Under the pieces are notes generated by a model, which ran no database searches, was not told where the DNA came from, and was given only the letters and a program-made list of their open reading frames with translations. From Patiriisocius marinistellae (GTDB taxonomy: Bacteria; Bacteroidota; Bacteroidia; Flavobacteriales; Flavobacteriaceae): a stretch of 64,000 nt of DNA. This document shows positions 1-64,000 of this stretch, piece after piece. The stretch is from contig NZ_BKCF01000002.1 of assembly GCF_009014635.1 (NCBI RefSeq), positions 186,001 through 250,000 of the forward strand, read 5' to 3'. The translations under genes were made by a program, and so were the position numbers. How positions within the stretch are numbered: the first letter of the stretch is position 1; every line of letters begins with the position of its first letter.

Positions 1-2
1 AA

Positions 3-212
3 GGTGTATATCGCATATTGATAGACAACTTTAATTATGAGGATACACGCAAGGCCGTTGAACTTATAGGAAATACTTGTTTGACAGAGTCTAGTGGGGG
101 AATTACCCTTGATACTATTAGACAGTATGCTGAGTGTGGTGTTGATTATATTTCAAGTGGTGCGTTGACCCACTCTGTTTATAATATGGATTTAAGCTTG
201 AAAGCTGTTTAA
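3..212 (+). CDS. nadC: Nicotinate-nucleotide pyrophosphorylase, C-terminal fragment
   Basis: The frame is open from the window edge, so only the last 69 residues are present; the true start lies outside. The product (quinolinate phosphoribosyltransferase) converts quinolinate and PRPP to nicotinate mononucleotide in de novo NAD synthesis. Visible family signatures are ILIDNF near the start, ESSGGI in the middle and DYISSGALTHSV at the end, which form the C-terminal barrel and phosphate-binding loop of the family. The stop codon overlaps the ATG of the next gene by one base (TAATG), implying translational coupling. The assignment is secure although most of the protein is missing. Confidence 0.88.
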   Translation, partial: GVYRILIDNFNYEDTRKAVELIGNTCLTESSGGITLDTIRQYAECGVDYISSGALTHSVYNMDLSLKAV

Positions 213-1168
213 TGGAAGATGATAATGAGATAGATAAAATTGTAATTCCAAATGAAAAGGAAGGGGATGAAATTAATATTCCTATTATTAAGCAATTAAT
301 TTGGTTAGCAAAACGTATAGTCCTCCCAGGGTTTGATGGGTTGACGTTACACGATTTTCATAAACTTTATTTTGCGGGTATTATTGAAGGAACATTTTCA
401 CCTAGAGCAACTTCAATCGCCTATAGTTTTTTTGTAGCTATTTTTCCTTTTTTACTCTTTATACTTAACCTTATCCCTTATGTGCCAATTGAAGGTTTTC
501 AAACAAGGTTTCTTATATTTATAGAAGAACACCTACCTCCTCAAACTGCAGATTTGTTTTATCCAGTTATTGCAGATATTGCAATTAACCCAAGGGGAGG
601 ACTATTGTCATTTGTTTTTTTACTTTCTATTTTTTTAGCAGCTAATGGAGTTAATGCTATTTTTAGTGCCTTTGAATACTCGTTTCATGTAACAATTAAT
701 AGAGGTTTTTTTAGGCAGTATGCTATAGCTATAGCGGTCTCATTGCTTTTGGCATTGTTATTGGTTATTACTGTAGTAGTAATCCTTTATGGAGAATACA
801 TGATTAGTGACCTTCAAGGAAGGGCGTATTTAAATGATAGTGTATTTTGGGTATCGGCGTTGCAGCTTACGGTCTTTGTAGTATTATTGTATACCACAAT
901 AGCGACTTTGTATTATTTTGGTACAAAAGAGGGGAAAATTTCAAGATTTTTTTCTTTGGGAGCAATTGTAACAACATTATTATTTTTGTTAACAACCTAT
1001 TTTTTTGGGGTTTACATAAATAATTTCTCTACCTATAATGAGTTATATGGTTCATTAGGGGCACTATTGATAATGTTGTTATATATTTGGATTAACAGTA
1101 ATTTATTACTTTTAGGCTTTGAGCTCAATATCACGTTACAACGATTAAAGGGCAAAAAATTTAACTAA
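212..1168 (+). CDS. YihY/BrkB family inner-membrane protein
   Basis: A 318-residue polytopic membrane protein with about six hydrophobic segments (roughly residues 64-90, 128-150, 170-195, 208-235, 243-268 and 275-300). The stretch around residues 63-90 (PRATSIAYSFFVAIFPFLLF) and the C-terminal NELYGSLGALLIMLLYIWI segment are hallmarks of the YihY/BrkB (formerly mis-named RNase BN) family. Molecular function is unsettled in the family; a transport or envelope role is the usual inference. It begins inside the nadC stop codon, so it is expressed with nadC. The acidic N-terminal about 25 residues are cytoplasmic-looking and not conserved. Length is normal. Confidence 0.85.
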   Translation: MEDDNEIDKIVIPNEKEGDEINIPIIKQLIWLAKRIVLPGFDGLTLHDFHKLYFAGIIEGTFSPRATSIAYSFFVAIFPFLLFILNLIPYVPIEGFQTRFLIFIEEHLPPQTADLFYPVIADIAINPRGGLLSFVFLLSIFLAANGVNAIFSAFEYSFHVTINRGFFRQYAIAIAVSLLLALLLVITVVVILYGEYMISDLQGRAYLNDSVFWVSALQLTVFVVLLYTTIATLYYFGTKEGKISRFFSLGAIVTTLLFLLTTYFFGVYINNFSTYNELYGSLGALLIMLLYIWINSNLLLLGFELNITLQRLKGKKFN

Positions 1169-1187
1169 TTAATTTTAAACAAACAAA

Positions 1188-1751
1188 ATGAAAAAATTTA
1201 TTCTCCTTGCTATTGCAGTATTTACAGTTAATATGGCAACAGCCCAAACTCAAGTGGGCGAAGTAACATTACCAAACACATTAGAATTTAACGGCGAATC
1301 TTTAGCACTAAACGGTGCAGGAATTCGTAAAAAAGCAATGGTGCTTAAATTGTATTCTGGCGGATTATACTTACCATCAAAAAGTAGTGATGCTAAATCA
1401 ATTGTTAATGCAGATGCTAATCAAGCAATTAGATTAGTAATTACATCTGGTTTTGTTTCAAGCGAAGCAATGAGTGAAGCTGTGGAAGAAGGTTTTGATG
1501 CATCAACAGATGGAAATACATCTGGGATTTCTTCAGAAATAAAAAAATTTACAAGTTTCTTCAGTGATGAAATTGTAGAAGGTGACACTTTTGATATCAC
1601 TTACCAAACAGGAAAAGGAAGTGTATGTTATAAAAATGGAAAAGAACTAGGTGTAGTTAAAGGAATGACTTTTAAAAAGGCATTATTTGGAATATGGTTA
1701 GGAAACGACCCAGCAGATAGTAAACTTAAAAAAGGAATGCTTGGTAAGTAA
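1188..1751 (+). CDS. Secreted chalcone-isomerase-fold protein
   Basis: A 187-residue protein with a clear signal peptide (MKKFILLAIAVFTVNMATAQ, cleavage after AQ near residue 20), so periplasmic or exported. The mature part resembles the chalcone-isomerase-like family: an N-terminal LPNTLEFNGESLALNGAGIRKK strand region, KLYSGGLYLP, and the C-terminal KALFGIWLGNDPAD motif. Bacterial members are not known to be isomerases; a lipid or fatty-acid binding role is only inference. It starts 19 bases after the BrkB gene and could be the last gene of the nadC unit; no clear promoter is seen in that gap. Confidence 0.8.
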   Translation: MKKFILLAIAVFTVNMATAQTQVGEVTLPNTLEFNGESLALNGAGIRKKAMVLKLYSGGLYLPSKSSDAKSIVNADANQAIRLVITSGFVSSEAMSEAVEEGFDASTDGNTSGISSEIKKFTSFFSDEIVEGDTFDITYQTGKGSVCYKNGKELGVVKGMTFKKALFGIWLGNDPADSKLKKGMLGK

Positions 1752-1856
1752 GCTGTAGCTTGTTATAAGTAATACCTTAAATATTTGACCGTTGTCTGTT
1801 TGAGTTTATGAAACCTCAATGAGGCAGCGGTTTTTGTAATTTTAAAATAAATTAAT

Positions 1857-2291
1857 ATGAAAATAAAAAATGTAATTTTATCTATAATAGCTCTTGTTTT
1901 TGTGATGAATACAGCAATGGCTCAGGATGTTTTTGGAAAATGGAAGACAGTAGATGATAATACGGGAGAGGTAAAATCTATTGTAGAGATTTTTAAAAAG
2001 GATGGAAAGGTTTTTGGAAAAGTGCTAGAAATTTTGAACAAGGAACATAAGAATGATACTTGTAAAGAATGTCCAGGTGAACTTAAAAATACACCAATTG
2101 AAGGTCTCGTTATAATTAAAAATCTAGAAAAGGATGATGATGAATATAATGATGGTACTATTATGGATCCCGAAAATGGAAAAGAATATAAGTGCTACAT
2201 TAAGCTAGAAGAAAATGATAAACTTAAAGTAAGAGGCTACATAGGTTTCGCAGCTTTAGGAAGAACTCAATATTGGTACCGAGCAGAATAG
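1857..2291 (+). CDS. Secreted DUF2147 family protein
   Basis: A 144-residue protein with a signal peptide ending in TAMAQ near residue 22. The mature domain matches DUF2147: DVFGKWKTVDDNTGEVKSIVEI at the start, a CKECPG pair of cysteines near residues 72-75, and a C-terminal RGYIGFAALGRTQYWYR. Homologues are lipocalin-like beta proteins of unknown function found singly or in arrays in Bacteroidota. The gene is flanked by a 105-base gap upstream and a strong hairpin terminator directly downstream, so it is probably monocistronic. Confidence 0.82.
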   Translation: MKIKNVILSIIALVFVMNTAMAQDVFGKWKTVDDNTGEVKSIVEIFKKDGKVFGKVLEILNKEHKNDTCKECPGELKNTPIEGLVIIKNLEKDDDEYNDGTIMDPENGKEYKCYIKLEENDKLKVRGYIGFAALGRTQYWYRAE

Positions 2292-2313
2292 TTGTTTGTG
2301 TATAACTAATTAC

Positions 2314-2345
2314 AAAGGCTGTTTATTTATTGAACAGCCTTTTTT
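2314..2345 (+). terminator. Rho-independent terminator of the DUF2147 gene
   Basis: An 8-bp perfect stem, AGGCTGTT pairing with AACAGCCT around a 9-base loop, followed by six T. It sits inside the region that a longest-ORF call would assign to PriA, which is evidence that the PriA start lies further downstream. Confidence 0.85.
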
Positions 2346-2352
2346 AGTTTTG
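2345..2352 (+). promoter_or_regulatory. Candidate -7 promoter element for priA
   Basis: TAGTTTTG fits the Bacteroidota TAnnTTTG consensus and starts at the last T of the preceding terminator. Transcription would begin near 2359, about 12 bases before the proposed TTG start. Confidence 0.5.
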
Positions 2353-2370
2353 AAACTAAATACAAGTTTT

Positions 2371-4821
2371 TTGTTCTTCATAGACGTCATATTACCCATT
2401 CCTCTTAAGCAAACTTTCACATACTCTGTGAATAAGGATGAGGCTGCATTCCTAAAACAAGGTTTTAGGGTGGCGGTACCTTTTGGAAAATCGAAAGTTT
2501 ATACAGCAATTGTGTATCAAGTCCACGACCAAGCACCACAAGGTTATGAGACAAAACCGATTGACCAAATTCTTGATGAGACTCCAATTGTAACACCTAC
2601 TCAAATCAAACACTGGGAGTGGATGGCAAGCTATTACATGTGTACATTAGGCGAAGTTGTAAAAGCAGCACTGCCAAGTGCATTCCTATTAGAAAGTGAA
2701 ACGATGGTTTCCTTGAATAAAGATGTTGTAGTTGATGAGGCTAGTTTGAGCGATGAAGAATTTTTAGTGTTAGAAGCTTTAGAACATCGTTCACCTATTC
2801 ATATTAACGATGTACGCTCCATTCTTGATAAGAGTAACGTTGTAAAAGTATTACAAGGCTTAATTGAGCAACGCATAATTTCGGTTTTTGAAGAAGTTTA
2901 TGAGCAGTATTCCCCTAAGTTAAAACGCTATGTTAAATTAGCCCAACATTTTGCTATTGAAGAAAATCTGCGTGAACTTCTTAATACACTATCACGAGCT
3001 CCAAAACAGCGGGACGTATTAATGCAACTTTTTATGTTGCAGTCTAAGGATAAAAAACCCATTGGAGTTGATGCATTAATGAAAGCTAGTAAGGCAAGTA
3101 GTGCAACCATAAAGTCATTAATCAATAAAGAAATTCTTGAAGAATTTTATATAAAAAAAGACCGTGTTAATTATGAAGGCGAAGCTGGCGAAGAAGTAAA
3201 ACAATTAAGTGAAGCACAAAGCACAGCGCTCAAAGAAATTAAAATATCTTTCAAAGAGAAAGATATTGTTTTACTTCATGGAGTAACCTCTAGCGGGAAG
3301 ACCGAAATCTATGTTCAGCTCATTGAAGAAATTTTAAAAACGGGACAGCAAATCCTATATATGTTACCCGAAATTGCATTAACAACACAACTAATTACAA
3401 GACTTCAGTTTTATTTTGGTGATAAGGTTTCAGTGTATCATTCAAAATATACTTTAAATGAGCGTGTTGAGGTTTGGAATAATGTTTTAGAATCCAAACC
3501 CAAAGCCCAAATTGTAATTGGGGCAAGGTCGTCGTTGTTTTTACCTTTTAGTAACCTTGGACTCATTATTATAGATGAAGAACACGAACCATCATTTAAA
3601 CAATATAATCCTGCTCCTCGCTACCACGCACGAGATAGCGCAGTTGTACTCGGGCATTTGCATAACGCAAAAACATTAATGGGAAGCGCCACGCCATCAT
3701 TTGAAACCTACCATAATTGCACAACAGATAAGTACGGATTAGTAACGTTGAATAAGCGCTTCGGAAATGTGCTGATGCCAGATATTGAATTAGTCGATAT
3801 AAAAGAAAAGCATAAAAAGAAACTAATGAAAGGTCATTTTAGTGATCGATTATTAGAAGAAATGCATGAGACATTAAGTAATAACGAACAAATAATTTTA
3901 TTCCAAAACCGAAGAGGTTTCTCGCCAATTGTAGAATGTACAACATGCGGGACGTCACCACAATGCCCTAATTGTGATGTAAGCTTAACATACCATCAAT
4001 ATAAAAACGAACTACGTTGTCATTATTGTGGCTATCACACAACAATGCTTATTAGTTGTATGGCCTGTGGTAGTGAATCCATGGATAGTAAAGGTTTTGG
4101 TACAGAACAAATTGAAACCGAATTGAAAAATTTGTTCCCAAAGCACAGTGTTGCTAGAATGGATCAAGATACTACAAAAGGTAAACACGCTTATTCAAAA
4201 TTAATAGACCGATTAGAAAATTTAGAAATCGATATCCTTGTGGGTACTCAAATGCTCGCAAAGGGACTAGATTTTAGAAATATAGGTTTAGTGGGAGTAA
4301 TGAATGCAGATAACTTATTGAATTTTCCAGATTTTAGAGCCCACGAGCGTAGTTTTCAATTGTTACAACAAGTTAGTGGTAGGGCAGGACGTACTCAAAA
4401 AAGAGGAAAGGTTTTAATTCAAACGTATAATCCGTATCATACTATTTTGCAACAAGTGAGCATCAACGATTACAAAACTATGTATAAGATGCAAACAGAC
4501 GAGCGACATAATTATAAATATCCACCTTTTTACCGTACTATAAAGTTAACGTTTAAAGATCGTAATCTTCAAAAAGTAGGTAAAGCAGCATTATGGTATG
4601 AGTTAGCACTTGAGCAACAATTAAATGAAAATGTTTTAGGTCCTGAGGCACCGCCTGTTGCTAGAATTAGGAATCAGTATATAACTAATGTGCTTATCAA
4701 AATACCAAAAGAGCAATCATTAGCAAAAACCAAAGAATTTATTAATAAAGTACAGCGAAGTTTTAATGCAATAAAAGAGTTTTCTTCAGTGAGGGTGATT
4801 ATTGATGTTGATAATTATTAG
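2371..4821 (+). CDS. priA: Primosomal protein N' (replication restart helicase PriA)
   Basis: A 3'-to-5' DNA helicase that reloads the replisome at stalled forks. Visible parts: N-terminal DNA-binding region (FFIDVILPIP), Walker A GVTSSGKT near residue 305, Walker B IDEEHE near 400, the eight-cysteine zinc-binding insert (CTTCGTSPQCPNC ... CHYCGYHTTMLISCMACG) at about 525-566, and the helicase C lobe with QVSGRAGR. The open frame extends upstream to 2296 but that part runs through a terminator and a promoter and has no PriA similarity. The TTG at 2371 gives the usual N-terminus and 816 residues. The start is inferred; the identity is certain. Confidence 0.93.
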   Translation: MFFIDVILPIPLKQTFTYSVNKDEAAFLKQGFRVAVPFGKSKVYTAIVYQVHDQAPQGYETKPIDQILDETPIVTPTQIKHWEWMASYYMCTLGEVVKAALPSAFLLESETMVSLNKDVVVDEASLSDEEFLVLEALEHRSPIHINDVRSILDKSNVVKVLQGLIEQRIISVFEEVYEQYSPKLKRYVKLAQHFAIEENLRELLNTLSRAPKQRDVLMQLFMLQSKDKKPIGVDALMKASKASSATIKSLINKEILEEFYIKKDRVNYEGEAGEEVKQLSEAQSTALKEIKISFKEKDIVLLHGVTSSGKTEIYVQLIEEILKTGQQILYMLPEIALTTQLITRLQFYFGDKVSVYHSKYTLNERVEVWNNVLESKPKAQIVIGARSSLFLPFSNLGLIIIDEEHEPSFKQYNPAPRYHARDSAVVLGHLHNAKTLMGSATPSFETYHNCTTDKYGLVTLNKRFGNVLMPDIELVDIKEKHKKKLMKGHFSDRLLEEMHETLSNNEQIILFQNRRGFSPIVECTTCGTSPQCPNCDVSLTYHQYKNELRCHYCGYHTTMLISCMACGSESMDSKGFGTEQIETELKNLFPKHSVARMDQDTTKGKHAYSKLIDRLENLEIDILVGTQMLAKGLDFRNIGLVGVMNADNLLNFPDFRAHERSFQLLQQVSGRAGRTQKRGKVLIQTYNPYHTILQQVSINDYKTMYKMQTDERHNYKYPPFYRTIKLTFKDRNLQKVGKAALWYELALEQQLNENVLGPEAPPVARIRNQYITNVLIKIPKEQSLAKTKEFINKVQRSFNAIKEFSSVRVIIDVDNY

Positions 4822-4887
4822 ACAATATTATATTTATTTCTTCAATCTAATTTAACTAAAGGAAATATCTAGAATGTTTTCTTGTTG

Positions 4888-4927
4888 AGCCCAACTAAAT
4901 CCTACTAAGTTGTTGTTGGACTTTTTT
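4888..4927 (+). terminator. Possible priA terminator
   Basis: AGCCCAAC can pair with GTTGGACT (one mismatch) around a long loop and is followed by six T. It faces the stronger opposite-strand terminator at 4939-4970. Confidence 0.4.
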
Positions 4928-4938
4928 AAATATAAGAT

Positions 4939-4970
4939 TTAAAAAAAAACCAACACTATAAGTGTTGGTT
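4939..4970 (-). terminator. Terminator of the LytTR regulator gene
   Basis: A perfect 10-bp stem, AACCAACACT with AGTGTTGGTT and an ATA loop; the A-run at 4940-4949 provides the T-tract on the minus strand. It lies 28 bases past the stop codon. Confidence 0.85.
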
Positions 4971-4990
4971 GTATAAAATTTCCGAAGAAA
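4971..4990. repeat. Long-form copy of the TTTCCGAAG interspersed word
   Basis: GTATAAAATTTCCGAAGAAA, one base different from the 20-mers at 9031 and 12063. It lies in the convergent space between priA and the LytTR gene, just downstream of the latter's stop codon. Confidence 0.7.
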
Positions 4991-4997
4991 ATATTCT

Positions 4998-5708
4998 TTA
5001 CCTATTTGTAGAGGCAAGTGCTTCAACGAGTTCTGCCTTTCTATTCCTACTTAAAGGTAATTCTTCTTTATCTAGCTCTATTACTTTACTATTATACCGT
5101 TCTACTTTTTCAAGATTAACTATGTAAGATTTATGAATTCTTAAAAATCTATTTGAAGGAAGTAGCGCTTCAAAGGCTTTCATTGTTGAAAGAACAACCA
5201 GCGCATCATGCTCAGTTACTAGTTTAACGTAATCTCCAAGTGCCTCAATGTAACGTAATTCGTTTAAAAATACTTTCCTTTTTTTAAGGTTACTCTTCAC
5301 AAATATAAAGTCTTCCTCGTCAAACCCATCATCGTTTTTAAGCTTATAATTTGTGATAGCTTTATGGACAGCGTTAAGAAAACGTTCTTTAGAAATAGGT
5401 TTTCTTAAATAATCTACTGCATCATAATCAAATGCCTTAAAAGCATATTTTGTTTTTCCTGTGACAAAAATAATTTGAGGTTTTAATGTTAGGTCATCTA
5501 ATAAATCAAAACCAGATAATATGGGCATTTCGATATCTAAGAAAATTAAGTCAATTTCTGTTGTGGCCAATCCCATTTTGGCTTCTATAGCATTATTATA
5601 TTCAGCAACCAGATTTAAAGCAGGGTGGTTTTCAATCAATTTTACGATTGATAGGCGTTGCAATGTAGAGTCATCTACAATAGCACATTTAAGTAAGGGT
5701 TTATCCAC
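4998..5708 (-). CDS. LytTR-family response regulator
   Basis: A two-domain DNA-binding response regulator (AlgR/LytR class). With a GTG start at 5706-5708 it has 236 residues: receiver domain about 5-120 with the acidic pair IVDDS, phospho-acceptor Asp58 in FLDIEMP and Lys103 in LRKP; LytTR domain about 138-233 (FVKSNLKKRKVFLNELRYIEALGDY..., FLRIHKSYIVNL). The frame is open to an ATG at 5759, but the extra 17 residues are hydrophobic and unlike a receiver domain start, so GTG is preferred. No partner histidine kinase is adjacent; in flavobacteria the sensor is often elsewhere. Its own terminator follows. Confidence 0.86.
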   Translation of the reverse strand: MDKPLLKCAIVDDSTLQRLSIVKLIENHPALNLVAEYNNAIEAKMGLATTEIDLIFLDIEMPILSGFDLLDDLTLKPQIIFVTGKTKYAFKAFDYDAVDYLRKPISKERFLNAVHKAITNYKLKNDDGFDEEDFIFVKSNLKKRKVFLNELRYIEALGDYVKLVTEHDALVVLSTMKAFEALLPSNRFLRIHKSYIVNLEKVERYNSKVIELDKEELPLSRNRKAELVEALASTNR

Positions 5709-5834
5709 GATTAGTATGTTTATTATAGCAATAATAAGTATTTTATCGATGAAATGCAAGAAATCAAAACTTTTAACGTAAAAAAAACACGTTTAATCTG
5801 ATATTTAATTTCATTATATATTTTTAGTTTAGCG

Positions 5835-5865
5835 TTTGAGATTATCAAAATATATAGTATTTTTG
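5835..5865 (+). promoter_or_regulatory. Promoter of the rpsF-rpsR-rplI operon
   Basis: A full Bacteroidota promoter: TTTG at 5835-5838 (-33 element), 19-base spacer, TATTTTTG at 5858-5865 (-7 element). Transcription should start near 5872, giving a leader of about 46 bases. Confidence 0.8.
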
Positions 5866-5867
5866 CA

Positions 5868-5890
5868 CGCTCTTGGCAAAGCGCTGAGAG
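5868..5890 (+). promoter_or_regulatory. Leader hairpin upstream of rpsF, possible S6:S18 site
   Basis: CTCT at 5870-5873 can pair with AGAG at 5887-5890, with an alternative CGCT/AGCG pairing inside. rpsF leaders in many bacteria carry an S6:S18-binding hairpin used for autoregulation. I see the structure but not the classic CCG bulge, so the role is inferred. Confidence 0.35.
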
Positions 5891-5917
5891 TTTATTATTA
5901 TTTTTAAAAGATTTTAT

Positions 5918-6259
5918 ATGAATCATTACGAAACTGTTTTCATCTTGAATCCCGTTTTATCTGAAGAGCAGATAAAGGAAACAGTAAAGAAATTTGAAGA
6001 TATTCTTGTTTCTAGAGGAGCTAAGATGGTATCAAAAGAAAACTGGGGGCTAAAAAAATTAGCTTACGCCATTCAACACAAAAAGAGTGGTTTTTATCAT
6101 TTATTTGAGTACACTGTAGAAGGTGATGCAATCAACGAATTAGAAGTTGAGTTTAGAAGAGATGAACGTATCATGCGTTACTTAACTGTAGCTCTTGACA
6201 AGCATGCAATTGCTTGGGCAGAGAGAAGAAGAACACGTGATAACAAAAAAACAGCATAA
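5918..6259 (+). CDS. rpsF: 30S ribosomal protein S6
   Basis: A 113-residue small-subunit ribosomal protein that pairs with S18. It begins MNHYETVFILNPVLSEEQIK and contains the family motifs NWGLKKLAYAIQHKKSGFYHLFEY and RRDERIMRYLTV. The C-terminal basic tail (AERRRTRDNKKTA) is typical for Bacteroidota. First gene of the three-gene ribosomal operon, three bases from rpsR. Confidence 0.97.
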   Translation: MNHYETVFILNPVLSEEQIKETVKKFEDILVSRGAKMVSKENWGLKKLAYAIQHKKSGFYHLFEYTVEGDAINELEVEFRRDERIMRYLTVALDKHAIAWAERRRTRDNKKTA

Positions 6260-6262
6260 GCC

Positions 6263-6559
6263 ATGGCAACTATTCAAGAACAAGCAAAAGGAAAAAAAGA
6301 CGGAGAAATTAGATATTTAACTCCGTTAAATATTGAGACTTCTAAAGCGAAAAAATATTGTCGTTTTAAAAAGTCTGGTATTAAGTATGTTGATTATAAA
6401 GATGCAGATTGGTTATTAGGATTTGTAAACGAGCAAGGTAAAATTTTACCTAGAAGACTTACAGGTACTTCTTTAAAATACCAACGTAAAGTTGCTGTTG
6501 CAGTAAAAAGAGCACGTCACTTAGCATTAATGCCTTACGTAGCCGATTTATTAAAATAA
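6263..6559 (+). CDS. rpsR: 30S ribosomal protein S18
   Basis: A 98-residue protein with the S18 core [62 protein letters not shown] broken here across positions about 31-92. It binds the platform of the 30S subunit together with S6. The N-terminal extension of about 28 residues is common in this phylum. It lies three bases after rpsF and 14 bases before rplI, in one operon. Confidence 0.97.
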
Positions 6560-6573
6560 AAACAAGATAAGAA

Positions 6574-7029
6574 ATGGAACTTATATTAAAAAAAGACGTA
6601 GAAAATCTTGGTTTTGCAGATGATTTAGTATCTGTTAAAAATGGTTACGGAAGAAACTATTTAATCCCAAGAGGTCACGCTGTATTAGCGACGCCATCTG
6701 CTAGAAAAGTACTTGCTGAAACATTAAAGCAACGTCAATATAAAGAGAAAAAAATAATTGAAAGCGCAAAAGTTGAAGCTGATAAGCTTAATGCATTGAG
6801 CGAATTTAAAATCACAGCTAAAACTGGCGAAGGTGATAAATTATTTGGTTCTGTAACAAATGGAGATCTTTCTGAAGCATTAGCTAAAGAAGGTGTTATT
6901 ATTGAAAAGAAGTTTATAACTGTTGCCGGTGGTAACATTAAACGTACTGGACAATATGATGCAAGCATCCGTTTTCATAGAGAAGTTGTTTCTAACTTCA
7001 CTTTTGACGTGGTAGCTGAAGCTAAATAA
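6574..7029 (+). CDS. rplI: 50S ribosomal protein L9
   Basis: A 151-residue protein with the L9 N-terminal signature (MELILKKDVENLGFADDLVSVKNGYGRNYLIPRGHAV) followed by the long connecting helix and the C-terminal domain ending in a beta-strand pair. L9 sits at the base of the L1 stalk and aids frame maintenance. Last gene of the operon; a strong terminator follows. Confidence 0.97.
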   Translation: MELILKKDVENLGFADDLVSVKNGYGRNYLIPRGHAVLATPSARKVLAETLKQRQYKEKKIIESAKVEADKLNALSEFKITAKTGEGDKLFGSVTNGDLSEALAKEGVIIEKKFITVAGGNIKRTGQYDASIRFHREVVSNFTFDVVAEAK

Positions 7030-7053
7030 TTTCAGTCATTATAGTATTTAAAG

Positions 7054-7082
7054 CCTTCCTTATTTATAAGGAAGGTTTTTTT
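7054..7082 (+). terminator. Terminator of the ribosomal operon
   Basis: CCTTCCTTA pairs perfectly with TAAGGAAGG around TTTA and is followed by seven T. Confidence 0.92.
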
Positions 7083-7127
7083 ATTAAAATTAAATTTAAG
7101 TAGTAAGAAAACCTCACTCACATAAAA

Positions 7128-7598
7128 ATGAAGTACACAAGACTAACAAAAGAACAATTAGAAAACCTGCAAGAAGAATTTATCAACTTTCTTGCAACAC
7201 AATCTATTACTGGGGAAGAGTGGACTAAAATAAAAGAAAAGCAACCAGAAGTAGCTGAAGAAGAAATAGACATCTTTAGTGAATTGGTGTGGGAAGGTGC
7301 ATTAACACAAGCTAAATTTTTAGAAAATATTTCACCACAGCAACTCTTCTTATTTAGTTTGGGCAAAGCCGAAATGAGGCTTATTTCACTTAAAATTGTT
7401 GATGAAACAAAAGATATTACAACTACCGAAGGTTACGCATGGCTTCAGAAAAATTATATGAACGATGATGTTGAGTTTTTTACAGCTACTAAAAAATATG
7501 AAAATAGAAACACAGATATTTTTAAATTAATCCAACAAGGAGCAGTAATAACTAAAGGAGAATTATTTGGTTTCTTTGAGAACATATTGAAAGCATAG
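7128..7598 (+). CDS. Conserved cytosolic protein, probably DUF6495-type
   Basis: A 156-residue protein without signal peptide or membrane segment, beginning MKYTRLTKEQLENLQEEFINFL. It is rich in acidic and aromatic residues and appears mostly alpha-helical. Placement directly after rpsF-rpsR-rplI is a recurrent flavobacterial arrangement; the family label is from memory of that context and the N-terminal motif. Its function is unknown. It begins 45 bases after the ribosomal terminator, so a separate promoter is expected, but I see no TAnnTTTG. Confidence 0.65.
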   Translation: MKYTRLTKEQLENLQEEFINFLATQSITGEEWTKIKEKQPEVAEEEIDIFSELVWEGALTQAKFLENISPQQLFLFSLGKAEMRLISLKIVDETKDITTTEGYAWLQKNYMNDDVEFFTATKKYENRNTDIFKLIQQGAVITKGELFGFFENILKA

Positions 7599-7645
7599 AG
7601 GTATTTATTATTCGTTGTAATTATTTAAAAATACTTCAACGTATT

Positions 7646-8890
7646 TTATTCATACCTTAAACTCTCAATAGGGTCAAGTCTTGCAGCTTTAGTTGCAGGG
7701 TATGAGCCAGCAATAACGGCTACTACAAAAGTGATAATTGTTGCCCAGATCATTGCTGCAATAGGTAGCGTAAAGTCAAAATCAAATAATTTTGCAAAAG
7801 CAAGCCCTGTAAGAATTCCTAAAATTATTCCTAGAATACTTCCAAACTGCCCAATAACAATCGTCTCAATAAAAAACTGAGTCGAAATTGTGGTATTCTT
7901 CGCTCCAAGTGCCTTCCTTACACCAATCTCACGTGTACGCTCACTTACCGAAACTAGCATAATATTCATCAAAGCAATTGAAGAGCCAAGAATAGTTATA
8001 ATGCTAATAATCCATGCTGACACTTCAAGATAACCGCTAATTGTAGCTACTTGATTTAATAAATCATCACTCCTTAAAATCCCGAAATCATTTTCCTCCA
8101 CTGGTGACAAACCTCTAATGTTTCTAAAAGTAATTGTTGCTTGATCTTGTGCGCCCTGCATCATCGCTTTATCGTCTACTTTAATACTTATGGTATAATT
8201 AATATTAGGCTGCGTAAAAACGCTTCGCGCTACTTGTATTGGAACAAGTACCTTTAAATCTTGATTGTTACCAAAAGTAGAACCCTTTGACTCTAAAACT
8301 CCAACAATTTTAAATTTTACACCACGTATACTAATTGTCTTGTCTAGCGGATTTTCATTTTCAAAAAGTCCCTTTAAAAAGTCAGAGCCTATTACACAAA
8401 CGTTGTTATTATTTTTAACATCAAAAACATTCAAATTTCTTCCCTGGTCAATTTTAACACCCGTATTATCAAGATAGTTTTCATTTACCCCAAAAACCTG
8501 TACCTCAGGATCTGTCTTTTTGTTTTCAAATTTAACTTCGGCAGTACTGGTTCCTTGAAAAGAAACCGATGTGCTAGTAAATGGATATTCATAGGTGTCT
8601 ACAAATTGACGCACATCATTATATCTAATAATAGGATTTATTTTTTTGCGTTCATTGCCAGGTCCTCTGCGATTAACACCAAATTCATATCGTTGAATAT
8701 TAAAAGTATTACTTCCCATAGAAGCAAAATTCCCTGCAATATTTGTTTCAAGCGCTTTAACTGCACTTAAAATACCTACTAAAGCCCAGATACCAATACC
8801 CATAATTATAATGGTCAAAATTGTTCGCAAAAGTTGCGTCCTAATGGAATCCAGTGCAATGCGCACATTCTCTCTAAAAAGTGAAAACAT
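7646..8890 (-). CDS. MacB-type ABC transporter permease (FtsX family)
   Basis: A 414-residue membrane protein with the MacB/FtsX layout: one N-terminal transmembrane helix (about 20-42), a large periplasmic domain (about 45-280) and three C-terminal helices (about 290-400). The cytoplasmic loop SERTREIGVRKALGAK and C-terminal AGSYPATKAARLDPIESLRYE are diagnostic. Type VII-like ABC systems of this kind couple cytoplasmic ATP hydrolysis to periplasmic work such as lipoprotein, peptide or drug export. No ATPase gene is adjacent, so the partner must be encoded elsewhere. Confidence 0.9.
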   Translation of the reverse strand: MFSLFRENVRIALDSIRTQLLRTILTIIIMGIGIWALVGILSAVKALETNIAGNFASMGSNTFNIQRYEFGVNRRGPGNERKKINPIIRYNDVRQFVDTYEYPFTSTSVSFQGTSTAEVKFENKKTDPEVQVFGVNENYLDNTGVKIDQGRNLNVFDVKNNNNVCVIGSDFLKGLFENENPLDKTISIRGVKFKIVGVLESKGSTFGNNQDLKVLVPIQVARSVFTQPNINYTISIKVDDKAMMQGAQDQATITFRNIRGLSPVEENDFGILRSDDLLNQVATISGYLEVSAWIISIITILGSSIALMNIMLVSVSERTREIGVRKALGAKNTTISTQFFIETIVIGQFGSILGIILGILTGLAFAKLFDFDFTLPIAAMIWATIITFVVAVIAGSYPATKAARLDPIESLRYE

Positions 8891-8930
8891 AAAAATGAGT
8901 TTGGTTGCTCATTAGACTACACGAGCAACT

Positions 8931-8938
8931 CAAAGTTA
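8931..8938 (-). promoter_or_regulatory. -7 promoter element of the MacB-type permease gene
   Basis: Reads TAACTTTG on the minus strand, matching TAnnTTTG. Immediately downstream GAGCAAC (8923-8929) and GTTGCTC (8904-8910) form an inverted repeat at the transcript's 5' end. Confidence 0.6.
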
Positions 8939-9030
8939 CAGTTTATATAGATAAATATGTAGATAGATTATAATAATAGATTTTCTTTGGCTTTCGCCAA
9001 AATTTTAAGGAGATGAAACATTATACCATT

Positions 9031-9050
9031 GTTTAAAATTTCCGAAGAAA
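9031..9050. repeat. Long-form copy of the TTTCCGAAG interspersed word
   Basis: GTTTAAAATTTCCGAAGAAA, identical to the 20-mer at 12063-12082 about 3 kb away. Located mid-way in the permease-hisS intergenic region. Confidence 0.75.
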
Positions 9051-9317
9051 CGGGCAAAAAAAATACTACATAAATAAAACTGGATTGTAACTTAGTTTCC
9101 CCATTTGTCTATTTAGTAGTAGGTGTAGAGTGCTATTTTACAAACTAAGAAAAAAATTGATTTGTTATTCTAATTACAGTCAAGGTGCAACCGTACTAAT
9201 ATTTATAAATCATTCTAAATTTCCCTAATAAAATAAGATATTTGCACCACAGCAAATTTCTGAAGAAAGAAATATTTTTTCTGTTTAAATTTAATAACAC
9301 CTCAATTTTATATTACC

Positions 9318-10685
9318 TTGAAAAAACCATCAATCCCAAAAGGAACCAGAGATTTTTCACCCGCCGAAGTAACGAGACGTCATTATATTATGGACATCAT
9401 TAAAAGTTGCTTTACAAATTATGGTTTCCAGCCCATTGAAACTCCAAGTTTTGAAAACAGCGAAACCCTCATGGGGAAATACGGCGAAGAAGGTGATAGA
9501 TTGATTTTTAAGATTTTAAATAGCGGTGATTTTCTCAGGAAAGTTAATGATGTTATGATGACTGAAAAAGACAGTATAAAAATAACTTCAAAAATTTCAG
9601 AAAAAGCACTTCGTTATGATTTAACGGTGCCGTTTGCTCGTTATGTGGTACAACATCAAAACGACATTACATTTCCGTTTAAAAGATACCAAATTCAACC
9701 CGTGTGGCGTGCTGACCGTCCACAAAAAGGGAGGTTTAGAGAGTTCTTCCAGTGCGATGCAGATGTTGTAGGAAGTAAATCATTATGGCAAGAAGTGGAG
9801 CTAGTGCAATTATATGACGCTGTTTTTTCAAAACTAAAACTAAACGGGGCTACTATTAAAATGAACAACCGCAAAATCTTGAGCGGGATTGCAGAGGTAA
9901 TAGGTGCTGAGGATAAATTAATTGATTTTACAGTAGCTTTAGATAAACTAGACAAGATAGGAGAAGACGGTGTAAAGAAGGAAATGCGCGAAAAAGGTAT
10001 CTCTGAAAGCGCTATTGAAAAAGTACAGCCTTTGTTCTCTATGCAAGGGACTGCAAACGAGCAGTTAGAAAGCTTAAAAGACTTGTTGAGTGCTTCTCAA
10101 GTAGGAATGCAAGGAATTGAAGAACTCAGTTTTATAATTAACAAGGTTAGTCAATTAGGGTTAGAAACAGCAACATTAGCTATTGATGTAACTTTAGCTC
10201 GCGGACTTAATTATTATACAGGTGCTATATTTGAAGTCTCAGCTCCAGAAGGTGTTTCTATGGGAAGCATAGGTGGTGGAGGTCGTTATGACGATTTAAC
10301 GGGCATCTTTGGGATGAAAGATGTGAGTGGTGTGGGTATTTCTTTTGGATTGGATAGAATTTATTTAGTACTAGAAGAACTTGATTTGTTTCCAAGTACA
10401 GTAACAGCAAATACAAAAGTGCTTTTTATTAATTTTGGTGAAGCCGAAAGTTTATACGCAATGAAAGCTATCAAACAACTTCGAGCAAAAGGAATCAATG
10501 CAGAGTTGTATCCAGATAATGCAAAGATGGGTAAACAAATGGGCTACGCAGATAAACGTGATATTCCATATACTATATTAGCTGGAGGAAATGAAATGGA
10601 AGCTGGTACTTACACTTTAAAAAATATGAAGAGTGGCGAGCAGGATACAGTTCAACTCAATGGTGTGATACAGATATTAAGTTAA
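9318..10685 (+). CDS. hisS: Histidyl-tRNA synthetase
   Basis: Class II aminoacyl-tRNA synthetase of 455 residues charging tRNA-His. Motif 1 region follows KGTRDFSP; motif 2 is [27 protein letters not shown]; the histidine-specific [13 protein letters not shown] loop and motif 3 [12 protein letters not shown] are present, then the C-terminal anticodon-binding domain (about 370-455). The start is a TTG at 9318; the encoded [14 protein letters not shown] is the normal N-terminus, and no ATG lies in frame nearby upstream. Monocistronic by spacing. Confidence 0.96.
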
Positions 10686-11148
10686 TACTCTTACTTCTTA
10701 TTTTATAGTTTATAATCTTATACCAAAGCTTATTTTAACAAATGTGAATATTTGTAGGGGTACCAATTACATCTTCAGTTTTTATGTTTTTATTGAAATT
10801 TGATTAATTTTTAAAACTCCTTTATAATTGTAATTATATAAGGGCTGTAATAGGATGATTTCAAATTAATTTTAATGTAATTTTTTATAAAATCACTTTT
10901 TGATTGTATTTTTCTTGAATTACATGAATCAATAATTAACTACATTACGCTTAATTTAAAGTAGAACTCATACGTTAATAACACTTTTTGTACATAAAAT
11001 TAGTATTTTTGAGATAAACCTTAATTAATAATTATTGTTTTAAGAATTAATTCTAGTTTTTATTTAAAATATTATTGTAAGAAATTTATTACATAAAGTA
11101 AATAATATCATAACTTTATGGTTTTTAAACCTATAAATTTATTTTATT
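10686..11148. other. 463-base intergenic region
   Basis: Very AT-rich. It contains a candidate -7 element (11004-11011) serving the small lipoprotein gene and an otherwise featureless long leader. No convincing ORF, RNA gene or terminator hairpin after hisS is visible. Confidence 0.55.
11004..11011 (+). promoter_or_regulatory. Candidate -7 promoter element for the small lipoprotein gene
   Basis: TATTTTTG matches the consensus; it implies a leader of about 130 bases before the ATG at 11149. The upstream TTTG (10987-10990) is spaced too closely to be an ideal -33 element. Confidence 0.45.
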
Positions 11149-11304
11149 ATGAGAAAAGTATTTATCGCATGTGCAGTATTAGCATTTTTTGCAAGTTGTA
11201 CACCAGAATCAACTTTAAATTTAAATGAGCAACAAACAGACAAAGACAAAAATTGCCCGCCAAATGACACAAATTGTAATGGTATTCCGGACAATAAAGA
11301 ATAG
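11149..11304 (+). CDS. Small lipoprotein, 51 residues
   Basis: ATG at 11149 encodes a 51-residue protein with a lipoprotein signal: MRKVFIACAVLAFFASC, where FASC is a good lipobox and Cys17 the lipidation site. The mature part is short and hydrophilic, ending CPPNDTNCNGIPDNKE, an Asp/Asn-rich calcium-loop-like motif common in Bacteroidota surface lipoproteins. Its 3' end overlaps the following membrane-protein gene in another frame. The function is unknown. The signal peptide and codon pattern make it a convincing gene despite its size. Confidence 0.68.
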   Translation: MRKVFIACAVLAFFASCTPESTLNLNEQQTDKDKNCPPNDTNCNGIPDNKE

Positions 11305-11779
11305 TGGCGGAATATATTTTATAGTGGCTTTTTTAGGGCCATTCCTACATTTATTTGCAGGAACAAGTCAAGAGGGCGTATTACACTGGATGTGGATGTC
11401 CTCTTTTCTAGATTCATTAGGTTGGGCAATGCTACCTTTATTTATGGGATTAGGACTACTCACATTTTCTACAAGACTCCAAAGTGATAATCGTACAGTT
11501 CTTGGTTTAGTTTCAATGATCTCTGTGGCGATTGGATGTTTCTATCTTGCTTATACGCTAATTTCAGTTAAAGATTTTACAAATTTCCAGTATTATGCCT
11601 TGCTTATATCCATAGCAATATTTTCTTCTATACTTGTATATTATATGCATAGAGCTGTAAAGAGTACAGAAGAACGCCTATTAAAGCTTATTGCATCTTT
11701 ATCTTCTAAAGAGGATGAGTTAGCGTATGAAGAACACATGGAAGATCTTACTGCAGCACTAAAAAATGGAAATGATTAA
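11279..11779 (+). CDS. Small polytopic membrane protein of unknown function
   Basis: The open frame begins at ATG 11225 (184 residues) but overlaps the lipoprotein gene by 80 bases; starting at the in-frame ATG 11279 (166 residues) cuts the overlap to 26 bases and begins just before the first membrane helix. Four hydrophobic segments follow (IYFIVAFLGPFLHLF, MLPLFMGLGLLTF, VLGLVSMISVAIGCFYLAYTLI, YYALLISIAIFSSILVYYM), then a charged C-terminal helix. I recognise no family. The overlap suggests translational coupling to the lipoprotein. The choice of start is uncertain. Confidence 0.62.
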   Translation: MVFRTIKNSGGIYFIVAFLGPFLHLFAGTSQEGVLHWMWMSSFLDSLGWAMLPLFMGLGLLTFSTRLQSDNRTVLGLVSMISVAIGCFYLAYTLISVKDFTNFQYYALLISIAIFSSILVYYMHRAVKSTEERLLKLIASLSSKEDELAYEEHMEDLTAALKNGND

Positions 11780-11834
11780 AAGTTACTGTTTAGTATAACC
11801 TTAAATCATTTAAACTTATTTAAATTATTTAGAC

Positions 11835-11868
11835 AAAAAAACTCCCATCTTATTAATAAGATGGGAGT
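11835..11868 (-). terminator. Terminator of the tRNA-Met gene
   Basis: A perfect 12-bp stem (ACTCCCATCTTA with TAAGATGGGAGT, loop TTAA); the A-run at 11835-11841 gives a T-tract on the minus strand, 10 bases past the tRNA 3' end. Confidence 0.9.
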
Positions 11869-11877
11869 TAAACTTTG

Positions 11878-11951
11878 TAGCGAAGAGCAGACTTGAACTG
11901 CCGACCTCTGGGTTATGAATCCAGTGCTCTAACCAACTGAGCTACCTCGCC
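11878..11951 (-). tRNA. tRNA-Met (anticodon CAU)
   Basis: A 74-base cloverleaf on the minus strand: acceptor GGCGAGG with CTTCGCT (two G-U pairs), D arm GCTC...GAGC, anticodon loop TTCATAA, variable AGGTC, T arm GGCAG-TTCAAGT-CTGCT and discriminator A; CCA is not encoded. Position 31-39 is an A-C mismatch closing the anticodon stem. It lacks the initiator's three G-C pairs, so it is elongator tRNA-Met; a lysidine-modified tRNA-Ile(CAU) cannot be fully excluded. Confidence 0.93.
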
Positions 11952-12062
11952 ATGAAATTTTAATTATTCCTAATGAAAAATAATTTTCTATAGGCGGCTG
12001 CAAAGATAAAAACAAAATAGAGTGGTACAAACTTTAGGTTGTTTTTTATTGTAATCTTTTTT

Positions 12063-12082
12063 GTTTAAAATTTCCGAAGAAA
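12063..12082. repeat. Long-form copy of the TTTCCGAAG interspersed word
   Basis: GTTTAAAATTTCCGAAGAAA, identical to 9031-9050. It ends eight bases before the -7 element of the helicase promoter, so it occupies the promoter spacer. Confidence 0.75.
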
Positions 12083-12089
12083 TAAAACG

Positions 12090-12097
12090 TACCTTTG
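12090..12097 (+). promoter_or_regulatory. -7 promoter element of the DEAD-box helicase gene
   Basis: TACCTTTG matches the consensus. The leader of about 50 bases contains TTGTTG/CAACAA (12134-12149), a small hairpin just before the start codon. Confidence 0.65.
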
Positions 12098-12154
12098 TCG
12101 CTCATAAAGAAATGACGCCAAAACTTATGGGTTGTTGTTTCTCAACAATTACTT

Positions 12155-13441
12155 ATGTCATTTAAAAAACTTGGGCTATCTGATGCCCTGCTAAAAGCAA
12201 TTAGCAAAAAAGGATACACTACACCTAGTCCCATTCAAGAAAAAGCAATCCCAAAAATACTCGAAGGTCGTGACGTTTTAGCATCGGCACAGACGGGTAC
12301 GGGGAAAACTGCGGGTTTTACTTTACCTATGTTAGAGAAGATGATTGTTTCCCCTTCGTTGCATAAAAGACCCATACGAGCTTTAATATTAACACCTACG
12401 CGTGAGCTTGCTGCACAAATATTAGATGATGTGAAAGCATATTCTCAATTTATTGATATTCGTTCTATGGTAATTTTTGGAGGTGTGAATGCAAATCCAC
12501 AAATACGTACTTTAAAACAAGGTGTGGATGTACTTGTTGCAACACCAGGAAGGTTGTTAGATTTACATAATCAAGGATATATTTCGTTCTCTAAGACAGA
12601 GTTTTTAGTACTTGATGAAGCAGATAGAATGCTAGATATGGGATTTTTGCGCGATATTAAAAAGGTACTTGCGTTACTCCCACAGAAAAGACAAAACTTA
12701 TTATTTTCAGCTACATTTTCTAAGGATATTAAAAAATTAGCAGGTAGTTTTCTTAATAATCCAGTATTAGTGGAAGCTACTCCAGAAAATACAACGGCAG
12801 AAAAAGTTAACCAAACTATCTATCGCACAAACAAAGGAGCAAAGACAGAGCTCGTTATCAAGTTAATTACTGAAGGTAACTGGGAACAAGTACTCATATT
12901 TACAAGAACAAAACACGGTGCTAATAAGCTATCGCAAAAGCTTGAGAAGGCTAAGATATCTTCTGCAGCAATACATGGTAATAAGAGCCAAGGAGCACGT
13001 ACTAAAGCATTAGCAGGTTTTAAAAGTGGTAAAGTACGAGTGTTAGTAGCAACAGATATTGCTGCTCGTGGTCTTGATATTCCGTTATTGCCCTATGTTA
13101 TCAATTATGAACTTCCCAATATCCCTGAAGATTATGTGCACCGCATAGGTCGTACAGGAAGGGCAGGAGCTAGTGGAGATGCCATCTCTATAGTGAGTGT
13201 TGATGAGTTTGAATATGTGAGAGGTATTGAAAAATTACTCGGTTCAAAACTTGACAGTATCATTCTAGAGGGCTTTGAGCCTACAGATAATCTGCAAGAT
13301 ATTTTAGACAAAAAAGCCGCTAATAAAGCTGCGCATAAGCGTAACAATCCACGTAATCGAAACGCTGGCGGGAAAGGAAAAAATAACAGTAATTCAAATT
13401 CTGGAAATCGAAATAGAGAGCGTGGTCGAGGAAATCGATAG
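12155..13441 (+). CDS. DEAD-box ATP-dependent RNA helicase (RhlE-like)
   Basis: A 428-residue RNA helicase. Seen in order: Q motif ([14 protein letters not shown]), motif I AQTGTGKT near residue 48, PTRELA, motif II DEAD in [13 protein letters not shown], motif III SAT, motif V ARGLD and motif [12 protein letters not shown] near 330. The C-terminal about 35 residues are an Asn/Arg/Gly-rich basic tail, typical of RhlE-type enzymes, presumably binding RNA. It has its own promoter and a short hairpin leader; cold-related expression is possible but only inferred. Confidence 0.92.
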
Positions 13442-13452
13442 AAATTTATTCT

Positions 13453-13553
13453 CTTCGGAAATGTAACTTAAATTAAATAGTTAGTTTTTAATTTTAAATA
13501 ATCATCAAAAGTCTTATTAAACTAAATATTATGGTTGTTTTAAATTTCCGAAG
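13453..13553. repeat. Inverted pair of TTTCCGAAG words
   Basis: CTTCGGAAA at 13453-13461 and TTTCCGAAG at 13545-13553 face each other 83 bases apart in the 237-base gap after the helicase gene. The gap holds nothing else recognisable. Confidence 0.7.
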
Positions 13554-13678
13554 GTAAGCAAGTGTTTATACTACATAAATTATTACTGTTTCCTGTCTTT
13601 TTTCCTACAAACAAAAAATCATCACCTTTCTTTTAAATTTTGATTGAAATATCTATATTGAGCATCTAACAAATAACT

Positions 13679-14065
13679 ATGGAAGACAAGGTTAAATACG
13701 AAATGGAAATACCTATCCAGGTGTCACCAGAATTGCTATATACTTACATTTCAACACCTTCAGGGCTGTCTGAATGGTATGCAGATAATGTAAACTCACG
13801 TGGCGAATTCTTCACCTTTATCTGGGATGGAAGTGAAGAAAAAGCGATTTTGCTTGGTAAAAAAAGTAATGAGCGCATCAAATTTAGATGGATGGTTGAT
13901 GAGGATACAGATTATTATTTTGAGTTACGTATTCAAGTTGATGGTATTACAAGAGATGTATCTTTAATGATTACTGACTATGCAGAAGAAGATGAAGTAG
14001 ATGAAGGTAAAATGTTATGGGAAAATATGGTTAGTGAATTAAAACAAATATTAGGCTCGTCCTAG
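13679..14065 (+). CDS. START/SRPBCC-like domain protein
   Basis: A 128-residue acidic cytosolic protein. The pattern EMEIPIQVSPELLYTYISTPSGLSEWYADNVN at the start is that of START-like (SRPBCC fold, AHSA1-related) proteins, which form a hydrophobic ligand cavity; the C-terminal helix KMLWENMVSELKQILG closes the fold. The ligand is unknown. It ends 16 bases before the next gene's promoter, and the hairpin after it serves as its terminator. Confidence 0.78.
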   Translation: MEDKVKYEMEIPIQVSPELLYTYISTPSGLSEWYADNVNSRGEFFTFIWDGSEEKAILLGKKSNERIKFRWMVDEDTDYYFELRIQVDGITRDVSLMITDYAEEDEVDEGKMLWENMVSELKQILGSS

Positions 14066-14081
14066 TCTAGACAATATCAAT

Positions 14082-14089
14082 TATATTTG
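14082..14089 (+). promoter_or_regulatory. -7 promoter element of the class IV aminotransferase gene
   Basis: TATATTTG matches the consensus and lies between the START-like gene and its terminator, so the new transcript begins at or inside that hairpin. Confidence 0.65.
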
Positions 14090-14091
14090 CA

Positions 14092-14123
14092 CCGCTTTGA
14101 ACTTACTTCAAAGCGGTTTTTTT
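14092..14123 (+). terminator. Terminator hairpin fused to the next gene's start codon
   Basis: CCGCTTTGAA pairs perfectly with TTCAAAGCGG around CTTAC; seven T follow and the next ATG begins at the very next base. Confidence 0.85.
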
Positions 14124-14969
14124 ATGGTAAATAATAACGGTACGTTAATCGCTTCAAATAAAGCAATAAGTAGTATAAATAATAGAGGTTTAAATTATGG
14201 CGATGCTGTATTTGAAACGCTTCGGGTTTCAGGTGGTAAAGTACTTTTTTGGGAAGATCATTACTTTAGATTAATGGCTTCAATGCGTATTTTAAGGATG
14301 GAAATCCCTATGAATTTTACTCAAGAATATCTAGAAGAGCAAGTGTTTGCTACTATTAATGCTCAAGAAAATGATAGTAAAACTTTTAGAGCTAAAATTT
14401 TAGTATGGAGAAAAGAAGGTGGATTGTACACTCCAGCAACTAATGACATTGAATGGGCTATAACTTGCTCAGCGTTAACCCAACCTTTTTACACAAGTAA
14501 TGATGGGCATTATGAGGTAGAGTTATTTAAGGATCATTATATAACTTCGGGGTTATTAAGTACCTTAAAGACAAATAATAAAATAATTAATGTTTTGGGT
14601 AGTATTTTTGCTAAGGAGAATGACTATCAAAACTGTTTGTTGATTAATGAAAAAAAGCAAATAGTAGAAACACTTAATGGCAATTTATTTCTAGTTAAAG
14701 GAAAAACAATTAAAACACCTCCATTAGCAGATGGTTGTCTTAAAGGTATTCTTCGAAAACAACTAATTGCTATATGCGAAAAGCTTGATGATTTTACGTT
14801 TGTTGAAGCAAGTATTTCTCCTTTCGAATTACAAAAAGCAGACGAGCTATTTACTACAAATGTTATTACTGGAATTCAATCAATTACAAAATATCGTAAA
14901 AAAGAATTTAGCAACAGCGTAGCTAAACAGTTGCTTGGAAAATTAAATTTAAAAGCTAGATTAGGGTAA
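14124..14969 (+). CDS. Class IV PLP-dependent aminotransferase
   Basis: A 281-residue fold-type IV PLP enzyme. Features: NNRGLNYGDAVFETLRVSGGKVLFWEDHYFRL at residues about 19-50, typical of the branched-chain aminotransferase / aminodeoxychorismate lyase (PabC) group; the Schiff-base lysine region TLKTNNKI near 150; and the C-terminal DELFTTNVITGIQSI. Substrate (branched-chain amino acids, D-amino acids or aminodeoxychorismate) cannot be told from the sequence. An upstream TTG frame extension runs through the terminator stem and is rejected; ATG 14124 directly follows the T-tract and lacks a Shine-Dalgarno sequence. Confidence 0.85.
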   Translation: MVNNNGTLIASNKAISSINNRGLNYGDAVFETLRVSGGKVLFWEDHYFRLMASMRILRMEIPMNFTQEYLEEQVFATINAQENDSKTFRAKILVWRKEGGLYTPATNDIEWAITCSALTQPFYTSNDGHYEVELFKDHYITSGLLSTLKTNNKIINVLGSIFAKENDYQNCLLINEKKQIVETLNGNLFLVKGKTIKTPPLADGCLKGILRKQLIAICEKLDDFTFVEASISPFELQKADELFTTNVITGIQSITKYRKKEFSNSVAKQLLGKLNLKARLG

Positions 14970-14972
14970 AAG

Positions 14973-15536
14973 CTAATTATAACTTGGATTTTCTGGAGCA
15001 TTGCTCCAGAGCATATAATCACCTCCAAATTCTAACATTTTCTCTTTCCAGAAGTCTTCGTTGAGTTTACCAATTATTTTGTTTTCGTACACATTAAGTG
15101 CAACCACCCAACTATTTACTTTTAACTCTTGCTCTAATTGTTCAATAGCCCAACCAGAATATCCTAAGAAAAAGCGTATTTGAGTTTCATTCAGCTCATC
15201 ATTAATTAAAAGTTGTGTGATAGTATTGAAGTCACCTCCCCAATAAATACCATTGCTAATCTCAATACTACCAGGAATAAGTTCAGGTATAGTATGAATA
15301 AAATAAAGATTGTCTTGTTCTACTGGACCGCCATTATATACCGGTAAATTTGAATTTACTTCAGGAATAAAATCTTTAAGCGTGTAACCCAATGGTTTGT
15401 TGAGGATAAATCCTACAGAGCCATTTTCATTGTTATATTCTGCTAATAAAACAACAGACCGATTAAACGAAACATCCCCAATTATGGAAGGTTCGGCAAC
15501 AAGAAGGCGTCCTTTTGCTGGTTTGATCGTTGTCAT
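14973..15536 (-). CDS. YqgE/AlgH family protein
   Basis: A 187-residue protein of the YqgE family (named AlgH in Pseudomonas). Diagnostic parts are KGRLLVAEPSIIGDVSFNRSVVLLAEYNNENGSVGFILNKPLG at the N-terminus, VYNGGPVEQDNLYFIHT, and FFLGYSGWAIEQLEQEL. Its biochemical role is not established. It is convergent with the aminotransferase gene, three bases apart, with no hairpin between them, and lies upstream of HU, a recurrent flavobacterial neighbourhood. Confidence 0.93.
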   Translation of the reverse strand: MTTIKPAKGRLLVAEPSIIGDVSFNRSVVLLAEYNNENGSVGFILNKPLGYTLKDFIPEVNSNLPVYNGGPVEQDNLYFIHTIPELIPGSIEISNGIYWGGDFNTITQLLINDELNETQIRFFLGYSGWAIEQLEQELKVNSWVVALNVYENKIIGKLNEDFWKEKMLEFGGDYMLWSNAPENPSYN

Positions 15537-15618
15537 TGTGTTAGTTTAGTTGATTAAATCTAGTTAAATTTTTAGTAACAACCAACACATTTTCTTTATT
15601 CCATAAATTTATACACAT

Positions 15619-15664
15619 AAAAAAAGCGCTCAACATTTGATAAACATCAAATAATAAGCGCTTT
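15619..15664 (-). terminator. Terminator of the HU gene
   Basis: AAAGCGCT pairs with AGCGCTTT and an inner ATTTGAT with ATCAAAT; the A-run 15619-15625 supplies the minus-strand T-tract. Confidence 0.85.
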
Positions 15665-15682
15665 AAGTTGGTTAAGCAATGC

Positions 15683-15955
15683 TTAGTTTACAGAACTCTG
15701 TAAATCTGAACCTGCTTTAAACTTCACTACGTTTTTAGCAGCAATTTTGATAGTTTTTCCAGTTTGTGGGTTTCTTCCTTCTCTTGCAGCTCTTTTAGAA
15801 ACTGACCAAGATCCAAAACCTACTAAAGAAACTCTGTTTCCTTTTTTCAATGATCCTTGTACGTTACCCAAGAAAGATTCTAATGCTTTTTTAGCTGCTG
15901 CTTTCGTTACTCCAGCATCTTCTGCCATTGCGTCGATTAAATCTGATTTGTTCAT
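15683..15955 (-). CDS. hup: HU-family DNA-binding protein
   Basis: A 90-residue nucleoid protein that binds and bends DNA as a dimer. MNKSDLIDAMAEDAGVTKAAAKKALESFLG forms the helical dimerisation part; GFGSWSVSKRAAREGRNPQTGKTIKI is the conserved DNA-clamping arm with the proline that intercalates. Monocistronic: own promoter at 15995 and own terminator. Length is exactly the family's. Confidence 0.97.
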   Translation of the reverse strand: MNKSDLIDAMAEDAGVTKAAAKKALESFLGNVQGSLKKGNRVSLVGFGSWSVSKRAAREGRNPQTGKTIKIAAKNVVKFKAGSDLQSSVN

Positions 15956-15994
15956 AGTGTTTGTTTAAATTAAAAAATTTGATTAATTGCTTTA

Positions 15995-16002
15995 CAAATT
16001 TA
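15995..16002 (-). promoter_or_regulatory. -7 promoter element of the HU gene
   Basis: Reads TAAATTTG on the minus strand, 39 bases before the ATG. Confidence 0.65.
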
Positions 16003-16111
16003 AACGGATAATCAACACAGCCAAGGAATGACGGGCGAAAACCCCGTTTTTGTTGATAACTACGGCGTATTGTTAATAATCACACGTTAAAATTAACGAA
16101 TTTTAACGAAA

Positions 16112-17125
16112 TCAATGAGAATGAGGGTTCGCAAACATTTTACAACTTACATCAAATGAATAACCATTTAATAAATCTTTCGTCTTCATTCTACGTTTTC
16201 CAGGCAATTGGATTTCAAGTATTTCAAGAACTTCTTTTGTAAGTTTTACAAAAAGTCTTTTTCCTTTTACAAATACATCACCTGTTACTTTTTCTTCGGA
16301 AATATTAATGTCTGAAAAAATTTCTTCAGTATTTAAAATTTCAGCAACATTAAAAATTTTCACCTTTTGCTTATCCTCACCTTGAATTAAATAACTCCAA
16401 GCGCCAGGATAAGGGTTTAATCCTCTCACAAAAGCATCAATTGTTTCCATCGAAGCATTCCAATCAATATAGGTATTTTCTGGAGTCAACTTAGGCGCCT
16501 CTTTTAAATCAAGAGTTTCTCCTGAAACATTCTTAGGTTGTGGAATTGTTGTTACATCACCCTTTGCGATCGCCTTAACTGTTTTAACAACAAGATTACT
16601 CCCCACTTCCATCAATGTGTCGTGTAATGTGCCTACTGTCTCGTCTCTATTTATTTGAACTTCATCTTTTAAAATTATTTCACCAGTATCAATTTTCTCA
16701 TCGATAAAAAATGTAGTAACTCCAGTTTTTGACTCCTTATTAATGATAGCCCAATTTATAGGTGCTGCACCACGATATTGTGGTAGGAGGGATGCGTGTA
16801 AATTAAAGGTGCCGTACTCTGGCATAGCCCATACAACTTTTGGTAGCATTCTAAAGGCAACTACAATATGTAGATTTGCATTAAGTGCTTTTAGTTCGGT
16901 GAGAAAATCTTCGTTTTTTAAATTAGTAGGTTGTAAAACAGGTATGTCTTGTGATACCGCATATTCTTTCACGGCACTACCTGTTAATTTACGTCCGCGA
17001 CCAGAAGGTCTATCTGGCGCAGTAATTACACCCACAATATTTTTACCTGCTTCTACTAGTGTGCTTAATACGCCTACAGCAAACTCTGGGGTTCCCATAA
17101 ATACAATGCGTAAGTCTCTTTTCAT
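16112..17125 (-). CDS. fmt: Methionyl-tRNA formyltransferase
   Basis: A 337-residue enzyme that formylates initiator Met-tRNA. N-terminal Rossmann-like catalytic domain: IVFMGTPEFAVGVL, DRPSGRGRKL, and the formyl-transfer motif NLHASLLPQYRGAAPINWAI near residue 130; a C-terminal tRNA-binding OB-like domain follows (about 210-330). It lies 51 bases downstream of recQ on the same strand and is probably the last gene of the AAA ATPase-recQ-fmt unit. One TTTCCGAAG word copy lies within its coding strand, encoding Ile-Ser-Glu. Confidence 0.96.
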   Translation of the reverse strand: MKRDLRIVFMGTPEFAVGVLSTLVEAGKNIVGVITAPDRPSGRGRKLTGSAVKEYAVSQDIPVLQPTNLKNEDFLTELKALNANLHIVVAFRMLPKVVWAMPEYGTFNLHASLLPQYRGAAPINWAIINKESKTGVTTFFIDEKIDTGEIILKDEVQINRDETVGTLHDTLMEVGSNLVVKTVKAIAKGDVTTIPQPKNVSGETLDLKEAPKLTPENTYIDWNASMETIDAFVRGLNPYPGAWSYLIQGEDKQKVKIFNVAEILNTEEIFSDINISEEKVTGDVFVKGKRLFVKLTKEVLEILEIQLPGKRRMKTKDLLNGYSFDVSCKMFANPHSH

Positions 17126-17176
17126 ATTTTTATTTTGTAAAATAATACTATCATAGTACTAAGTTGCTACTATAAT

Positions 17177-19075
17177 TTATACTAAATAATACTCATTTTT
17201 AATCCCAATGTTAAGTTTTCCAGCATTAACTAATAATTGCAATACCTTTAAAATTTTTGGTTCGGCAAAAGTAAGTGTTTCAGTTAATTCTCTTGAAGTC
17301 ATATGTGTCGTTTCAAGTTGCTGAAGTATTTTTTCTGAAATAAGTCTCATTTCAGCTTTGCTTACAAGTACAGTTTCACGAGCACAAACCGAACAAATGC
17401 CACAAGGATTCGCGGTAGTGTCGCCAAAATAGTTTGCAAGTTGTACGCTGCGGCAAATGGTGTCATTTTCAACATAGCCAATTAATTGTAGTACTTGCTG
17501 CTTTTTCTTATCATTATGACGATTGACTTCTTTAGCAATCCGGTTAATGGTTTTATCGTCTTCGCGAGGCAAAATGTAAGAGATAGATGCGTCTGTCGTG
17601 TGGATTTTTAAATCTACTATACCAGATTTCTCCATTTTTTTCAATGCAATTATAATTGTGTTTATAGATTGATTGGTTTTCTTTTTTATGAGTTGAAGGT
17701 CAATATTTGTTGTTGTTTCAAAAATACCGCCGTACAATCTTAAAATAGTTTTGCCGATGACCGCTTGTAATTGGTCTTCATTAAAATATTCTAGTGCTCT
17801 GTTTGAAGAAACTAGGAATTTTATTTTTGAAGTACGTCCAAATTGTTTTGACATTTGAATAATACCTAGCCTATCAAGTGTGTTTAATCCATTAAAAGTG
17901 CGTAAGGTATTTAATGAGTACGTTGTGCAATATTCTTTAAAGTCAAAAGAGTACTCTTCATTTAGCCCCTCTCCATATGGAATTTGAAGATGGCTACTTA
18001 ATTTTCTATAAATTAATTTAAGCGCTTTTGCATCTGCTAATGAGTCTATAAATTGTTTTTTAACTATTTTTTTGTCGTAGTCATTATATAAAATAGTAGC
18101 TATTGCATATTCGCCATCACGTCCAGCACGCCCAGCTTCTTGGTAGTAGCTTTCAATACTCTCTGGCAATTGAATGTGGATAACATGACGAACGTGAGCT
18201 AAATCTATCCCCATCCCAAAAGCATTTGTTGCAACAATTGTGGGTGTTACACCATTTTTCCAAGCCTCAAGTTTAGTTGTTTTTTCTTCAGAGGAAATTC
18301 CACCGTGATAAAAGTCACTTTTTATGCCTATGCTGTTTAACTCTTTACTTGTTTCAATGGTGTTTTTTCGTGTTCGTACATACACTATTGCAGCACCTTT
18401 ACTTCTTTTAAGTAATTGTTCTATTTTATATAATTTATCATCAACTTTATGAACTTGATAAGATAAATTTTCTCTAACAAAACTGTTCTTTACAATGTTA
18501 GGGAGTTCAAGTTTTAGCTCTTTTGTAAGATCCTGTAAAACTTCGGGTGTGGCTGTTGCGGTAAGGGCTATAAAAGGAACTAATGGGTGGATTTCGCGTA
18601 AGACAGTTATGTTTTTGTAAGCGGGCCTAAAATCGTTTCCCCACTGTGAGATGCAATGAGCTTCATCAATCGCAATGCAATTTACTGGCATACGTTTAAT
18701 AGCACTTTGAACTACTTCTTGCTGTAATCTTTCAGGAGAGAGGTAAAGGAATTTAAAATTTCCGTAGCATGCATTATCGAGCAATATATTTAATTGCTGA
18801 AACGAGGTGCCACTTTTAATTTCCATTGCTTTAATACCCTTCTCATTGAGCGTATTTACTTGATCTGTCATTAAAGCAACCAAAGGCGAAATTACAATAC
18901 AAATACCGTCATTAATTAGTGCAGGAATTTGAAAACAAACAGATTTTCCACCGCCTGTAGGTAACAATGCAACCGTGTCAATCCCGTTTAAAACTGAATT
19001 TATAATCTCCTCTTGTTTAGGTCTAAATGACGTGTAGCCCCAGTATTTTTCTAATATGTTTTGGGGCGTATTCAA
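17177..19075 (-). CDS. recQ: RecQ-family ATP-dependent DNA helicase
   Basis: A 632-residue 3'-to-5' DNA helicase for recombination and fork repair. Motif 0 YWGYTSFRPKQEEII, Walker A TGGGKS near residue 41, DEAH box AIDEAHCISQWGNDFRPAY near 135, GRAGRDG near 320, the zinc-binding cysteines (C...CGICSVC near 560-570) and a short winged-helix-like C-terminus. No HRDC domain is seen, so this is the shorter RecQ type common in Bacteroidota. The start ATG abuts the stop of the upstream ATPase gene with no spacer. Confidence 0.94.
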   Translation of the reverse strand: MNTPQNILEKYWGYTSFRPKQEEIINSVLNGIDTVALLPTGGGKSVCFQIPALINDGICIVISPLVALMTDQVNTLNEKGIKAMEIKSGTSFQQLNILLDNACYGNFKFLYLSPERLQQEVVQSAIKRMPVNCIAIDEAHCISQWGNDFRPAYKNITVLREIHPLVPFIALTATATPEVLQDLTKELKLELPNIVKNSFVRENLSYQVHKVDDKLYKIEQLLKRSKGAAIVYVRTRKNTIETSKELNSIGIKSDFYHGGISSEEKTTKLEAWKNGVTPTIVATNAFGMGIDLAHVRHVIHIQLPESIESYYQEAGRAGRDGEYAIATILYNDYDKKIVKKQFIDSLADAKALKLIYRKLSSHLQIPYGEGLNEEYSFDFKEYCTTYSLNTLRTFNGLNTLDRLGIIQMSKQFGRTSKIKFLVSSNRALEYFNEDQLQAVIGKTILRLYGGIFETTTNIDLQLIKKKTNQSINTIIIALKKMEKSGIVDLKIHTTDASISYILPREDDKTINRIAKEVNRHNDKKKQQVLQLIGYVENDTICRSVQLANYFGDTTANPCGICSVCARETVLVSKAEMRLISEKILQQLETTHMTSRELTETLTFAEPKILKVLQLLVNAGKLNIGIKNEYYLV

Positions 19076-19618
19076 TTAATTTTGTTTAAGATAATTTAAA
19101 ATAAATTGAGCTCTATTTTCAATAGTGTCAAACGGAACTTCTATAACATTATAACCGTACTTTTTATATCCATCTCGCAAATGATTTTGAATGGATTGAG
19201 CTTGCTCAAAGTTCTCATAACGCTCACTATCTTGGGTATAAATTTCTTTCCAAGCTGGCATAATAAAAACAATGTCATACTTATAATCAAAACAAGGTTG
19301 TTCAAATTGTGCAGTATATTCTGAGTTTACAAAATCCATATATGCTGTTACATCTGGCATGCCTCTGTCATAGAATAAATGAGATTGATTATAGTTTTCT
19401 CCTTCTTTAAATTGCTTGAGTCTGCCGTCTAATAATTTTTGACTAAAGAGTAATGGGTCTGTTAAAAAGAGTTGATCAATACCATCTTTACGAGCTTCAT
19501 TTATTACGCTTCTCGAAATTTCTGGCATGCATGTATGTCCTAACATTTCAAGATGTTCAATGACAACAGTTTTGCCTGAGCCTGGACCTCCTGTTATGAC
19601 AATTTTTTTTGGTTTCAA
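19076..19618 (-). CDS. AAA_28-type ATPase/kinase
   Basis: A 180-residue P-loop protein: Walker A GGPGSGKT at residues 10-17, then EISRSVINEARKDG, YDRGMPDVTAYMDF with a kinase-like DRG motif, and IVFIMPAWKEIYTQDSERYENFEQA. This arrangement is that of the AAA_28 group, related to nicotinamide-riboside-kinase-like and other small nucleotide kinases. Substrate unknown. It is directly followed by recQ with no intergenic base, suggesting joint expression. Probably the first gene of that operon. Confidence 0.78.
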   Translation of the reverse strand: MKPKKIVITGGPGSGKTVVIEHLEMLGHTCMPEISRSVINEARKDGIDQLFLTDPLLFSQKLLDGRLKQFKEGENYNQSHLFYDRGMPDVTAYMDFVNSEYTAQFEQPCFDYKYDIVFIMPAWKEIYTQDSERYENFEQAQSIQNHLRDGYKKYGYNVIEVPFDTIENRAQFILNYLKQN

Positions 19619-19789
19619 TGTGATATATTGTTTCTAATATAGAATGCAAAGTTCGGGATTTTTAATGAGAAATTTTAAAGATGAAAGTAAGGTGGTTATG
19701 TTTTTAGAGTAATGAGCTATTTTTTCAAGCTAGCGGCTTCGATTTTAAATAAATTATTAAACAGTTGTAGAGATATTTGATGTTATATA

Positions 19790-19798
19790 TTTCCGAAG
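19790..19798. repeat. TTTCCGAAG word in a promoter spacer
   Basis: The exact 9-mer lies eight bases upstream of the -7 element of the DUF493 gene, the same arrangement as at 12071. The flanks (TGTTATATA before, CAAA after) partly resemble the long form. Confidence 0.7.
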
Positions 19799-19806
19799 CA
19801 AAAAAG

Positions 19807-19814
19807 TATCTTTG
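19807..19814 (+). promoter_or_regulatory. -7 promoter element of the DUF493 gene
   Basis: TATCTTTG matches the consensus; transcription should begin near 19821, supporting ATG 19835 as the start. Confidence 0.7.
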
Positions 19815-19834
19815 TATTAAAATTATTGAAGAAA

Positions 19835-20125
19835 ATGGCAGAAGATAAAAAAACAGAAGAATTTTATACCAGATTAAAAGAACAGCTCCAAGGAGATACT
19901 GAATGGCCAGCACCTTATTTATATAAGTTTATTGTTCCAGCATCTAATGAAAAAATTGCTGAAATAGAACAAATTTTTGATGGCTTAAATGCTGAGATAA
20001 ATACACGTGATTCCTCAAAAGGAACTTACACAAGCATATCTATAAGAGTAACAATGGTTTCGCCTGAGGCTGTTGTTGCAAAATATAAACAAGTTTCTGC
20101 CATTGAAGGTGTAATTTCTTTATAA
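19835..20125 (+). CDS. DUF493 (YbeD-like) protein
   Basis: A 96-residue protein beginning MAEDKKTEEFYTRLKEQLQG. The pattern WPAPYLYKFIVPASNEKIAEIEQIF ... SSKGTYTSISIRVTMVSPEAVVAKYKQVSAIEGVISL is that of the DUF493/YbeD family, a ferredoxin-like fold that resembles ACT regulatory domains. Its function is unknown. A TTG three codons upstream is also in frame, but the ATG fits the promoter. It is 59 bases from the DUF4290 gene. Confidence 0.88.
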   Translation: MAEDKKTEEFYTRLKEQLQGDTEWPAPYLYKFIVPASNEKIAEIEQIFDGLNAEINTRDSSKGTYTSISIRVTMVSPEAVVAKYKQVSAIEGVISL

Positions 20126-20184
20126 AAAGTGGTATTTTGCAAGCATATACTTCAATATAGTACCCCCAATTTAAATTTAAAATT

Positions 20185-20847
20185 TTGATTACAGATATAG
20201 AATACAACACGGAGCGCCCGCATTTGATTATTCCAGAATATGGACGTCATATTCAAAAAATGGTTGATCATGCCATTGCTGAGGAAGACAAAGAAAAACG
20301 CAGTAAATTAGCAAAAAGTATAATCGCAGTAATGGGAAATATGAATCCTCATTTGCGTGATGTGGCAGATTTTCAACACAAGTTATGGGATCAATTGTTT
20401 ATTATTTCAGATTTTAAACTTGATGTAGATTCTCCTTATGATAAGCCTACTCCTGAAGGATTAGCAGAGGCGCCAGAGCCATTAGCGTACCCTCAAAATT
20501 TTCCAAAATACAGATTTTACGGTAATAACATTAAGCGTATGATTGATGTTGCTAATAGTTGGGAAGAAGGAGATATGAAAGAAGGTCTTGTTTTGACAAT
20601 TGCAAATCATATGAAGAAATGTTTCTTAAACTGGAACAAAGATACAGTGGGCGATGATGTTATTTTTAAGCATTTGTATGAATTAAGCGAAGGAAAACTC
20701 GATCTTCGTGAGAGTGATGAGGACTTGCGTAATGCTAGCAGCTTAATGAAAAATAAAAAACGCTTCAATAGTACAAAGAGTACTAGCAATGGAGGTAGTA
20801 AAAAAAACTATAAAAGCAATAATAATAGAGGCCGTAAGCGCTACTAA
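20185..20847 (+). CDS. DUF4290 protein
   Basis: A 220-residue Bacteroidota-specific protein. The N-terminal YNTERPHLIIPEYGRHIQKMVDHAI and the YRFYGNNIKRMIDVA segment are characteristic of DUF4290. The C-terminal about 45 residues are basic and Asn/Ser/Gly-rich and look disordered and nucleic-acid binding. The start is a TTG at 20185 with no in-frame ATG nearby. It lies directly before murA (18-base gap), a conserved order in flavobacteria. Function unknown. Confidence 0.86.
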   Translation: MITDIEYNTERPHLIIPEYGRHIQKMVDHAIAEEDKEKRSKLAKSIIAVMGNMNPHLRDVADFQHKLWDQLFIISDFKLDVDSPYDKPTPEGLAEAPEPLAYPQNFPKYRFYGNNIKRMIDVANSWEEGDMKEGLVLTIANHMKKCFLNWNKDTVGDDVIFKHLYELSEGKLDLRESDEDLRNASSLMKNKKRFNSTKSTSNGGSKKNYKSNNNRGRKRY

Positions 20848-20865
20848 AATTTCTTATCAAGATTT

Positions 20866-22176
20866 ATGGGAACTTTTCAAATTGAAGGTGGTCACCGATT
20901 AAAAGGTGAAATACACCCGCAAGGAGCTAAAAATGAAGCCTTGCAAATTTTATGCGCAGTACTTTTGACTGCAGAAGAAGTAATCATTGAAAACATTCCA
21001 GACATTGTAGATGTCAATAAATTAATAGGTATTCTTGGGAATCTTGGTGTTAAAATTCAAAAATTAGGAAAAGGTAAATTTGCTTTTAAGTCTGATGATA
21101 TTAATTTAGACTATTTAGAAAGTGAATTATTTAAAAAAGAAGGAAGTTCACTTCGTGGTTCTATTATGATTGTTGGGCCTTTATTGGCACGTTTTGGAAA
21201 AGGATATATTCCTCGTCCAGGCGGAGATAAAATAGGTCGTCGTCGTTTAGATACGCATTTTGAAGGTTTTATTAACCTTGGCGCAAAATTTAGATACAAT
21301 AAAGAAGAGCGATTTTATGGTGTTGAAGCTCCAAAAGGTTTAAAAGGAACTTATATGTTGCTTGACCAAGCTTCGGTTACTGGGACGGCAAATATTGTAA
21401 TGGCGGCTGTTCTTGCAAAAGGAACAACGACTATTTATAATGCAGCTTGTGAGCCTTATTTGCAACAACTTTGTAAGATGTTGAACTCTATGGGGGCAGA
21501 CATTAAAGGAGTGGGGTCAAATATGCTCATTATTGATGGGGTAAAAACACTTGGTGGTTGTACGCATAGAGTCCTGCCAGATATGATTGAGATAGGAAGC
21601 TGGATTGGACTCGCAGCAATGACGCGTAGCGAAATTACTATCAAAAATGTTAGCTGGGAAAACTTGGGATTGATTCCTAATACATTTAGAAAATTAGGGA
21701 TTACATTAGAGAAAAAGGGCGATGATATTTATATTCCTGCCCAAGAGAACTACGAAATTCAAGGGTATATTGATGGTTCAACATTAACTGTTGCAGATGC
21801 ACCTTGGCCAGGATTTACACCAGATTTGTTAAGTATTGTTCTAGTAGTTTGTACACAAGCAAAAGGAAGTGTTTTAATACACCAAAAAATGTTTGAAAGC
21901 AGACTTTTCTTTGTTGATAAGTTGATAGATATGGGAGCACGTATTATATTATGTGACCCACATAGAGCTACTGTTATAGGTCATGATTTTCAGTCTATGT
22001 TAAAAGCCACAACGATGGTTTCTCCAGATATTAGAGCAGGTATTTCACTTTTAATTGCTGCATTATCTGCAAAAGGAACTAGTGTAATACATAACATTGA
22101 GCAAATTGATCGTGGATATGAAAATATAGATGAAAGGTTGAGAGCCATTGGAGCGAAGATTACTAGAATGGAATAA
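20866..22176 (+). CDS. murA: UDP-N-acetylglucosamine 1-carboxyvinyltransferase
   Basis: A 436-residue enzyme for the first committed step of peptidoglycan synthesis (enolpyruvyl transfer to UDP-GlcNAc). The EPSP-synthase-like fold is clear: GGHRLKGEIHPQGAKNEAL at the start (with the catalytic Lys22-Asn23 pair) and AGISLLIAALSAKG near the end. The loop that normally carries the catalytic Cys (GGCxIG) reads GGDKIG, with Asp121 (codon 21226-21228). A Cys-to-Asp change at this place is known to preserve activity and to give fosfomycin resistance in other bacteria. Followed by a strong bidirectional terminator. Confidence 0.96.
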   Translation: MGTFQIEGGHRLKGEIHPQGAKNEALQILCAVLLTAEEVIIENIPDIVDVNKLIGILGNLGVKIQKLGKGKFAFKSDDINLDYLESELFKKEGSSLRGSIMIVGPLLARFGKGYIPRPGGDKIGRRRLDTHFEGFINLGAKFRYNKEERFYGVEAPKGLKGTYMLLDQASVTGTANIVMAAVLAKGTTTIYNAACEPYLQQLCKMLNSMGADIKGVGSNMLIIDGVKTLGGCTHRVLPDMIEIGSWIGLAAMTRSEITIKNVSWENLGLIPNTFRKLGITLEKKGDDIYIPAQENYEIQGYIDGSTLTVADAPWPGFTPDLLSIVLVVCTQAKGSVLIHQKMFESRLFFVDKLIDMGARIILCDPHRATVIGHDFQSMLKATTMVSPDIRAGISLLIAALSAKGTSVIHNIEQIDRGYENIDERLRAIGAKITRME

Positions 22177-22234
22177 AATACCGTTAACGCTAAAAAATCA
22201 TTTGCTTTTAAATTATATAACGAGAATAGATAAT

Positions 22235-22270
22235 AAAAAACCCGAAACATTTTATGTTTCGGGTTTTTTA
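22235..22270. terminator. Bidirectional terminator
   Basis: AACCCGAAACAT pairs with ATGTTTCGGGTT around TTT, with A-run and T-run on either side. It serves murA and the convergent coiled-coil gene. Confidence 0.93.
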
Positions 22271-22288
22271 ATTTGTTTGATGCCTATA

Positions 22289-22891
22289 TTATCTATTCTT
22301 ATTAATTTCATCTTGAAGCTTACGTCTTGTTTGTTGTAATTCTTCTAATTTTTTTTGGCGATATTCTTCAAATTCGGCTTCTGTTTCTGCTAATTTTGAT
22401 TTTGATTCCTTAGTTACTGCATTACTATTTTTAAATCGTAAGATAAAAATAATTAACCCTAAAAGTAAGACACCTGCAATGGACCACATAATTGTATTAT
22501 AAGTGGTTTTTGACATTAAAATACCAAAAAGCTCAATACCGTCCTCTTTTTCTCTTGACTCCGTAAGATTGCCGTCAGTAGTTTTTAATGTACTCTTTAA
22601 TGTTGATATTTCAGATTCTTGTTGACCAATAGTAATATCCTTTTCTGAAATTGATTTCTCTAAATTGGCAATGCTGTCTAAAATGTTGCTTTTTAAGCGT
22701 GTAAGCTTTTCAACTTTTACAACTTCGTAGCTTTGTCCACGATCATCTCTATAATTGTTTGATCCTTCAAAAATTTCTGTAAATTGATTTTCTACAGTAT
22801 TTATTTGATTTTCAGTAGTTTCATTTGATTGTGCATTCAGTAAAACTGAAATGAATAATAGGGGAGTAAGTGCTGCTATTTTAAAATTCAT
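22289..22891 (-). CDS. Secreted-topology coiled-coil membrane protein
   Basis: A 200-residue protein with a signal peptide (to AQ near residue 21), a periplasmic coiled coil (about 65-115, LKSNILDSIANLEKSISEKD...), one transmembrane helix (about 131-152, IMWSIAGVLLLGLIIFILRF) and a charged cytoplasmic coiled coil (about 160-200, KLAETEAEFEEYRQKKLEELQQ). Some flavobacterial genomes label relatives as a tRNA guanine methyltransferase; no methyltransferase motif is present, so that name would be wrong. Function unknown. Confidence 0.75.
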   Translation of the reverse strand: MNFKIAALTPLLFISVLLNAQSNETTENQINTVENQFTEIFEGSNNYRDDRGQSYEVVKVEKLTRLKSNILDSIANLEKSISEKDITIGQQESEISTLKSTLKTTDGNLTESREKEDGIELFGILMSKTTYNTIMWSIAGVLLLGLIIFILRFKNSNAVTKESKSKLAETEAEFEEYRQKKLEELQQTRRKLQDEINKNR

Positions 22892-22910
22892 GATGTTAAA
22901 TTGGTTTGTG

Positions 22911-22918
22911 CAAATATA
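22911..22918 (-). promoter_or_regulatory. -7 promoter element of the coiled-coil gene
   Basis: Reads TATATTTG on the minus strand, about 20 bases before the ATG. Confidence 0.65.
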
Positions 22919-22963
22919 ACTTTATGAATAAAGAAAAATTGTAGAAAAGGGGTGATAATTTAT

Positions 22964-24289
22964 TTAAGATACCGCAGCTTTATAGATTTTTAGACAACGT
23001 TCACGAGCTTCTTTGTGGTCTACCATCATTTCTGGGTAGTCTTTTGTTCCAAATTCTGGAACCCATTTTTTTATGTATTTATGGTCCTTGTCAAATTTAT
23101 CAACTTGAGTTATAGGATTGAATATTCTAAAATAAGGTGCAGCATCAACACCACTTCCTGCAGCCCATTGCCAATTACCAACATTGCTCGACTGTTCATA
23201 ATCTAATAGTTTTTCTGCAAAATATGTTTCTCCCCAACGCCAGTCAATTAATAAATGTTTACATAAAAAACTAGCAACAAGCATGCGCACTCTATTATGC
23301 ATATATCCTGTTTTATTTAATTGCCGCATCCCAGCATCAACAAGCGCATAACCAGTTGTTCCTGTTTTCCATTTTTCAAATTCATCTTCATTATTACGCC
23401 AATCTATACGGTCATATTTGCTACGGAAGGACTTTTCTTGTGTTTTAGGAAAATGCCAAAGAATTTGCATAAAAAATTCTCTCCATATTAATTCATTCCA
23501 AAATACTTCATTCTTTTCTGCAATTGCTTTCTTCATCATCTTCCTAACACTTACGGTTCCAAAACGCAAATGAGGTCCTAAATGTGAGGTGCCATCTTGT
23601 GCTGGAAAATTTCGTGTTTTCTCGTATTCTTGAATCAATGTGGGCGTAACTTCATAATCAGGCACCTTGATTGGAGAATGTTCAAAATTTATGTCGCTTA
23701 AACTAAGATTAGGTAGACGAGTATTTTGGTATAAATTACCTAAGTGTTGACTCGTATAGTAAATTTTTAAATCTTTGTCTGCGTCAAACTTACCTTTCCA
23801 TTTGTTTTTAAAAGGTGTGTACACTACATAAGGATCTCCATCATCTTTTACTACTTCATCTTTTTCAAAAATAACTTGGTCTTTGTAGGTATAGAATCCT
23901 ATAGTCTCATCATCTTCTCCTATTCTTACCGAATTTAAATATTCTTGAATTTCAGTATCTCTGTCTTGCGCATATACTTCGTAATCCCTATTTGTTATTA
24001 CATTTTGCACATCAAAATCTTCGATAAGTTGTTTATAAATATCTAATGGTTTTCCATGATACATTGCAAGACTACTTCCTTGTTTTTGAAGCTCATTGCG
24101 CATTTTTTGTAATGTATCAAAGATGAATGTTACACGTGCATCATTTTTGGGTAGTTTGTCTAAAATTTCAGAATCAAATATAAAAATTGGGATAACTGGG
24201 AATTTTCCGTGAAGAGCTTTGTAAAACCCTATGTTGTCATCTAAACGCAAGTCTCTACGAAACCAAAAAATATTTACTTTTTTTGACAT
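22964..24289 (-). CDS. phrB: Deoxyribodipyrimidine photolyase
   Basis: A 441-residue flavoprotein of the cryptochrome/photolyase family that uses blue light to split UV-induced pyrimidine dimers. N-terminal antenna-binding domain: VNIFWFRRDLRLDDN; C-terminal FAD domain: WNELIWREFFMQILWHFP, GTTGYALVDAGMRQLNKTGYMHNRVRM, and NWQWAAGSGVDAAPYFRIFNP with the tryptophans of the electron-transfer route. The pattern fits class I CPD photolyase better than DASH cryptochrome. Last gene of a four-gene unit with an SDR and an SRPBCC protein. Confidence 0.9.
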   Translation of the reverse strand: MSKKVNIFWFRRDLRLDDNIGFYKALHGKFPVIPIFIFDSEILDKLPKNDARVTFIFDTLQKMRNELQKQGSSLAMYHGKPLDIYKQLIEDFDVQNVITNRDYEVYAQDRDTEIQEYLNSVRIGEDDETIGFYTYKDQVIFEKDEVVKDDGDPYVVYTPFKNKWKGKFDADKDLKIYYTSQHLGNLYQNTRLPNLSLSDINFEHSPIKVPDYEVTPTLIQEYEKTRNFPAQDGTSHLGPHLRFGTVSVRKMMKKAIAEKNEVFWNELIWREFFMQILWHFPKTQEKSFRSKYDRIDWRNNEDEFEKWKTGTTGYALVDAGMRQLNKTGYMHNRVRMLVASFLCKHLLIDWRWGETYFAEKLLDYEQSSNVGNWQWAAGSGVDAAPYFRIFNPITQVDKFDKDHKYIKKWVPEFGTKDYPEMMVDHKEARERCLKIYKAAVS

Positions 24290-24301
24290 AATTTTTAAAT
24301 A

Positions 24302-24997
24302 TTATTGAGTTTGAAGGGTTGACATTCCTCCATCAACACCAATTATTTGCCCTGTCATCCAAGAGCTTTCTTCACTTAATAGAAATGAGGCAATATTGGC
24401 AATATCTTTAGTTGTTCCTACTCTTTTTAATGGGTGTTTTTTGCCCATTGCATCTTTTTTATCGTCTGTAGATAATAGTCTTCCTGCCAGAGGAGTATCT
24501 GTCAATGATGGTGCAATAACATTTACGCGCAAACTCGGTGCATATTCTGCTGCAAGTGCTTTTGAAAATCCCTCAATAGCTCCTTTTGCGGCTGCCACAC
24601 TTGTATGGAAGGGCATTCCTACTTTTACTGCAACGGTACTAAAAAAGACTAAACTAGATTGATCGCCAGCTTTTAAATTGGGCAATAATCCTTGAACAAC
24701 CTTAACTAATGAGATGAAATTTATATTTAAATCCTCTAGAAATGCTTCAGAATTTAATCGCTTAAAAGGTTTTAAATTAATACTTCCAGGACAATAAACA
24801 AAGCCGTGAATAGCTTCTGGCAAATCTAAAGAGGAAATATCATCTTCGAGAGCATTAAAAATATGGTGAGTTACACCCTTGAGTATATCATTATTAGTAC
24901 GTGAAGCTATGATAATATTGTGTTTGTCTTTGAGTTGTGAAGCAATTTCTCTACCTATACCATAAGAACCACCAATTAATAATATATTCTTTCTCAT
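24302..24997 (-). CDS. Short-chain dehydrogenase/reductase in the photolyase cluster
   Basis: A 231-residue Rossmann-fold oxidoreductase. NAD(P)-binding GGSYGIGREIA near residue 8, a catalytic serine region FFSTVAVKVGMPFHTSVAAAKGAIEG where the usual Tyr-x-x-x-Lys tyrosine position reads His/Thr (HTSVAAAKG), and C-terminal WMTGQIIGVDGGMST. The Lys is kept but the Tyr is replaced, so catalysis may be altered. It sits 12 bases before the photolyase gene. Substrate unknown. Confidence 0.82.
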   Translation of the reverse strand: MRKNILLIGGSYGIGREIASQLKDKHNIIIASRTNNDILKGVTHHIFNALEDDISSLDLPEAIHGFVYCPGSINLKPFKRLNSEAFLEDLNINFISLVKVVQGLLPNLKAGDQSSLVFFSTVAVKVGMPFHTSVAAAKGAIEGFSKALAAEYAPSLRVNVIAPSLTDTPLAGRLLSTDDKKDAMGKKHPLKRVGTTKDIANIASFLLSEESSWMTGQIIGVDGGMSTLQTQ

Positions 24998-25042
24998 TAT
25001 ATTTATTTTTTTGCTCTGAGCTTATTCAAGATTTGTGTACGA

Positions 25043-25507
25043 TTATAAAATTTCTCCAAAAAGTTCAATTAGCTTTTTTCTTCGGTATTCAAATATTTCA
25101 TCCAACTTTGGTTTTACTAAAAATGGATGCGCTAGTTGGCCTAGAAAACCCATAGGAACTTTATAATCTACAATATCTTCCATTTCTACTCCTCCTTCAA
25201 TTTCTTTAATAAAATGTTTGTGATGCCATAATGAGTAAGGGCCAAAGCGTTGCTCATCAACAAAATATTCTAAGTCTTTAACGTGGGTAATTTCGGTAAC
25301 CCATTTTGTTTTTATTCCTAAAACGGGAGTAACAATGTATTGAATTATTTGGCCGGGATACATAGCTCTATCTGCGCCAGAAAGGATTTCAAACCCCATA
25401 TAATCTGGAGTAATAGTTTTAAGATTTTTAGGATTGGACAAGAAATCCCACGCTTTTTGCATTGTAATAGGTACGCGTTGCTTAGCGTGTAGTGTATATA
25501 TTTTCAT
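25043..25507 (-). CDS. SRPBCC family protein
   Basis: A 154-residue START/Bet v1-fold protein: LHAKQRVPITMQKAWDFLSNPKNLKTITP, YPGQIIQYIVTPVLGIKTKWVTEITHV and YSLWHHKHFIKEIEGGVEMEDIVDYKVPMG. This subgroup is often annotated as a cell-division-inhibitor-like or ligand-binding SRPBCC protein and is frequently found beside photolyase and SDR genes. Ligand unknown. It is 45 bases upstream of the SDR gene. Confidence 0.82.
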   Translation of the reverse strand: MKIYTLHAKQRVPITMQKAWDFLSNPKNLKTITPDYMGFEILSGADRAMYPGQIIQYIVTPVLGIKTKWVTEITHVKDLEYFVDEQRFGPYSLWHHKHFIKEIEGGVEMEDIVDYKVPMGFLGQLAHPFLVKPKLDEIFEYRRKKLIELFGEIL

Positions 25508-25557
25508 TTCACGTTGTTTCTGAAAAGAATTTAGTAGTTAAAATAGAGTCTTGTAAA

Positions 25558-25674
25558 TTAGTTTGCTAATTTATTTCCGTTGCTTTTCATCAAACGATAA
25601 AATGAATTAGCAGCATCATTTTTTCTCTTTCTGAAATTTAAAAAAGACTTAAAATAATTTATAAAAGATTTCAT
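25558..25674 (-). CDS. Small basic ORF, 38 residues, heading the photolyase cluster
   Basis: An ATG ORF of 38 residues (MKSFINYFKSFLNFRKRKND...) with about a quarter Lys/Arg and an amphipathic aromatic N-terminus. It ends 51 bases before the SRPBCC gene on the same strand. No family recognised. Codon use is like the neighbours', but the length is too short to prove coding. Confidence 0.42.
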   Translation of the reverse strand: MKSFINYFKSFLNFRKRKNDAANSFYRLMKSNGNKLAN

Positions 25675-26082
25675 AGATTTTCTTTTCAGATAAAGATATT
25701 ATTGTTTTACGTTATTATGATTATCTTAAACAAAATATTAACAATTTAAAATGTGTAATTTAGTTTTTGATTAAAAAAAAAGCTAATCTGTAGATTATCA
25801 GCTATTATTGGTTTCAAAACAATTATGTGGAGTTTCTACATTTCAGAAGAGACTATTAAAAAAATTTTTGAAATCATTTTTTTTTAAAGTTGTTTAAATA
25901 AACGTTGAATGATAAAGACACCTTAAATAATGCAGTTATAATGGCTTTCTGAGACCATTAATTTTAATGAGTTTTTGATATCATTTTAAGGTTTTGTTAA
26001 CTTATTTGACCCTAACGTATATGTAAATTGCAGGGAATAATCTAATAACCATATTAACGTAATTTTTAAAAAAATAAATAAG
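25675..26082. other. 408-base divergent intergenic region
   Basis: Very AT-rich space between the photolyase cluster and the DUF2911 gene. I see no consensus promoter, terminator, ORF or word copy that stands out. Confidence 0.55.
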
Positions 26083-26925
26083 ATGAAAAAAGCATTTTTT
26101 TACTTGGCAATGGTAACCCTTTCAATGGGTGCATTTGCTCAAATTAATACTCCTGCACCAAGCCCTTTCCAAAAAATAGAACAAAAAGTAGGATTGACAG
26201 ATGTAACTGTTGAGTATTCAAGACCATCAATGAAAGGTCGTACTATTTTTGGTGATTTAGTGCCTTATGACAAAATGTGGCGTACGGGAGCAAATAAAAA
26301 TACTATTGTTACTTTTAGTGATGATGTAATGGTAGGTGGAAAAGAATTGAAAGCTGGTAGTTACTCTGTATTTACTAAGCCTGGGGCTGTAAATTGGGAT
26401 GTATATTTCTATAGTGATACAGAAAATTGGGGTACACCAGAAAAATGGGATGATAATAAAGTAGCTGCAATGGTAACTGCTAAAACTTTTGCAATGCCTA
26501 TGGCTATTGAGACGTTTACAATCACATTTGATGATCTTAAAAATGATGGTGCTAATATGGGTATTCTTTGGGATAAATCATACGTATCAGTACCATTTAC
26601 TACAATGACTGATAAAATGGTAACTTCTAGCATTGAAAATGTAATGAGTGGTCCAAGTGGTGGAGATTACTACAATGCTGCGGTATACTATTTAGAAAAT
26701 GGTAAAGATATTAATAAAGCAAAAGAGTGGATCGATAAAGCAGTTGCATCAAATGATAAAGCATTTTGGTATAAGAGACAGCAATCTTTAATTTATGCAA
26801 AAGCTGGTGATACTAAAGGTGCTATCAAAGCGGCAAAAGCTTCTATGGCTCAAGCACAAGAGCAAGGTAACATGGATTACGTTGCATTGAACAAAAAATC
26901 ATTAAAAGAGTGGGGAGCAATGTAG
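26083..26925 (+). CDS. Secreted DUF2911 protein
   Basis: A 280-residue protein with a signal peptide ending GAFAQ near residue 20. DUF2911 is evident in VGLTDVTVEYSRPSMKGRTIFGDLVPYDKMWRTGANKNT and KELKAGSYSVFTKPG; the last about 85 residues form helical repeats resembling a tetratricopeptide pair (YYNAAVYYLENGKDINKAKEWIDKAV and YAKAGDTKGAIKAAKAS). Function is unknown; predicted periplasmic. Own terminator downstream. Confidence 0.88.
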   Translation: MKKAFFYLAMVTLSMGAFAQINTPAPSPFQKIEQKVGLTDVTVEYSRPSMKGRTIFGDLVPYDKMWRTGANKNTIVTFSDDVMVGGKELKAGSYSVFTKPGAVNWDVYFYSDTENWGTPEKWDDNKVAAMVTAKTFAMPMAIETFTITFDDLKNDGANMGILWDKSYVSVPFTTMTDKMVTSSIENVMSGPSGGDYYNAAVYYLENGKDINKAKEWIDKAVASNDKAFWYKRQQSLIYAKAGDTKGAIKAAKASMAQAQEQGNMDYVALNKKSLKEWGAM

Positions 26926-26944
26926 TTGCTAATTCTTTATTAAT

Positions 26945-26978
26945 AAAAACGCCTCAAGTTTTTGCTTGGGGCGTTTTT
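26945..26978 (+). terminator. Terminator of the DUF2911 gene
   Basis: A 14-bp stem (AAAAACGCCTCAAG with CTTGGGGCGTTTTT, one G-U pair) around TTTTTG; ends in five T. Confidence 0.92.
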
Positions 26979-27029
26979 GTTTGTTTACTGCGGAAATGTG
27001 GTAGGGGGGAGGTCTTGAGAATTATATAT

Positions 27030-27494
27030 TTATTCATCAATATTTAATCTCATTTTTAATAAATCTGGTTTAAACCCGAATTTACTATAGGCTTTAAGAG
27101 CGCTTTCATTTTCTGCGTATACATCTAATTGAATTTCTGTGAGATTTCTTTCTTTTGCTTTTAATATTAAAGCATCGATAATTTTTCTATTTATTCCTTT
27201 TCCTCGAAATTCTGGTAATACAAACATAAAACCTAAGTAAGCATATTGCGCTATCTTTTTATAGGGTTTTGAGTTTTTAATAACCAAATGCCCCGAACCA
27301 ATAATTTTCCCACCTATAGTGGCAACTAAAACATCTGCACTTTTACTTTTGATAAGATTAGTCAAATCATAATATGTTATTAAACTCTCTTTTAAATTTG
27401 AAGCAAAGGGGCGTTCGTAAGCTATAACTTCTTGCTCAAATGATTTCAAGATTTTCAAGTCATCAATGTGTGCTTCTCTAATTTTTATTTCCAT
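27030..27494 (-). CDS. GNAT family N-acetyltransferase
   Basis: A GCN5-type acyltransferase of 154 residues from ATG 27494 (MEIKIREAHIDDLKIL). Acetyl-CoA binding motif A is visible as AYLGFMFVLPEFRGKGINRKIIDAL (R/Q-x-x-G-x-G/A pattern), followed by YAENESALKAYSKFGFK, motif B. The frame extends eight codons upstream to 27518, which is less likely because the ATG after an A-rich tract gives the standard GNAT start. Substrate unknown. It follows an SDR gene in the ArsR-regulator cluster. Confidence 0.85.
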   Translation of the reverse strand: MEIKIREAHIDDLKILKSFEQEVIAYERPFASNLKESLITYYDLTNLIKSKSADVLVATIGGKIIGSGHLVIKNSKPYKKIAQYAYLGFMFVLPEFRGKGINRKIIDALILKAKERNLTEIQLDVYAENESALKAYSKFGFKPDLLKMRLNIDE

Positions 27495-27544
27495 TCTTTT
27501 TAATTTAAAAATGTTCAACCCTTTTATGTAGAATTGATAGTGTT

Positions 27545-28147
27545 TTAATCATATATTCTAATAATTTCTCCATTACCTTTACCAATTACACTTCTCACAA
27601 AACCATTAATTACTTTTCTCATTGGGATTGGATTATGGCCTGGAAATAAATCTTTGTACTTATCATAAGCATCCTCAACCATTCCAGATGAAACTACATT
27701 TACTCTTATTCCGTTTTCTATTTCGAGCGCTACAGCTTTAACAAAACTATGTATACCACCATTTACCATTGCGGCACTTGTTGTTTTTATAACAGGATCG
27801 TCTGCTAATATACCTGTGGATAATGTTATAGAGCCATTTGCTGTTAAATAATGTTGTCCAATTCGTACAAGATTTACCTGTCCCATAAGTTTACTTTTGA
27901 GTCCAATGTAATAATCTTCCTCAGTAAGTTTATTAAAATCATCCCACTTGGCTTCACCAGCAATGCAAATGATAGCATCAAGTTTTCCAGTTTTCTCAAA
28001 CATAGATTTTATAGATGTACTATCTGCTATATCAACAGTAACATCTCCATTTGTTCTGCCTGCTATGAGTATATTATTTTCTTCTTTGAAATGAGAAACT
28101 ACTGTTTTACCAATGGTGCCATTTCCTCCTATTATTAAAATTTTCAT
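27545..28147 (-). CDS. Short-chain dehydrogenase (short form)
   Basis: A 200-residue SDR from ATG 28147 (MKILIIGGNGTIGKTV, the NAD(P)-binding turn). It has the abbreviated form of the NmrA/YbdG-like short SDRs: GRTNGDVTVDIAD, IICIAGEAKWDDF, LSTGILADDPVIKTTSAAMVNGGIHSFVKAVALEI. The catalytic Tyr of the YxxxK motif is absent (SAAMVNGGIHSF). A further upstream ATG at 28171 would overlap the neighbouring gene. Role unknown; probably part of the unit started by the ArsR-type regulator. Confidence 0.8.
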   Translation of the reverse strand: MKILIIGGNGTIGKTVVSHFKEENNILIAGRTNGDVTVDIADSTSIKSMFEKTGKLDAIICIAGEAKWDDFNKLTEEDYYIGLKSKLMGQVNLVRIGQHYLTANGSITLSTGILADDPVIKTTSAAMVNGGIHSFVKAVALEIENGIRVNVVSSGMVEDAYDKYKDLFPGHNPIPMRKVINGFVRSVIGKGNGEIIRIYD

Positions 28148-28158
28148 TATTTTACGAT

Positions 28159-28428
28159 TTAATTTATACATTTTGTTTTTTCACATTTCTTTTTATTATT
28201 TCGAGTCTTATATATTGTCAGAGTTGCAATGACACTCCAAAGCAAGTTTGTTACGAATGGTGGTATCGCATTGTAGTAATAGCAATTTATAGCTATTAAA
28301 AGCCCACCAAATAAGTTTAGATATTTGCTGTAATTTAAATAGTTTTTATTTTCAATAAGTGTTAATGCGTAAGCAAGGATTATTAGCCCTGAACCTGACC
28401 AGCCTAAAACGTCAATTATTGTTTTCAT
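28159..28428 (-). CDS. Small membrane protein, CBU_0592-like
   Basis: An 89-residue protein with three hydrophobic segments (about 5-25, 33-52 and 55-75): IIDVLGWSGSGLIILAYALTL, NYSKYLNLFGGLLIAINCYYY and PPFVTNLLWSVIATLTIY. The G-W-x-G start and N-x-F-G-G motif match the CBU_0592 family of small membrane proteins; function unknown. The C-terminus is Lys/Cys-rich (KKKCEKTKC). It follows the regulator gene by 42 bases; a palindrome (CATATA...TATATG, 28426-28449) overlaps its start codon. Confidence 0.75.
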   Translation of the reverse strand: MKTIIDVLGWSGSGLIILAYALTLIENKNYLNYSKYLNLFGGLLIAINCYYYNAIPPFVTNLLWSVIATLTIYKTRNNKKKCEKTKCIN

Positions 28429-28470
28429 ATATTGTTATATTGATATATGTAGATATGTTAGTTTGTTTTT

Positions 28471-28773
28471 TTAGTTCAGAAAATTAATAAATTGTCTAAT
28501 TACCTTTTCATTTCTTTTAAAATAAGACCACTTTCCGTGTCGTGTGGATATTAATAAGCCACACTTTTCCATATTACTTAAATATGTTGAAATAGTAGAT
28601 TGTGATAAGCCTGTCTTTTCTTGAATATAGGTAACACATACACCATCATTAAAATGCTTTAAAGTTTCGTGTGGTGGGAAGTGTTTCTCTGGTGCTTTTA
28701 ACCACTCCATTATTTGCATTCTGGTCTGATTAGATAAACATTTTCCAATTTCTGTAGCTGTTCTCAGATTCAT
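28471..28773 (-). CDS. ArsR-type winged-helix transcriptional regulator
   Basis: A 100-residue repressor-type DNA-binding protein: CLSNQTRMQIMEWLKAPEKHF at the start, then VCVTYIQEKTGLSQSTISTYLSNMEKCGLLISTRHGKWSYFK, a standard ArsR-family wHTH with the recognition helix at about 55-68. The cysteines (Cys12, Cys46, Cys72) do not form a clear metal site. The palindrome at its promoter suggests autorepression. It likely controls the downstream membrane protein, SDR and GNAT genes; the inducer cannot be deduced. Confidence 0.86.
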   Translation of the reverse strand: MNLRTATEIGKCLSNQTRMQIMEWLKAPEKHFPPHETLKHFNDGVCVTYIQEKTGLSQSTISTYLSNMEKCGLLISTRHGKWSYFKRNEKVIRQFINFLN

Positions 28774-28777
28774 ACCA

Positions 28778-28803
28778 CAAACATATCTATAATTATCGAT
28801 ATG
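28778..28803 (-). promoter_or_regulatory. Promoter and possible operator of the ArsR-type regulator gene
   Basis: CAAACATA at 28778-28785 reads TATGTTTG on the minus strand (-7 element). It overlaps the inverted repeat CATATC-N10-GATATG (28782-28803), a reasonable autorepression site. AT-richness makes such repeats easy to find by chance. Confidence 0.45.
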
Positions 28804-28867
28804 AAAAATGAATTAAGAAACATTTGTGAAAATGGGTGTTTTAGGTTTTAAATATCATTATTTAAAT

Positions 28868-29251
28868 TTACAAAACATAAGCATTAAACATTTCGTCCAA
28901 AGTTAATTTAGGGTCATTAGTTAAACCAGGATGCGTTTTAGAGCTTTGAATAATTGTGCTTCTGCATGCAACTAGCCATCTAAACCTATCTGATAATTCA
29001 AAAGCTCCAATTTTTCCACCAGAGGATTCACCATTACATATTAATTTCCAGGAATTTAAATAATTATTGAGCATAACTAACTCAACTTCACAAGAGAATG
29101 AATTCAATTTTTCTGGATTGATATAAAATTTTATGTCAAGAAATTTTTTCTGTTTAGAAAATAAAATAACACCAACATTAAAGAATTCTTCCCTTTCTAC
29201 TTTTGGAACAATTCTAATTATTGCATACTCAAATGTAGCTCTATCTTGCAT
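28868..29251 (-). CDS. DUF3037 protein, partner of the HipA-like kinase
   Basis: A 127-residue cytosolic protein of the DUF3037 family: FEYAIIRIVPKVEREEFFNVGVILFSKQKKFLDIKFY, then DRFRWLVACRSTIIQSSKTHPGLTNDPKLTLDEMF. In many bacteria this gene directly follows a HipA_2-type kinase gene, as here where the two overlap by 11 bases. Function unknown. The strict pairing suggests that it modulates, or is a substrate of, the kinase. Confidence 0.85.
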   Translation of the reverse strand: MQDRATFEYAIIRIVPKVEREEFFNVGVILFSKQKKFLDIKFYINPEKLNSFSCEVELVMLNNYLNSWKLICNGESSGGKIGAFELSDRFRWLVACRSTIIQSSKTHPGLTNDPKLTLDEMFNAYVL

Positions 29252-30020
29252 TTTCAGCTTCTTTAACTAATACATCAATCTTTGATAATCGTGTATTTAA
29301 ATATTTAATATAGGCTTCTCGCATGTCGTTTCCAGACATAGTATCAGACTCACTTAGCAAAAAATTTTCTGGAATGCTTGAAACTATTTCTTCAATTTTC
29401 TCTGGTTTGAGTAATTTCTGAATCTCTTTAGAAGCTTCTTCTAGCCTAGTAGCACTTTGTAAAAGTACGTGGTCTTTAATAAGAGGAAAAGTTCTAGTAA
29501 GATGGGCCTCCCAATTTTTCCAATCATGATGAAAATAAAAACTTGCCCCGTTATCAATAACCCAAAGTTCATTGTGCCACTGTAGTAAATTTGTGTTTTT
29601 AGTTGTTCTGTCTATGTTACTAATGATACTATCTAATAATACTATTTTTGAAGCTGTTAAAGCATCTACATCACTAACTAATGGGTCAAAAGTGATGGCT
29701 CCAGATAAAAAATGTAATCCAAGATTGAGGCCTATACTAAATTTAAGTAAGTCTTGGATTTCTTCATCAGGCTCAGTTTTACTAAATGAATCATCAAGAT
29801 TCATCAAGACAAGTTCTGGAACCTTAAGGTTAAGTGCTCGAGCAATTTCACCACCAAGAAATTCAGCTATTAATGCTTTTTTACCCTGACCAGCTCCTCT
29901 AAATTTTAGCACATATAGGTAGCCATCATCTGCTTTTACTATAGCTGGTAGTGAACCACCTTCTCTTAGAGGTTGTACATACTGAATGACATTTACTGTT
30001 CGGATATCAATTTTATTCAT
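29241..30020 (-). CDS. HipA-like (HipA_2) protein kinase
   Basis: A 259-residue protein resembling the kinase core of HipA without the N-terminal subdomain. Visible: GGSLPAIVKADDGYLYVLKFRGAGQGKKALIAEFLGGEIAR (nucleotide-binding lobe, Lys39 as candidate ATP-binding lysine), LLDSIISNIDRTTKNTNLL with catalytic-type Asp137 and Asn144, and LWVIDNGASF with metal-binding-type Asp156. Active-site residues are therefore intact. No HipB-type antitoxin with a helix-turn-helix is adjacent; the partner is DUF3037. A clear promoter precedes it. Whether it is a toxin is unknown. Confidence 0.85.
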   Translation of the reverse strand: MNKIDIRTVNVIQYVQPLREGGSLPAIVKADDGYLYVLKFRGAGQGKKALIAEFLGGEIARALNLKVPELVLMNLDDSFSKTEPDEEIQDLLKFSIGLNLGLHFLSGAITFDPLVSDVDALTASKIVLLDSIISNIDRTTKNTNLLQWHNELWVIDNGASFYFHHDWKNWEAHLTRTFPLIKDHVLLQSATRLEEASKEIQKLLKPEKIEEIVSSIPENFLLSESDTMSGNDMREAYIKYLNTRLSKIDVLVKEAENAR

Positions 30021-30028
30021 ATATGTTA

Positions 30029-30036
30029 CAAATATA
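30029..30036 (-). promoter_or_regulatory. -7 promoter element of the HipA-like/DUF3037 operon
   Basis: Reads TATATTTG on the minus strand; start codon only nine bases beyond, so the leader is very short or absent. Confidence 0.6.
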
Positions 30037-30181
30037 ATTCATTACACAAAAGTTAGTTTTAATTATCCCTAATCCTAATAAAACTATGCTAGACAAAATT
30101 AAATGAATTTTATTAGCATTCCAGACATAATTATATAATGCTCACTTCAAAATATAAAGCAAAAATATTTTTGAAATTTTA

Positions 30182-31228
30182 TCAAAGAAGATTTATAATT
30201 CGCAATGCAGAAACAACCGCACCTTCCATATAGCCTCCATATTCTATAGCAGTTTCTGTGCCTGACAAGAATAATTTATCATTCTTATAGCTTTGCTGCA
30301 ATGCTGGATGACCATTGTTTTGATGTGGTCTTTGTACCATTTGATCTCCACCCACTACAAACTCATTTGTCCATATTTTATCAAAATAATTAGGAGGTTT
30401 TTTAGCCTCTTCTCCTAGAAGTTCAATTAATTGTTTTAGCACAAATTGTTTTCTTTCTTCTTGAGAGTAAGATGCTGCCTCACCATTCAAAAACCCTGTA
30501 AAACCAAATTTATTTTCTTCAAAGTTTGTGTGGTCGTGCATTTCTGTAATGATATTAGAGTGGCTAAACAACATCCCCGAATATCCGTTTTTTCTCCAGA
30601 AAGGTGATTCATACTCTAACACAAACTTAATTGAACCAGACATCCAGGTATGTACACTTGGCAAAAGCTGAGACATCATACTTGGTAGTTGAGGAGAAAA
30701 CTGGATTTGTGAGCCTATAAGTTCTGGCGGCAAGCAAAGAACAACTATATCTGCATAGCGCTTTTCTCCATTTGAAATCTCAACCAACAACTCATTATCA
30801 ACTTCTGAAATAGCAATTGCTTTTGTATTAAGGTCAATCTTTTCTGGATTTATTTTATTGACTAAAGCGTCAATAAGATTCTGAGTTCCTCCTTTTAATC
30901 TATAAGAGGGTTTTTCAGATTCTGAAACAAAAAAATGCTGTGGTGGTTGAGATGAGTTGGTTTGAAACAAAGAGATCCCTTTTGAATATTGCGGATATTT
31001 TTGCAGACCTAATTCATCTATCAAAGAAATTAAATTTTTGTGTATTTCAGAAAACCAAGTTGCGCCTAACTCTAGAGGTGTTCCTAGTTTTCCTTTTATA
31101 GTTTGTATACGCCCACCTAACCTTGATGAAGCTTCTATCACTTTAGCATCTTTACCTTTTTTTGACAATAAATAAGCCAAAGTTAAACCACTTAATCCAC
31201 CACCAATAATTAATATTCGTTCTTTCAT
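30182..31228 (-). CDS. FAD-dependent amine oxidase family protein
   Basis: A 348-residue flavoprotein. The N-terminal dinucleotide-binding fold is plain (ILIIGGGLSGLTLAYLLSKKG, E36 in VIEASSRLGGRI), followed by LGATWFSEIH, and the C-terminal FAD-closing motif LFLSGTETAIEYGGYMEGAVVSALR. It belongs to the monoamine oxidase/phytoene-desaturase-like group; shorter than typical MAO (about 450), lacking a C-terminal membrane anchor. Substrate unknown. Monocistronic by spacing. Confidence 0.87.
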   Translation of the reverse strand: MKERILIIGGGLSGLTLAYLLSKKGKDAKVIEASSRLGGRIQTIKGKLGTPLELGATWFSEIHKNLISLIDELGLQKYPQYSKGISLFQTNSSQPPQHFFVSESEKPSYRLKGGTQNLIDALVNKINPEKIDLNTKAIAISEVDNELLVEISNGEKRYADIVVLCLPPELIGSQIQFSPQLPSMMSQLLPSVHTWMSGSIKFVLEYESPFWRKNGYSGMLFSHSNIITEMHDHTNFEENKFGFTGFLNGEAASYSQEERKQFVLKQLIELLGEEAKKPPNYFDKIWTNEFVVGGDQMVQRPHQNNGHPALQQSYKNDKLFLSGTETAIEYGGYMEGAVVSALRIINLL

Positions 31229-31287
31229 TTAATACTATCTCTGTAAAAAGCTATAGTAAAAATACAATAGCTTTTTTTAAATGTTAA

Positions 31288-31902
31288 TTACTGAGGCCTA
31301 CTAGAAAACACTAACCAATTTACACAAGCAAGTATACAAGTATTTGCAATACCCAAATAAACTAAAGGCCAGCTAAACCCAAACCAGTATATAACAGGGA
31401 TCCAATATGTAAATATACTCCACACAGAAGACATACAAATGGGGCATTGAATAATAGGTTTTCTTAAATATTTATTGACTTTGAAAAATGTATAATCTTT
31501 ATGAAACTGTATCCCAGTATTTGACAATGTTACCACAATCTTGGAATCAATGCGTTTTATTCGCTCATTTAAAAGGTTAACAAAAGCTACATAATTGCTA
31601 TCTTTTTTAGTTATTAAAATTTCATTATAAGAAATACTAAAATCAAATTCTGGTATTTGCACACGCAATTTCTCTATAAATTCATTAAAAAAGAGCCCCT
31701 CAAAAATGACTTTTTCTTTGCGAGATTTCATTACCCATTTTTTAAATGGAAACAGTATCATCTCGCTATCATAATCTTTTCCATTTGGCATTTTTTCTGT
31801 TTCGCCTTTTGCAGAAATCCAAACCCCAACCATAAATAAAGATTGTATTAAAATATACCCTAATGCAGCTAAAATTGCATAAAAATAAAAACTTGGCTCC
31901 AT
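31288..31902 (-). CDS. Membrane protein with CPIC motif
   Basis: A 204-residue protein with an N-terminal helix (about 5-28), a soluble alpha/beta-looking middle (about 55-135), and two C-terminal helices (about 160-200) after IIQCPICMSSVWSIFTYW. CxxCMSSVW motifs recur in small membrane proteins of Bacteroidota and their phages; I do not recognise a named family or function. The upstream half may be an independent domain. Neighbours give no clue. Confidence 0.65.
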   Translation of the reverse strand: MEPSFYFYAILAALGYILIQSLFMVGVWISAKGETEKMPNGKDYDSEMILFPFKKWVMKSRKEKVIFEGLFFNEFIEKLRVQIPEFDFSISYNEILITKKDSNYVAFVNLLNERIKRIDSKIVVTLSNTGIQFHKDYTFFKVNKYLRKPIIQCPICMSSVWSIFTYWIPVIYWFGFSWPLVYLGIANTCILACVNWLVFSSRPQ

Positions 31903-31927
31903 AATTCTAAATGTTTTAAAGATGAAA

Positions 31928-31962
31928 AAGAAGCTTTATTTTATAGCAATAAAGCTTCTTTT
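31928..31962 (-). terminator. Terminator of the AraC-SDR-ABM unit
   Basis: AAGAAGCTTTATT pairs perfectly with AATAAAGCTTCTT around a seven-base loop; A-rich plus-strand flank provides the minus-strand T-tract. Confidence 0.8.
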
Positions 31963-31986
31963 GTATTACTTATAATTTGTTATTAA

Positions 31987-32274
31987 TTAAACTACTTTAT
32001 AAATTTTAACCTCAGGATTATCCTTTAGATAAGGTTTTAAACCGGTTACAACATCATTAGTAAACAAGGTTGTTGTTAAATAATTTTGTGCATCTTCAAT
32101 ATTTTTAAACCCGTGCAAAACCTGTACATCCTCTTCTCTAATTAAAAGTTCTTTGGAAGTCGCTCCTTTAATAGTTTCTAAAAAGGGTGCTTTGTATTTG
32201 CTGTATACACCTGCTGCGTTTGCTCTGTCCGCATCGTTAATATTAAGACTGATTTCTAAATATGCTTTTGTCAT
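31987..32274 (-). CDS. Small ABM/DUF1330-like protein
   Basis: A 95-residue protein (MTKAYLEISLNINDADRANAAGVYSKY...) with the alternating beta-alpha pattern of dimeric alpha/beta-barrel proteins such as antibiotic-biosynthesis monooxygenases; the assignment is by pattern only. It lies 29 bases after the SDR gene, before a terminator, and is therefore probably the distal gene of that unit. Catalysis cannot be claimed. Confidence 0.55.
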   Translation of the reverse strand: MTKAYLEISLNINDADRANAAGVYSKYKAPFLETIKGATSKELLIREEDVQVLHGFKNIEDAQNYLTTTLFTNDVVTGLKPYLKDNPEVKIYKVV

Positions 32275-32303
32275 TTTATTACGTTTTAATTGTTATTATT
32301 ATA

Positions 32304-33062
32304 TTAATTTCTTCCTGCCATAACACCACCATCAATATCCCAGATAGCACCTGTAACCCAGGCACTATTGTCGCCTAATAAAAAGTCAATAGTTTTTGCT
32401 ATATCTTGAGATGTACCAACTCTACCTATAGGGTGAAAATCGTTAAAACCTTGTAACGTCTCTTCAATCTTATCTTCCTCTATAAACGAACCATAAATAG
32501 GTGTTACAACCACTGCTGGCGATACTGCGTTTACCCGTATATTACTCTCTGCTAACTCCATTGCTAAATGTTGTGTAAGACTATGTAAACCAGCTTTAGC
32601 CATAGAATATGCTGAAGATGGCGTGGCTTTTATAGCTTGTTTTGCCCACATAGATCCTATGTTTACAATAGACCCATTACCATTAGCAGCCATTACTCTT
32701 GCAGCTTCTTGCGTAATAAAGAAAAATGCTTTGTTAAAATTATGGTAGATATCATAATCCTGTTCTGTATGTTCTAAAAAAGGTTTTGGGCTAAAATAGC
32801 CAGCAGAGTTAACTAGGTATTTTAAGTTAGGCATCTCTTTAGATAGCGTCAAGGCAAATGCATTTACCTCTTCCATATCAAACAGATTTACTGCTTTAGT
32901 TTTAACATTTCCGAAGGCAGATAGCGCTTCTTTTGTTTTTTCTAAGTTTTTGTTAGCTCTACCTACAATAGTTACTTCTATGTTTTTCTCTAATAAAAGT
33001 TGCGCAGTAGCTTTACCCATTCCTGTAGTCCCTCCTATGATAAGCGCTTGTGTATTTTTCAT
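32304..33062 (-). CDS. Short-chain dehydrogenase/reductase next to an AraC regulator
   Basis: A 252-residue classical SDR: NADPH-binding [16 protein letters not shown] (residues 8-23), [13 protein letters not shown] (NAG-like), catalytic Ser in [34 protein letters not shown] with intact Tyr-x-x-x-Lys, and [18 protein letters not shown]. Complete active site. Substrate unknown. The AraC regulator gene lies 85 bases upstream on the same strand, and the small ABM-like gene follows. Confidence 0.9.
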
Positions 33063-33147
33063 TATCTTATTTATTAATAATTATACTGCAAAGGTCAATA
33101 TAACATCAAGTATAGAAGATGGACAAAAACGAAAAGGAATGGTACTT

Positions 33148-34050
33148 TTAAGAAACAGATTTCCTAAACTCTAAAGGTGAGGAGTTTGTATTCTTTTTAA
33201 AATATTTTACAAAATATGATGGATCGTCAAAACCCAAACGATATCCAATTTGGTTTACGTTTAAATCTGAATATAAAAGTAAGCGTTGAGCCTCGAGAAT
33301 AATTCGCTCTTTTATAATCTGTGAGGGAGTTTTATTGAGCAATTGATTTGTAAGATCTGACAAGGTTCTAGACGAGATAAAAAGTAGTCTAGCATATTCT
33401 GCTACCGTTAAACCTTTAGTATAATTTTCGTCAATTAAATTAATAAACTTAATTAGCTGGACTCTTTTTTCATCAAACATAATAGGGATATCGTTCTGTG
33501 TTTGATCACATTCTTGTTTTGTGCGCTGTATTTGTATGAGAAAAGCTTTGAGATATGCTTTTAGTAATTCTTCTTTACCAAATTCATCTGGATTTGCAAA
33601 CTCTCTTTTTATTTGAGAAATATATTCGTCAAAAACATTTGCAGATGCATTTTTTATTGGGCAAAGTGGCTGTAAATAGGGATTGTTAAAAAGGTTATAT
33701 TTCAGAAAAAAATCTGTCTCATTATCCTTCTGAACTATAAAGGTCTCATTAAAATGAAGCAAAATGCCCTCATAATCTGTATTATCATCAAAGTAGTGTA
33801 CTTGGTTTTTTGCAATAAAAAAAACAGAATCTTTATCTACGTTGTAGGCTTTAAAATCTACAAAATGCTTGCCTTTACCTTTTTTAAACCAAAGAACTTG
33901 ATAATAACTATGTATATGTGGCTTTGTCGTAAACCCTTTGTGTTTTGTGATGTACTCTTTTAAGTCATGGATAGCAAACTGTGGCTTATCTGGTTGATGC
34001 CTGTTTAGGTGATATTCAATGATAGTATTTTCAATTATCTTATTTGGCAT
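33148..34050 (-). CDS. AraC-family transcriptional regulator
   Basis: A 300-residue regulator with an N-terminal cupin sensor (HIHSYYQVLWFKKGKGKHFVDFKAYNVDKDSVFFIAKNQVHYF, about 41-85) and a C-terminal double helix-turn-helix (about 205-297: YTKGLTVAEYARLLFISSRTLSDLTNQLLNKTPSQIIKERI and NVNQIGYRLGFDDPSYFVKYFKKNTNSSPLEFR). It most likely activates the adjacent SDR and ABM genes. Promoter at 34056. Confidence 0.92.
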   Translation of the reverse strand: MPNKIIENTIIEYHLNRHQPDKPQFAIHDLKEYITKHKGFTTKPHIHSYYQVLWFKKGKGKHFVDFKAYNVDKDSVFFIAKNQVHYFDDNTDYEGILLHFNETFIVQKDNETDFFLKYNLFNNPYLQPLCPIKNASANVFDEYISQIKREFANPDEFGKEELLKAYLKAFLIQIQRTKQECDQTQNDIPIMFDEKRVQLIKFINLIDENYTKGLTVAEYARLLFISSRTLSDLTNQLLNKTPSQIIKERIILEAQRLLLYSDLNVNQIGYRLGFDDPSYFVKYFKKNTNSSPLEFRKSVS

Positions 34051-34055
34051 TTACA

Positions 34056-34063
34056 CAAATTTA
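34056..34063 (-). promoter_or_regulatory. -7 promoter element of the first AraC gene
   Basis: Reads TAAATTTG on the minus strand, five bases before the ATG, so the transcript is probably leaderless or nearly so. Confidence 0.55.
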
Positions 34064-34190
34064 CTAATTTAATAAAAGGGTAATTTGATTTTGTAAAAAG
34101 CTGTTTTTTGTATGACATTAATTGAAAGTGTAGATTAAGCTTAATTAGATTTTTGTAATTAAGCCCAGAGTCAAGGAAAATATTTTTTGT

Positions 34191-34544
34191 TTAAGAATTT
34201 AAACAATATCGCATATTGTAAAAATGCCCAAGAATAATTGAAGATGAAAAAATAAACGTTCCATATTCAAAAATTTCTCCACGATCTTCGAATAAAATTG
34301 ATATTAGAAAGCCGGCAAATGCAACCCACAAAAAAACACTAATTCCTTTAGTGAAATTTCCTTTTGTGGTTTTGTAAATTGAAATAAATGCTATTATAAT
34401 AAAGAGTGCTGCAATAATTGGGTTGCTGAGAAATCCAATTCCCATCGCAAGAAATGTAGGCACTGCAAGACAATGAATGATGCAAAGAAATGCGCTAATA
34501 GCTCCTAATTTATCCGCCCAGTATATTTTTTTAGTTTGTGTCAT
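34191..34544 (-). CDS. MerC-domain membrane protein
   Basis: A 117-residue protein with four hydrophobic segments. The MerC signature is in DKLGAISAFLCIIHCLAVPTFLAMG: Cys21 and Cys25 separated as in the mercuric transport protein MerC. The C-terminal half is LWVAFAGFLISIL and GTFIFSSSIILGHFYNMRYC. In Bacteroidota such proteins occur in metal-uptake contexts rather than in mer operons. It overlaps the permease gene by four bases (ATGA), the last gene of the Fur-linked operon. Metal specificity is inferred only. Confidence 0.82.
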   Translation of the reverse strand: MTQTKKIYWADKLGAISAFLCIIHCLAVPTFLAMGIGFLSNPIIAALFIIIAFISIYKTTKGNFTKGISVFLWVAFAGFLISILFEDRGEIFEYGTFIFSSSIILGHFYNMRYCLNS

Positions 34545-35854
34545 TTTTTGAATGTCTTATTGTATTCCAAATATTTTACCTTATCGACTTTAACGTCATT
34601 CCAAATGTCTAAAACCATGATTTCAATACGTTTGTCAATTAAATCTTGAATATTATCTCTATAGGCTTGATAATCGTCGTAATGTGTTTGAGATACATGG
34701 TTGAATTTATTCTGAAAATAAGTCAAAGGGTTAAACCAATAAGTTTGAGTTATTAATTCATTTCGATAACGGTTATCTTCTTCCACCTTCGCGGTAGCTT
34801 GTTTCATTGCATTATTTATTAATGCTGTTATCGAATTTCTTCTTACATTTTTTATACGTGATGTGTCTTTTGCAACTTCAGTCTGTTTTAAATTTGGATA
34901 TAGTTTATAAAGTTGTTCGTTAGTTAATGCATTTGGTTGGTCATAGATCTCATCTGTTTTATCTCTTTTTGCATCAATTATATCAACCATTAAATTAGTT
35001 GGTCTTTCGATACTCACCCATTGTTGCACGGCAGCAGGTACGATAAAGGCGAAGAGCAGCCAAACGCCAATCATTTGTAAGGTATTTGAAACTGTGTTTT
35101 TTCCGAATTTCAGAATTAAAAAATAAATAATTATCCAAAAGAGTAGATAGATGCTTACCCATAAGAAAACCTGCCAGAACACATTTTCAGTATTAAAAAC
35201 AGTTGTAAGCATAGCGCCATAAATAAGCAAACCCAGTAGAATGAATAATAGGAGTAGGGTATAAAATGCCGTTCTTGAAAGTATCCACCAATTTTTTGAA
35301 CCTGTTTGTACAAATACCAGCGGTAAAAAACCGTGTTCAGCCTCCCGACCTTTTATGTTGTAAAGTAAGACCAATAATAAAAGGGGTAGTAGGTATAGAA
35401 TCACAAATGAAAAATCTAAAGTACCGGACTGAATACGCTCCGGATTAGCAATTTCTTTTGCCATATCGGCATCGTAAGGACTGCTTGATGTACCAATTGC
35501 TTTATAAAATCCGTAGTGCTCCGTTTGTCCAATACTATAGACAATTGCAGGCGATGGTTTTTTAAAGTGATAAGTAGGAGTGCTCCAAATAGCCCAAAAC
35601 GGAGTTGTTACATCTACCCAGGGTCTGTTTTCCGGTCCTTTTTTATTATTTTCAAAATAGGCTACTACAGTTTCTTTTTCAGTTTTTGCTTCCTTATTTA
35701 TGCGTTCTATTTCGGCATTTTGCTTTTCATATAAATCTGCACCATTTTGCAAACCATAAATACTTGCGATGATGAAAAGTAATAGGGCTACAATTTTAAA
35801 AGGGCTACGTACAAAATGTTTCCACTCGTATAAAAATATGCTTACGTTTCTCAT
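34541..35854 (-). CDS. ABC-2-type permease with DUF3526, second copy
   Basis: A 437-residue membrane protein: one N-terminal helix (about 17-36), an extracytoplasmic segment with WVDVTTPFWAIWSTPTYHFKKPSPA, then a block of helices (about 148-275) and a C-terminal soluble segment with a final YWFNPLTYFQNKFNHVSQTHYDDYQAYRD motif. This is the layout of DUF3526 permeases. It overlaps the preceding permease gene by four bases, so the two are translated together and probably form a heterodimer with the upstream ATPase. Confidence 0.85.
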   Translation of the reverse strand: MRNVSIFLYEWKHFVRSPFKIVALLLFIIASIYGLQNGADLYEKQNAEIERINKEAKTEKETVVAYFENNKKGPENRPWVDVTTPFWAIWSTPTYHFKKPSPAIVYSIGQTEHYGFYKAIGTSSSPYDADMAKEIANPERIQSGTLDFSFVILYLLPLLLLVLLYNIKGREAEHGFLPLVFVQTGSKNWWILSRTAFYTLLLLFILLGLLIYGAMLTTVFNTENVFWQVFLWVSIYLLFWIIIYFLILKFGKNTVSNTLQMIGVWLLFAFIVPAAVQQWVSIERPTNLMVDIIDAKRDKTDEIYDQPNALTNEQLYKLYPNLKQTEVAKDTSRIKNVRRNSITALINNAMKQATAKVEEDNRYRNELITQTYWFNPLTYFQNKFNHVSQTHYDDYQAYRDNIQDLIDKRIEIMVLDIWNDVKVDKVKYLEYNKTFKK

Positions 35855-37260
35855 ACAATTTGTATCTTTTTAGTTCCCAAAACAATAAGTACTACCACTA
35901 AAATTGACCATAGCATCATAAAAAACATATCTAAGATATAATTTGGTAGTACTACGGAAATTTGAGTGGGTTTATAATCGAAATCTGGAACTGATTTAAA
36001 AAAGGCATTATCTTCTTTCCAGCCCCAATTTCCTGTTTTAGAACCCCCAAAGGTTTGTTTATCATTCAACATTTTAATAAATACTCGTCTGTAATTTTCT
36101 ACTTGTAGCAAAAACTCCTGATGATGTAAATTATCGCTCGCCATAAACCCCATACTAGTATTTTGCAAGGAAATAAAAGGGTTAACCATACCGCCTAACT
36201 GAAAGTTTTTTTTCTGCTTTTGAAGTATATCCCGGTTATTTCCAAAATGTTTATCCCAAACACTATTTCCATAATCTTCATCGGCCTGCATTCGCATACC
36301 GTCGAAATTTATAGGTAGTTGCGACAAACTATCTACACCATATTCTTTAAGCACTTTTTCTTTTAAAGCGATACCTCTTTTATCGGCAGGATTATGCCCA
36401 TCCAATCCTTTTGAACGGTCTTCTTTCATCGCAGATTGAAATTCGTTTCTACTAGGTAATGAATTCCATTTTTCTACAGAACTCATTAATATATTTGGTA
36501 AAAACAGCGTCCATATTATCCAAATACCCAGCATTGAAGTTAAAGAGAGCGTAGCATTTTGCCACCGTGCAGAAAAGAAAACAGTGAGTCCGCTAATAAT
36601 AAAATAGTACAGACAATAAGTCAAGAAGAATAAACCGGTTCTGATTAAAATTTCGGAGTTTAAACTTTGAAAATTAAGAACACCATAGACTAAAAGGATA
36701 AAGGTTAATAAGAGTACTCCATACAACCAAACTGATAGCGCTTTGGATAAAATAATTTGTAAAGGTTTGGCGCCTTGCAATACGAGTAATTTTAGGCGTC
36801 CGGTTTGTTTCTCGTTACTCACCGTGTTAAACGCTAAGAAAATTAATAATAAGGGCACAATGTATTGTAATAAAAGTGAGGGTTTTAGTTTTCCAAATCG
36901 CGAGACGGCTTGCATTTGTGATGCTTCGGAATGTATTATTTCATTTTGTACATGTCCCTCTACTCGGAGTACATTTCCTGTAACTGTGTTTACTCCTTCA
37001 TCGAGACTGCTTAATAAGTTGGAAGGTTTAAACACATAAGTTCCGTAATGTGCAGCACTGTGTGGATTCATTTCATCAATACTAACCCATTGTTGCCGAA
37101 CGTGATCTTTGGCATTTTGATGGGTTTGCTGTTGTTTTTGTGTTTGATAATTACCTAAAAAAACAGAGAGCAGCAAGATTGCAATAAAAGCAATACTAAT
37201 ACTTAAAAATATGCGGCTACGGACAAAAAAGCGCCATTCGTTTTTAATGATTTGCAACAT
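35851..37260 (-). CDS. ABC-2-type permease with DUF3526, first copy
   Basis: A permease of 469 residues from ATG 37260 (MLQIIKNEWRFFVRSRIF, the conserved amphipathic entry). It has an N-terminal helix, a large outer domain, GRLKLLVLQGAKPLQIILSKALSVWLYGVLLL (cytoplasmic coupling region) and five more helices; the C-terminus ends with one hydrophobic segment. The longer frame upstream to 37323 overlaps the ATPase gene by 53 bases and lacks similarity. Paralogous to the next gene. Substrate unknown. Confidence 0.86.
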   Translation of the reverse strand: MLQIIKNEWRFFVRSRIFLSISIAFIAILLLSVFLGNYQTQKQQQTHQNAKDHVRQQWVSIDEMNPHSAAHYGTYVFKPSNLLSSLDEGVNTVTGNVLRVEGHVQNEIIHSEASQMQAVSRFGKLKPSLLLQYIVPLLLIFLAFNTVSNEKQTGRLKLLVLQGAKPLQIILSKALSVWLYGVLLLTFILLVYGVLNFQSLNSEILIRTGLFFLTYCLYYFIISGLTVFFSARWQNATLSLTSMLGIWIIWTLFLPNILMSSVEKWNSLPSRNEFQSAMKEDRSKGLDGHNPADKRGIALKEKVLKEYGVDSLSQLPINFDGMRMQADEDYGNSVWDKHFGNNRDILQKQKKNFQLGGMVNPFISLQNTSMGFMASDNLHHQEFLLQVENYRRVFIKMLNDKQTFGGSKTGNWGWKEDNAFFKSVPDFDYKPTQISVVLPNYILDMFFMMLWSILVVVLIVLGTKKIQIV

Positions 37261-37270
37261 AATATTCTTC

Positions 37271-37972
37271 TTAGTTTTGCATAAATTGTAGATACAACGT
37301 TTCAAGTTCGTTAGCGCTAACATTTTTGCTATGTAACTCCTTCACGAGAACTCCATTTTTTAAGATACCGATACGATTACACACTTCTCGAACTCGAAAA
37401 ATATCGTGAGAAGCCATTAAAATTGTTGCACCTTCCGAAGCAAGTTTTTTGAGAAGTATAGAAAGTTCGTTGCTAGCTAATGGGTCTAAACCACTGGCAG
37501 GTTCGTCCAATAAATAGACTTTTGCTTTTTTTGCATAGGCAATCGCGATTCCTACTTTTTGTCTCATTCCTTTAGAGTATCCACCCACTTTTTTATTGTG
37601 CGCTTCTGAAGCCAATCCACAAGTAGTTAAATAGGTTTCCAGCTGGCTCTTAGTATATTTTAAACCTGCTAGCTTGCAGAAATAATCTAAGTTTTCTAAA
37701 CCCGATAAATACGGATAGAGGTTTACATTTTCAGGAATATAACCAACAAGTTTTCTAGTCTCTTGGGAGTTATGAGTAGTGTCTATCTTGTTAATAGATA
37801 CTTTTCCTGAATCTGGTTTGAGAAACCCCAATAACATATTTATGGTAGTAGATTTTCCGGCTCCATTCGCTCCTAAAAGACCTAAAATTTCGCCTTTATT
37901 TACATTCAGGTTTAAGTTTTGAATAGCAAGATCACCCTTAAATGATTTATTAACGTTTTGTAATTGTATCAT
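37271..37972 (-). CDS. ABC transporter ATP-binding protein
   Basis: A 233-residue ATPase from ATG 37972 (MIQLQNVNKSFKGDLAIQNLNL). Walker A LLGANGAGKST, Q-loop VGYIPENVNLYP, signature GGYSKGMRQKVGIA (a variant of LSGGQ typical of the CcmA/NatA-type exporters), Walker B VYLLDEPASGLDP, and the H-loop MASHD. The frame is open to 38044 but those 24 extra Cys/Phe-rich residues run across the operator and are not credible. It energises the two downstream permeases. Confidence 0.92.
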   Translation of the reverse strand: MIQLQNVNKSFKGDLAIQNLNLNVNKGEILGLLGANGAGKSTTINMLLGFLKPDSGKVSINKIDTTHNSQETRKLVGYIPENVNLYPYLSGLENLDYFCKLAGLKYTKSQLETYLTTCGLASEAHNKKVGGYSKGMRQKVGIAIAYAKKAKVYLLDEPASGLDPLASNELSILLKKLASEGATILMASHDIFRVREVCNRIGILKNGVLVKELHSKNVSANELETLYLQFMQN

Positions 37973-37989
37973 AAAATTATCGTCATTAA

Positions 37990-38043
37990 TGCAACTAAGT
38001 TGCGAAAATAGATAATAAAATTTGCAATTGCAACATAGTTGCA
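37990..38043. promoter_or_regulatory. Paired palindromic operators between the Fur and ABC arms
   Basis: Two copies of TGCAAC-N3-GTTGC: 37990-38004 (TGCAACTAAGTTGCG) and 38029-38043 (TGCAACATAGTTGCA), plus an overlapping perfect TTGCAATTGCAA at 38022-38033. One lies near the ABC start and one inside the Fur promoter spacer, ideal for repression of both arms by the Fur-family protein. Confidence 0.75.
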
Positions 38044-38052
38044 TTAATTTTG
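38021..38052 (+). promoter_or_regulatory. Promoter of the Fur-family regulator gene
   Basis: TTTG at 38021-38024, 20-base spacer, TAATTTTG at 38045-38052. The ATG is only four bases beyond, implying a leaderless mRNA. The spacer is filled by the palindrome at 38029-38043. Confidence 0.7.
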
Positions 38053-38056
38053 TTTT

Positions 38057-38437
38057 ATGGGAATTATCAGAAAAACTAAAGCCGTAACGACAGTATTACA
38101 AATTTTTGAAGAAAAAAATGAAGCGAAATCGGTAGTGCACCTCATAGAACTTGTAAAGGATAAAATGAATAAAACTACAGTATATCGAATTTTAGATAGA
38201 CTTGAACAAGACGGAGTGATACATTCATTTAATGGAAAGGATGGTTTAAAATGGTATGCTAAGTGCGAGGGGTGTTCTGCAAACCATCATTCAGATAAGC
38301 ATCCACATTTTCAATGTACAGAGTGTGATAAGGTGGAGTGTTTATCTATAGAGATTAATATTCCTTCTATAAAAAATCACAAAGTTGAATCAACAGACAT
38401 TCTTTTAATGGGACAATGTGAAGTTTGTTGTGTTTGA
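38057..38437 (+). CDS. Fur-family metalloregulator
   Basis: A 126-residue repressor. The winged helix is NKTTVYRILDRLEQDGVIHSF; metal-related residues are CEGCSANHHSDKHPHFQCTECDKVECL and a C-terminal CEVCC, i.e. two CxxC structural zinc motifs plus a His-rich regulatory site. Shorter at the C-terminus than classic Fur. Whether it senses zinc, iron or peroxide cannot be decided; the neighbouring MerC and ABC genes favour a metal. It is divergent from the ABC operon, 84 bases apart. Confidence 0.9.
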   Translation: MGIIRKTKAVTTVLQIFEEKNEAKSVVHLIELVKDKMNKTTVYRILDRLEQDGVIHSFNGKDGLKWYAKCEGCSANHHSDKHPHFQCTECDKVECLSIEINIPSIKNHKVESTDILLMGQCEVCCV

Positions 38438-38521
38438 TAATGGTTGTATAGGTTTATTTATAATTCTTTATATGTTTAAAGGTGTGAGCTTTTCTAGTTA
38501 GCAAAAAACCTTATTTTATCA

Positions 38522-39299
38522 TTAACTCTCGAATATGTTTACAGGAGCATTTCCGTAGCTTAGAAACTGTTCTTGAAATTCTGTTAAATTAAAAGTATCT
38601 CCTTTTAAAGTTTTCATTTCATCTCTAAGGGAATAAATTTCAGAAAAACCGGTGAAGTAAGAACTGAGTTGCGCAGAAGTTAACGTGACTCTCATCCATT
38701 TTTCTTCTGCTTCAGTATTTTCTTGAAACGCTTCTGCAATCATCAATTTTTAGCTTTTTCTTTTTGGAGATTAAGCACATGATAACTATAATCCAGAATT
38801 GTATTTGTCACAGATTTCAATTGCCATTTATACCACATTAACCATATTTCTGGAGAATAATTATAGCCTTCTTCTATCATCATTATTTCAGTATAGTTTG
38901 GCCAGCCTTCTATCATTGAACCATTAGCTAGTACAGGTTTAATGATACTTGGAGATTATTTACCCTACACAAGCTGCGTATAATGACCAGGAATTCCTTC
39001 ATTTATATTCAAGATTTGAAGGATAAAATGATTGTATTCTCTTAAAAATTTTCGGCTTCTTTTTCGTTGTATGCGTCAAGTGGAGTCACATTGTAATACG
39101 TGTCCTTTCCTTTTTCTTAAGGGCCGGGGCTAGATACAGATGCACCGCTTACTCCACGCATATGTATAGGCATTTCTCGCACCTCTAATGGTTTAGACGG
39201 GTCTTGTGTTAATAGGTCGTTTTTCTTTTACAAATGTAGCAAGGATGGGTATCTGTCGTTTTATTTCATCAACAAAGTCTTCACGATCCACATGTTTTT
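38522..39299 (-). pseudogene. Decayed DUF885 family gene (C-terminal remnant)
   Basis: Translating the minus strand in all three frames recovers one continuous DUF885 C-terminal half broken by frameshifts and stops. In order: DEIKRQIPILATFVKEKR, (shift) LLTQDPSKPLEVREMPIHMRG, GASVSSPGP, stop, GKDTYYNVTPLDAYNEKEAENF, stop and shift, NINEGIPGHYTQLV, stop, SMIEGWPNYTEIMMIEEGY, stop, and MIAEAFQENTEAEEKW...LSYGNAPVNIF. EGIPGHY and the C-terminal LSYGNAPV are family hallmarks. At least six lesions and loss of the N-terminal half show that it is not functional. DUF885 proteins are carboxypeptidase-like. It borders the symporter gene. Confidence 0.85.
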
Positions 39300-39322
39300 A
39301 AGCTGATTAATTAATAATAGTT

Positions 39323-41005
39323 TCACTTATTCTCCTTATTTCCAATAATACCTTGTAGTATAAAAGCGATAAAAATTACTAGAGCAGATCCAGCAAGATT
39401 TAACCATAAATATGGCATTAAGTCAATCCACCATATATAGACAATAATAGCTTGGGTAATGATGGCTGCGATAAATACAGCTCTACTTTTAACGTATCTA
39501 AAAAAGAAAGCGAGAAGGAAAATGCCTAATACATTTCCGTAGAAAATAGAACCTATTATATTAACAAGTTCGATTAAATTTTCAAATAGATTGGCTACGC
39601 AAGCTACACCAATTGCAATAGCTCCCCAGAGCATGGTAAACCATTTTGAAGCATTTACATAATGTTTATCGCTCCTACCTTTTTTGTTACGTTTGTAAAG
39701 ATCGATTGTTGTGGTAGAACCTAAGGCATTTAATTCAGAAGCTGTTGAGGACATCGCGGCGCTTAATATTACTGCGAGTAATAATCCTATTAGTCCTTTT
39801 GGAAGATTGTTTAAAATAAAATGAATAAAGACATAATCTTTGTCATTAACTTCTGCGTCTGGATTTGCTTTTTTAATGGTTTTTTTTGCTTGATCTCTTA
39901 ATGAAGCTTCTTGCGTATTAAGTGTAGCAATTTCAGAAAGTATACCACTTTTATCATCTGTATCTTTCATTACAGAGAACGTGAGTTGCTTGGCTCTAAT
40001 TTCTTTTTCTATTTGTGTTTTTTCAGCTTCTAATGATTGATATTCTTGTGCAAACTCAGATTCCATGACATCTTTTACAGAGCTAGGATTAAAGTGTAAT
40101 GGAGATGTGTTAAATTGATAAAAAACAAATACCATAACACCTACGAGCAATATAAAGAATTGCATAGGTACTTTTAAGAGGCCGTTAAAAATCATCCCCA
40201 TTTGCATTTCCTTCATTGAACGCCCACTAAGGTAACGTTGTACTTGACTTTGATCTGTGCCAAAATAGGAGAGGGCTAAAAAACTACCTCCAATGATTCC
40301 ACTCCAAAAGGTATATTTATTTTCTAAGTTAAATGAAAAATCAAGGACATCTAGTTTGCCACTCGCACCAGCAATTTGCATTGCTTTGTCAAAGTTAATA
40401 TCCAGTGGGAGGTAATTGAGTATGATTAAAAAAGCGATAAACATCCCGCCAAAAATGACACCCATTTGTTGCTTTTGGGTAACACTTACAGCTTTTGTAC
40501 CACCACTTACGGTATAGATAATAACGAGAACACCAATAATAATATTTAACTGTATTAGGTCCCAACCAAGCACGGCAGATAAAATAATAGCTGGTGCAAA
40601 AATGGTAATCCCTGCGGCGAGTCCTCGTTGAATTAAAAATAGTATTGCAGTAAGTGTTCGTGTTTTTAAATCGAATCGCGTTTCTAAATATTCGTAAGCG
40701 GTAAAAACTTTAAGCCTGTGATAAATGGGAATAAATACAAGACAAATAATTACCATAGCAATGGGTAATCCAAAGTAAAATTGTACAAACCCCATCCCAC
40801 TATGAAAAGCCTGTCCTGGTGTAGAGAGGAATGTTATAGCACTAGCTTGTGTAGCCATTACACTTAGTCCAATTGTCCACCAGCGAGAGTCACTACCGCC
40901 TTTAAGGTAGTCTGTAACGTTTTGACTTCCGCGCGCTTTGTAAGTTCCATAGAGAACGATAAATACTAATGTACCAATAAGGATGTACCAATCAATTTGC
41001 TCCAT
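39323..41005 (-). CDS. Sodium/solute symporter (SSS family)
   Basis: A 560-residue polytopic transporter using the Na+ gradient. It opens DWYILIGTLVFIVLYGTYKARGSQNVTDYLKGGSDSRWWTIGLSVMATQASAITFLSTPGQAFHSGMGF with this family's gate residues, and IQRGLAAGITIFAPAIILSAVLG, FGTDQSQVQRYLSGRSMKEMQ and SAAMSSTASELNALGSTTTIDLY. A hydrophilic insertion of about 95 residues (about 295-390), partly coiled coil, separates two helices, which is longer than in most SSS proteins. It follows a 42-residue membrane ORF with zero spacing. Substrate unknown; the PIG-L neighbour hints at an amino sugar or glycoconjugate. Confidence 0.9.
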   Translation of the reverse strand: MEQIDWYILIGTLVFIVLYGTYKARGSQNVTDYLKGGSDSRWWTIGLSVMATQASAITFLSTPGQAFHSGMGFVQFYFGLPIAMVIICLVFIPIYHRLKVFTAYEYLETRFDLKTRTLTAILFLIQRGLAAGITIFAPAIILSAVLGWDLIQLNIIIGVLVIIYTVSGGTKAVSVTQKQQMGVIFGGMFIAFLIILNYLPLDINFDKAMQIAGASGKLDVLDFSFNLENKYTFWSGIIGGSFLALSYFGTDQSQVQRYLSGRSMKEMQMGMIFNGLLKVPMQFFILLVGVMVFVFYQFNTSPLHFNPSSVKDVMESEFAQEYQSLEAEKTQIEKEIRAKQLTFSVMKDTDDKSGILSEIATLNTQEASLRDQAKKTIKKANPDAEVNDKDYVFIHFILNNLPKGLIGLLLAVILSAAMSSTASELNALGSTTTIDLYKRNKKGRSDKHYVNASKWFTMLWGAIAIGVACVANLFENLIELVNIIGSIFYGNVLGIFLLAFFFRYVKSRAVFIAAIITQAIIVYIWWIDLMPYLWLNLAGSALVIFIAFILQGIIGNKENK

Positions 41006-41134
41006 TTATGCGTAGTGTTTCATTAATAAGTAAAAAAGAATGATATATGCTGCATTGAGTACGAGTACTAATGTAAATTTCTTTTTCCAGACAAATTTGT
41101 CTTTTACTTGCTCAACTACTTTATCTACTTCCAT
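41006..41134 (-). CDS. Small membrane protein paired with the symporter, 42 residues
   Basis: An ATG ORF of 42 residues: a charged N-terminal helix (MEVDKVVEQVKDKFVWKKK) followed by one transmembrane segment (FTLVLVLNAAYIILFYLLM) and KHYA. Its stop codon directly abuts the symporter's ATG, so the two are translationally coupled. Its layout resembles the small DUF485/DUF997-type partners that precede some SSS transporters, although those have two helices. No named family is recognised. Confidence 0.72.
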   Translation of the reverse strand: MEVDKVVEQVKDKFVWKKKFTLVLVLNAAYIILFYLLMKHYA

Positions 41135-41174
41135 AAAATTACTATTAATTTATTCAAAATGAATTAAAGATGTC

Positions 41175-41197
41175 TGGTTGAGCGCAGTCGAAATCTC
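41175..41197. repeat. Bacteroidota-type dispersed repeat fragment
   Basis: GGTTGAGCGCAGTCGAAA is a variant of a short sequence I know to recur between genes in many flavobacterial genomes. A degraded partner (CTCGAAAGCACTCGAACAGAG) follows at about 41252-41272, as if remnants of a mirrored pair. Only this copy occurs in the window. Confidence 0.45.
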
Positions 41198-41277
41198 CAT
41201 TGTGAAGACGAATAAATTTTAAAACAAAAAATAATTCTCGTCCTTATATTTCTCGAAAGCACTCGAACAGAGTAATA

Positions 41278-43770
41278 TCACTTCCCAATCGAAATTAAAT
41301 TAGCAAACAATCTATATGCTCCAGGGACACCTGCTGGCAACTCTCTAAAAAAGCTGAGTCCAGTGTAAATATAATGCCCTTTGCCATATTGAGCAACTAG
41401 AAGTGATCCTTTTGAAATTGAAGCTCCTTTATCTTTCATTCCTAAAATAGGAGTAAACTCTTTGCCCCATTCCTCAGGAAAATATAAACCTCTTTCTTGC
41501 ACCCAATTTTCAAAATCAGCTTCGGTTATTTTGTTGGGAGTATTTAAAATTTTATGGTCTTTTGCTAATAACTGTACTTCGCTAAACTCATCAGTTACAC
41601 GGTCACGGGATAATTTTAACTCGTAAGGTGCTAAATCTTGAGTCACTAATCTATGCGATGTATTGTACTGTAAAATTAAAGTTCCACCATTTTCAACATA
41701 ACCATCAAGCGCTTTTTTTGCAAATGCCAATTCAGGTACCGTATTATAAGCTCTAATTCCTACTACGATGGCATCAAATTGTTTAAGATTTTCTTCGGAA
41801 ATTTCTGCTGCTAAAATTGTCGTAACATCATACCCAATTTGTTTTAAACTTTCAGGAATAGCATCTCCAGCACCGTTTATATAACCAATGTTTTGTCCCT
41901 TTTTTTCAATTGAAATGCGTGCCACTTTAGCCTCAGAAGGCAATAAAACAGATTGATATGGAATGTGGTCGTAGTCAATTAAAACTAATTCATTTTCATA
42001 ATAACGGTCGCCTACTTGAACTACTGGTTTCAATAATCCTTCGCTTTGAGTTACAGGTGGAGTTACTGTAAAATTTAGTGTTGTGCTTTCGCCAGAACGT
42101 TCTAAAGAAAATGGGAGGGAAGCTGGAGTTATTTTCCAGCCCGCTGGGGCATTTAATAGTACCGTACCACTCACATTATCTCTTCCTCCGCGCACTGTTA
42201 CTGGAACTGTTTTTGAATTTTTATTTGCAAAAATCAATACCTTTTCAGCAATGCTGGATGTTGCTTCGGGTAGTATTTGTAAAGGCCTGTAAACTTCACC
42301 ATCAACAGGATCATTAAATTTGAAAACAACATCACGAACAATGCTTAATGACGCGCGACCTATTTGCAAATTAAAAACTATTTGTTCTGGTGCTGGCGTC
42401 TCTGGCAGCCCAATCATATCTTTAGGCGCATTGTACATTCCTAAAGTACCCTTTTTATTTAACCAATAAGCCGTTGAGGGCATGTCGTTTTCTGAAATGA
42501 GCTGCACTTCTAGTTCCGTCTTTTCATTATTAGTCAAAGTAACAACGTTGCTATTAAGCGCTTTTCCCGAAACAGTTTTAATACTATTTAGCACAACAGG
42601 TTGTCCGCTACGATTAATGGCTTCAATATTCACTTTAAAAGAAGCTTTTGGGTTAATAGTTTCGGTTTCTGAAATGGCTTCTAAAAAGATTCCGCCGCAG
42701 TCTAAAATCAATTTTTCTAACTGCGGAAGTTTAATGGATTTCCAGTGGTTGTCTTTTGATAATTTCAGCAGTTCATAAGCCTGTACCAATTGCGGTATCA
42801 TTGCAGATGGATCTTTAAAATTGAAATTTTCTGCTAGTGGATTAAGAATGTTTCCAATAGCAGCTCCACCATCAATGCGTGACCATGAAGTATTAATACC
42901 GTCAAATATATTTGTATTATCGGTAGGGAAATCTCCTTTTAAAAATTCTAAATATTCAGTTTGATTTCCGCGGGATCCTGTACTTCCAAAACCTTGACTT
43001 TTATGCATGCTTCGGCTTAAAGATGCGATTTCGCCATTTGATAATCCAAGGGAAGGGTAATAATTTCCTGTTTCAACCGAGACTAATTTTGATTTGTCTG
43101 CCTCCTCAAATTTTTCTCTACTTCCGTAGAACCACCAAGAGGTGTTAAACATTAGACGTTTAGGTTGCCAAGTTCCAAATGTTTTTGCCGTCTCAGGATA
43201 TTTTGTTGCATCGTTAACTAAGTCAAATGCTTCAAAACTTAACATTGCTGAAGAGGTATGATGACCGTGCGTACTTCCAGGACTGCGATGATCAAAACGA
43301 TTGACTATAACATCTGGCTTAAATTTACGAATAGCTCTAACTACATCGCTCAGCACCTCTTCTTCGTTCCAGATTGCCAAAGTCTCATCTGGGTGTTTTG
43401 AGTACCCAAAATCATTAGCACGTGTAAATAATTGCTGTCCGCCATCTGTGCGACGAGCAGCTAATAATTCCTGCGTGCGAATTACACCGAGCAATTCTCT
43501 AATTTCTGGACCTACAAGATTTTGTCCTCCATCGCCACGCGTTAATGACAAATATGCTGTGCGTGCATGAACATCATTTGCTAAATAAGAAATTAAACGC
43601 GTATTTTCATCATCAGGATGTGCTGCGACGTAAAGTGCGCTTCCTAGAAAATTAAGGTTTTGTAATTCGTGATATATTTGTGAACTAGTAGGTTTTTTAG
43701 GCTGTTGCCCGAGGGAGGTTGCGACAATTCCTATTAAAAAAATAATGGAAGCAAAGCGTAATTTTATCAT
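41278..43770 (-). CDS. PIG-L family deacetylase with C-terminal amidotransferase-like domain
   Basis: An 830-residue exported protein (signal peptide to about residue 20). Residues about 38-250 form the LmbE/PIG-L zinc deacetylase: AAHPDDENTRLISYLAND (zinc ligands His, Asp, Asp), SLTRGDGGQN, and HRSPGSTHGHHTSSA. A beta-rich middle follows (about 370-600). The C-terminus (about 630-830) resembles a class I glutamine-amidotransferase/ThuA-like fold: IGYINGAGDAIPESLKQIGYDV and FDAIVVGIRAYN. Such enzymes act on N-acetylated sugars. It lies upstream of the symporter genes and has its own promoter. Confidence 0.88.
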   Translation of the reverse strand: MIKLRFASIIFLIGIVATSLGQQPKKPTSSQIYHELQNLNFLGSALYVAAHPDDENTRLISYLANDVHARTAYLSLTRGDGGQNLVGPEIRELLGVIRTQELLAARRTDGGQQLFTRANDFGYSKHPDETLAIWNEEEVLSDVVRAIRKFKPDVIVNRFDHRSPGSTHGHHTSSAMLSFEAFDLVNDATKYPETAKTFGTWQPKRLMFNTSWWFYGSREKFEEADKSKLVSVETGNYYPSLGLSNGEIASLSRSMHKSQGFGSTGSRGNQTEYLEFLKGDFPTDNTNIFDGINTSWSRIDGGAAIGNILNPLAENFNFKDPSAMIPQLVQAYELLKLSKDNHWKSIKLPQLEKLILDCGGIFLEAISETETINPKASFKVNIEAINRSGQPVVLNSIKTVSGKALNSNVVTLTNNEKTELEVQLISENDMPSTAYWLNKKGTLGMYNAPKDMIGLPETPAPEQIVFNLQIGRASLSIVRDVVFKFNDPVDGEVYRPLQILPEATSSIAEKVLIFANKNSKTVPVTVRGGRDNVSGTVLLNAPAGWKITPASLPFSLERSGESTTLNFTVTPPVTQSEGLLKPVVQVGDRYYENELVLIDYDHIPYQSVLLPSEAKVARISIEKKGQNIGYINGAGDAIPESLKQIGYDVTTILAAEISEENLKQFDAIVVGIRAYNTVPELAFAKKALDGYVENGGTLILQYNTSHRLVTQDLAPYELKLSRDRVTDEFSEVQLLAKDHKILNTPNKITEADFENWVQERGLYFPEEWGKEFTPILGMKDKGASISKGSLLVAQYGKGHYIYTGLSFFRELPAGVPGAYRLFANLISIGK

Positions 43771-43796
43771 TGAGCGACTATTTTATCTTAGTGTCT

Positions 43797-43804
43797 CAAA
43801 TATA
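43797..43804 (-). promoter_or_regulatory. -7 promoter element of the PIG-L gene
   Basis: Reads TATATTTG on the minus strand, 26 bases before the ATG. Confidence 0.65.
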
Positions 43805-43923
43805 GTAAAATTGGTTTGTGGGTTAGATTTGTTAAGAGTTCTTTAACGTTTAATAGAAGGGAATATAATTTATAACTTTGCTGGTAATTATAGTTGTCGA
43901 AATCACTATTTAATCAAAAAACT

Positions 43924-44841
43924 CTATAATCCCAGCTCATCTCTTAGGCCACTAAACTTTTCGCTATTTCTATTCCAGTATGGGGATTGAATGCGTTTCA
44001 ATAAAGTCGCTGTAGTAACATTTCCGTCGGCATGTGTTTCTTCCCAATTATTAATAGTATGTGGAAACGTGTTGTTAAAAGTTATTCTTAGTTCTTTTTT
44101 AAGTTCTGGGTATGTAATTGTGTAAATGTTTTGCTCTATTTCTTTAGAAAGCGCTCCAACGGCATTAAATGCTTTAATCTCTTTATGTGAAAGACGTATG
44201 GTTTCAAATGCTGGAATTGCTTTAAATTTCCCCATTGGTAGCTCAGAGGGATTCAAACGAATGATGTTCCAGAGTTCATCTTCAATCCAAGTTTTCTCCA
44301 GAGATAACTCTTGGTCGCCTTCACTTTCAAAATAAGAGTTGGCTTTTATTTCAAATTTAGTTTTGTTATTTAATTGCATAAACGTTTGACCGCACCATTC
44401 TTGAACTGAGTTTGTGATTTTTAAAGCGTGTCCTGTATTTTGAACAGGGCTAAAAGTACTTGTCATGATACTGTACGGATAAACACCGGTATTAAATTTT
44501 TTGACTAGATTTAATTTCAGCATTGGTATATTGCTATTGTTTTGATTGTCTGCTTTTACTTGTAGTTTTGGGGTAAAATCTTCGGTCACAAAAATGGTTA
44601 CAGCTGTGCCTTTTCTTACTTCCCCGTATCGTGATTGATTTAGTTGATAGCTTGAAATTTCGGCAGTGCCTGCATACCAATAATCTGAAAATTCTTTATT
44701 AAGTACTCTGGGTGTTGCATTGACGATGCTTTCTGTTTTTGAAATTTCAGAAGCACTTGCAGCTAGCTCTTTGTCTTTTTTTGTTTCGCAACTTGTAAAA
44801 AACAGTAGGGTTGTAATTGAGAATAGGAGTGCTTTTTTCAT
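43924..44841 (-). CDS. Lipoprotein of unknown function downstream of maf
   Basis: A 305-residue lipoprotein with signal MKKALLFSITTLLFFTSC (lipid Cys18). The rest is globular, with no repeats: EFSDYWYAGTAEISSYQLNQSRYGEVRKGTAVTIFVTEDFTPKLQVKAD near the start of the mature domain. Homologues beside maf in flavobacteria are sometimes called septum formation inhibitor; that name comes only from the neighbour. 119 bases separate it from maf. Function unknown. Confidence 0.75.
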   Translation of the reverse strand: MKKALLFSITTLLFFTSCETKKDKELAASASEISKTESIVNATPRVLNKEFSDYWYAGTAEISSYQLNQSRYGEVRKGTAVTIFVTEDFTPKLQVKADNQNNSNIPMLKLNLVKKFNTGVYPYSIMTSTFSPVQNTGHALKITNSVQEWCGQTFMQLNNKTKFEIKANSYFESEGDQELSLEKTWIEDELWNIIRLNPSELPMGKFKAIPAFETIRLSHKEIKAFNAVGALSKEIEQNIYTITYPELKKELRITFNNTFPHTINNWEETHADGNVTTATLLKRIQSPYWNRNSEKFSGLRDELGL

Positions 44842-44960
44842 AGTAGTTATAGGCTTAATATAATTATCTTTTTAAATGCTGGCTAGAGCTATTTATTTTC
44901 ATAAAATAAATGTAAAATGTGCTCATCCGCAAAGCATTTTAAATTTCTTTGAGTTTAAAG

Positions 44961-45560
44961 TTAAGTCGTTTGTTTTTTAGAAACTAACTCTAGTAGTGTT
45001 TCATTAACAAGTCTTGTAGGTAAGCCCATAACATTGAAGAAACAACCCTCTATTTTCTCAATACCTACATAGCCTAGCCAATCTTGAATTCCATAGCTTC
45101 CAGCTTTATCAAAAGGCTTGCACGTGTTGAGGTAGTATTCAATTTGTGCTTCGGAAATTTCTTTAAAATAAACCTTCGTAACATCATATACTGTTTTTTG
45201 CCAATCTCTCGACGTGAAACAAACCGAAGTGAATACCTCGTGCATTTGTCCGCTAAGGCTATTGAGCATTACTTTTGCATCCTCAAAATCTGTAGGTTTT
45301 CCTATGGCTTTATCGTTGTGCCAGACTATAGTGTCGCTAGTAATGACTACATCATTCTCTTTCAAATCTGTGAACACTGATGCTTTTAATTCTGCCAAGT
45401 AATTAGTAATCTGTTCTCGTTTTAAATTTGAAGAAAAGACCTCCTCAACTTCACGAACGTCAATAGTAAAATCTAAATCTAGTTCTTTAAAAAAGTATTG
45501 CCTACGAGGACTTCCCGAAGCAAGGATGATATTGTGATCTTTTAATTTTTCTTTTAACAT
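44961..45560 (-). CDS. maf: Maf-family nucleotide pyrophosphatase
   Basis: A 199-residue housekeeping NTP pyrophosphatase that hydrolyses modified or canonical nucleoside triphosphates. Signature IILASGSPRRQYFFKEL (residues 10-26), VVITSDTIVW, GKPTDFEDAKVMLNSLSGQMHEVFT and KPFDKAGSYGIQDW. Normal length. It lies nine bases after the UbiA-family gene in the DUF2520-KdsC-UbiA-Maf unit. Confidence 0.93.
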   Translation of the reverse strand: MLKEKLKDHNIILASGSPRRQYFFKELDLDFTIDVREVEEVFSSNLKREQITNYLAELKASVFTDLKENDVVITSDTIVWHNDKAIGKPTDFEDAKVMLNSLSGQMHEVFTSVCFTSRDWQKTVYDVTKVYFKEISEAQIEYYLNTCKPFDKAGSYGIQDWLGYVGIEKIEGCFFNVMGLPTRLVNETLLELVSKKQTT

Positions 45561-45569
45561 AGGTTTATT

Positions 45570-46478
45570 TTAAAATGTGTAAGGATATATTAATAATGAA
45601 CAAATACCCAAAAACATAATGATTTTAAGTAGGGTTGAAATTTTTGAAAAATCAGATTTCTTTTTAGCATTCCAAATATTGACTAACACAAAAAATAGGG
45701 GTGCTATAATTAAAAATAGGAAATACAGCATTAATGGTTTTGCGCTGTAAATATGCATGTATAAATGATAGATGATACCAACTAATAAACATACGGTAAG
45801 ACCAAATGCAACATAAACAGTACGCTGACGTCCAATGGCAATAGGTAATGAATTTCGCCCACCTTTACGGTCACCATTAATATCTTGCAGGTCTTTAATG
45901 ATTTCTCTAATTAGATTTATACTAAAAGCGAACAACGCATATTGTAAAAGAATAATCGTCGCAGTGAGGGTTTTATGAGTTATTTGTTCTTCAATTGCGG
46001 GGTATAAATCAAATATAATACTCGTAATAAGTACCATTGCTACTAGTAAAGAAACCACCACATTTCCTAATAAAAATACTGTCTTAAAACTTACAGAATA
46101 CCCATAAAGTAACGCTGCAATTATAACAAAGACAGCGGCTAACGACGGATGACCTATTAGATTACTCAAGGAAAAACCTGCTAAAACCCCAATAGATGTG
46201 AATATTATATAAAGATTAGAAGCTTTTTTTTCTGAAATATCAACTCCAATTAACACACGTTTTGGATTGTTAATTTTGTCTGTGTCAACGTCGTAGATAT
46301 CATTGATGATGTTTCCGCCTGCGGCAATACAGATAGTTGCGATAACCAATAGAAAAAAAGACAGTGAGTTTAACGAAGTGGGAAAGTGCATCGCTTCTAA
46401 AAAGCCGTACTTAACAACGATTAATAGTAGCGTTATAAGCAGAAGATTTATGGGACGAGTTATCTTTAGAAGGTGCAT
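45570..46478 (-). CDS. UbiA-family prenyltransferase
   Basis: A 302-residue membrane prenyltransferase with about eight helices. The aspartate-rich motif NDIYDVDTDKINNP (first DxxxD, about residues 59-72) binds the prenyl diphosphate via Mg2+; the second is IIKDLQDINGDRKGGRNSLP (about 191-210). Annotations in flavobacteria usually call it geranylgeranylglycerol-phosphate geranylgeranyltransferase by similarity with archaeal DGGGPS; quinone-pathway UbiA/MenA is the alternative. Conserved operon with KdsC-like and Maf genes does not decide the substrate. Confidence 0.85.
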   Translation of the reverse strand: MHLLKITRPINLLLITLLLIVVKYGFLEAMHFPTSLNSLSFFLLVIATICIAAGGNIINDIYDVDTDKINNPKRVLIGVDISEKKASNLYIIFTSIGVLAGFSLSNLIGHPSLAAVFVIIAALLYGYSVSFKTVFLLGNVVVSLLVAMVLITSIIFDLYPAIEEQITHKTLTATIILLQYALFAFSINLIREIIKDLQDINGDRKGGRNSLPIAIGRQRTVYVAFGLTVCLLVGIIYHLYMHIYSAKPLMLYFLFLIIAPLFFVLVNIWNAKKKSDFSKISTLLKIIMFLGICSLLIYPYTF

Positions 46479-46525
46479 AGTTCTAGCTTATCTTGAAATA
46501 GTAATCTTATACATTAAAATAACCT

Positions 46526-47062
46526 TTAGTCGTATCTAGCGCTAACAATGCTACTATAATCCCATTTACCTTGAACTTTAAGAACTTGCTCAATTACATC
46601 GCGTACGCAACCTTTGCCGCCGTTTTTATGAGAAACGTATTTACTCATAGCTTTAATTTCTGGCACAGCATCTTGTGGGCAGCAGGGGAGTCCTATGTTT
46701 TGCATCACTTGATAATCTGGAATATCATCACCCATGTATAATACATCTTCACGATTTAAGTTATTATCTGCAATGTACTTTTCAAGAGTTTCGGTTTTGT
46801 GATGAGCACCTAAATGAATGTCTTTTATTCCGAGGCCGGCAAGCCTTTTTCTTACCCCTTCATTTGTTCCTCCAGAAATAATGCAAATGTTGAACCCCTT
46901 GTTCAAAGCCTCCTTCAAAGCGAAGCCATCTTTAGTGTGCATTGTTCTAAACATTTCTCCATCAGTTGTGATATTTATAGTTCCATCTGTGAGTACACCG
47001 TCTACATCAAAAACCAGTGTAGTAATGTTATTTAAAAGTTGTTTGTAGCTCATATTTAGCAA
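46526..47062 (-). CDS. kdsC: KdsC-like HAD phosphatase
   Basis: A 178-residue HAD hydrolase lacking a cap domain: motif I VFDVDGVLTDG (nucleophile Asp), motif II CIISGGTNEGVRKRL, motif III/IV LYMGDDIPDYQVMQNIGLPCCPQDAVPEIK and the C-terminal YVSHKNGGKGCVRDVIEQVL. These features match 3-deoxy-D-manno-octulosonate 8-phosphate phosphatase, which supplies Kdo for lipopolysaccharide. Some of these act on related phospho-sugars. Starts 23 bases after DUF2520. Confidence 0.87.
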   Translation of the reverse strand: MLNMSYKQLLNNITTLVFDVDGVLTDGTINITTDGEMFRTMHTKDGFALKEALNKGFNICIISGGTNEGVRKRLAGLGIKDIHLGAHHKTETLEKYIADNNLNREDVLYMGDDIPDYQVMQNIGLPCCPQDAVPEIKAMSKYVSHKNGGKGCVRDVIEQVLKVQGKWDYSSIVSARYD

Positions 47063-47085
47063 TATAGATTTTGTCTATAGTTAAT

Positions 47086-47838
47086 TTATTTTCTTTTTAA
47101 TATACTCCTAGTCAGTGTCATGTACACTTTTTCTTGAAGCTCTGCTTCAATCATTGATAAGTGTTTTTCAATAGTCACAATATCGCCTCTATTTGCTGGT
47201 CCGGTCTGTGCTTTTGACGGAGAAAGTGTTTCAATTTTTTTCGCAGTTTCAGAAATCAATGGTTTTAATAATTCAAAATCTAAGCTTTTTTCTTTTAGAA
47301 TATCTTCGGAAATATGATACAATTCATTCACAAAATTATTTACAAAAACAGCAGCAAGATGAATTTGTGCTCGCTCACTTGAATTTATATCGACCACTTT
47401 ATTTGAAATTAATTCTCCTAATTTTCGAAGTAATTTTAAATCATTTTCTTTTTCTGCTTCAATGCAAATAGGGATAATTTTAAAGTCAACTTCAGTGTTT
47501 TTAGAAAAGGTTTGTAGCGGGTAAAAAATACCGCGGTGGTGTTTTTTAGAAATAGTATTCATTGCAACTCCGCCAGATGTGTGAACAACAAGTTTGTCTT
47601 TTAATTTAAGTTCTTTAGTAAAGCCCTTAATTGCATCATCTGGAATTGCGACAATATAAACATCTGCAGAGGAATCAATCTCAGAAATTTTTGAAATAAG
47701 AGGTGTTCCTGCTTTTGTAGTTGTTTCTGTTGTGTTTCGGGTGTATCCTTGTATCACATTAACTCCCTTAGTTTCATGGAAGATTTTATGTAGATGTTGG
47801 CCTACATTTCCGAAGCCTAAAATAACGACACGTATCAT
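47086..47838 (-). CDS. Rossmann-like DUF2520 protein
   Basis: A 250-residue protein resembling F420/NADP reductases: N-terminal nucleotide-binding ILGFGNVGQHLHKIF, ADVYIVAIPDDAIKGFTKEL, HTSGGVAM, and a C-terminal helical DUF2520 domain (RAQIHLAAVFVNNFVNELYHISEDIL, about 165-190). Function is not established. First gene of the operon ending at the lipoprotein; divergent from ccsBA with about 90 bases between. Confidence 0.88.
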   Translation of the reverse strand: MIRVVILGFGNVGQHLHKIFHETKGVNVIQGYTRNTTETTTKAGTPLISKISEIDSSADVYIVAIPDDAIKGFTKELKLKDKLVVHTSGGVAMNTISKKHHRGIFYPLQTFSKNTEVDFKIIPICIEAEKENDLKLLRKLGELISNKVVDINSSERAQIHLAAVFVNNFVNELYHISEDILKEKSLDFELLKPLISETAKKIETLSPSKAQTGPANRGDIVTIEKHLSMIEAELQEKVYMTLTRSILKRK

Positions 47839-47906
47839 AGGGTAAAAATACGTTAAAATTTCGGCATTTATAAAAGCTTTTGTTGTCCTTAAATGGCTTT
47901 ATGTCG

Positions 47907-47914
47907 TATTTTTG
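47907..47914 (+). promoter_or_regulatory. -7 promoter element of the ccsBA gene
   Basis: TATTTTTG matches the consensus. It lies after an in-frame upstream ATG (47893), so the true start must be ATG 47929. Confidence 0.7.
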
Positions 47915-47928
47915 CAAAAAAAAATAGC

Positions 47929-50900
47929 ATGCAAAAAAAGCTCGCTGCCGTCCTGTTTTCTACTCGCTTAACTGCCACATTATTTATTGTTTTTGCCGTT
48001 GCCATGGCTGTTGGAACATTCATGGATGCCTCTTCAGAAACATCGCCTACGCCATACTCTAATGAGATGATTTACCGTGCTTGGTGGTTTGAGGCAATCA
48101 TGGGAATTTTTGTAATTAATTTCCTCGGAAATATTACACGATATCGCCTTTGGACTCGTGAGAAATTAACAACTTTAATTTTACACCTTTCATTCATTTT
48201 AATTCTAGTTGGCGCATTTGTGACTCGGTACATTGGCTATGAGGGACGTATGCAGATTTATGAGGGAGCAACTTCAAATTCTTTCTTATCAGATGATATT
48301 TACATGAATGGCTTTATCGATGGTGATTATGTGGTTGATGGACAACAACAAAGATTGAAGTTGAGTCCAAAAAAATTGAACTTATCTGAGCGCTTAAATA
48401 ATGATTTTAGCATTGCTACTAATTATAATAATGTGCCAGTAACTATTAAATATAAAAATTTTATTAATAATGCTACCAGTGGATTAATAGAAACTGAAGA
48501 AGGAGAATCGTTCATTAAAATAGTCGAAGCAGGAGATGGTTCGCGTCACGATCATTGGGTTAAAGAAGGTGAGGTTTCGAATATTCATAACGTACTTTTT
48601 GCTTTCAATGAACCTACTAGTGGAGCGATAAATATAGGTTTTGACTATACTACCGAAGAATTTACAATTGATAGCCCGTTTGAAGGTACGTTTATGCGAA
48701 TGGCAGATAGGATGGAAGGGGCGGTTGTTGCAGATAGCTTACAACCTTTAATGTTGCGTTCTTTGTACAATTTTGGAGAGATGGCATTTGTAATTCCAGA
48801 CCCTGTTACTACTGGAAGACGTGGAATAATTAAAGGAACTAAAGAAAATCCTTCTGGGACAGATGCGCTCATTGTTGAGGTTGCTTCTGGCAATGAAACA
48901 AAATATATAGAATTATTAGGAGGTAAAGGAACATTCCCAGATCCAGAAAAAGTAACCGTAAATGGAATGGATGTTTACTTAACGTATGGTTCTAAAAAGT
49001 ATGAACTTCCTTTTAGCATTACTTTAAAAGATTTTATTGCAGAGAAATATCCAGGAACACAAAAAGGATATAAATCATTTAAAAGTGAGGTTACAGTAAA
49101 TAATGAAGACGGCTCTTTTGCTGAAGAAGAAATTTATATGAACCATATTTTAGATAAAGATGGTTATCGTTTTTTCCAAGCGAGCTTTGACCAAGATAAA
49201 GAGGAGTACACAGTGTTATCTGTAAACCATGATTTTTGGGGAACATGGATTACGTACATTGGATATTTTCTATTGTATTTTGGATTGATGGCAATATTAT
49301 TTGATAAAGGGTCACGTTTCGGTTTCCTTGAAAAATATTTGAAGAAAATTAAAAAGAAAAAAGCTGCTCTAACAATAACTGCGCTATTAGCAATTGCAAC
49401 TACTGGGTTTTCACAAGCTAGTCATGAGCATAATACTACGGCAGTAGGGCAGGCAGATTCTATTATTAGTGCAACATCAGTTTCAAAAGAACATGCAGCA
49501 AAGTTTGCACGGTTGGTAATACAGGATAATGGACGAATGAAACCCATAGGGACTTTTGCCAGCGAATTGATTAGAAAGGTAAGTGGGAGCAACTCTTATA
49601 ATGGTCTTGATGCAAATCAAGTTTTTATATCGATGACGCAATACCCACGTTTATGGACACAAGTTCCTTTAATTGCATTAAAGCGAGGAAATGATAGTAT
49701 TCGTGAAGTTGCTGGAGTTCCAAAGGGTACAAAGCAAATAACATTATTAAATTTATTTGATAAGGATGCAAATTATAAACTAGAGCCTTATCTCGTTGAT
49801 GCAACATCAACAAATACGCCTAATCAGTTTCAAAAAGACTTTATAAAAGCGCATGAGAGCTTTTATTTATTGAATCAAGCGTTAAGTGGTTCTATCCTAA
49901 AAATATTTCCTATACCTAATGACCCTGGTAATAAGTGGGTTTCATTTCCAGAATTAAATGAAGCTAAAATTAAAGGACAAGACTCTATATTTTCAAGGAC
50001 GGTCTTGCCACTTTATTTTGAGAGCTTAAGAAGCGCGACAACAGATAATGATTACTCTAAAGCAGATGAGGTGTTAGACTTGATTAGAAAATATCAAGAA
50101 AACCGAGGTAGCGAAGTAATGCCTTCAGAACAAAAAGTAACTGCTGAGTTAATGTACAATAAAGTAGATATTTTTAATAGACTTTATAAATATTTCACGG
50201 TATTTGGAATTTTAATGTTTATTGGAATTATTGTTCAGATCTTCAAAGATGGTAAAGTTGTTAACGGCCTTATAAAAACGTGTAAATATATTATATGGGC
50301 CTTTTTTATAGCGATGACAGTAGGATTGATTGCACGTTGGTACGTTAGTGGTCACGCACCTTGGAGTGATGCGTATGAGTCTATTATTTACGTTGCATGG
50401 GCAACGGTATTTTTTGGTCTTGCATTTGGTCGTAAAAGTGATTTGACAATCGCATCTACGGCATTTGTTGCAGCAATTATTTTGTGGGTTGCACATAGAA
50501 ATTGGTTAGACCCGTCAATTTCAAACCTAGTTCCAGTGTTAGATAGTTACTGGTTAATGATACATGTTGCGGTTATTGTAGCTAGTTACGGCCCCTTTAC
50601 GCTCGGGATGATTCTTGGAATTACAGCATTAATTTTAATGTTGTTTACTAATGACAAGAATAAAATTAAAATGGATCTTAATATTAAAGAGATAACAACT
50701 ATTAATGAAATGGCGCTCACGGTAGGGCTTGTAATGTTGACTATAGGAAATTTTCTTGGTGGACAGTGGGCAAACGAAAGTTGGGGGCGTTACTGGGGTT
50801 GGGATCCTAAGGAAACTTGGGCGTTAATTAGTATTATGGTGTATGCATTTGTAATTCATGCTAGACTAGTGCCAGGATTACGTGGAAAATGGATTTATAA

Positions 50901-51099
50901 CGTAATGTCAATACTGGCTTATGCGTCAATTATGATGACGTACTTTGGAGTTAATTTCTATCTCACAGGTTTGCACTCTTATGCAAGTGGAGATGTACCG
51001 GTAACGCCCACATTTGTTGGATATATAGTAGGGGCATTAATAATATTAATGATTATTTCGTATTTCCCGTATCGTAAATACTACTTAAAGAAGAAATAA
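47929..51099 (+). CDS. ccsA: Cytochrome c biogenesis protein, CcsB-CcsA (ResB-ResC) fusion
   Basis: A 1056-residue System II haem lyase that moves haem across the inner membrane and attaches it to apocytochromes c. The N-terminal ResB/CcsB part has three helices (about 12-30, 60-78, 90-110) and a large periplasmic domain; a helix near 435-460 ends it. The C-terminal CcsA part (about 760-1055) has the haem-handling WGRYWGWDPKETWALISIMVYAFVIHARL (WWD-type domain) with flanking His. The fused form is usual in Bacteroidota. The ATG upstream is before the promoter and excluded. Own terminator. Confidence 0.94.
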   Translation: MQKKLAAVLFSTRLTATLFIVFAVAMAVGTFMDASSETSPTPYSNEMIYRAWWFEAIMGIFVINFLGNITRYRLWTREKLTTLILHLSFILILVGAFVTRYIGYEGRMQIYEGATSNSFLSDDIYMNGFIDGDYVVDGQQQRLKLSPKKLNLSERLNNDFSIATNYNNVPVTIKYKNFINNATSGLIETEEGESFIKIVEAGDGSRHDHWVKEGEVSNIHNVLFAFNEPTSGAINIGFDYTTEEFTIDSPFEGTFMRMADRMEGAVVADSLQPLMLRSLYNFGEMAFVIPDPVTTGRRGIIKGTKENPSGTDALIVEVASGNETKYIELLGGKGTFPDPEKVTVNGMDVYLTYGSKKYELPFSITLKDFIAEKYPGTQKGYKSFKSEVTVNNEDGSFAEEEIYMNHILDKDGYRFFQASFDQDKEEYTVLSVNHDFWGTWITYIGYFLLYFGLMAILFDKGSRFGFLEKYLKKIKKKKAALTITALLAIATTGFSQASHEHNTTAVGQADSIISATSVSKEHAAKFARLVIQDNGRMKPIGTFASELIRKVSGSNSYNGLDANQVFISMTQYPRLWTQVPLIALKRGNDSIREVAGVPKGTKQITLLNLFDKDANYKLEPYLVDATSTNTPNQFQKDFIKAHESFYLLNQALSGSILKIFPIPNDPGNKWVSFPELNEAKIKGQDSIFSRTVLPLYFESLRSATTDNDYSKADEVLDLIRKYQENRGSEVMPSEQKVTAELMYNKVDIFNRLYKYFTVFGILMFIGIIVQIFKDGKVVNGLIKTCKYIIWAFFIAMTVGLIARWYVSGHAPWSDAYESIIYVAWATVFFGLAFGRKSDLTIASTAFVAAIILWVAHRNWLDPSISNLVPVLDSYWLMIHVAVIVASYGPFTLGMILGITALILMLFTNDKNKIKMDLNIKEITTINEMALTVGLVMLTIGNFLGGQWANESWGRYWGWDPKETWALISIMVYAFVIHARLVPGLRGKWIYNVMSILAYASIMMTYFGVNFYLTGLHSYASGDVPVTPTFVGYIVGALIILMIISYFPYRKYYLKKK

Positions 51100-51120
51100 A
51101 ATTTATAGCTATATTATTTT

Positions 51121-51157
51121 AAAACACCTCTTTGTTAAAGCAAAGAGGTGTTTTTTT
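51121..51157 (+). terminator. Terminator of the ccsBA gene
   Basis: AAAACACCTCTTTG pairs perfectly with CAAAGAGGTGTTTT around TTAAAG and ends in a T-run. The 3' edge touches the stop codon of the convergent DUF6122-like gene. Confidence 0.92.
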
Positions 51158-51467
51158 ATCTCATCCAGAAGCAATCAATTAAATCAGTCGCCATATGAAA
51201 AAGAAGTCCAATAGCTACAACTCTAAATTTCTTAAAAAATAAAAGTAGGGTATAGCACATAATGGCAATATAACTGTGTAGAAAGTGAAATCCAACACTG
51301 CAACGGTCTGGATCAAACATAGGATCTGCGAACAAGTGGTCTATATCTACAAGCATTGTTGCAAGCAATATTAAGTACGCCTTTTTCCAATTGGCTCTAA
51401 AAAATACCCACGCGATTGCTGCAGGGAATAAAAGGTGTAGTGAATAATGAGTTATGGTTTGTAGCAT
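51156..51467 (-). CDS. Small membrane protein, DUF6122-like
   Basis: A 103-residue protein with three hydrophobic helices and conserved metal-ligand-like residues: FPAAIAWVFFRANW, MLVDIDHLFADPMFDPDRCSVGFHFLHSY and FHMATDLIDCFWM. The DIDHL, HFLHS and H-x-x-x-D motifs resemble the integral membrane metal-dependent hydrolase fold (YdjM-like). The enzyme activity has not been shown. The only intergenic base between its start and the upstream word copy (CTTCGGAAA at 51470) is two bases. Confidence 0.72.
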   Translation of the reverse strand: MLQTITHYSLHLLFPAAIAWVFFRANWKKAYLILLATMLVDIDHLFADPMFDPDRCSVGFHFLHSYIAIMCYTLLLFFKKFRVVAIGLLFHMATDLIDCFWMR

Positions 51468-51469
51468 GA

Positions 51470-51478
51470 CTTCGGAAA
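51470..51478. repeat. TTTCCGAAG word between DUF6122-like and aldehyde dehydrogenase genes
   Basis: CTTCGGAAA on the plus strand, placed in the 28-base gap just before the ATG of the DUF6122-like gene. Confidence 0.65.
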
Positions 51479-51495
51479 TATAATACGGATATCTC

Positions 51496-52857
51496 TTAGA
51501 ATTTCATTACCCATCTTAAAAATTTGAGTTTCATTTCAGAATATGGCCCATATTTTAAGGGTAATTCAAGCCAAGTTGGTTTATCGAGAATACTTTTATA
51601 ATGAGTAAATGTGTCAAAACCAGCTTTACCGTGGTAATTACCCATTCCGCTGTGACCCACTCCACCAAAGGGTAGGTGTGGATTCGTAATATGCATTACA
51701 GCTTCATTAACAGCGCCACCTCCAAACGAAATTTCTTTAAAAATCTTCTTCTTAATTTTAGAGCTCGAAGTAAATACATAACAAGATAAAGGTCGAGTAA
51801 GACTATTTACCTTAGTAATTGCCTCGTCTATAGTGTTATAAGGAATAACAGGGAGAATAGGTCCAAATATTTCTTCTTGCATCACATCATCTTCAAAAGT
51901 AACATCCTTAAGAACTGTAGGTTGAATATAACGTTCGCTCTTTTTTAAACTTCCTCCAAAACAAACGTTATCTTGATTTATCATTGAAGCCAATCTTTCA
52001 AAATTATCCTCATTTATAATTTGAAGATAGTTGCCATTCTCAAAACTGTAGTCAGCTTCGGAAATTTCTGCTTTTAAAATCTCGATAAATTTGTTTTCTA
52101 TTTTTTTATCCACCATAATATAATCTGGCGCGATACATGTTTGTCCTGCATTTAAAAATTTTGCCCAAACCAAACGTTTTACGGTCATTTTTAAATTAGC
52201 ATCTTCTGTTACAAACGTAGGACTTTTACCTCCCATTTCTAAAGTTACTGGCGTAAGGTTTTCTGCAGCAGCTTTGTAAATAATTTTCCCAACTTTTGTG
52301 CTACCCGTAAAAAATATTTTATCAAATTTTTGTTTAAGTAGCTCAGTAGTTTCGTCGACACCACCTTCTATAACTTTTAGAAAAGAAGAATCAAAATTAT
52401 TATTTATCAACTTCGCCATAATTGCCGAAGTTCTTGAAGGCAATTCACTAGGTTTTAAAATAATAGTGTTTCCCGCAGCAATAGCTGCAATAACAGGAGC
52501 GAGGGATAATTGATATGGGTAATTCCAAGCACCGATAACTAAGCAGACACCTAAGGGTTCTGAGATAATGTAGCTCTTTGCGGGGAAGTTAGTTAGATTT
52601 GTTTTTACTTTTTGTTTGCGTGCCCATTTCCAGATTTTCTTTTTAGCTTCCTCTATATCATTAAAGAGCAATGCCATCTCGGTAACTGAATTTTCAAACT
52701 TAGATTTTTTGAAATCAGCATAAATAGCTTCATCAAGAGCCTCTTGGTTTGTTTTCAATAATTGTGAGAGTTTGTCTAATTGAGCAACTCTAAAAGCAAG
52801 GTCTTTTGTTTGATGCGTATTAAAAAAATTGCGTTGAGAGGAGATGATTTGTTCCAT
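51496..52857 (-). CDS. Aldehyde dehydrogenase
   Basis: A 453-residue NAD(P)-dependent aldehyde dehydrogenase. Visible: GAWNYPYQLSLAPVIAAIAAGNTIILKPSELPSRTSAI (cofactor pocket), FTGSTKVGKII, general base Glu in TLEMGGKSPTFV, nucleophile Cys in NAGQTCIAPDYI, and EEIFGPILPVI. The C-terminal LKFLRWVMKF helix and short overall length are like class 3 ALDH3 enzymes, which oxidise fatty aldehydes. Substrate not determined. Own promoter. Confidence 0.93.
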   Translation of the reverse strand: MEQIISSQRNFFNTHQTKDLAFRVAQLDKLSQLLKTNQEALDEAIYADFKKSKFENSVTEMALLFNDIEEAKKKIWKWARKQKVKTNLTNFPAKSYIISEPLGVCLVIGAWNYPYQLSLAPVIAAIAAGNTIILKPSELPSRTSAIMAKLINNNFDSSFLKVIEGGVDETTELLKQKFDKIFFTGSTKVGKIIYKAAAENLTPVTLEMGGKSPTFVTEDANLKMTVKRLVWAKFLNAGQTCIAPDYIMVDKKIENKFIEILKAEISEADYSFENGNYLQIINEDNFERLASMINQDNVCFGGSLKKSERYIQPTVLKDVTFEDDVMQEEIFGPILPVIPYNTIDEAITKVNSLTRPLSCYVFTSSSKIKKKIFKEISFGGGAVNEAVMHITNPHLPFGGVGHSGMGNYHGKAGFDTFTHYKSILDKPTWLELPLKYGPYSEMKLKFLRWVMKF

Positions 52858-52897
52858 TAAAAATTTTGTTTGTATTATAAATGTAAGTTAGTTAAAA

Positions 52898-52905
52898 CAA
52901 AATTA
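52898..52905 (-). promoter_or_regulatory. -7 promoter element of the aldehyde dehydrogenase gene
   Basis: Reads TAATTTTG on the minus strand, about 40 bases before the ATG. Confidence 0.55.
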
Positions 52906-52954
52906 AACTACAGAAACATTTTAATCTCAACGTGACAGTAAGTAGATTATAAGG

Positions 52955-53719
52955 TTACTTATCCCTATTTAGCACACGATATTCTTCATAGCACTCACTA
53001 ATTGCATCAAGAATTTGAAGGTCGTTTGCTGTTTTAATAAAATCTGAAGAGTAGCTACAGTTATTTAATATTTCGTCAATATCTGGTCGTTCTAATTGGA
53101 GAATTGCTTGTAGAGTTTCTCTGTCATATTTTGATTGAAGTAGATTTCTAATTTCGTCATCCTGTTTCATTTGACGGAGCTTTTTCATTTGACGAGGCCG
53201 TTTTCCAAACACTTGATAAAGAAAATCAGCGGGATTAAAGATGGCACTCAATGCCTTGTTTACTGCACCCGGCTGTTTTTGACCGCCTTCGTATCCACTA
53301 CCTATGCCGTCAATACGGTAACGATAGTTGTCATAAATAGGAATGGTCTTAGCATCAACCTCTACATATCCAGTAAGTGTTACTGGTTTGATAATAACCT
53401 CTTCAAGCGCAATGCCAAGTTCTGTCATTTTCACTTTAATATCTCCGTATTTTAACCAGTCATTAGTAACACGAACTCTAATAGACTTAAAGCCAAGGTA
53501 GGAAAAGTAAAGTGTATCATTCACAGCTGCTCTAACCTCAAAAGCTCCTTTTTCATCTGTTGTGGCTCCCCACACTTTATTAAGATTTACAATATTTACA
53601 TTTTCAAGAGCCTTATCATCTGCTGCATTTTCAACTGTTCCACGAATGGGAACAATGTCTTGTGCCAATGATATGGTTGTAATAAATAATGTAAAAAAAA
53701 GGAGTAGATACTGTTTCAT
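52955..53719 (-). CDS. Secreted protein with carboxypeptidase-regulatory-like domain
   Basis: A 254-residue protein with a signal peptide (to LAQ, about residue 20), then a CarboxypepD_reg beta-sandwich: IVPIRGTVENAADDKALENVNIVNLNKVWGATTDEKGAFEVRAAVNDTLYFSYLGFKSIRV. The remainder is helical and charged. Such domains usually sit at the N-terminus of outer-membrane TonB receptors; here it stands alone, a common flavobacterial paralogue family. Location periplasmic or outer membrane. Function unknown. Confidence 0.85.
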   Translation of the reverse strand: MKQYLLLFFTLFITTISLAQDIVPIRGTVENAADDKALENVNIVNLNKVWGATTDEKGAFEVRAAVNDTLYFSYLGFKSIRVRVTNDWLKYGDIKVKMTELGIALEEVIIKPVTLTGYVEVDAKTIPIYDNYRYRIDGIGSGYEGGQKQPGAVNKALSAIFNPADFLYQVFGKRPRQMKKLRQMKQDDEIRNLLQSKYDRETLQAILQLERPDIDEILNNCSYSSDFIKTANDLQILDAISECYEEYRVLNRDK

Positions 53720-53731
53720 AAGATTGCATTA

Positions 53732-53739
53732 CAAATGTA
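53732..53739 (-). promoter_or_regulatory. -7 promoter element of the CarboxypepD_reg gene
   Basis: Reads TACATTTG on the minus strand, 12 bases before the ATG. Confidence 0.6.
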
Positions 53740-53902
53740 CATATATAGACGTTAATTCCGTGCCAAAGTTTCAAGGAGTCGTTATTTTTTTAAAATTATA
53801 TTTATTTAATTAGGTTGATGATTTAATTTTTTAAAAATAAAGGAGTGGTTTGTTGAATTAACGTATGTATAATTTCCGGCTCATTTTCGCGTAAGCTATA
53901 AT

Positions 53903-53947
53903 AAAAAAAGAGTGATATTAATGAAATTTTCATTGATATCACTCTTT
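53903..53947 (-). terminator. Terminator of the second DEAD-box helicase gene
   Basis: A stem of about 17 bp (AAAGAGTGATATTAATG with CATTGATATCACTCTTT, one G-U pair) around AAATTTT; the A-run 53903-53909 is a T-tract on the minus strand. Confidence 0.88.
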
Positions 53948-53993
53948 AATTAGTAAGCTTTTAGGTCTAGTGACTTAAAAGATATTAAGAAAA

Positions 53994-55832
53994 CTATCCT
54001 CTTCTTCTGCGTCCGCCTGTTCCACCGCCAGATGGTTTTGAACCTCCGCCACCACGACGTTTTCCACTAAATTTTGATTTGTTGTCTCCTCCGCCACTTG
54101 AGCTACGTCCTTTATAGCCACCGCCGCTGCTTCTTCTTTTTCTGTCGCCACCGCCAGAACCGCCGCCTTTGTAGCCACCACCGCCACTGCGATTGCTGCG
54201 TCCGCCACCAGAACGACCACGACCTCTTCCGCCACGATTTTCTTTTTCTGTAGAAACTTCAACATTTACATGTCTTCCGTCTAATTTAAAATCTTCAAAT
54301 GCTGCAAGAACTAAATCTTTATGTTGCTCATCTGTATTAAAAAATGAGAAGCTGTCTTTTACGTCTACTTTATAAACATCATCTTTTCCAAGGTTTAATA
54401 AATCTTTCAAGAAATCCTTAAGGCTCATCCAGTCAAAATCATCTTTTCCACCTACATTCAAGAAATAACGCACACTACCTGTGTCATCGCTGTAGTCTCT
54501 CTCGTTTGCTTTTTGATTTATATCCTTTGCTTTGCTGTAGTAATTGTAAAAACGTGTAAACTCAACTGAGAAAAATTTCTTAATTAATTCTTCTTTTGTA
54601 AAATTTTCTAACGCTTCATTAATGCTAGGAAGATACGCATCAATATCATGATTGATTTCGGTGTCTTTTATATTATTTGCAAGGTGCATTAACTGCTTTT
54701 CGCAAATTTCCATTCCAGAAGGAACTTCTTTTTTGATGAATTCTTGTTGTATTTTCTTTTCAATGGCTTTAATCTTTCGCATTTCACTTTTGGTTACAAT
54801 AACCATTGAAATACCCGTGTTTCCTGCACGACCAGTACGACCACTACGGTGTGTGTATGTTTCAATTTCATCAGGTAATTGATAGTTGATAACGTGAGTA
54901 ATGTTATCAACATCAATACCACGTGCAGCAACATCTGTAGCTACCATCATTTGGATTTGTCTTCCACGGAATTGTTTCATCACAATATCTCGTTGATTTT
55001 GACTTAAATCTCCGTGTATTGCTCCTGCGCTATAACCATCTGCAATTAACTGCTCAGCTACTTTTTGAGTGTCTCTTTTTGTTCTACAAAATACTACCGA
55101 AAAAATATCTGGATTTGCATCTGCAAGCCGTTTTAATGCTGAGTAACGGTCACGACCACCTACAACAAAATATTCATGAGATACGTTTTCACTTCCTATG
55201 TTTTTTGAGCCTACTGTTACTTCTGCTGGGTCATGCATAAATTTCTTTGCAATCGAAGCTACTTCTCTAGGCATTGTTGCGCTAAAAAGCCATGTGCTTT
55301 TATCTTTTGGAGAGTGTGAAAGAATTTCAGTAATATCTTCATAAAATCCCATATTTAACATCTCATCAGCCTCATCAAGCACACAATATTCAATTTTTGA
55401 AATATCAATCATGTTACGGCTAATCATATCTTTCATACGACCAGGAGTAGCAACGATTATCTGTGCACCTTTCTTTATATTACGCGCTTGATCTGTAATG
55501 CTCGCTCCCCCATAAATAGCTACTACGTTTAAGCCTTTTTTATGCTTACCATACGCTTTCATTTCGTTTGTGATTTGCATACACAACTCACGAGTAGGAG
55601 AGAGGATAAGTCCTTGTGTAGTTCGACTTCCCGAATTGATTTTTTGCAACATAGGGAACCCAAATGCTGCCGTTTTTCCAGTACCAGTTTGGGCAAGTGC
55701 CACAAGGTCTGTTTCTTTTTCTAATAATATGGGTATTGCTTGTTCTTGAACCTCACTTGGAGTTTCAAATCCCATATCTGTAATTGCCTGAAGTAATTCA
55801 TCGTCTAGGCCTAACGCTTTAAATGCTGTCAT
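53994..55832 (-). CDS. DEAD-box RNA helicase, DeaD/CsdA-like, with RGG tail
   Basis: A 612-residue helicase. Motifs in order: [22 protein letters not shown] (motif I, about 47-54), [38 protein letters not shown] DbpA-type RNA-binding domain spans about 455-535 (VRYFLNVGGKDDFDWMSLKDFLKDLL), and the last about 75 residues are a Gly/Arg/Ser-rich RGG-like tail. The layout is that of cold-shock and ribosome-assembly helicases. The leader holds a CCTCA/TGAGG hairpin (55909-55921), beside the promoter at 55933. Confidence 0.93.
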   Translation of the reverse strand: MTAFKALGLDDELLQAITDMGFETPSEVQEQAIPILLEKETDLVALAQTGTGKTAAFGFPMLQKINSGSRTTQGLILSPTRELCMQITNEMKAYGKHKKGLNVVAIYGGASITDQARNIKKGAQIIVATPGRMKDMISRNMIDISKIEYCVLDEADEMLNMGFYEDITEILSHSPKDKSTWLFSATMPREVASIAKKFMHDPAEVTVGSKNIGSENVSHEYFVVGGRDRYSALKRLADANPDIFSVVFCRTKRDTQKVAEQLIADGYSAGAIHGDLSQNQRDIVMKQFRGRQIQMMVATDVAARGIDVDNITHVINYQLPDEIETYTHRSGRTGRAGNTGISMVIVTKSEMRKIKAIEKKIQQEFIKKEVPSGMEICEKQLMHLANNIKDTEINHDIDAYLPSINEALENFTKEELIKKFFSVEFTRFYNYYSKAKDINQKANERDYSDDTGSVRYFLNVGGKDDFDWMSLKDFLKDLLNLGKDDVYKVDVKDSFSFFNTDEQHKDLVLAAFEDFKLDGRHVNVEVSTEKENRGGRGRGRSGGGRSNRSGGGGYKGGGSGGGDRKRRSSGGGYKGRSSSGGGDNKSKFSGKRRGGGGSKPSGGGTGGRRRRG

Positions 55833-55932
55833 GTACTATTGTAATAAAATTATTTGTGTGCTATGGGAAGTGATTGACAAATAACTAATTACTTCACTTG
55901 AGCACTACCTCACCCTGAGGATTTTCAAGGTG

Positions 55933-55940
55933 CAAAAGTA
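55933..55940 (-). promoter_or_regulatory. -7 promoter element of the second DEAD-box helicase gene
   Basis: Reads TACTTTTG on the minus strand; it implies a leader of about 95 bases beginning with the CCTCACCCTGAGG hairpin. A TTTCCGAAG word (55968-55976) lies 27 bases upstream. Confidence 0.55.
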
Positions 55941-55967
55941 CTTCTTTTTAATTGATTTTTAAGCGTG

Positions 55968-55976
55968 CTTCGGAAA
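55968..55976. repeat. TTTCCGAAG word upstream of the second DEAD-box gene
   Basis: CTTCGGAAA on the plus strand in the 257-base gap between the helicase and rdgB; the gap otherwise holds only the helicase promoter and leader. Confidence 0.65.
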
Positions 55977-56089
55977 TATTAATTATTAAGAAGTTGTGAG
56001 TGTTGAAGACACCTCAAATAGTTGTTAGTTGTGATAAGAAAAACTTAAATCGAAAATTTATGGATCTTTCAATTTATGAAAAATAACGC

Positions 56090-56659
56090 TCAACTAAAAT
56101 AAGCAATCAACTGCCTCATTGCTTTGCCACGATGACCAATTTCACTTTTTTCTTGTAATGTCATTTCGGCAAAGGTTTGTGTTTTGTCTTTGGGAAGAAA
56201 AATGGGATCGTAACCAAAACCTTTTTTACCTCTTTTTGATTTTGTTATTTCTCCTTCACAAATACCTTCAAAAGCTACATTTACTCCTTTAAAGGATAAA
56301 GCTATGGCAGTTTTAAATTGAGCTTTTCTGTTATCGTTTCCTTTTAAATTCTCTAATAGTTTTTTCATATTAGCCTCGCTATCACTTGGCTCACCTGCGT
56401 AACGAGCGCTGTATACGCCTGGCTCATTATTGAGTGCTTCAACTTCTAAACCTGTGTCATCTGCAAAGCAATCTAGTTTATATTTAGATTTAACATATTC
56501 TACTTTTAAAATGGCGTTTCCATTAATAGTATCTGCTGTTTCGGGGATATCCTCATGGCAACCTATGTCAGTTAAGCTTAATAGCTCTATGGTGTGAGGA
56601 AGTAATAATTGAACTTCTTTAAATTTATTTTTATTGTGGGTAGCGAAGACAAGTTTCAT
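56090..56659 (-). CDS. rdgB: RdgB/HAM1 non-canonical purine NTP pyrophosphatase
   Basis: A 189-residue enzyme that hydrolyses ITP/XTP to keep them out of DNA and RNA. Family motifs: LVFATHNKNKFKEVQLLL at the start, FADDTGLEVEALNNEPGVYSARYAGEPSDSEAN, and SKRGKKGFGYDPIFLP with FAEMTLQEKSEIGHRGKAM at the end. Complete and of normal length. The plus-strand gap behind it toward the helicase gene has no terminator. Confidence 0.95.
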   Translation of the reverse strand: MKLVFATHNKNKFKEVQLLLPHTIELLSLTDIGCHEDIPETADTINGNAILKVEYVKSKYKLDCFADDTGLEVEALNNEPGVYSARYAGEPSDSEANMKKLLENLKGNDNRKAQFKTAIALSFKGVNVAFEGICEGEITKSKRGKKGFGYDPIFLPKDKTQTFAEMTLQEKSEIGHRGKAMRQLIAYFS

Positions 56660-56765
56660 TTGGGAGTTTAAAAAGTTTATGGTTTGTAGTTTATTGTTAA
56701 AAAAATTTGACGTGTAGATGAGTTTAAAAATTTAGTTTTTATCTTTTGCTACTACTTCAAACTGT

Positions 56766-57140
56766 TTAAGACCTAGAATTCAACGCAACACGATTGCCTT
56801 CGGTATCCAAAATTACAGCCATGTAACCGTGGTCTGGGGAGATTTGGGTTTTTTCTTTTAGTATTTTTCCTCCAGCTTCTTCAACATTATCGAGCTCTTT
56901 TTGTAAATCTTGAGATGCAAAATAAACAAGTGCTCCATTTTCACTAGGTTTATAATTGTTATTTTGGATGAGCGTTCCTGTGGCACCATAAGCTTCACCT
57001 TTTGAGGGAAACCAGCCCATTTTTACATCTCCAAAATCTTTTAAATCGATTTTGATTTCTAATACCTTTTCATAAAATGTAATAGCGCGAGTCATGTTTA
57101 AAACGGGTATTTCAATCCAACTAAAAGTATTCATTTCCAT
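56766..57140 (-). CDS. VOC (glyoxalase-like) superfamily protein
   Basis: A 124-residue single VOC unit: FSWIEIPVLNMTRAITFYEKVLEIKIDLKDFGDVKMGWFP and the partner half LVYFASQDLQKELDNVEEAGGKILKEKTQISPDHGYMAVILDTEGNRVAL. These beta-alpha-beta-beta-beta motifs bind metal and small molecules as dimers. The metal ligands are not complete enough to claim glyoxalase activity. It is isolated from neighbours by over 100 bases on both sides. Confidence 0.85.
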   Translation of the reverse strand: MEMNTFSWIEIPVLNMTRAITFYEKVLEIKIDLKDFGDVKMGWFPSKGEAYGATGTLIQNNNYKPSENGALVYFASQDLQKELDNVEEAGGKILKEKTQISPDHGYMAVILDTEGNRVALNSRS

Positions 57141-57326
57141 AATTTTTAATTTTTTGCTAAAGATTTTAAAAATACGATAAGTTCATTTAATTACTGAAAA
57201 GTATTATTGATAATAAATAGGATGGAGGTGAAAATGTTTACAGAGGTTTTTAATGTAGTTCAAACAGCTTAATTATAATAGTTTTCTCTTTATTAGTCTT
57301 AAGTTTGATTTAGAAGATCACAAAAC

Positions 57327-57836
57327 TTAATATTTTCTATTTTTAAATAATTCTAATTGCTCTTTATAAGCTTCAATTCTTGCGTGAGCAGTTCCGTCTA
57401 TTAGCAATATAACTATCATCATAGCAATAGTTGTGATGCTAACTGCTCGCCAAGTTGGACTGTTTATAAAGATTATTAGCAAAGCAGCTACTATAATAAT
57501 AATTGGAATCACTTTGAAAACTATTGTTTTGTATTCCTTTAATGTGCTGTCTGCACGGGCAATTTCAGCTGTGACAAATGCCGAAGCATCTTTATTATAA
57601 GCAGTTTCAAATTCAGTAATTCTCGATTTATTGGTAAAAAATAAACCAAGGCCTATAATCAATAGCATAACTCCAGCTACCAGGGTAGGAATGATGTATG
57701 CCTTGGCAATGTCAGTTTTTCCCAATTGCCAAAAACCGATGCTCACCGATATAAATACAAGTCCGAAAAGAATAAAAAATGGGGTTGAAAAAAGTTCGGC
57801 TTTAGCCCAATCTGTTGCTGTTTTTAATATGTCCAT
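57327..57836 (-). CDS. Four-helix membrane protein of unknown function
   Basis: A 169-residue protein with four hydrophobic helices (about 19-40, 48-68, 105-126, 131-148) and a charged C-terminus. It starts five bases past the end of the AraC regulator gene, so it is in the SDR-AraC operon and presumably regulated by it. No family recognised. Membrane partners of AraC/SDR pairs are not a known theme to me. Confidence 0.7.
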   Translation of the reverse strand: MDILKTATDWAKAELFSTPFFILFGLVFISVSIGFWQLGKTDIAKAYIIPTLVAGVMLLIIGLGLFFTNKSRITEFETAYNKDASAFVTAEIARADSTLKEYKTIVFKVIPIIIIVAALLIIFINSPTWRAVSITTIAMMIVILLIDGTAHARIEAYKEQLELFKNRKY

Positions 57837-57840
57837 AATG

Positions 57841-58752
57841 CTAATTCAGTTTATATTTTTCTCGGTATTCTGTCGGACTGATGCCTTCTTTCTTTTTAAA
57901 TAATCGGGAAAAATATTGTGGATATTCAAATCCCAATTCATACGCTACTTCCGATATACTTTTATTTGGTTTTAATAAAATATTTTTTGCTTCGTTTATT
58001 AAGCGTAAGTGTAAATGTTCTGTAGTTGTTTTCCCCGTTTCTCTTTTAAGCGTATCACTTAAATAGCGTTGCGAAACGGACATTTTATTTGCTATTTGTT
58101 CTATATTCGGAATACCTTTTTCTTGTACGTGTCCTAATTCAAAATATTCAGATAATTGCAAATTAAACCGTTCTAATAAGTCATTCGATTGTTCTTTCCT
58201 ATTCAAAAACTGCCGTTCATAAAAACGATTAGCATATTTCAAAAGCGTATCCAATTGTGAGATAATAATTTCTTTACTGAATTCATCTTGGTTGTTTTGA
58301 TATTCAATTTCAATGTTCTCTACGATGCTTTCTATCTGCTTTTCTTCTTTTGGCGAAAGGTGTAATGCTTCATTAGCTGAATAAGAAAAGTAATTATATT
58401 TCTTAATCTTTTGAGCTAATTCTGTTCCTTTCAGAAAATCTTCGTGAAAGTTTATTGAAAAACCTTTTTGCTCAAAAATTATACTATTATCCCATTGCAG
58501 TACTTGTCGTGGTTCAATAAAAATTAATGCTCCGTTTGTAAAATCGTATTTTGTTCGCCCATAGTTTAAGTCACCCTTTAAAAATTTCTTTAAACTAATA
58601 GAATAGCAATCGTTTGTAATTGGTGGTGAACTTTCTCTTGGGCAAGGTAAATATCCATCGCCTTTTGAATTATACACACTTAACATGGGATGCTCTGGAC
58701 TAGGTAATTCTAAATAGTCTAAATAGGATGACAAGGTTTTAAAATGTTGCAT
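57841..58752 (-). CDS. AraC-family regulator, second copy
   Basis: A 303-residue regulator: N-terminal sensory region (about 1-170, cupin-like with LSVYNSKGDGYLPCP), then the C-terminal AraC DNA-binding domain (about 205-303: NIEQIANKMSVSQRYLSDTLKRETGKTTTEHLHLRLI and SISEVAYELGFEYPQYFSRLFKKKEGISPTEYREKY). It sits between an SDR gene (nine bases upstream) and a membrane gene (four bases downstream); unlike the other AraC-SDR pair, the SDR comes first. Confidence 0.91.
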   Translation of the reverse strand: MQHFKTLSSYLDYLELPSPEHPMLSVYNSKGDGYLPCPRESSPPITNDCYSISLKKFLKGDLNYGRTKYDFTNGALIFIEPRQVLQWDNSIIFEQKGFSINFHEDFLKGTELAQKIKKYNYFSYSANEALHLSPKEEKQIESIVENIEIEYQNNQDEFSKEIIISQLDTLLKYANRFYERQFLNRKEQSNDLLERFNLQLSEYFELGHVQEKGIPNIEQIANKMSVSQRYLSDTLKRETGKTTTEHLHLRLINEAKNILLKPNKSISEVAYELGFEYPQYFSRLFKKKEGISPTEYREKYKLN

Positions 58753-58761
58753 ACTACAAAT

Positions 58762-59712
58762 TTAAATATTCCATTTTATACCTGTTTCCTTTTCCGAAAG
58801 TTCCCAAAACTTTTCAATCACAGCTTTATCTTTTGCGTGTGGTTTTAATGGATGAGCTCCAACGGGACCTACCGTATTCATTCTTTTTGTTGGACCATAA
58901 AAACCACGCTGGTCAAGGTTTAATTCTGTTGCACACATTAATTGCGGATACGCACCTTTTTCAGCAGATTGTACTAGTGGTGATAATTTCATTAATTGCC
59001 AAACAAATCGTGTCATTAAACTACCGCTGGTTTTAATCAATGAAGTTCGTGAAGCCCCTGGATGGCATGCATACACTTTAACATCGGTTTTGCCCGCTTC
59101 TTTTAATCGGTCTTGCAGTTCGTAAACACACATAATTTGTGCTAATTTACTTTGGCTATATACACCATTTGGACTGTAATTCTTGTCCCAATTTATATCG
59201 TCAAATTGTATAGTTTTAATACCCATATTATACCCCATACTGCCAACAGTTACTATGCGTCCTTTAGATTTTTCTATTAATTGAAATAATAAAGCCTGAA
59301 GAGCAAAATTCCCAAAATGGTTGGTGCCCATTTGACTCTCAAAGCCATCAACTGTTAGTTTTTGTTTAGGTACTTGAGCAATTGCTGCGTTACATATTAG
59401 TGCATCTATTTGAAGAACTGTTTTAAGAACTGTTGACGCTGCTTTTTTTACAGATGCTTGTTCTGCCAAGTCCATTTGTATATTCGATACGTCTATAGAA
59501 GTGCCGAGTTCTTCCTTTAAAGTCGTTATTGTATTCTCAGCTTTTTTTGTATTACGATTGAGCATCACAACTTTTGCTCCCTTAGATAGTAGTATTTTCG
59601 TTGCTTCAAATCCTGTTCCGCTCGTAGTACCTGTTATGACATAGGTTTTGCCAATTAAGTTTCCAATTCTATTAGGTGTCCACCCTTTTTTACCAAATTG
59701 ATTTTCTTTCAT
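58762..59712 (-). CDS. SDR family oxidoreductase, protochlorophyllide-reductase-like
   Basis: A 316-residue SDR: TYVITGTTSGTGFEATKILLSKGAKVVMLNRNTKKAENTI (NADP-binding, with the Arg that favours NADPH), DLAEQASV, ICNAAIA, catalytic region VTVGSMGYNMGI and the YSQSKLAQIM motif (Tyr-x-x-x-Lys intact). The overall form resembles the retinol dehydrogenase/protochlorophyllide oxidoreductase-like group, longer than classic SDR. Substrate unknown. Its promoter starts the three-gene unit with AraC and membrane protein. Confidence 0.9.
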   Translation of the reverse strand: MKENQFGKKGWTPNRIGNLIGKTYVITGTTSGTGFEATKILLSKGAKVVMLNRNTKKAENTITTLKEELGTSIDVSNIQMDLAEQASVKKAASTVLKTVLQIDALICNAAIAQVPKQKLTVDGFESQMGTNHFGNFALQALLFQLIEKSKGRIVTVGSMGYNMGIKTIQFDDINWDKNYSPNGVYSQSKLAQIMCVYELQDRLKEAGKTDVKVYACHPGASRTSLIKTSGSLMTRFVWQLMKLSPLVQSAEKGAYPQLMCATELNLDQRGFYGPTKRMNTVGPVGAHPLKPHAKDKAVIEKFWELSEKETGIKWNI

Positions 59713-59738
59713 TTTGCAAATTGTTAAAATTAATATTG

Positions 59739-59746
59739 CAAAGGTA
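59739..59746 (-). promoter_or_regulatory. -7 promoter element of the SDR-AraC-membrane operon
   Basis: Reads TACCTTTG on the minus strand, 26 bases before the ATG. Confidence 0.65.
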
Positions 59747-59899
59747 GGAGTGAAGCAAACTTAATTATTTATACAGATTTTCAAATGTTGTATACTTTTT
59801 AGTTTGAGTATGCAAAATAGTTGGTGATTTTTGTAAATATTGAACTCTTTTTACAATAACCGTTTTATTTATTTGTAAAAAAGGTGCGAAAAAACAATA

Positions 59900-60553
59900 T
59901 TATTTATCTTCATAAAAACGTTCCACTATTTCAGCACTACTTTTAATGGTATTTTTCGCCCATTCAATACGGAGTTCATTTTTTTCATCTTCGGAAATTT
60001 GCCAATCAACATCACTTTTCCGAAGCCTTGTAACAACGTGTTGTAATACAATAGCGGCTGAAACTGAAATATTTAAACTTTCTGTAAATCCATACATGGG
60101 GATTTTCAGGGAAACATCGGCATTATTTAAAACAACGTCAGATAATCCTTCTTTCTCTTTTCCGAAGAAAAAAGCACTTTTTTTTGTTACATCAAAATCA
60201 TGCAACTCAACAGATTTTCCATGAGGAGATGTTGCTACAATTTGATAGCCTTCAGTCTTTAGGTCCTCTATACATGTTGATATGGAATTGTAGCGGTTGA
60301 GATTGACCCATTTTTGAGACCCCATCGCTATCTCTTTGTCTATTTGTTTTGAGTTAATTTCTTCGACAATACTTAAGTCTTGTACGCCAAACACATCACA
60401 ACTTCGCATAACTGCGCTGGTGTTGTGCAATTGATAAACATCCTCTGTAACCACATGAAAATGGCGTGTGCGTTGTTTTAAAATTGACTCAAATCGCTCT
60501 ATTCTACGCTCGGTTAAATAGCTTTGTAGGTGTTCTAGAAGTCCTAAATCCAA
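59900..60553 (-). CDS. trmH: TrmH-family RNA 2'-O-methyltransferase
   Basis: A 217-residue SPOUT methyltransferase probably acting on tRNA Gm18. Motifs: ERIERFESILKQRTRHFHVVTEDVYQLHNTSAVMRSCDVFGVQDLSIVE at the N-terminus, FFFGKEKEGLSDVVL (cofactor loop), and the SPOUT knot IPMYGFTESLNISVSAAIVLQHV. Start codon is TTG. Three TTTCCGAAG words (59989, 60017, 60159) fall inside this gene, two of them encoding Phe-Gly-Lys-like or Arg-Lys residues. Confidence 0.88.
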   Translation of the reverse strand: MDLGLLEHLQSYLTERRIERFESILKQRTRHFHVVTEDVYQLHNTSAVMRSCDVFGVQDLSIVEEINSKQIDKEIAMGSQKWVNLNRYNSISTCIEDLKTEGYQIVATSPHGKSVELHDFDVTKKSAFFFGKEKEGLSDVVLNNADVSLKIPMYGFTESLNISVSAAIVLQHVVTRLRKSDVDWQISEDEKNELRIEWAKNTIKSSAEIVERFYEDK

Positions 60554-60690
60554 TGGTTAAAAATTGTTTCAGCTAAAATAAACAATTGATTTGCGCTTTG
60601 AGCATTTTACATTATGCTTTTTTTATTTTTAAAATTCTATTAATCAATTTAAATAACTAAAGGTTTCTGATTAGTTACTTTTCGGCATAA

Positions 60691-60724
60691 AAAAAAAAGC
60701 CATCTCAAATGTAGAAGATGGCTT
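60691..60724 (-). terminator. Terminator of the 7TM-HTH gene
   Basis: AAGCCATCT pairs with AGATGGCTT around a ten-base loop; the A-run at 60688-60698 gives the minus-strand T-tract, about 20 bases past the stop. Confidence 0.88.
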
Positions 60725-60745
60725 AATAAAAAATTGGGGATGCGT

Positions 60746-61945
60746 TTAATTGTAAAGATAATCTGGTTGCGCTTCTAGCATACGATGGTCTTCTTTAATA
60801 GCTTCACTTATTTCCAGTTTGTTATATAAATCTTTAGTTATTTCTTCAACTTCATTAGGAGTAATGCTAAGTTTTTTTGCTATTTTTTCGTTTGATTTAT
60901 CTTCTGAAATGTATTGTAATAACTTGATTTCAATACCATCTAAATCGTACTGCATTATTAAGTTTTCTAAATATACGTCTCGCATCATTTGTGCTAAATT
61001 GTCTCTTGACATTGCGTCTTGGCGTTCTAGGAATATTTTCATTTCAATATGTCTTAAAATTGATTCATCTTTTATTTCTTGCATGCGATATACGATTGCA
61101 TAGGTTAATAATAACATTTGGATTACAACTGATATTTTTATATGATTGGCTTCAGTACCAAAAAAATTAAATCCCATTCCCCCCAATAAAAAATAATCTA
61201 TATTAAAAAATAAAGGAATGATAAATCCTACGATATAGAATTTGGCGTAATTTTTTGTTTTAAAAAGCTTTATTCCAACTGTAAAATATGATAGTATTAT
61301 TACAAATGAAATTATTGAAGCAGCTGTCATAAAAGTAGGATTATCAATAAACCAAAATAGTACTGTAAGCATACCTGCTAGATATAATAGAGGAATAGTT
61401 ATGGACCTTAATCTTGGGTAAACTTCTTTTGAGTTTAAAAATTTTGAAGAAAAAAGAGATGCTGAAATTGTACCCAATACAAGTAAAGTGGTCTCTATTC
61501 TAGTACTATGTAATGCAATACTTTTGAAAAACACGGAGATTAATCCGTCTGTAGTAAATATTAGTGTAGTAATGGTAGCCACCAAAAAAGCAAAATATCC
61601 ATAGACTTTATCACTAAATATGAAAAGGCATATTATATTAATTATAATTACCATTACCGAAATACCGTAGAAAAATCCTTTTGAAAACAGATCTGTATTA
61701 AAGGATTCTGGGCTACTGATAATTTTAGGTTTTCCATATCTAGCGATGCTAGTAGTTGAAACTTTGCTTTCTTGATTCGAAATTTTATCGGCTAAAGCTT
61801 TTTTGGTATCAATTATGTTAACTTCTTCTATTTGCTGTAACGCTAGAGTAGTATATTCTTCAGACTTTAAATTTGAAGCTGTTATTTGAGCAACCATAAA
61901 AAGTAGAGCGAATAGAAGCGCGGGGGGTAGTTTTCTAAATCTCAT
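60746..61945 (-). CDS. 7TM-DISM-like membrane protein with C-terminal LuxR-type HTH
   Basis: A 399-residue protein: signal-like N-terminus, a short periplasmic segment, then about seven hydrophobic helices from residue 90 to 290 (GFFYGISVMVIIINIICLFIF begins the first, similar to 7TMR-DISM domains), a cytoplasmic coiled coil (IEMKIFLERQDAMSRDNLAQMM) and a C-terminal LuxR-like helix-turn-helix (DLDGIEIKLLQYISEDKSNEKIAKKLSITPNEVEEITKDLYNKL). It looks like a one-component membrane-bound transcription regulator. No kinase domain. Ligand and target are unknown. Confidence 0.75.
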   Translation of the reverse strand: MRFRKLPPALLFALLFMVAQITASNLKSEEYTTLALQQIEEVNIIDTKKALADKISNQESKVSTTSIARYGKPKIISSPESFNTDLFSKGFFYGISVMVIIINIICLFIFSDKVYGYFAFLVATITTLIFTTDGLISVFFKSIALHSTRIETTLLVLGTISASLFSSKFLNSKEVYPRLRSITIPLLYLAGMLTVLFWFIDNPTFMTAASIISFVIILSYFTVGIKLFKTKNYAKFYIVGFIIPLFFNIDYFLLGGMGFNFFGTEANHIKISVVIQMLLLTYAIVYRMQEIKDESILRHIEMKIFLERQDAMSRDNLAQMMRDVYLENLIMQYDLDGIEIKLLQYISEDKSNEKIAKKLSITPNEVEEITKDLYNKLEISEAIKEDHRMLEAQPDYLYN

Positions 61946-62032
61946 AAATACGTTTTAATCTATTTGGGACTGGAAAGATACAAAACAAATGCACTTTAGC
62001 TTAAAAAAATGTATTTAATCGATGAAATGCAT

Positions 62033-62065
62033 AAAAAAAAGCACTTTTCTTAAAAAGTGCTTTTT
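62033..62065. terminator. Terminator of fumC, bidirectional in form
   Basis: GCACTTTT pairs with AAAAGTGC around a four-base loop, with A-run before and T-run after; extended pairing of the flanks. It is 19 bases past the fumC stop. Confidence 0.88.
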
Positions 62066-62083
62066 AAAATTATGTTTTTAGGA

Positions 62084-63478
62084 TTAGTTTCCCACCATAT
62101 TTTCTGGTTTTACCCATTGATCAAATTCAGTTTCTGTTAAATATCCAAGATTAACAGCTTCTTCTTTTAATGTAGTCCCATTTTTATGAGCTGTATTTGC
62201 AATTTCTGCAGCTTTGTAATAGCCTATTTTTGGGTTTAAAGCAGTTACTAACATTAATGAGTTGTTTAATTGTTTATTTATTACATCTGTATTAGCTTCT
62301 ATTCCTTTAGCGCAATGTTCATCAAAAGATATACATGCATCACCTATTAATTGTGCGCTTTGCAACATATTTGCTGCCATTACTGGCTTAAATACATTAA
62401 GTTCATAATGCCCTTGCATTCCACCTACACTTATAGCTACATCATTACCTATAACTTGTGCACAAACCATGGTGAGTGCTTCGCATTGAGTAGGGTTTAC
62501 TTTTCCAGGCATAATTGAAGAACCTGGTTCGTTTGCAGGAATAGAAATTTCACCTATACCACTACGAGGACCGCTCGCAAGCATACGCACGTCATTAGCA
62601 ATTTTATTTAATGAAACGGCTAATTGTTTTAATGCTCCATGGCTCTCAACAATTGCATCATGTGCAGCTAGGGCTTCAAATTTATTTTCTGCTGTGATAA
62701 AAGGTAAGTCTGTAAATTTTGCAATATATCCCGCAACATTCTCAGCATATCCTTTAGGTGTATTGATTCCAGTTCCTACTGCTGTTCCTCCCAAAGCTAG
62801 TTCGGCTAAATGTGGCAACGTGTTTTTTAAAGCTTTTAATCCATGGGCTAATTGAGACGCATAACCACTAAATTCTTGTCCAAGAGTTAAAGGAGTAGCA
62901 TCCATTAAATGAGTCCTACCTATTTTAACTACAGAAGCAAACTCCTTTGATTTACTCTCTAAAGTTTTATGTAAAGCTTCAATTCCAGGAATTGTAGTTT
63001 CAATAAGTTTTTTATAGGCAGCAATGTGCATTCCGGTAGGAAATGTATCATTTGATGATTGTGACTTGTTTACATCATCATTAGGTTGTAATGTTTTTTC
63101 ACCTTCTCCTATGGTATTGCCTGCTAATTGATGAGCTCTATTAGCAATCACTTCGTTAACATTCATATTACTTTGAGTACCACTTCCAGTTTGCCAAATT
63201 ACTAAAGGGAATTGGTCATCGTGCTTACCCTCTAAAATCTCATCACAAACTTGCGCTATCAAATCTCTTTTTTCTTCAGGAAGAACACCTAATTCGCAAT
63301 TAGTGTATGCAGCTGCTTTTTTCAAATAAGCAAAACCGTAAACAATTTCTAAAGGCATAGAAGCGGGAACACCTATTTTAAAGTTGTTTCTAGAACGTTC
63401 AGTCTGAGCGCCCCAAAGCACATTAACAGGTACTTGAACCTCTCCCATTGTATCTTTTTCAATTCTGAATTTTGTCAT
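62084..63478 (-). CDS. fumC: Fumarate hydratase, class II
   Basis: A 464-residue tricarboxylic-acid-cycle enzyme converting fumarate to malate. The family signature [17 protein letters not shown] is present near residue 315, as are [19 protein letters not shown] and the N-terminal [24 protein letters not shown]. Homotetramer, cofactor-free and oxygen-stable. Monocistronic: promoter at 63503 and terminator at 62033. Confidence 0.96.
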
Positions 63479-63502
63479 ATTGTGTCGATTTTTTTATTGA
63501 TA

Positions 63503-63510
63503 CAAAAATA
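63503..63510 (-). promoter_or_regulatory. -7 promoter element of fumC
   Basis: Reads TATTTTTG on the minus strand, 24 bases before the ATG. Confidence 0.65.
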
Positions 63511-63577
63511 AGATTTCTTTCGTTAATAATTTGTTGAAAAACTAGTGGGAACTATTCCAAAAAACAAAAAATCATTT

Positions 63578-63585
63578 TATCTTTG
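63578..63585 (+). promoter_or_regulatory. -7 promoter element of the 55-residue membrane protein gene
   Basis: TATCTTTG matches the consensus, 20 bases before the ATG at 63606. Confidence 0.65.
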
Positions 63586-63605
63586 CATAAACTAAACACA
63601 CTATC

Positions 63606-63773
63606 ATGTTCGATTTTGATCAATATCTAGGATTTCTTGCATTTTTAACTATTTTAACCATTGGATTTTGGTTAATGATTTTTTTAGTGGGAATTATCCC
63701 TTATTGGATAGGTGGTGCTTTAATTGAAAGTATGAAGTTAAAGCGTGAAGCTAAAAAGAGAGAAAATAAATAA
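63606..63773 (+). CDS. Small membrane protein, 55 residues
   Basis: ATG at 63606 after a good promoter. The protein (MFDFDQYLGFLAFLTILTIG...) has one long or two short hydrophobic segments (about 9-42, with a P-Y-W break), and a basic C-terminal tail ESMKLKREAKKRENK. It resembles small flavobacterial proteins of the DUF6341 type, by memory only. A bidirectional terminator follows at once. Promoter, terminator and codon use make it a real gene; function unknown. Confidence 0.75.
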   Translation: MFDFDQYLGFLAFLTILTIGFWLMIFLVGIIPYWIGGALIESMKLKREAKKRENK

Positions 63774-63794
63774 ACTTATTTGTTTTTATTATAT

Positions 63795-63830
63795 AAAAAA
63801 AGGAAGCTCTTTATTGAGCTTCCTTTTTTA
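63795..63830. terminator. Bidirectional terminator
   Basis: AGGAAGCTC pairs with GAGCTTCCT around TTTATT, flanked by A-run and T-run; serves the small membrane gene and the convergent receptor gene. Confidence 0.92.
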
Positions 63831-63849
63831 GTTTTAATAGTTTTTTAAT

Positions 63850-64000
63850 CTATCCTTCAAAGTCTCCATCATCATCGTTTCCTGCTTCACGATTTCCGCG
63901 CTCTCTTTTCTTCTTTTGATTAAAACGATACGTAAAGTTTACTGCAACTTGACGTTGTCTCCATTGAAATTCACTTTCACTTGTAAAAGTATCAGTATCT
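63850..64000 (-). CDS. C-terminal end of an outer-membrane beta-barrel receptor
   Basis: The last 49 residues before a TAG stop are visible; the rest lies outside. They end in FQWRQRQVAVNFTYRFNQKKKRERGNREAG followed by an acidic tail, the pattern of the last strand of TonB-dependent or OMP_b-brl_3-type barrels (alternating hydrophobic residues with aromatic Tyr-Arg-Phe) followed by a charged periplasmic tail. It is an assignment by pattern only. Its 5' part would decide between a TonB receptor and a CarboxypepD_reg-barrel protein. Confidence 0.65.
   Translation of the reverse strand, partial: DTDTFTSESEFQWRQRQVAVNFTYRFNQKKKRERGNREAGNDDDGDFEG

What the first reader, a model, noticed from the sequence alone, without database searches (positions are those of the whole stretch)
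4979..60167. Strongly over-represented 9-mer TTTCCGAAG across the window
Exact copies of TTTCCGAAG on either strand: plus strand at 4979, 9039, 12071, 13545, 19790, 32908, 47807, 60017 and 60159; minus strand (CTTCGGAAA) at 13453, 16294, 41793, 45149, 47304, 51470, 52056, 55968 and 59989. That is 18, with nine in each orientation. With about 34% G+C, base composition predicts roughly 0.4, so the excess is about 40-fold. Variants with T in position 7 (TTTCCGTAG) occur at 18759, 35952 (reverse), 38550 and 39534. Eight exact copies lie between genes although only about one tenth of the window is intergenic; in genes the word falls in different frames, giving Ile-Ser-Glu, Phe-Gly-Asn or Phe-Gly-Lys, so it is not a codon-usage effect. 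Possible roles: a Chi-type recombination site, a DNA uptake signal, a site for a chromosome-organising or methylating protein, or a promoter-associated element.
Basis: partly seen in the sequence, partly recalled or inferred. Interest (0 to 1): 0.8.

Follow-up and report, generated by a model that had tools for sequence, protein, structure and literature searches.

The report
Paired DNA-address motif in marine Flavobacteriaceae
A bacterium of the Flavobacteriaceae carries about a thousand copies of one short DNA word, most simply read as a 'take up my own kind of DNA' label like those of Haemophilus and Neisseria, but in a different phylum, without the usual uptake-pilus platform protein, and with neighbouring copies strongly tending to face away from each other.

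Summary
The excess is real and genome-wide. In this genus the signal is longer, about [T/G]TnAnATTTCCGAAG plus A-rich DNA, and 21 of 30 one-base variants of the 10-mer show under 5-fold excess. Copies are balanced between strands and lie between genes about 3.6 times more often than chance, without preference for gene starts or ends. They are denser in shared than species-specific genes (weak test) and in less conserved genes. Enrichment is patchy (27 of 299 family genomes); sampled other genera carry a relaxed form, TTCCGAAG. New: close neighbours face outward (CTTCGGAAA...TTTCCGAAG). In 1.2 Mb, pairs under 250 bp are 47 outward, 6 inward, 11 tandem; five enriched species of the genus total 85:6 at gaps of 8-68 bp. 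Best reading: a DNA uptake signal, which I found proposed for Bacteroidota only as untested A-rich k-mers, in a genome without the type IV pilus platform family. Uptake was not tested. A polar chromosome-organising site remains possible. Chi, promoter, terminator, mobile-element and codon-usage readings fit poorly.

The parts
4979..4987 (+). motif copy, intergenic
9039..9047 (+). motif copy, intergenic
12071..12079 (+). motif copy, intergenic
13453..13461 (-). motif copy, intergenic; left half of outward pair (92 bp start to start)
13545..13553 (+). motif copy, intergenic; right half of outward pair
16294..16302 (-). motif copy, inside formyltransferase gene
19790..19798 (+). motif copy, intergenic
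32908..32916 (+). motif copy, inside short-chain dehydrogenase gene
41793..41801 (-). motif copy, inside PIG-L family gene
45149..45157 (-). motif copy, inside Maf-family gene
47304..47312 (-). motif copy, inside DUF2520 gene; also present in Patiriisocius marinus L065
47807..47815 (+). motif copy, inside DUF2520 gene, near its start
51470..51478 (-). motif copy, intergenic
52056..52064 (-). motif copy, inside aldehyde dehydrogenase gene
55968..55976 (-). motif copy, intergenic
59989..59997 (-). motif copy, inside SpoU methylase gene; left half of outward pair (28 bp start to start)
60017..60025 (+). motif copy, right half of outward pair
60159..60167 (+). motif copy, same gene
18759..18767 (+). 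variant TTTCCGTAG (an enriched near-miss class)
35952..35960 (-). variant TTTCCGTAG
38550..38558 (+). variant TTTCCGTAG
39534..39542 (+). variant TTTCCGTAG

Best explanation
The word is the core of a DNA uptake signal. In this genus the signal reads about [T/G]T[A]A[A/C]ATTTCCGAAG followed by A-rich DNA. A surface receptor of a natural transformation system would prefer DNA carrying it. DNA of the same species is then imported and recombined more often, so copies build up wherever a gene tolerates them (molecular drive), in either strand, in shared more than acquired DNA, with a species-group dialect. Shown: excess, specificity, strand balance, placement, patchy and dialect-like distribution, and outward pairing. 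Inferred: that a receptor reads it and that uptake is the process. Most speculative: that the receptor or its entry process is polar, so that two outward-facing copies make one two-way unit. The machinery would not be a type IV pilus, whose platform family was not found. It could be the Riemerella-type set (DUF5689 surface protein, adjacent barrel-like protein, ComEC): a DUF5689 gene with a long neighbour carrying a weak regulatory-domain match, and a ComEC gene, are present in this genome.
For: Genome-wide 967 against 42 for the reversed word; ATTTCCGAAG 139 against 0.82 expected in 464 kb. Of its 30 one-base variants, 21 are under 5-fold; the 9 above are first base to G or T, T3 to G, C5 to A, A7 to T or C, and three resting on 2-4 copies (positions of the 9-mer). 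Flanks carry positioned A/T preferences. Strands near balance. 135 of 375 copies are intergenic in 1.2 Mb where 10% is intergenic, without preference for gene orientation among 64 tested. Density is 0.329 against 0.250 per kb for shared and species-specific gene territory in G000, and 0.258 against 0.140 in G001; within shared genes of G000 it falls 0.32, 0.30, 0.19, 0.105 per kb with rising conservation. The longest empty gap of the 1.2 Mb (24 kb) is a metal-resistance region with an integrase-like gene. Patchy by genus: 27 of 299 family genomes, in 18 genera, have at least 150 copies and three times the control (my reading of the table). Dialect: five other enriched genera, pooled, favour TTCCGAAG (229 against 32) with a relaxed base before it. 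DUF5689 in 271 of 299 family genomes; G000 has it next to a frame of about 952 aa and has ComEC. Riemerella transforms with ComEC and several proteins unlike known uptake machinery, one of them DUF5689, and R. columbina DNA competes better than R. anatipestifer or E. coli DNA (PMC8459023, PMC7965970; sections read). Neisserial DUS lie in permissive core regions and are rare in acquired DNA (PMC2397512, passages).
Against: No uptake was measured. No receptor is identified: DUF5689 is in 5 of the 6 non-enriched members of the genus and ComEC in 6 of 6, so gene presence does not explain which species are enriched. The T4P platform family PF00482 is absent from G000 and present in 5 of 25 enriched and 5 of 34 non-enriched genomes. 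The outward pairing has no counterpart that I know for uptake signals at these distances and is not predicted by plain uptake. Sites aligned between G000 and G001 were no more often identical than control words (24 of 151 against 4 of 29 comparisons, identical pairs counted from both sides). The depletion in species-specific genes is modest. In other genera the intergenic fraction is only 25 of 202, about background.
Confidence: 0.5

Rival explanations
1. A polar chromosome-organising site: a DNA-binding protein or loop-extruding complex is loaded or stopped at the motif in one direction, and outward pairs act as two-way boundaries.
For: Strong orientation rule between neighbours. Counting an outward pair up to 1 kb as one unit, 10% of units are closer than 1 kb against 21% in 1000 random simulations merged the same way. 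Some pairs lie at what look like the same places in two or three species (by eye). Pairs occur inside genes as well as between.
Against: Species of the same genus lack the excess, and so does most of the family, which is odd for a basic chromosome function. Strands near balance in blocks of either GC skew. No helical phasing of the spacing.
Confidence: 0.2
2. A Chi-type site that switches a RecBCD- or AddAB-like nuclease.
For: Abundant, patchy, denser in shared genes.
Against: No strand preference: 68 plus and 75 minus copies in the 400 kb of negative GC skew. Inward and outward pairs should be equivalent but are 14 to 82 within 1 kb. Enrichment is about 170-fold for the 10-mer and flanks are A/T-biased, unlike the Chi sites I recall. 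Nuclease genes were not searched.
Confidence: 0.07
3. A transcription element: promoter part, bidirectional terminator or RNA hairpin with a UUCG loop.
For: Intergenic excess; the minus-strand word contains CTTCGG; some outward pairs bracket terminator-like hairpins (read by eye).
Against: 98 of 162 copies are inside genes in both senses and several frames; intergenic copies follow intergenic length for convergent, divergent and tandem genes. DNA after the right arm is A-rich, not T-rich. Most pairs are too far apart for a simple stem.
Confidence: 0.06
4. A mobile or repeat element (MITE-like ends) or a sequence by-product of codon usage.
For: Inverted ends at short spacing. Some aligned sites have gaps: 38 of 151 comparisons with G001 have a gap inside the word, and several intergenic sites align to gaps in relatives.
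Against: Sequence between paired copies looks unrelated (by eye). Sites in genes differ from aligned relatives mostly by substitutions. Copies lie in several frames of both strands and between genes.
Confidence: 0.03
5. A self-marking or anti-restriction site read by an unknown defence or modification enzyme.
For: Patchy distribution, missing from a metal-resistance region.
Against: Modified sites are not normally driven to such excess (recalled). No enzyme was sought.
Confidence: 0.06

Closest known systems
Uptake signal sequence (USS) of Pasteurellaceae, AAGTGCGGT with A/T-rich flanks (motif recalled)
   Same: 9-10 base core, of order a thousand copies, both strands, positioned A/T flanks, dialects between lineages (USS features recalled)
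   Different: Different phylum and word; no T4P platform family found; outward pairs over tens to hundreds of bases without phasing; 0.29 copies per kb
DNA uptake sequence (DUS) of Neisseria, GCCGTCTGAA, read by the minor pilin ComP (receptor recalled)
   Same: Placement in permissive core regions, rare in acquired DNA (PMC2397512, passages read); dialects (recalled)
   Different: Neisserial inverted pairs are closely spaced and act as terminators (same passages); here many pairs are wide, also inside genes, and lack a T run; no pilus platform family
Riemerella natural transformation (Flavobacteriales)
   Same: Possible machinery: DUF5689 protein with an adjacent carboxypeptidase-regulatory-domain protein, and ComEC; R. 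columbina prefers own DNA
   Different: The R. columbina paper tabulated its commonest k-mers, A- or T-rich runs, as putative DUS/USS and left their function open; no comparable specific word was reported
Chi, KOPS and other polar genome motifs (recalled)
   Same: Short, abundant, orientation-dependent
   Different: Those lean to one strand per replichore; this does not

Membership tests
DUS/USS-type uptake signal | Extreme excess of one short word over a Markov model, genome-wide | tested here: met
   (Markov test on 464 kb; whole genome against the reversed word)
DUS/USS-type uptake signal | Near-equal on both strands and both skew regions | tested here: met
   468/499; 85:90 and 90:110 by skew (1.2 Mb)
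DUS/USS-type uptake signal | Excess between genes and in less conserved genes | tested here: met
   (own gene caller); not met for intergenic excess in five other genera
DUS/USS-type uptake signal | Rare in recently acquired DNA | tested here: inconclusive
   Lower in species-specific genes (30 sites in 142 kb against 194 in 663 kb, summed); longest gap is a metal-resistance region; other gaps were only partly annotated
DUS/USS-type uptake signal | Lineage dialects of the word | tested here: met
   but four non-enriched genomes show no word at all
DUS/USS-type uptake signal | Raises DNA uptake or transformation | not testable with these tools
   needs competition assays
Neisserial/Pasteurellaceae uptake system | Type IV pilus machinery | tested here: not met
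   PF00482 absent from G000; 10 of 59 genomes overall; other pilus genes not searched
Riemerella-type transformation system | DUF5689 protein with adjacent carboxypeptidase-regulatory-domain protein, plus ComEC | tested here: inconclusive
   DUF5689 and ComEC met; the neighbour (about 952 aa; 916 aa of it scanned) has only a sub-cut-off domain hit, 25.3 bits against 32.2; HhH, DUF1343, DprA and ComF genes not searched
Chi site | Bias to one strand per replichore | tested here: not met
   GC skew as the stand-in for replichore
Chi site | Cognate RecBCD/AddAB nuclease responds | not testable with these tools
   nuclease genes not searched
Mobile element ends (MITE) | Shared internal sequence | tested here: not met
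   by eye
Mobile element ends (MITE) | Clean empty sites in relatives | tested here: inconclusive
   Substitutions in genes, gaps at some intergenic sites; relatives are about 70% identical

The most novel reading that the evidence does not exclude
A polar DNA address signal in Bacteroidota: each copy works in one direction, and two copies facing outward at 25 to about 1000 bp form one two-way unit. It is read by a pilus-independent, Riemerella-type (DUF5689/barrel/ComEC) importer. This would be the first demonstrated uptake signal in the phylum that I know of, and the first uptake signal with a built-in orientation rule.
Probability: 0.3. Interest if true: 0.92.

Novelty: new variant of a known kind. 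Interest (0 to 1): 0.78.

Why it matters
Uptake signals are known to me from only a few lineages, chiefly Neisseriaceae and Pasteurellaceae (recalled), read through type IV pili. A signal of this kind in Flavobacteriaceae would point to sequence-guided gene exchange in a group abundant in the sea and give a handle to find the unknown receptor of the Riemerella-type importer. The orientation rule is testable and is not explained by any model I know of uptake-signal evolution.

Tried and rejected
Helical phasing of pair spacing: suggestive in 35 pairs (best period 10.8), gone with 102 listed pairs from five species (the lists were cut short for some genomes); rejected. Type IV pilus genes as the explanation: PF00482 does not track enrichment. 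Presence of DUF5689 or ComEC as the switch: both are in non-enriched relatives too. A different dialect in non-enriched genomes: 100 kb each of G035, G229, G069 and G130 gave no word of comparable excess, so not every member has such a signal. Position-by-position conservation: examples looked strong, but against control words there was no excess, so I claim only that some pairs recur (by eye). Terminator reading of the pairs: wrong downstream bases and mostly too wide. RNA families in the window: only a tRNA. Literature: ten searches. One search found 21 papers holding the word or its complement; the 20 listed look unrelated by title and were not read. One search found 102 papers, 15 listed. 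The only proposal of uptake signals in Bacteroidota that I saw is the k-mer table of PMC7965970. The library lacks many subscription papers.

Results against, in one place: in a 400 kb sample of G001 the outward excess is clear below 100 bp (4 outward, 0 inward, 1 tandem) but not at 100-300 bp (2, 3, 1) and slight from 300 to 1000 bp (5, 2, 4). The inward counterpart (78-138 bp) was not searched; there the comparison is with densities only. Outside the genus the outward bias at 8-68 bp gaps is weaker, 52 to 25 in 23 genomes with about 34 expected of each (my arithmetic). Gene calls are from my own dicodon script. The reversed word is an imperfect control: several non-family genomes have few control hits with 70-170 copies. 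Genomes for searches were picked by me from the and 11 tables.
Full report
OBSERVATION. Dinucleotide shuffles give 0.52 on average, 4 at most; a second-order Markov model gives 0.42. The window is G000:C2:186001-250000 of a 3.34 Mb genome in 30 contigs, and the whole genome has 468 plus 499 copies against 24 plus 18 for the reversed word. By a protein search the organism is a Flavobacteriaceae; named hits include Patiriisocius marinus and Ulvibacter (records of its own genome may be left out there).

THE SIGNAL. In 464 kb (400 kb of contig C1 plus the window) the 10-mer ATTTCCGAAG occurs 139 times against 0.82 expected, and the 9-mer 162 times against 2.8. Of the 30 one-base variants of the 10-mer, 21 are under 5-fold. 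The nine above are: first base to G or T, T3 to G, C5 to A, A7 to T or C (9-mer positions), and three that rest on 2 to 4 copies. With 375 copies in 1.2 Mb the flanks read T-rich at -18 to -13, T/G at -6, T at -5, A at -3, A/C at -2, A at -1 (84%), and A-rich from +9 to +17.

PLACEMENT. In 1.2 Mb, 135 of 375 copies are intergenic while 90% of the DNA is coding (my own gene caller). In the first 464 kb, 64 intergenic copies follow the length of tandem, convergent and divergent intergenic DNA. Copies in genes lie in both senses and several frames. Plus and minus copies are 85 and 90 in the 100 kb blocks of negative GC skew, 90 and 110 in those of positive skew (summed). Gene territory shared with species G001 is denser than species-specific territory (0.329 against 0.250 per kb in G000; 0.258 against 0.140 in G001), and among shared genes of G000 density falls from 0.32 to 0.105 per kb from the least to the most conserved quartile; G001 shows a less regular fall (0.227, 0.286, 0.087, 0.119). 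The longest empty stretch of the 1.2 Mb (24 kb) holds heavy-metal efflux genes and an integrase-like gene below its curated cut-off; a 12 kb gap is a polysaccharide cluster and a 13.5 kb gap holds mixed genes. Two further long gaps that I listed were not annotated.

OUTWARD PAIRS. Within 250 bp, pairs in 1.2 Mb are 47 outward (CTTCGGAAA...TTTCCGAAG), 6 inward, 11 tandem; shuffling orientations on fixed positions gives 16, 16 and 32, with at most 28 outward in 1000 shuffles. From 250 to 1000 bp: 35, 8 and 15, against 22, 22 and 44 for random positions. The plain spacing of neighbours is as random expects (27% under 1 kb); it is the orientation that is ordered. Inside single genes up to 700 bp: 32 outward, 2 inward, 9 tandem. 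Near-miss copies show the same tendency around exact ones: opposite-strand near-misses within 200 bp are 21 on the outward-pair side and 8 on the other. A tight class at 25-28 bp stands out (10 pairs at 24-30 bp in 1.2 Mb). For gaps of 8-68 bp over whole genomes the five enriched species of the genus have 85 outward and 6 inward; 23 other genomes have 52 and 25. For 78-138 bp start to start the five species have 34, 19, 8, 14 and 4 outward pairs (G000, G001, G002, G009, G005), where densities predict about 4.3, 2.9, 0.8, 2.1 and 0.9 (expectation is my arithmetic; inward pairs at this distance were not searched). In a 400 kb sample of G001 the excess is clear only below 100 bp. Several pairs recur at what look like matching places in two or three species, for example G000:C4:231403, G001:C2:146572 and G009:C31:115690 (by eye). 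There is no helical phasing.

EVOLUTION. In the genus, of 11 genomes, five are enriched (967, 817, 440, 666, 326 copies) and six are not (18 to 57); the six are genomes of 1.7-2.1 Mb, 77-90% complete. In the family, 27 of 299 genomes in 18 genera have at least 150 copies and three times the control (my reading of the table). Of 179 genomes from other families of the phylum none exceeds 172 copies. Five other enriched genera, pooled, favour TTCCGAAG (229 against 32) with T, C or less often A before it and AA after it, without the ATTT flank (weakest in G110) and without intergenic excess (25 of 202): a dialect or a weaker relative. Four non-enriched genomes have no comparable word. In genes, aligned relatives differ from the sites mostly by substitutions; several intergenic sites align to gaps. 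Identity of aligned sites between G000 and G001 is no higher than for control words.

MECHANISM. Excess of this size, strand balance, permissive placement, scarcity in some acquired DNA and lineage dialects are together what uptake signals show (placement from PMC2397512, passages read; the rest recalled). This genome lacks the type IV pilus platform family. Riemerella anatipestifer transforms with ComEC, DprA, ComF, RecA and four unfamiliar proteins including a DUF5689 protein next to a carboxypeptidase-regulatory-domain protein (PMC8459023, outline and sections 19-21). R. columbina DNA competes better than foreign DNA, and its authors tabulated the commonest k-mers, A- or T-rich runs, as putative signals of open function (PMC7965970, sections 14 and 16). 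G000 has the DUF5689 gene beside a frame of about 952 residues, 916 of which were scanned and gave a sub-cut-off regulatory-domain hit, and a ComEC gene. These are leads: the same genes occur in non-enriched relatives, so they do not explain the pattern by presence alone. The outward pairing is the unexplained part. One reading that fits both the deficit of tandem and inward neighbours and the excess of outward ones is that each copy acts in one direction, so a second copy adds something only when it faces away; a polar loading or boundary site on the chromosome would fit too.

VERDICT. Observation confirmed and extended. Most likely an uptake signal of a new kind (confidence 0.5); a polar chromosome-organising site is the main rival (0.2).

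Noticed in passing
G000 sample (L089-L108 and window); G007 L187-L189; G010 L190-L193; G002 L180-L183; G009 L184-L186: The related word ATTTCAGAA is about 5- to 11-fold over expectation in G002, G009 and the non-enriched G007 and G010 and 7-fold in G000; possibly an older or relaxed dialect.
   Followed up: partly
L145-L146 (G000:C1:1063115-1087379): 24 kb without the motif: heavy-metal efflux and P-type ATPase genes with an integrase-like gene.
   Followed up: partly
G001:C1:998595-998706; G000:C2:176576-176669; G009:C25:86315-86434: Some outward pairs bracket a terminator-like hairpin with a T run (read by eye).
   Followed up: no
G293:C12:929389, G064:C4:339953, G000:C1:912460: An outward pair with similar sequence, perhaps in the same gene, in three genera (by eye).
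   Followed up: no
G288 L194-L203; G110 L208-L211: Other strongly repeated 10-mers (GCAGTGAGCA and CGGTTAAGGC types), probably local repeat arrays.
   Followed up: no
window 29241-30020: HipA-like kinase gene inside the longest motif-free part of the window, 19.8-32.9 kb.
   Followed up: no
L216, L217 (G009, G001) against L224, L218 (G000, G002): The main DUF5689 frame has two such domains (742-745 aa) in G001 and G009 and one in G000 and G002.
   Followed up: no
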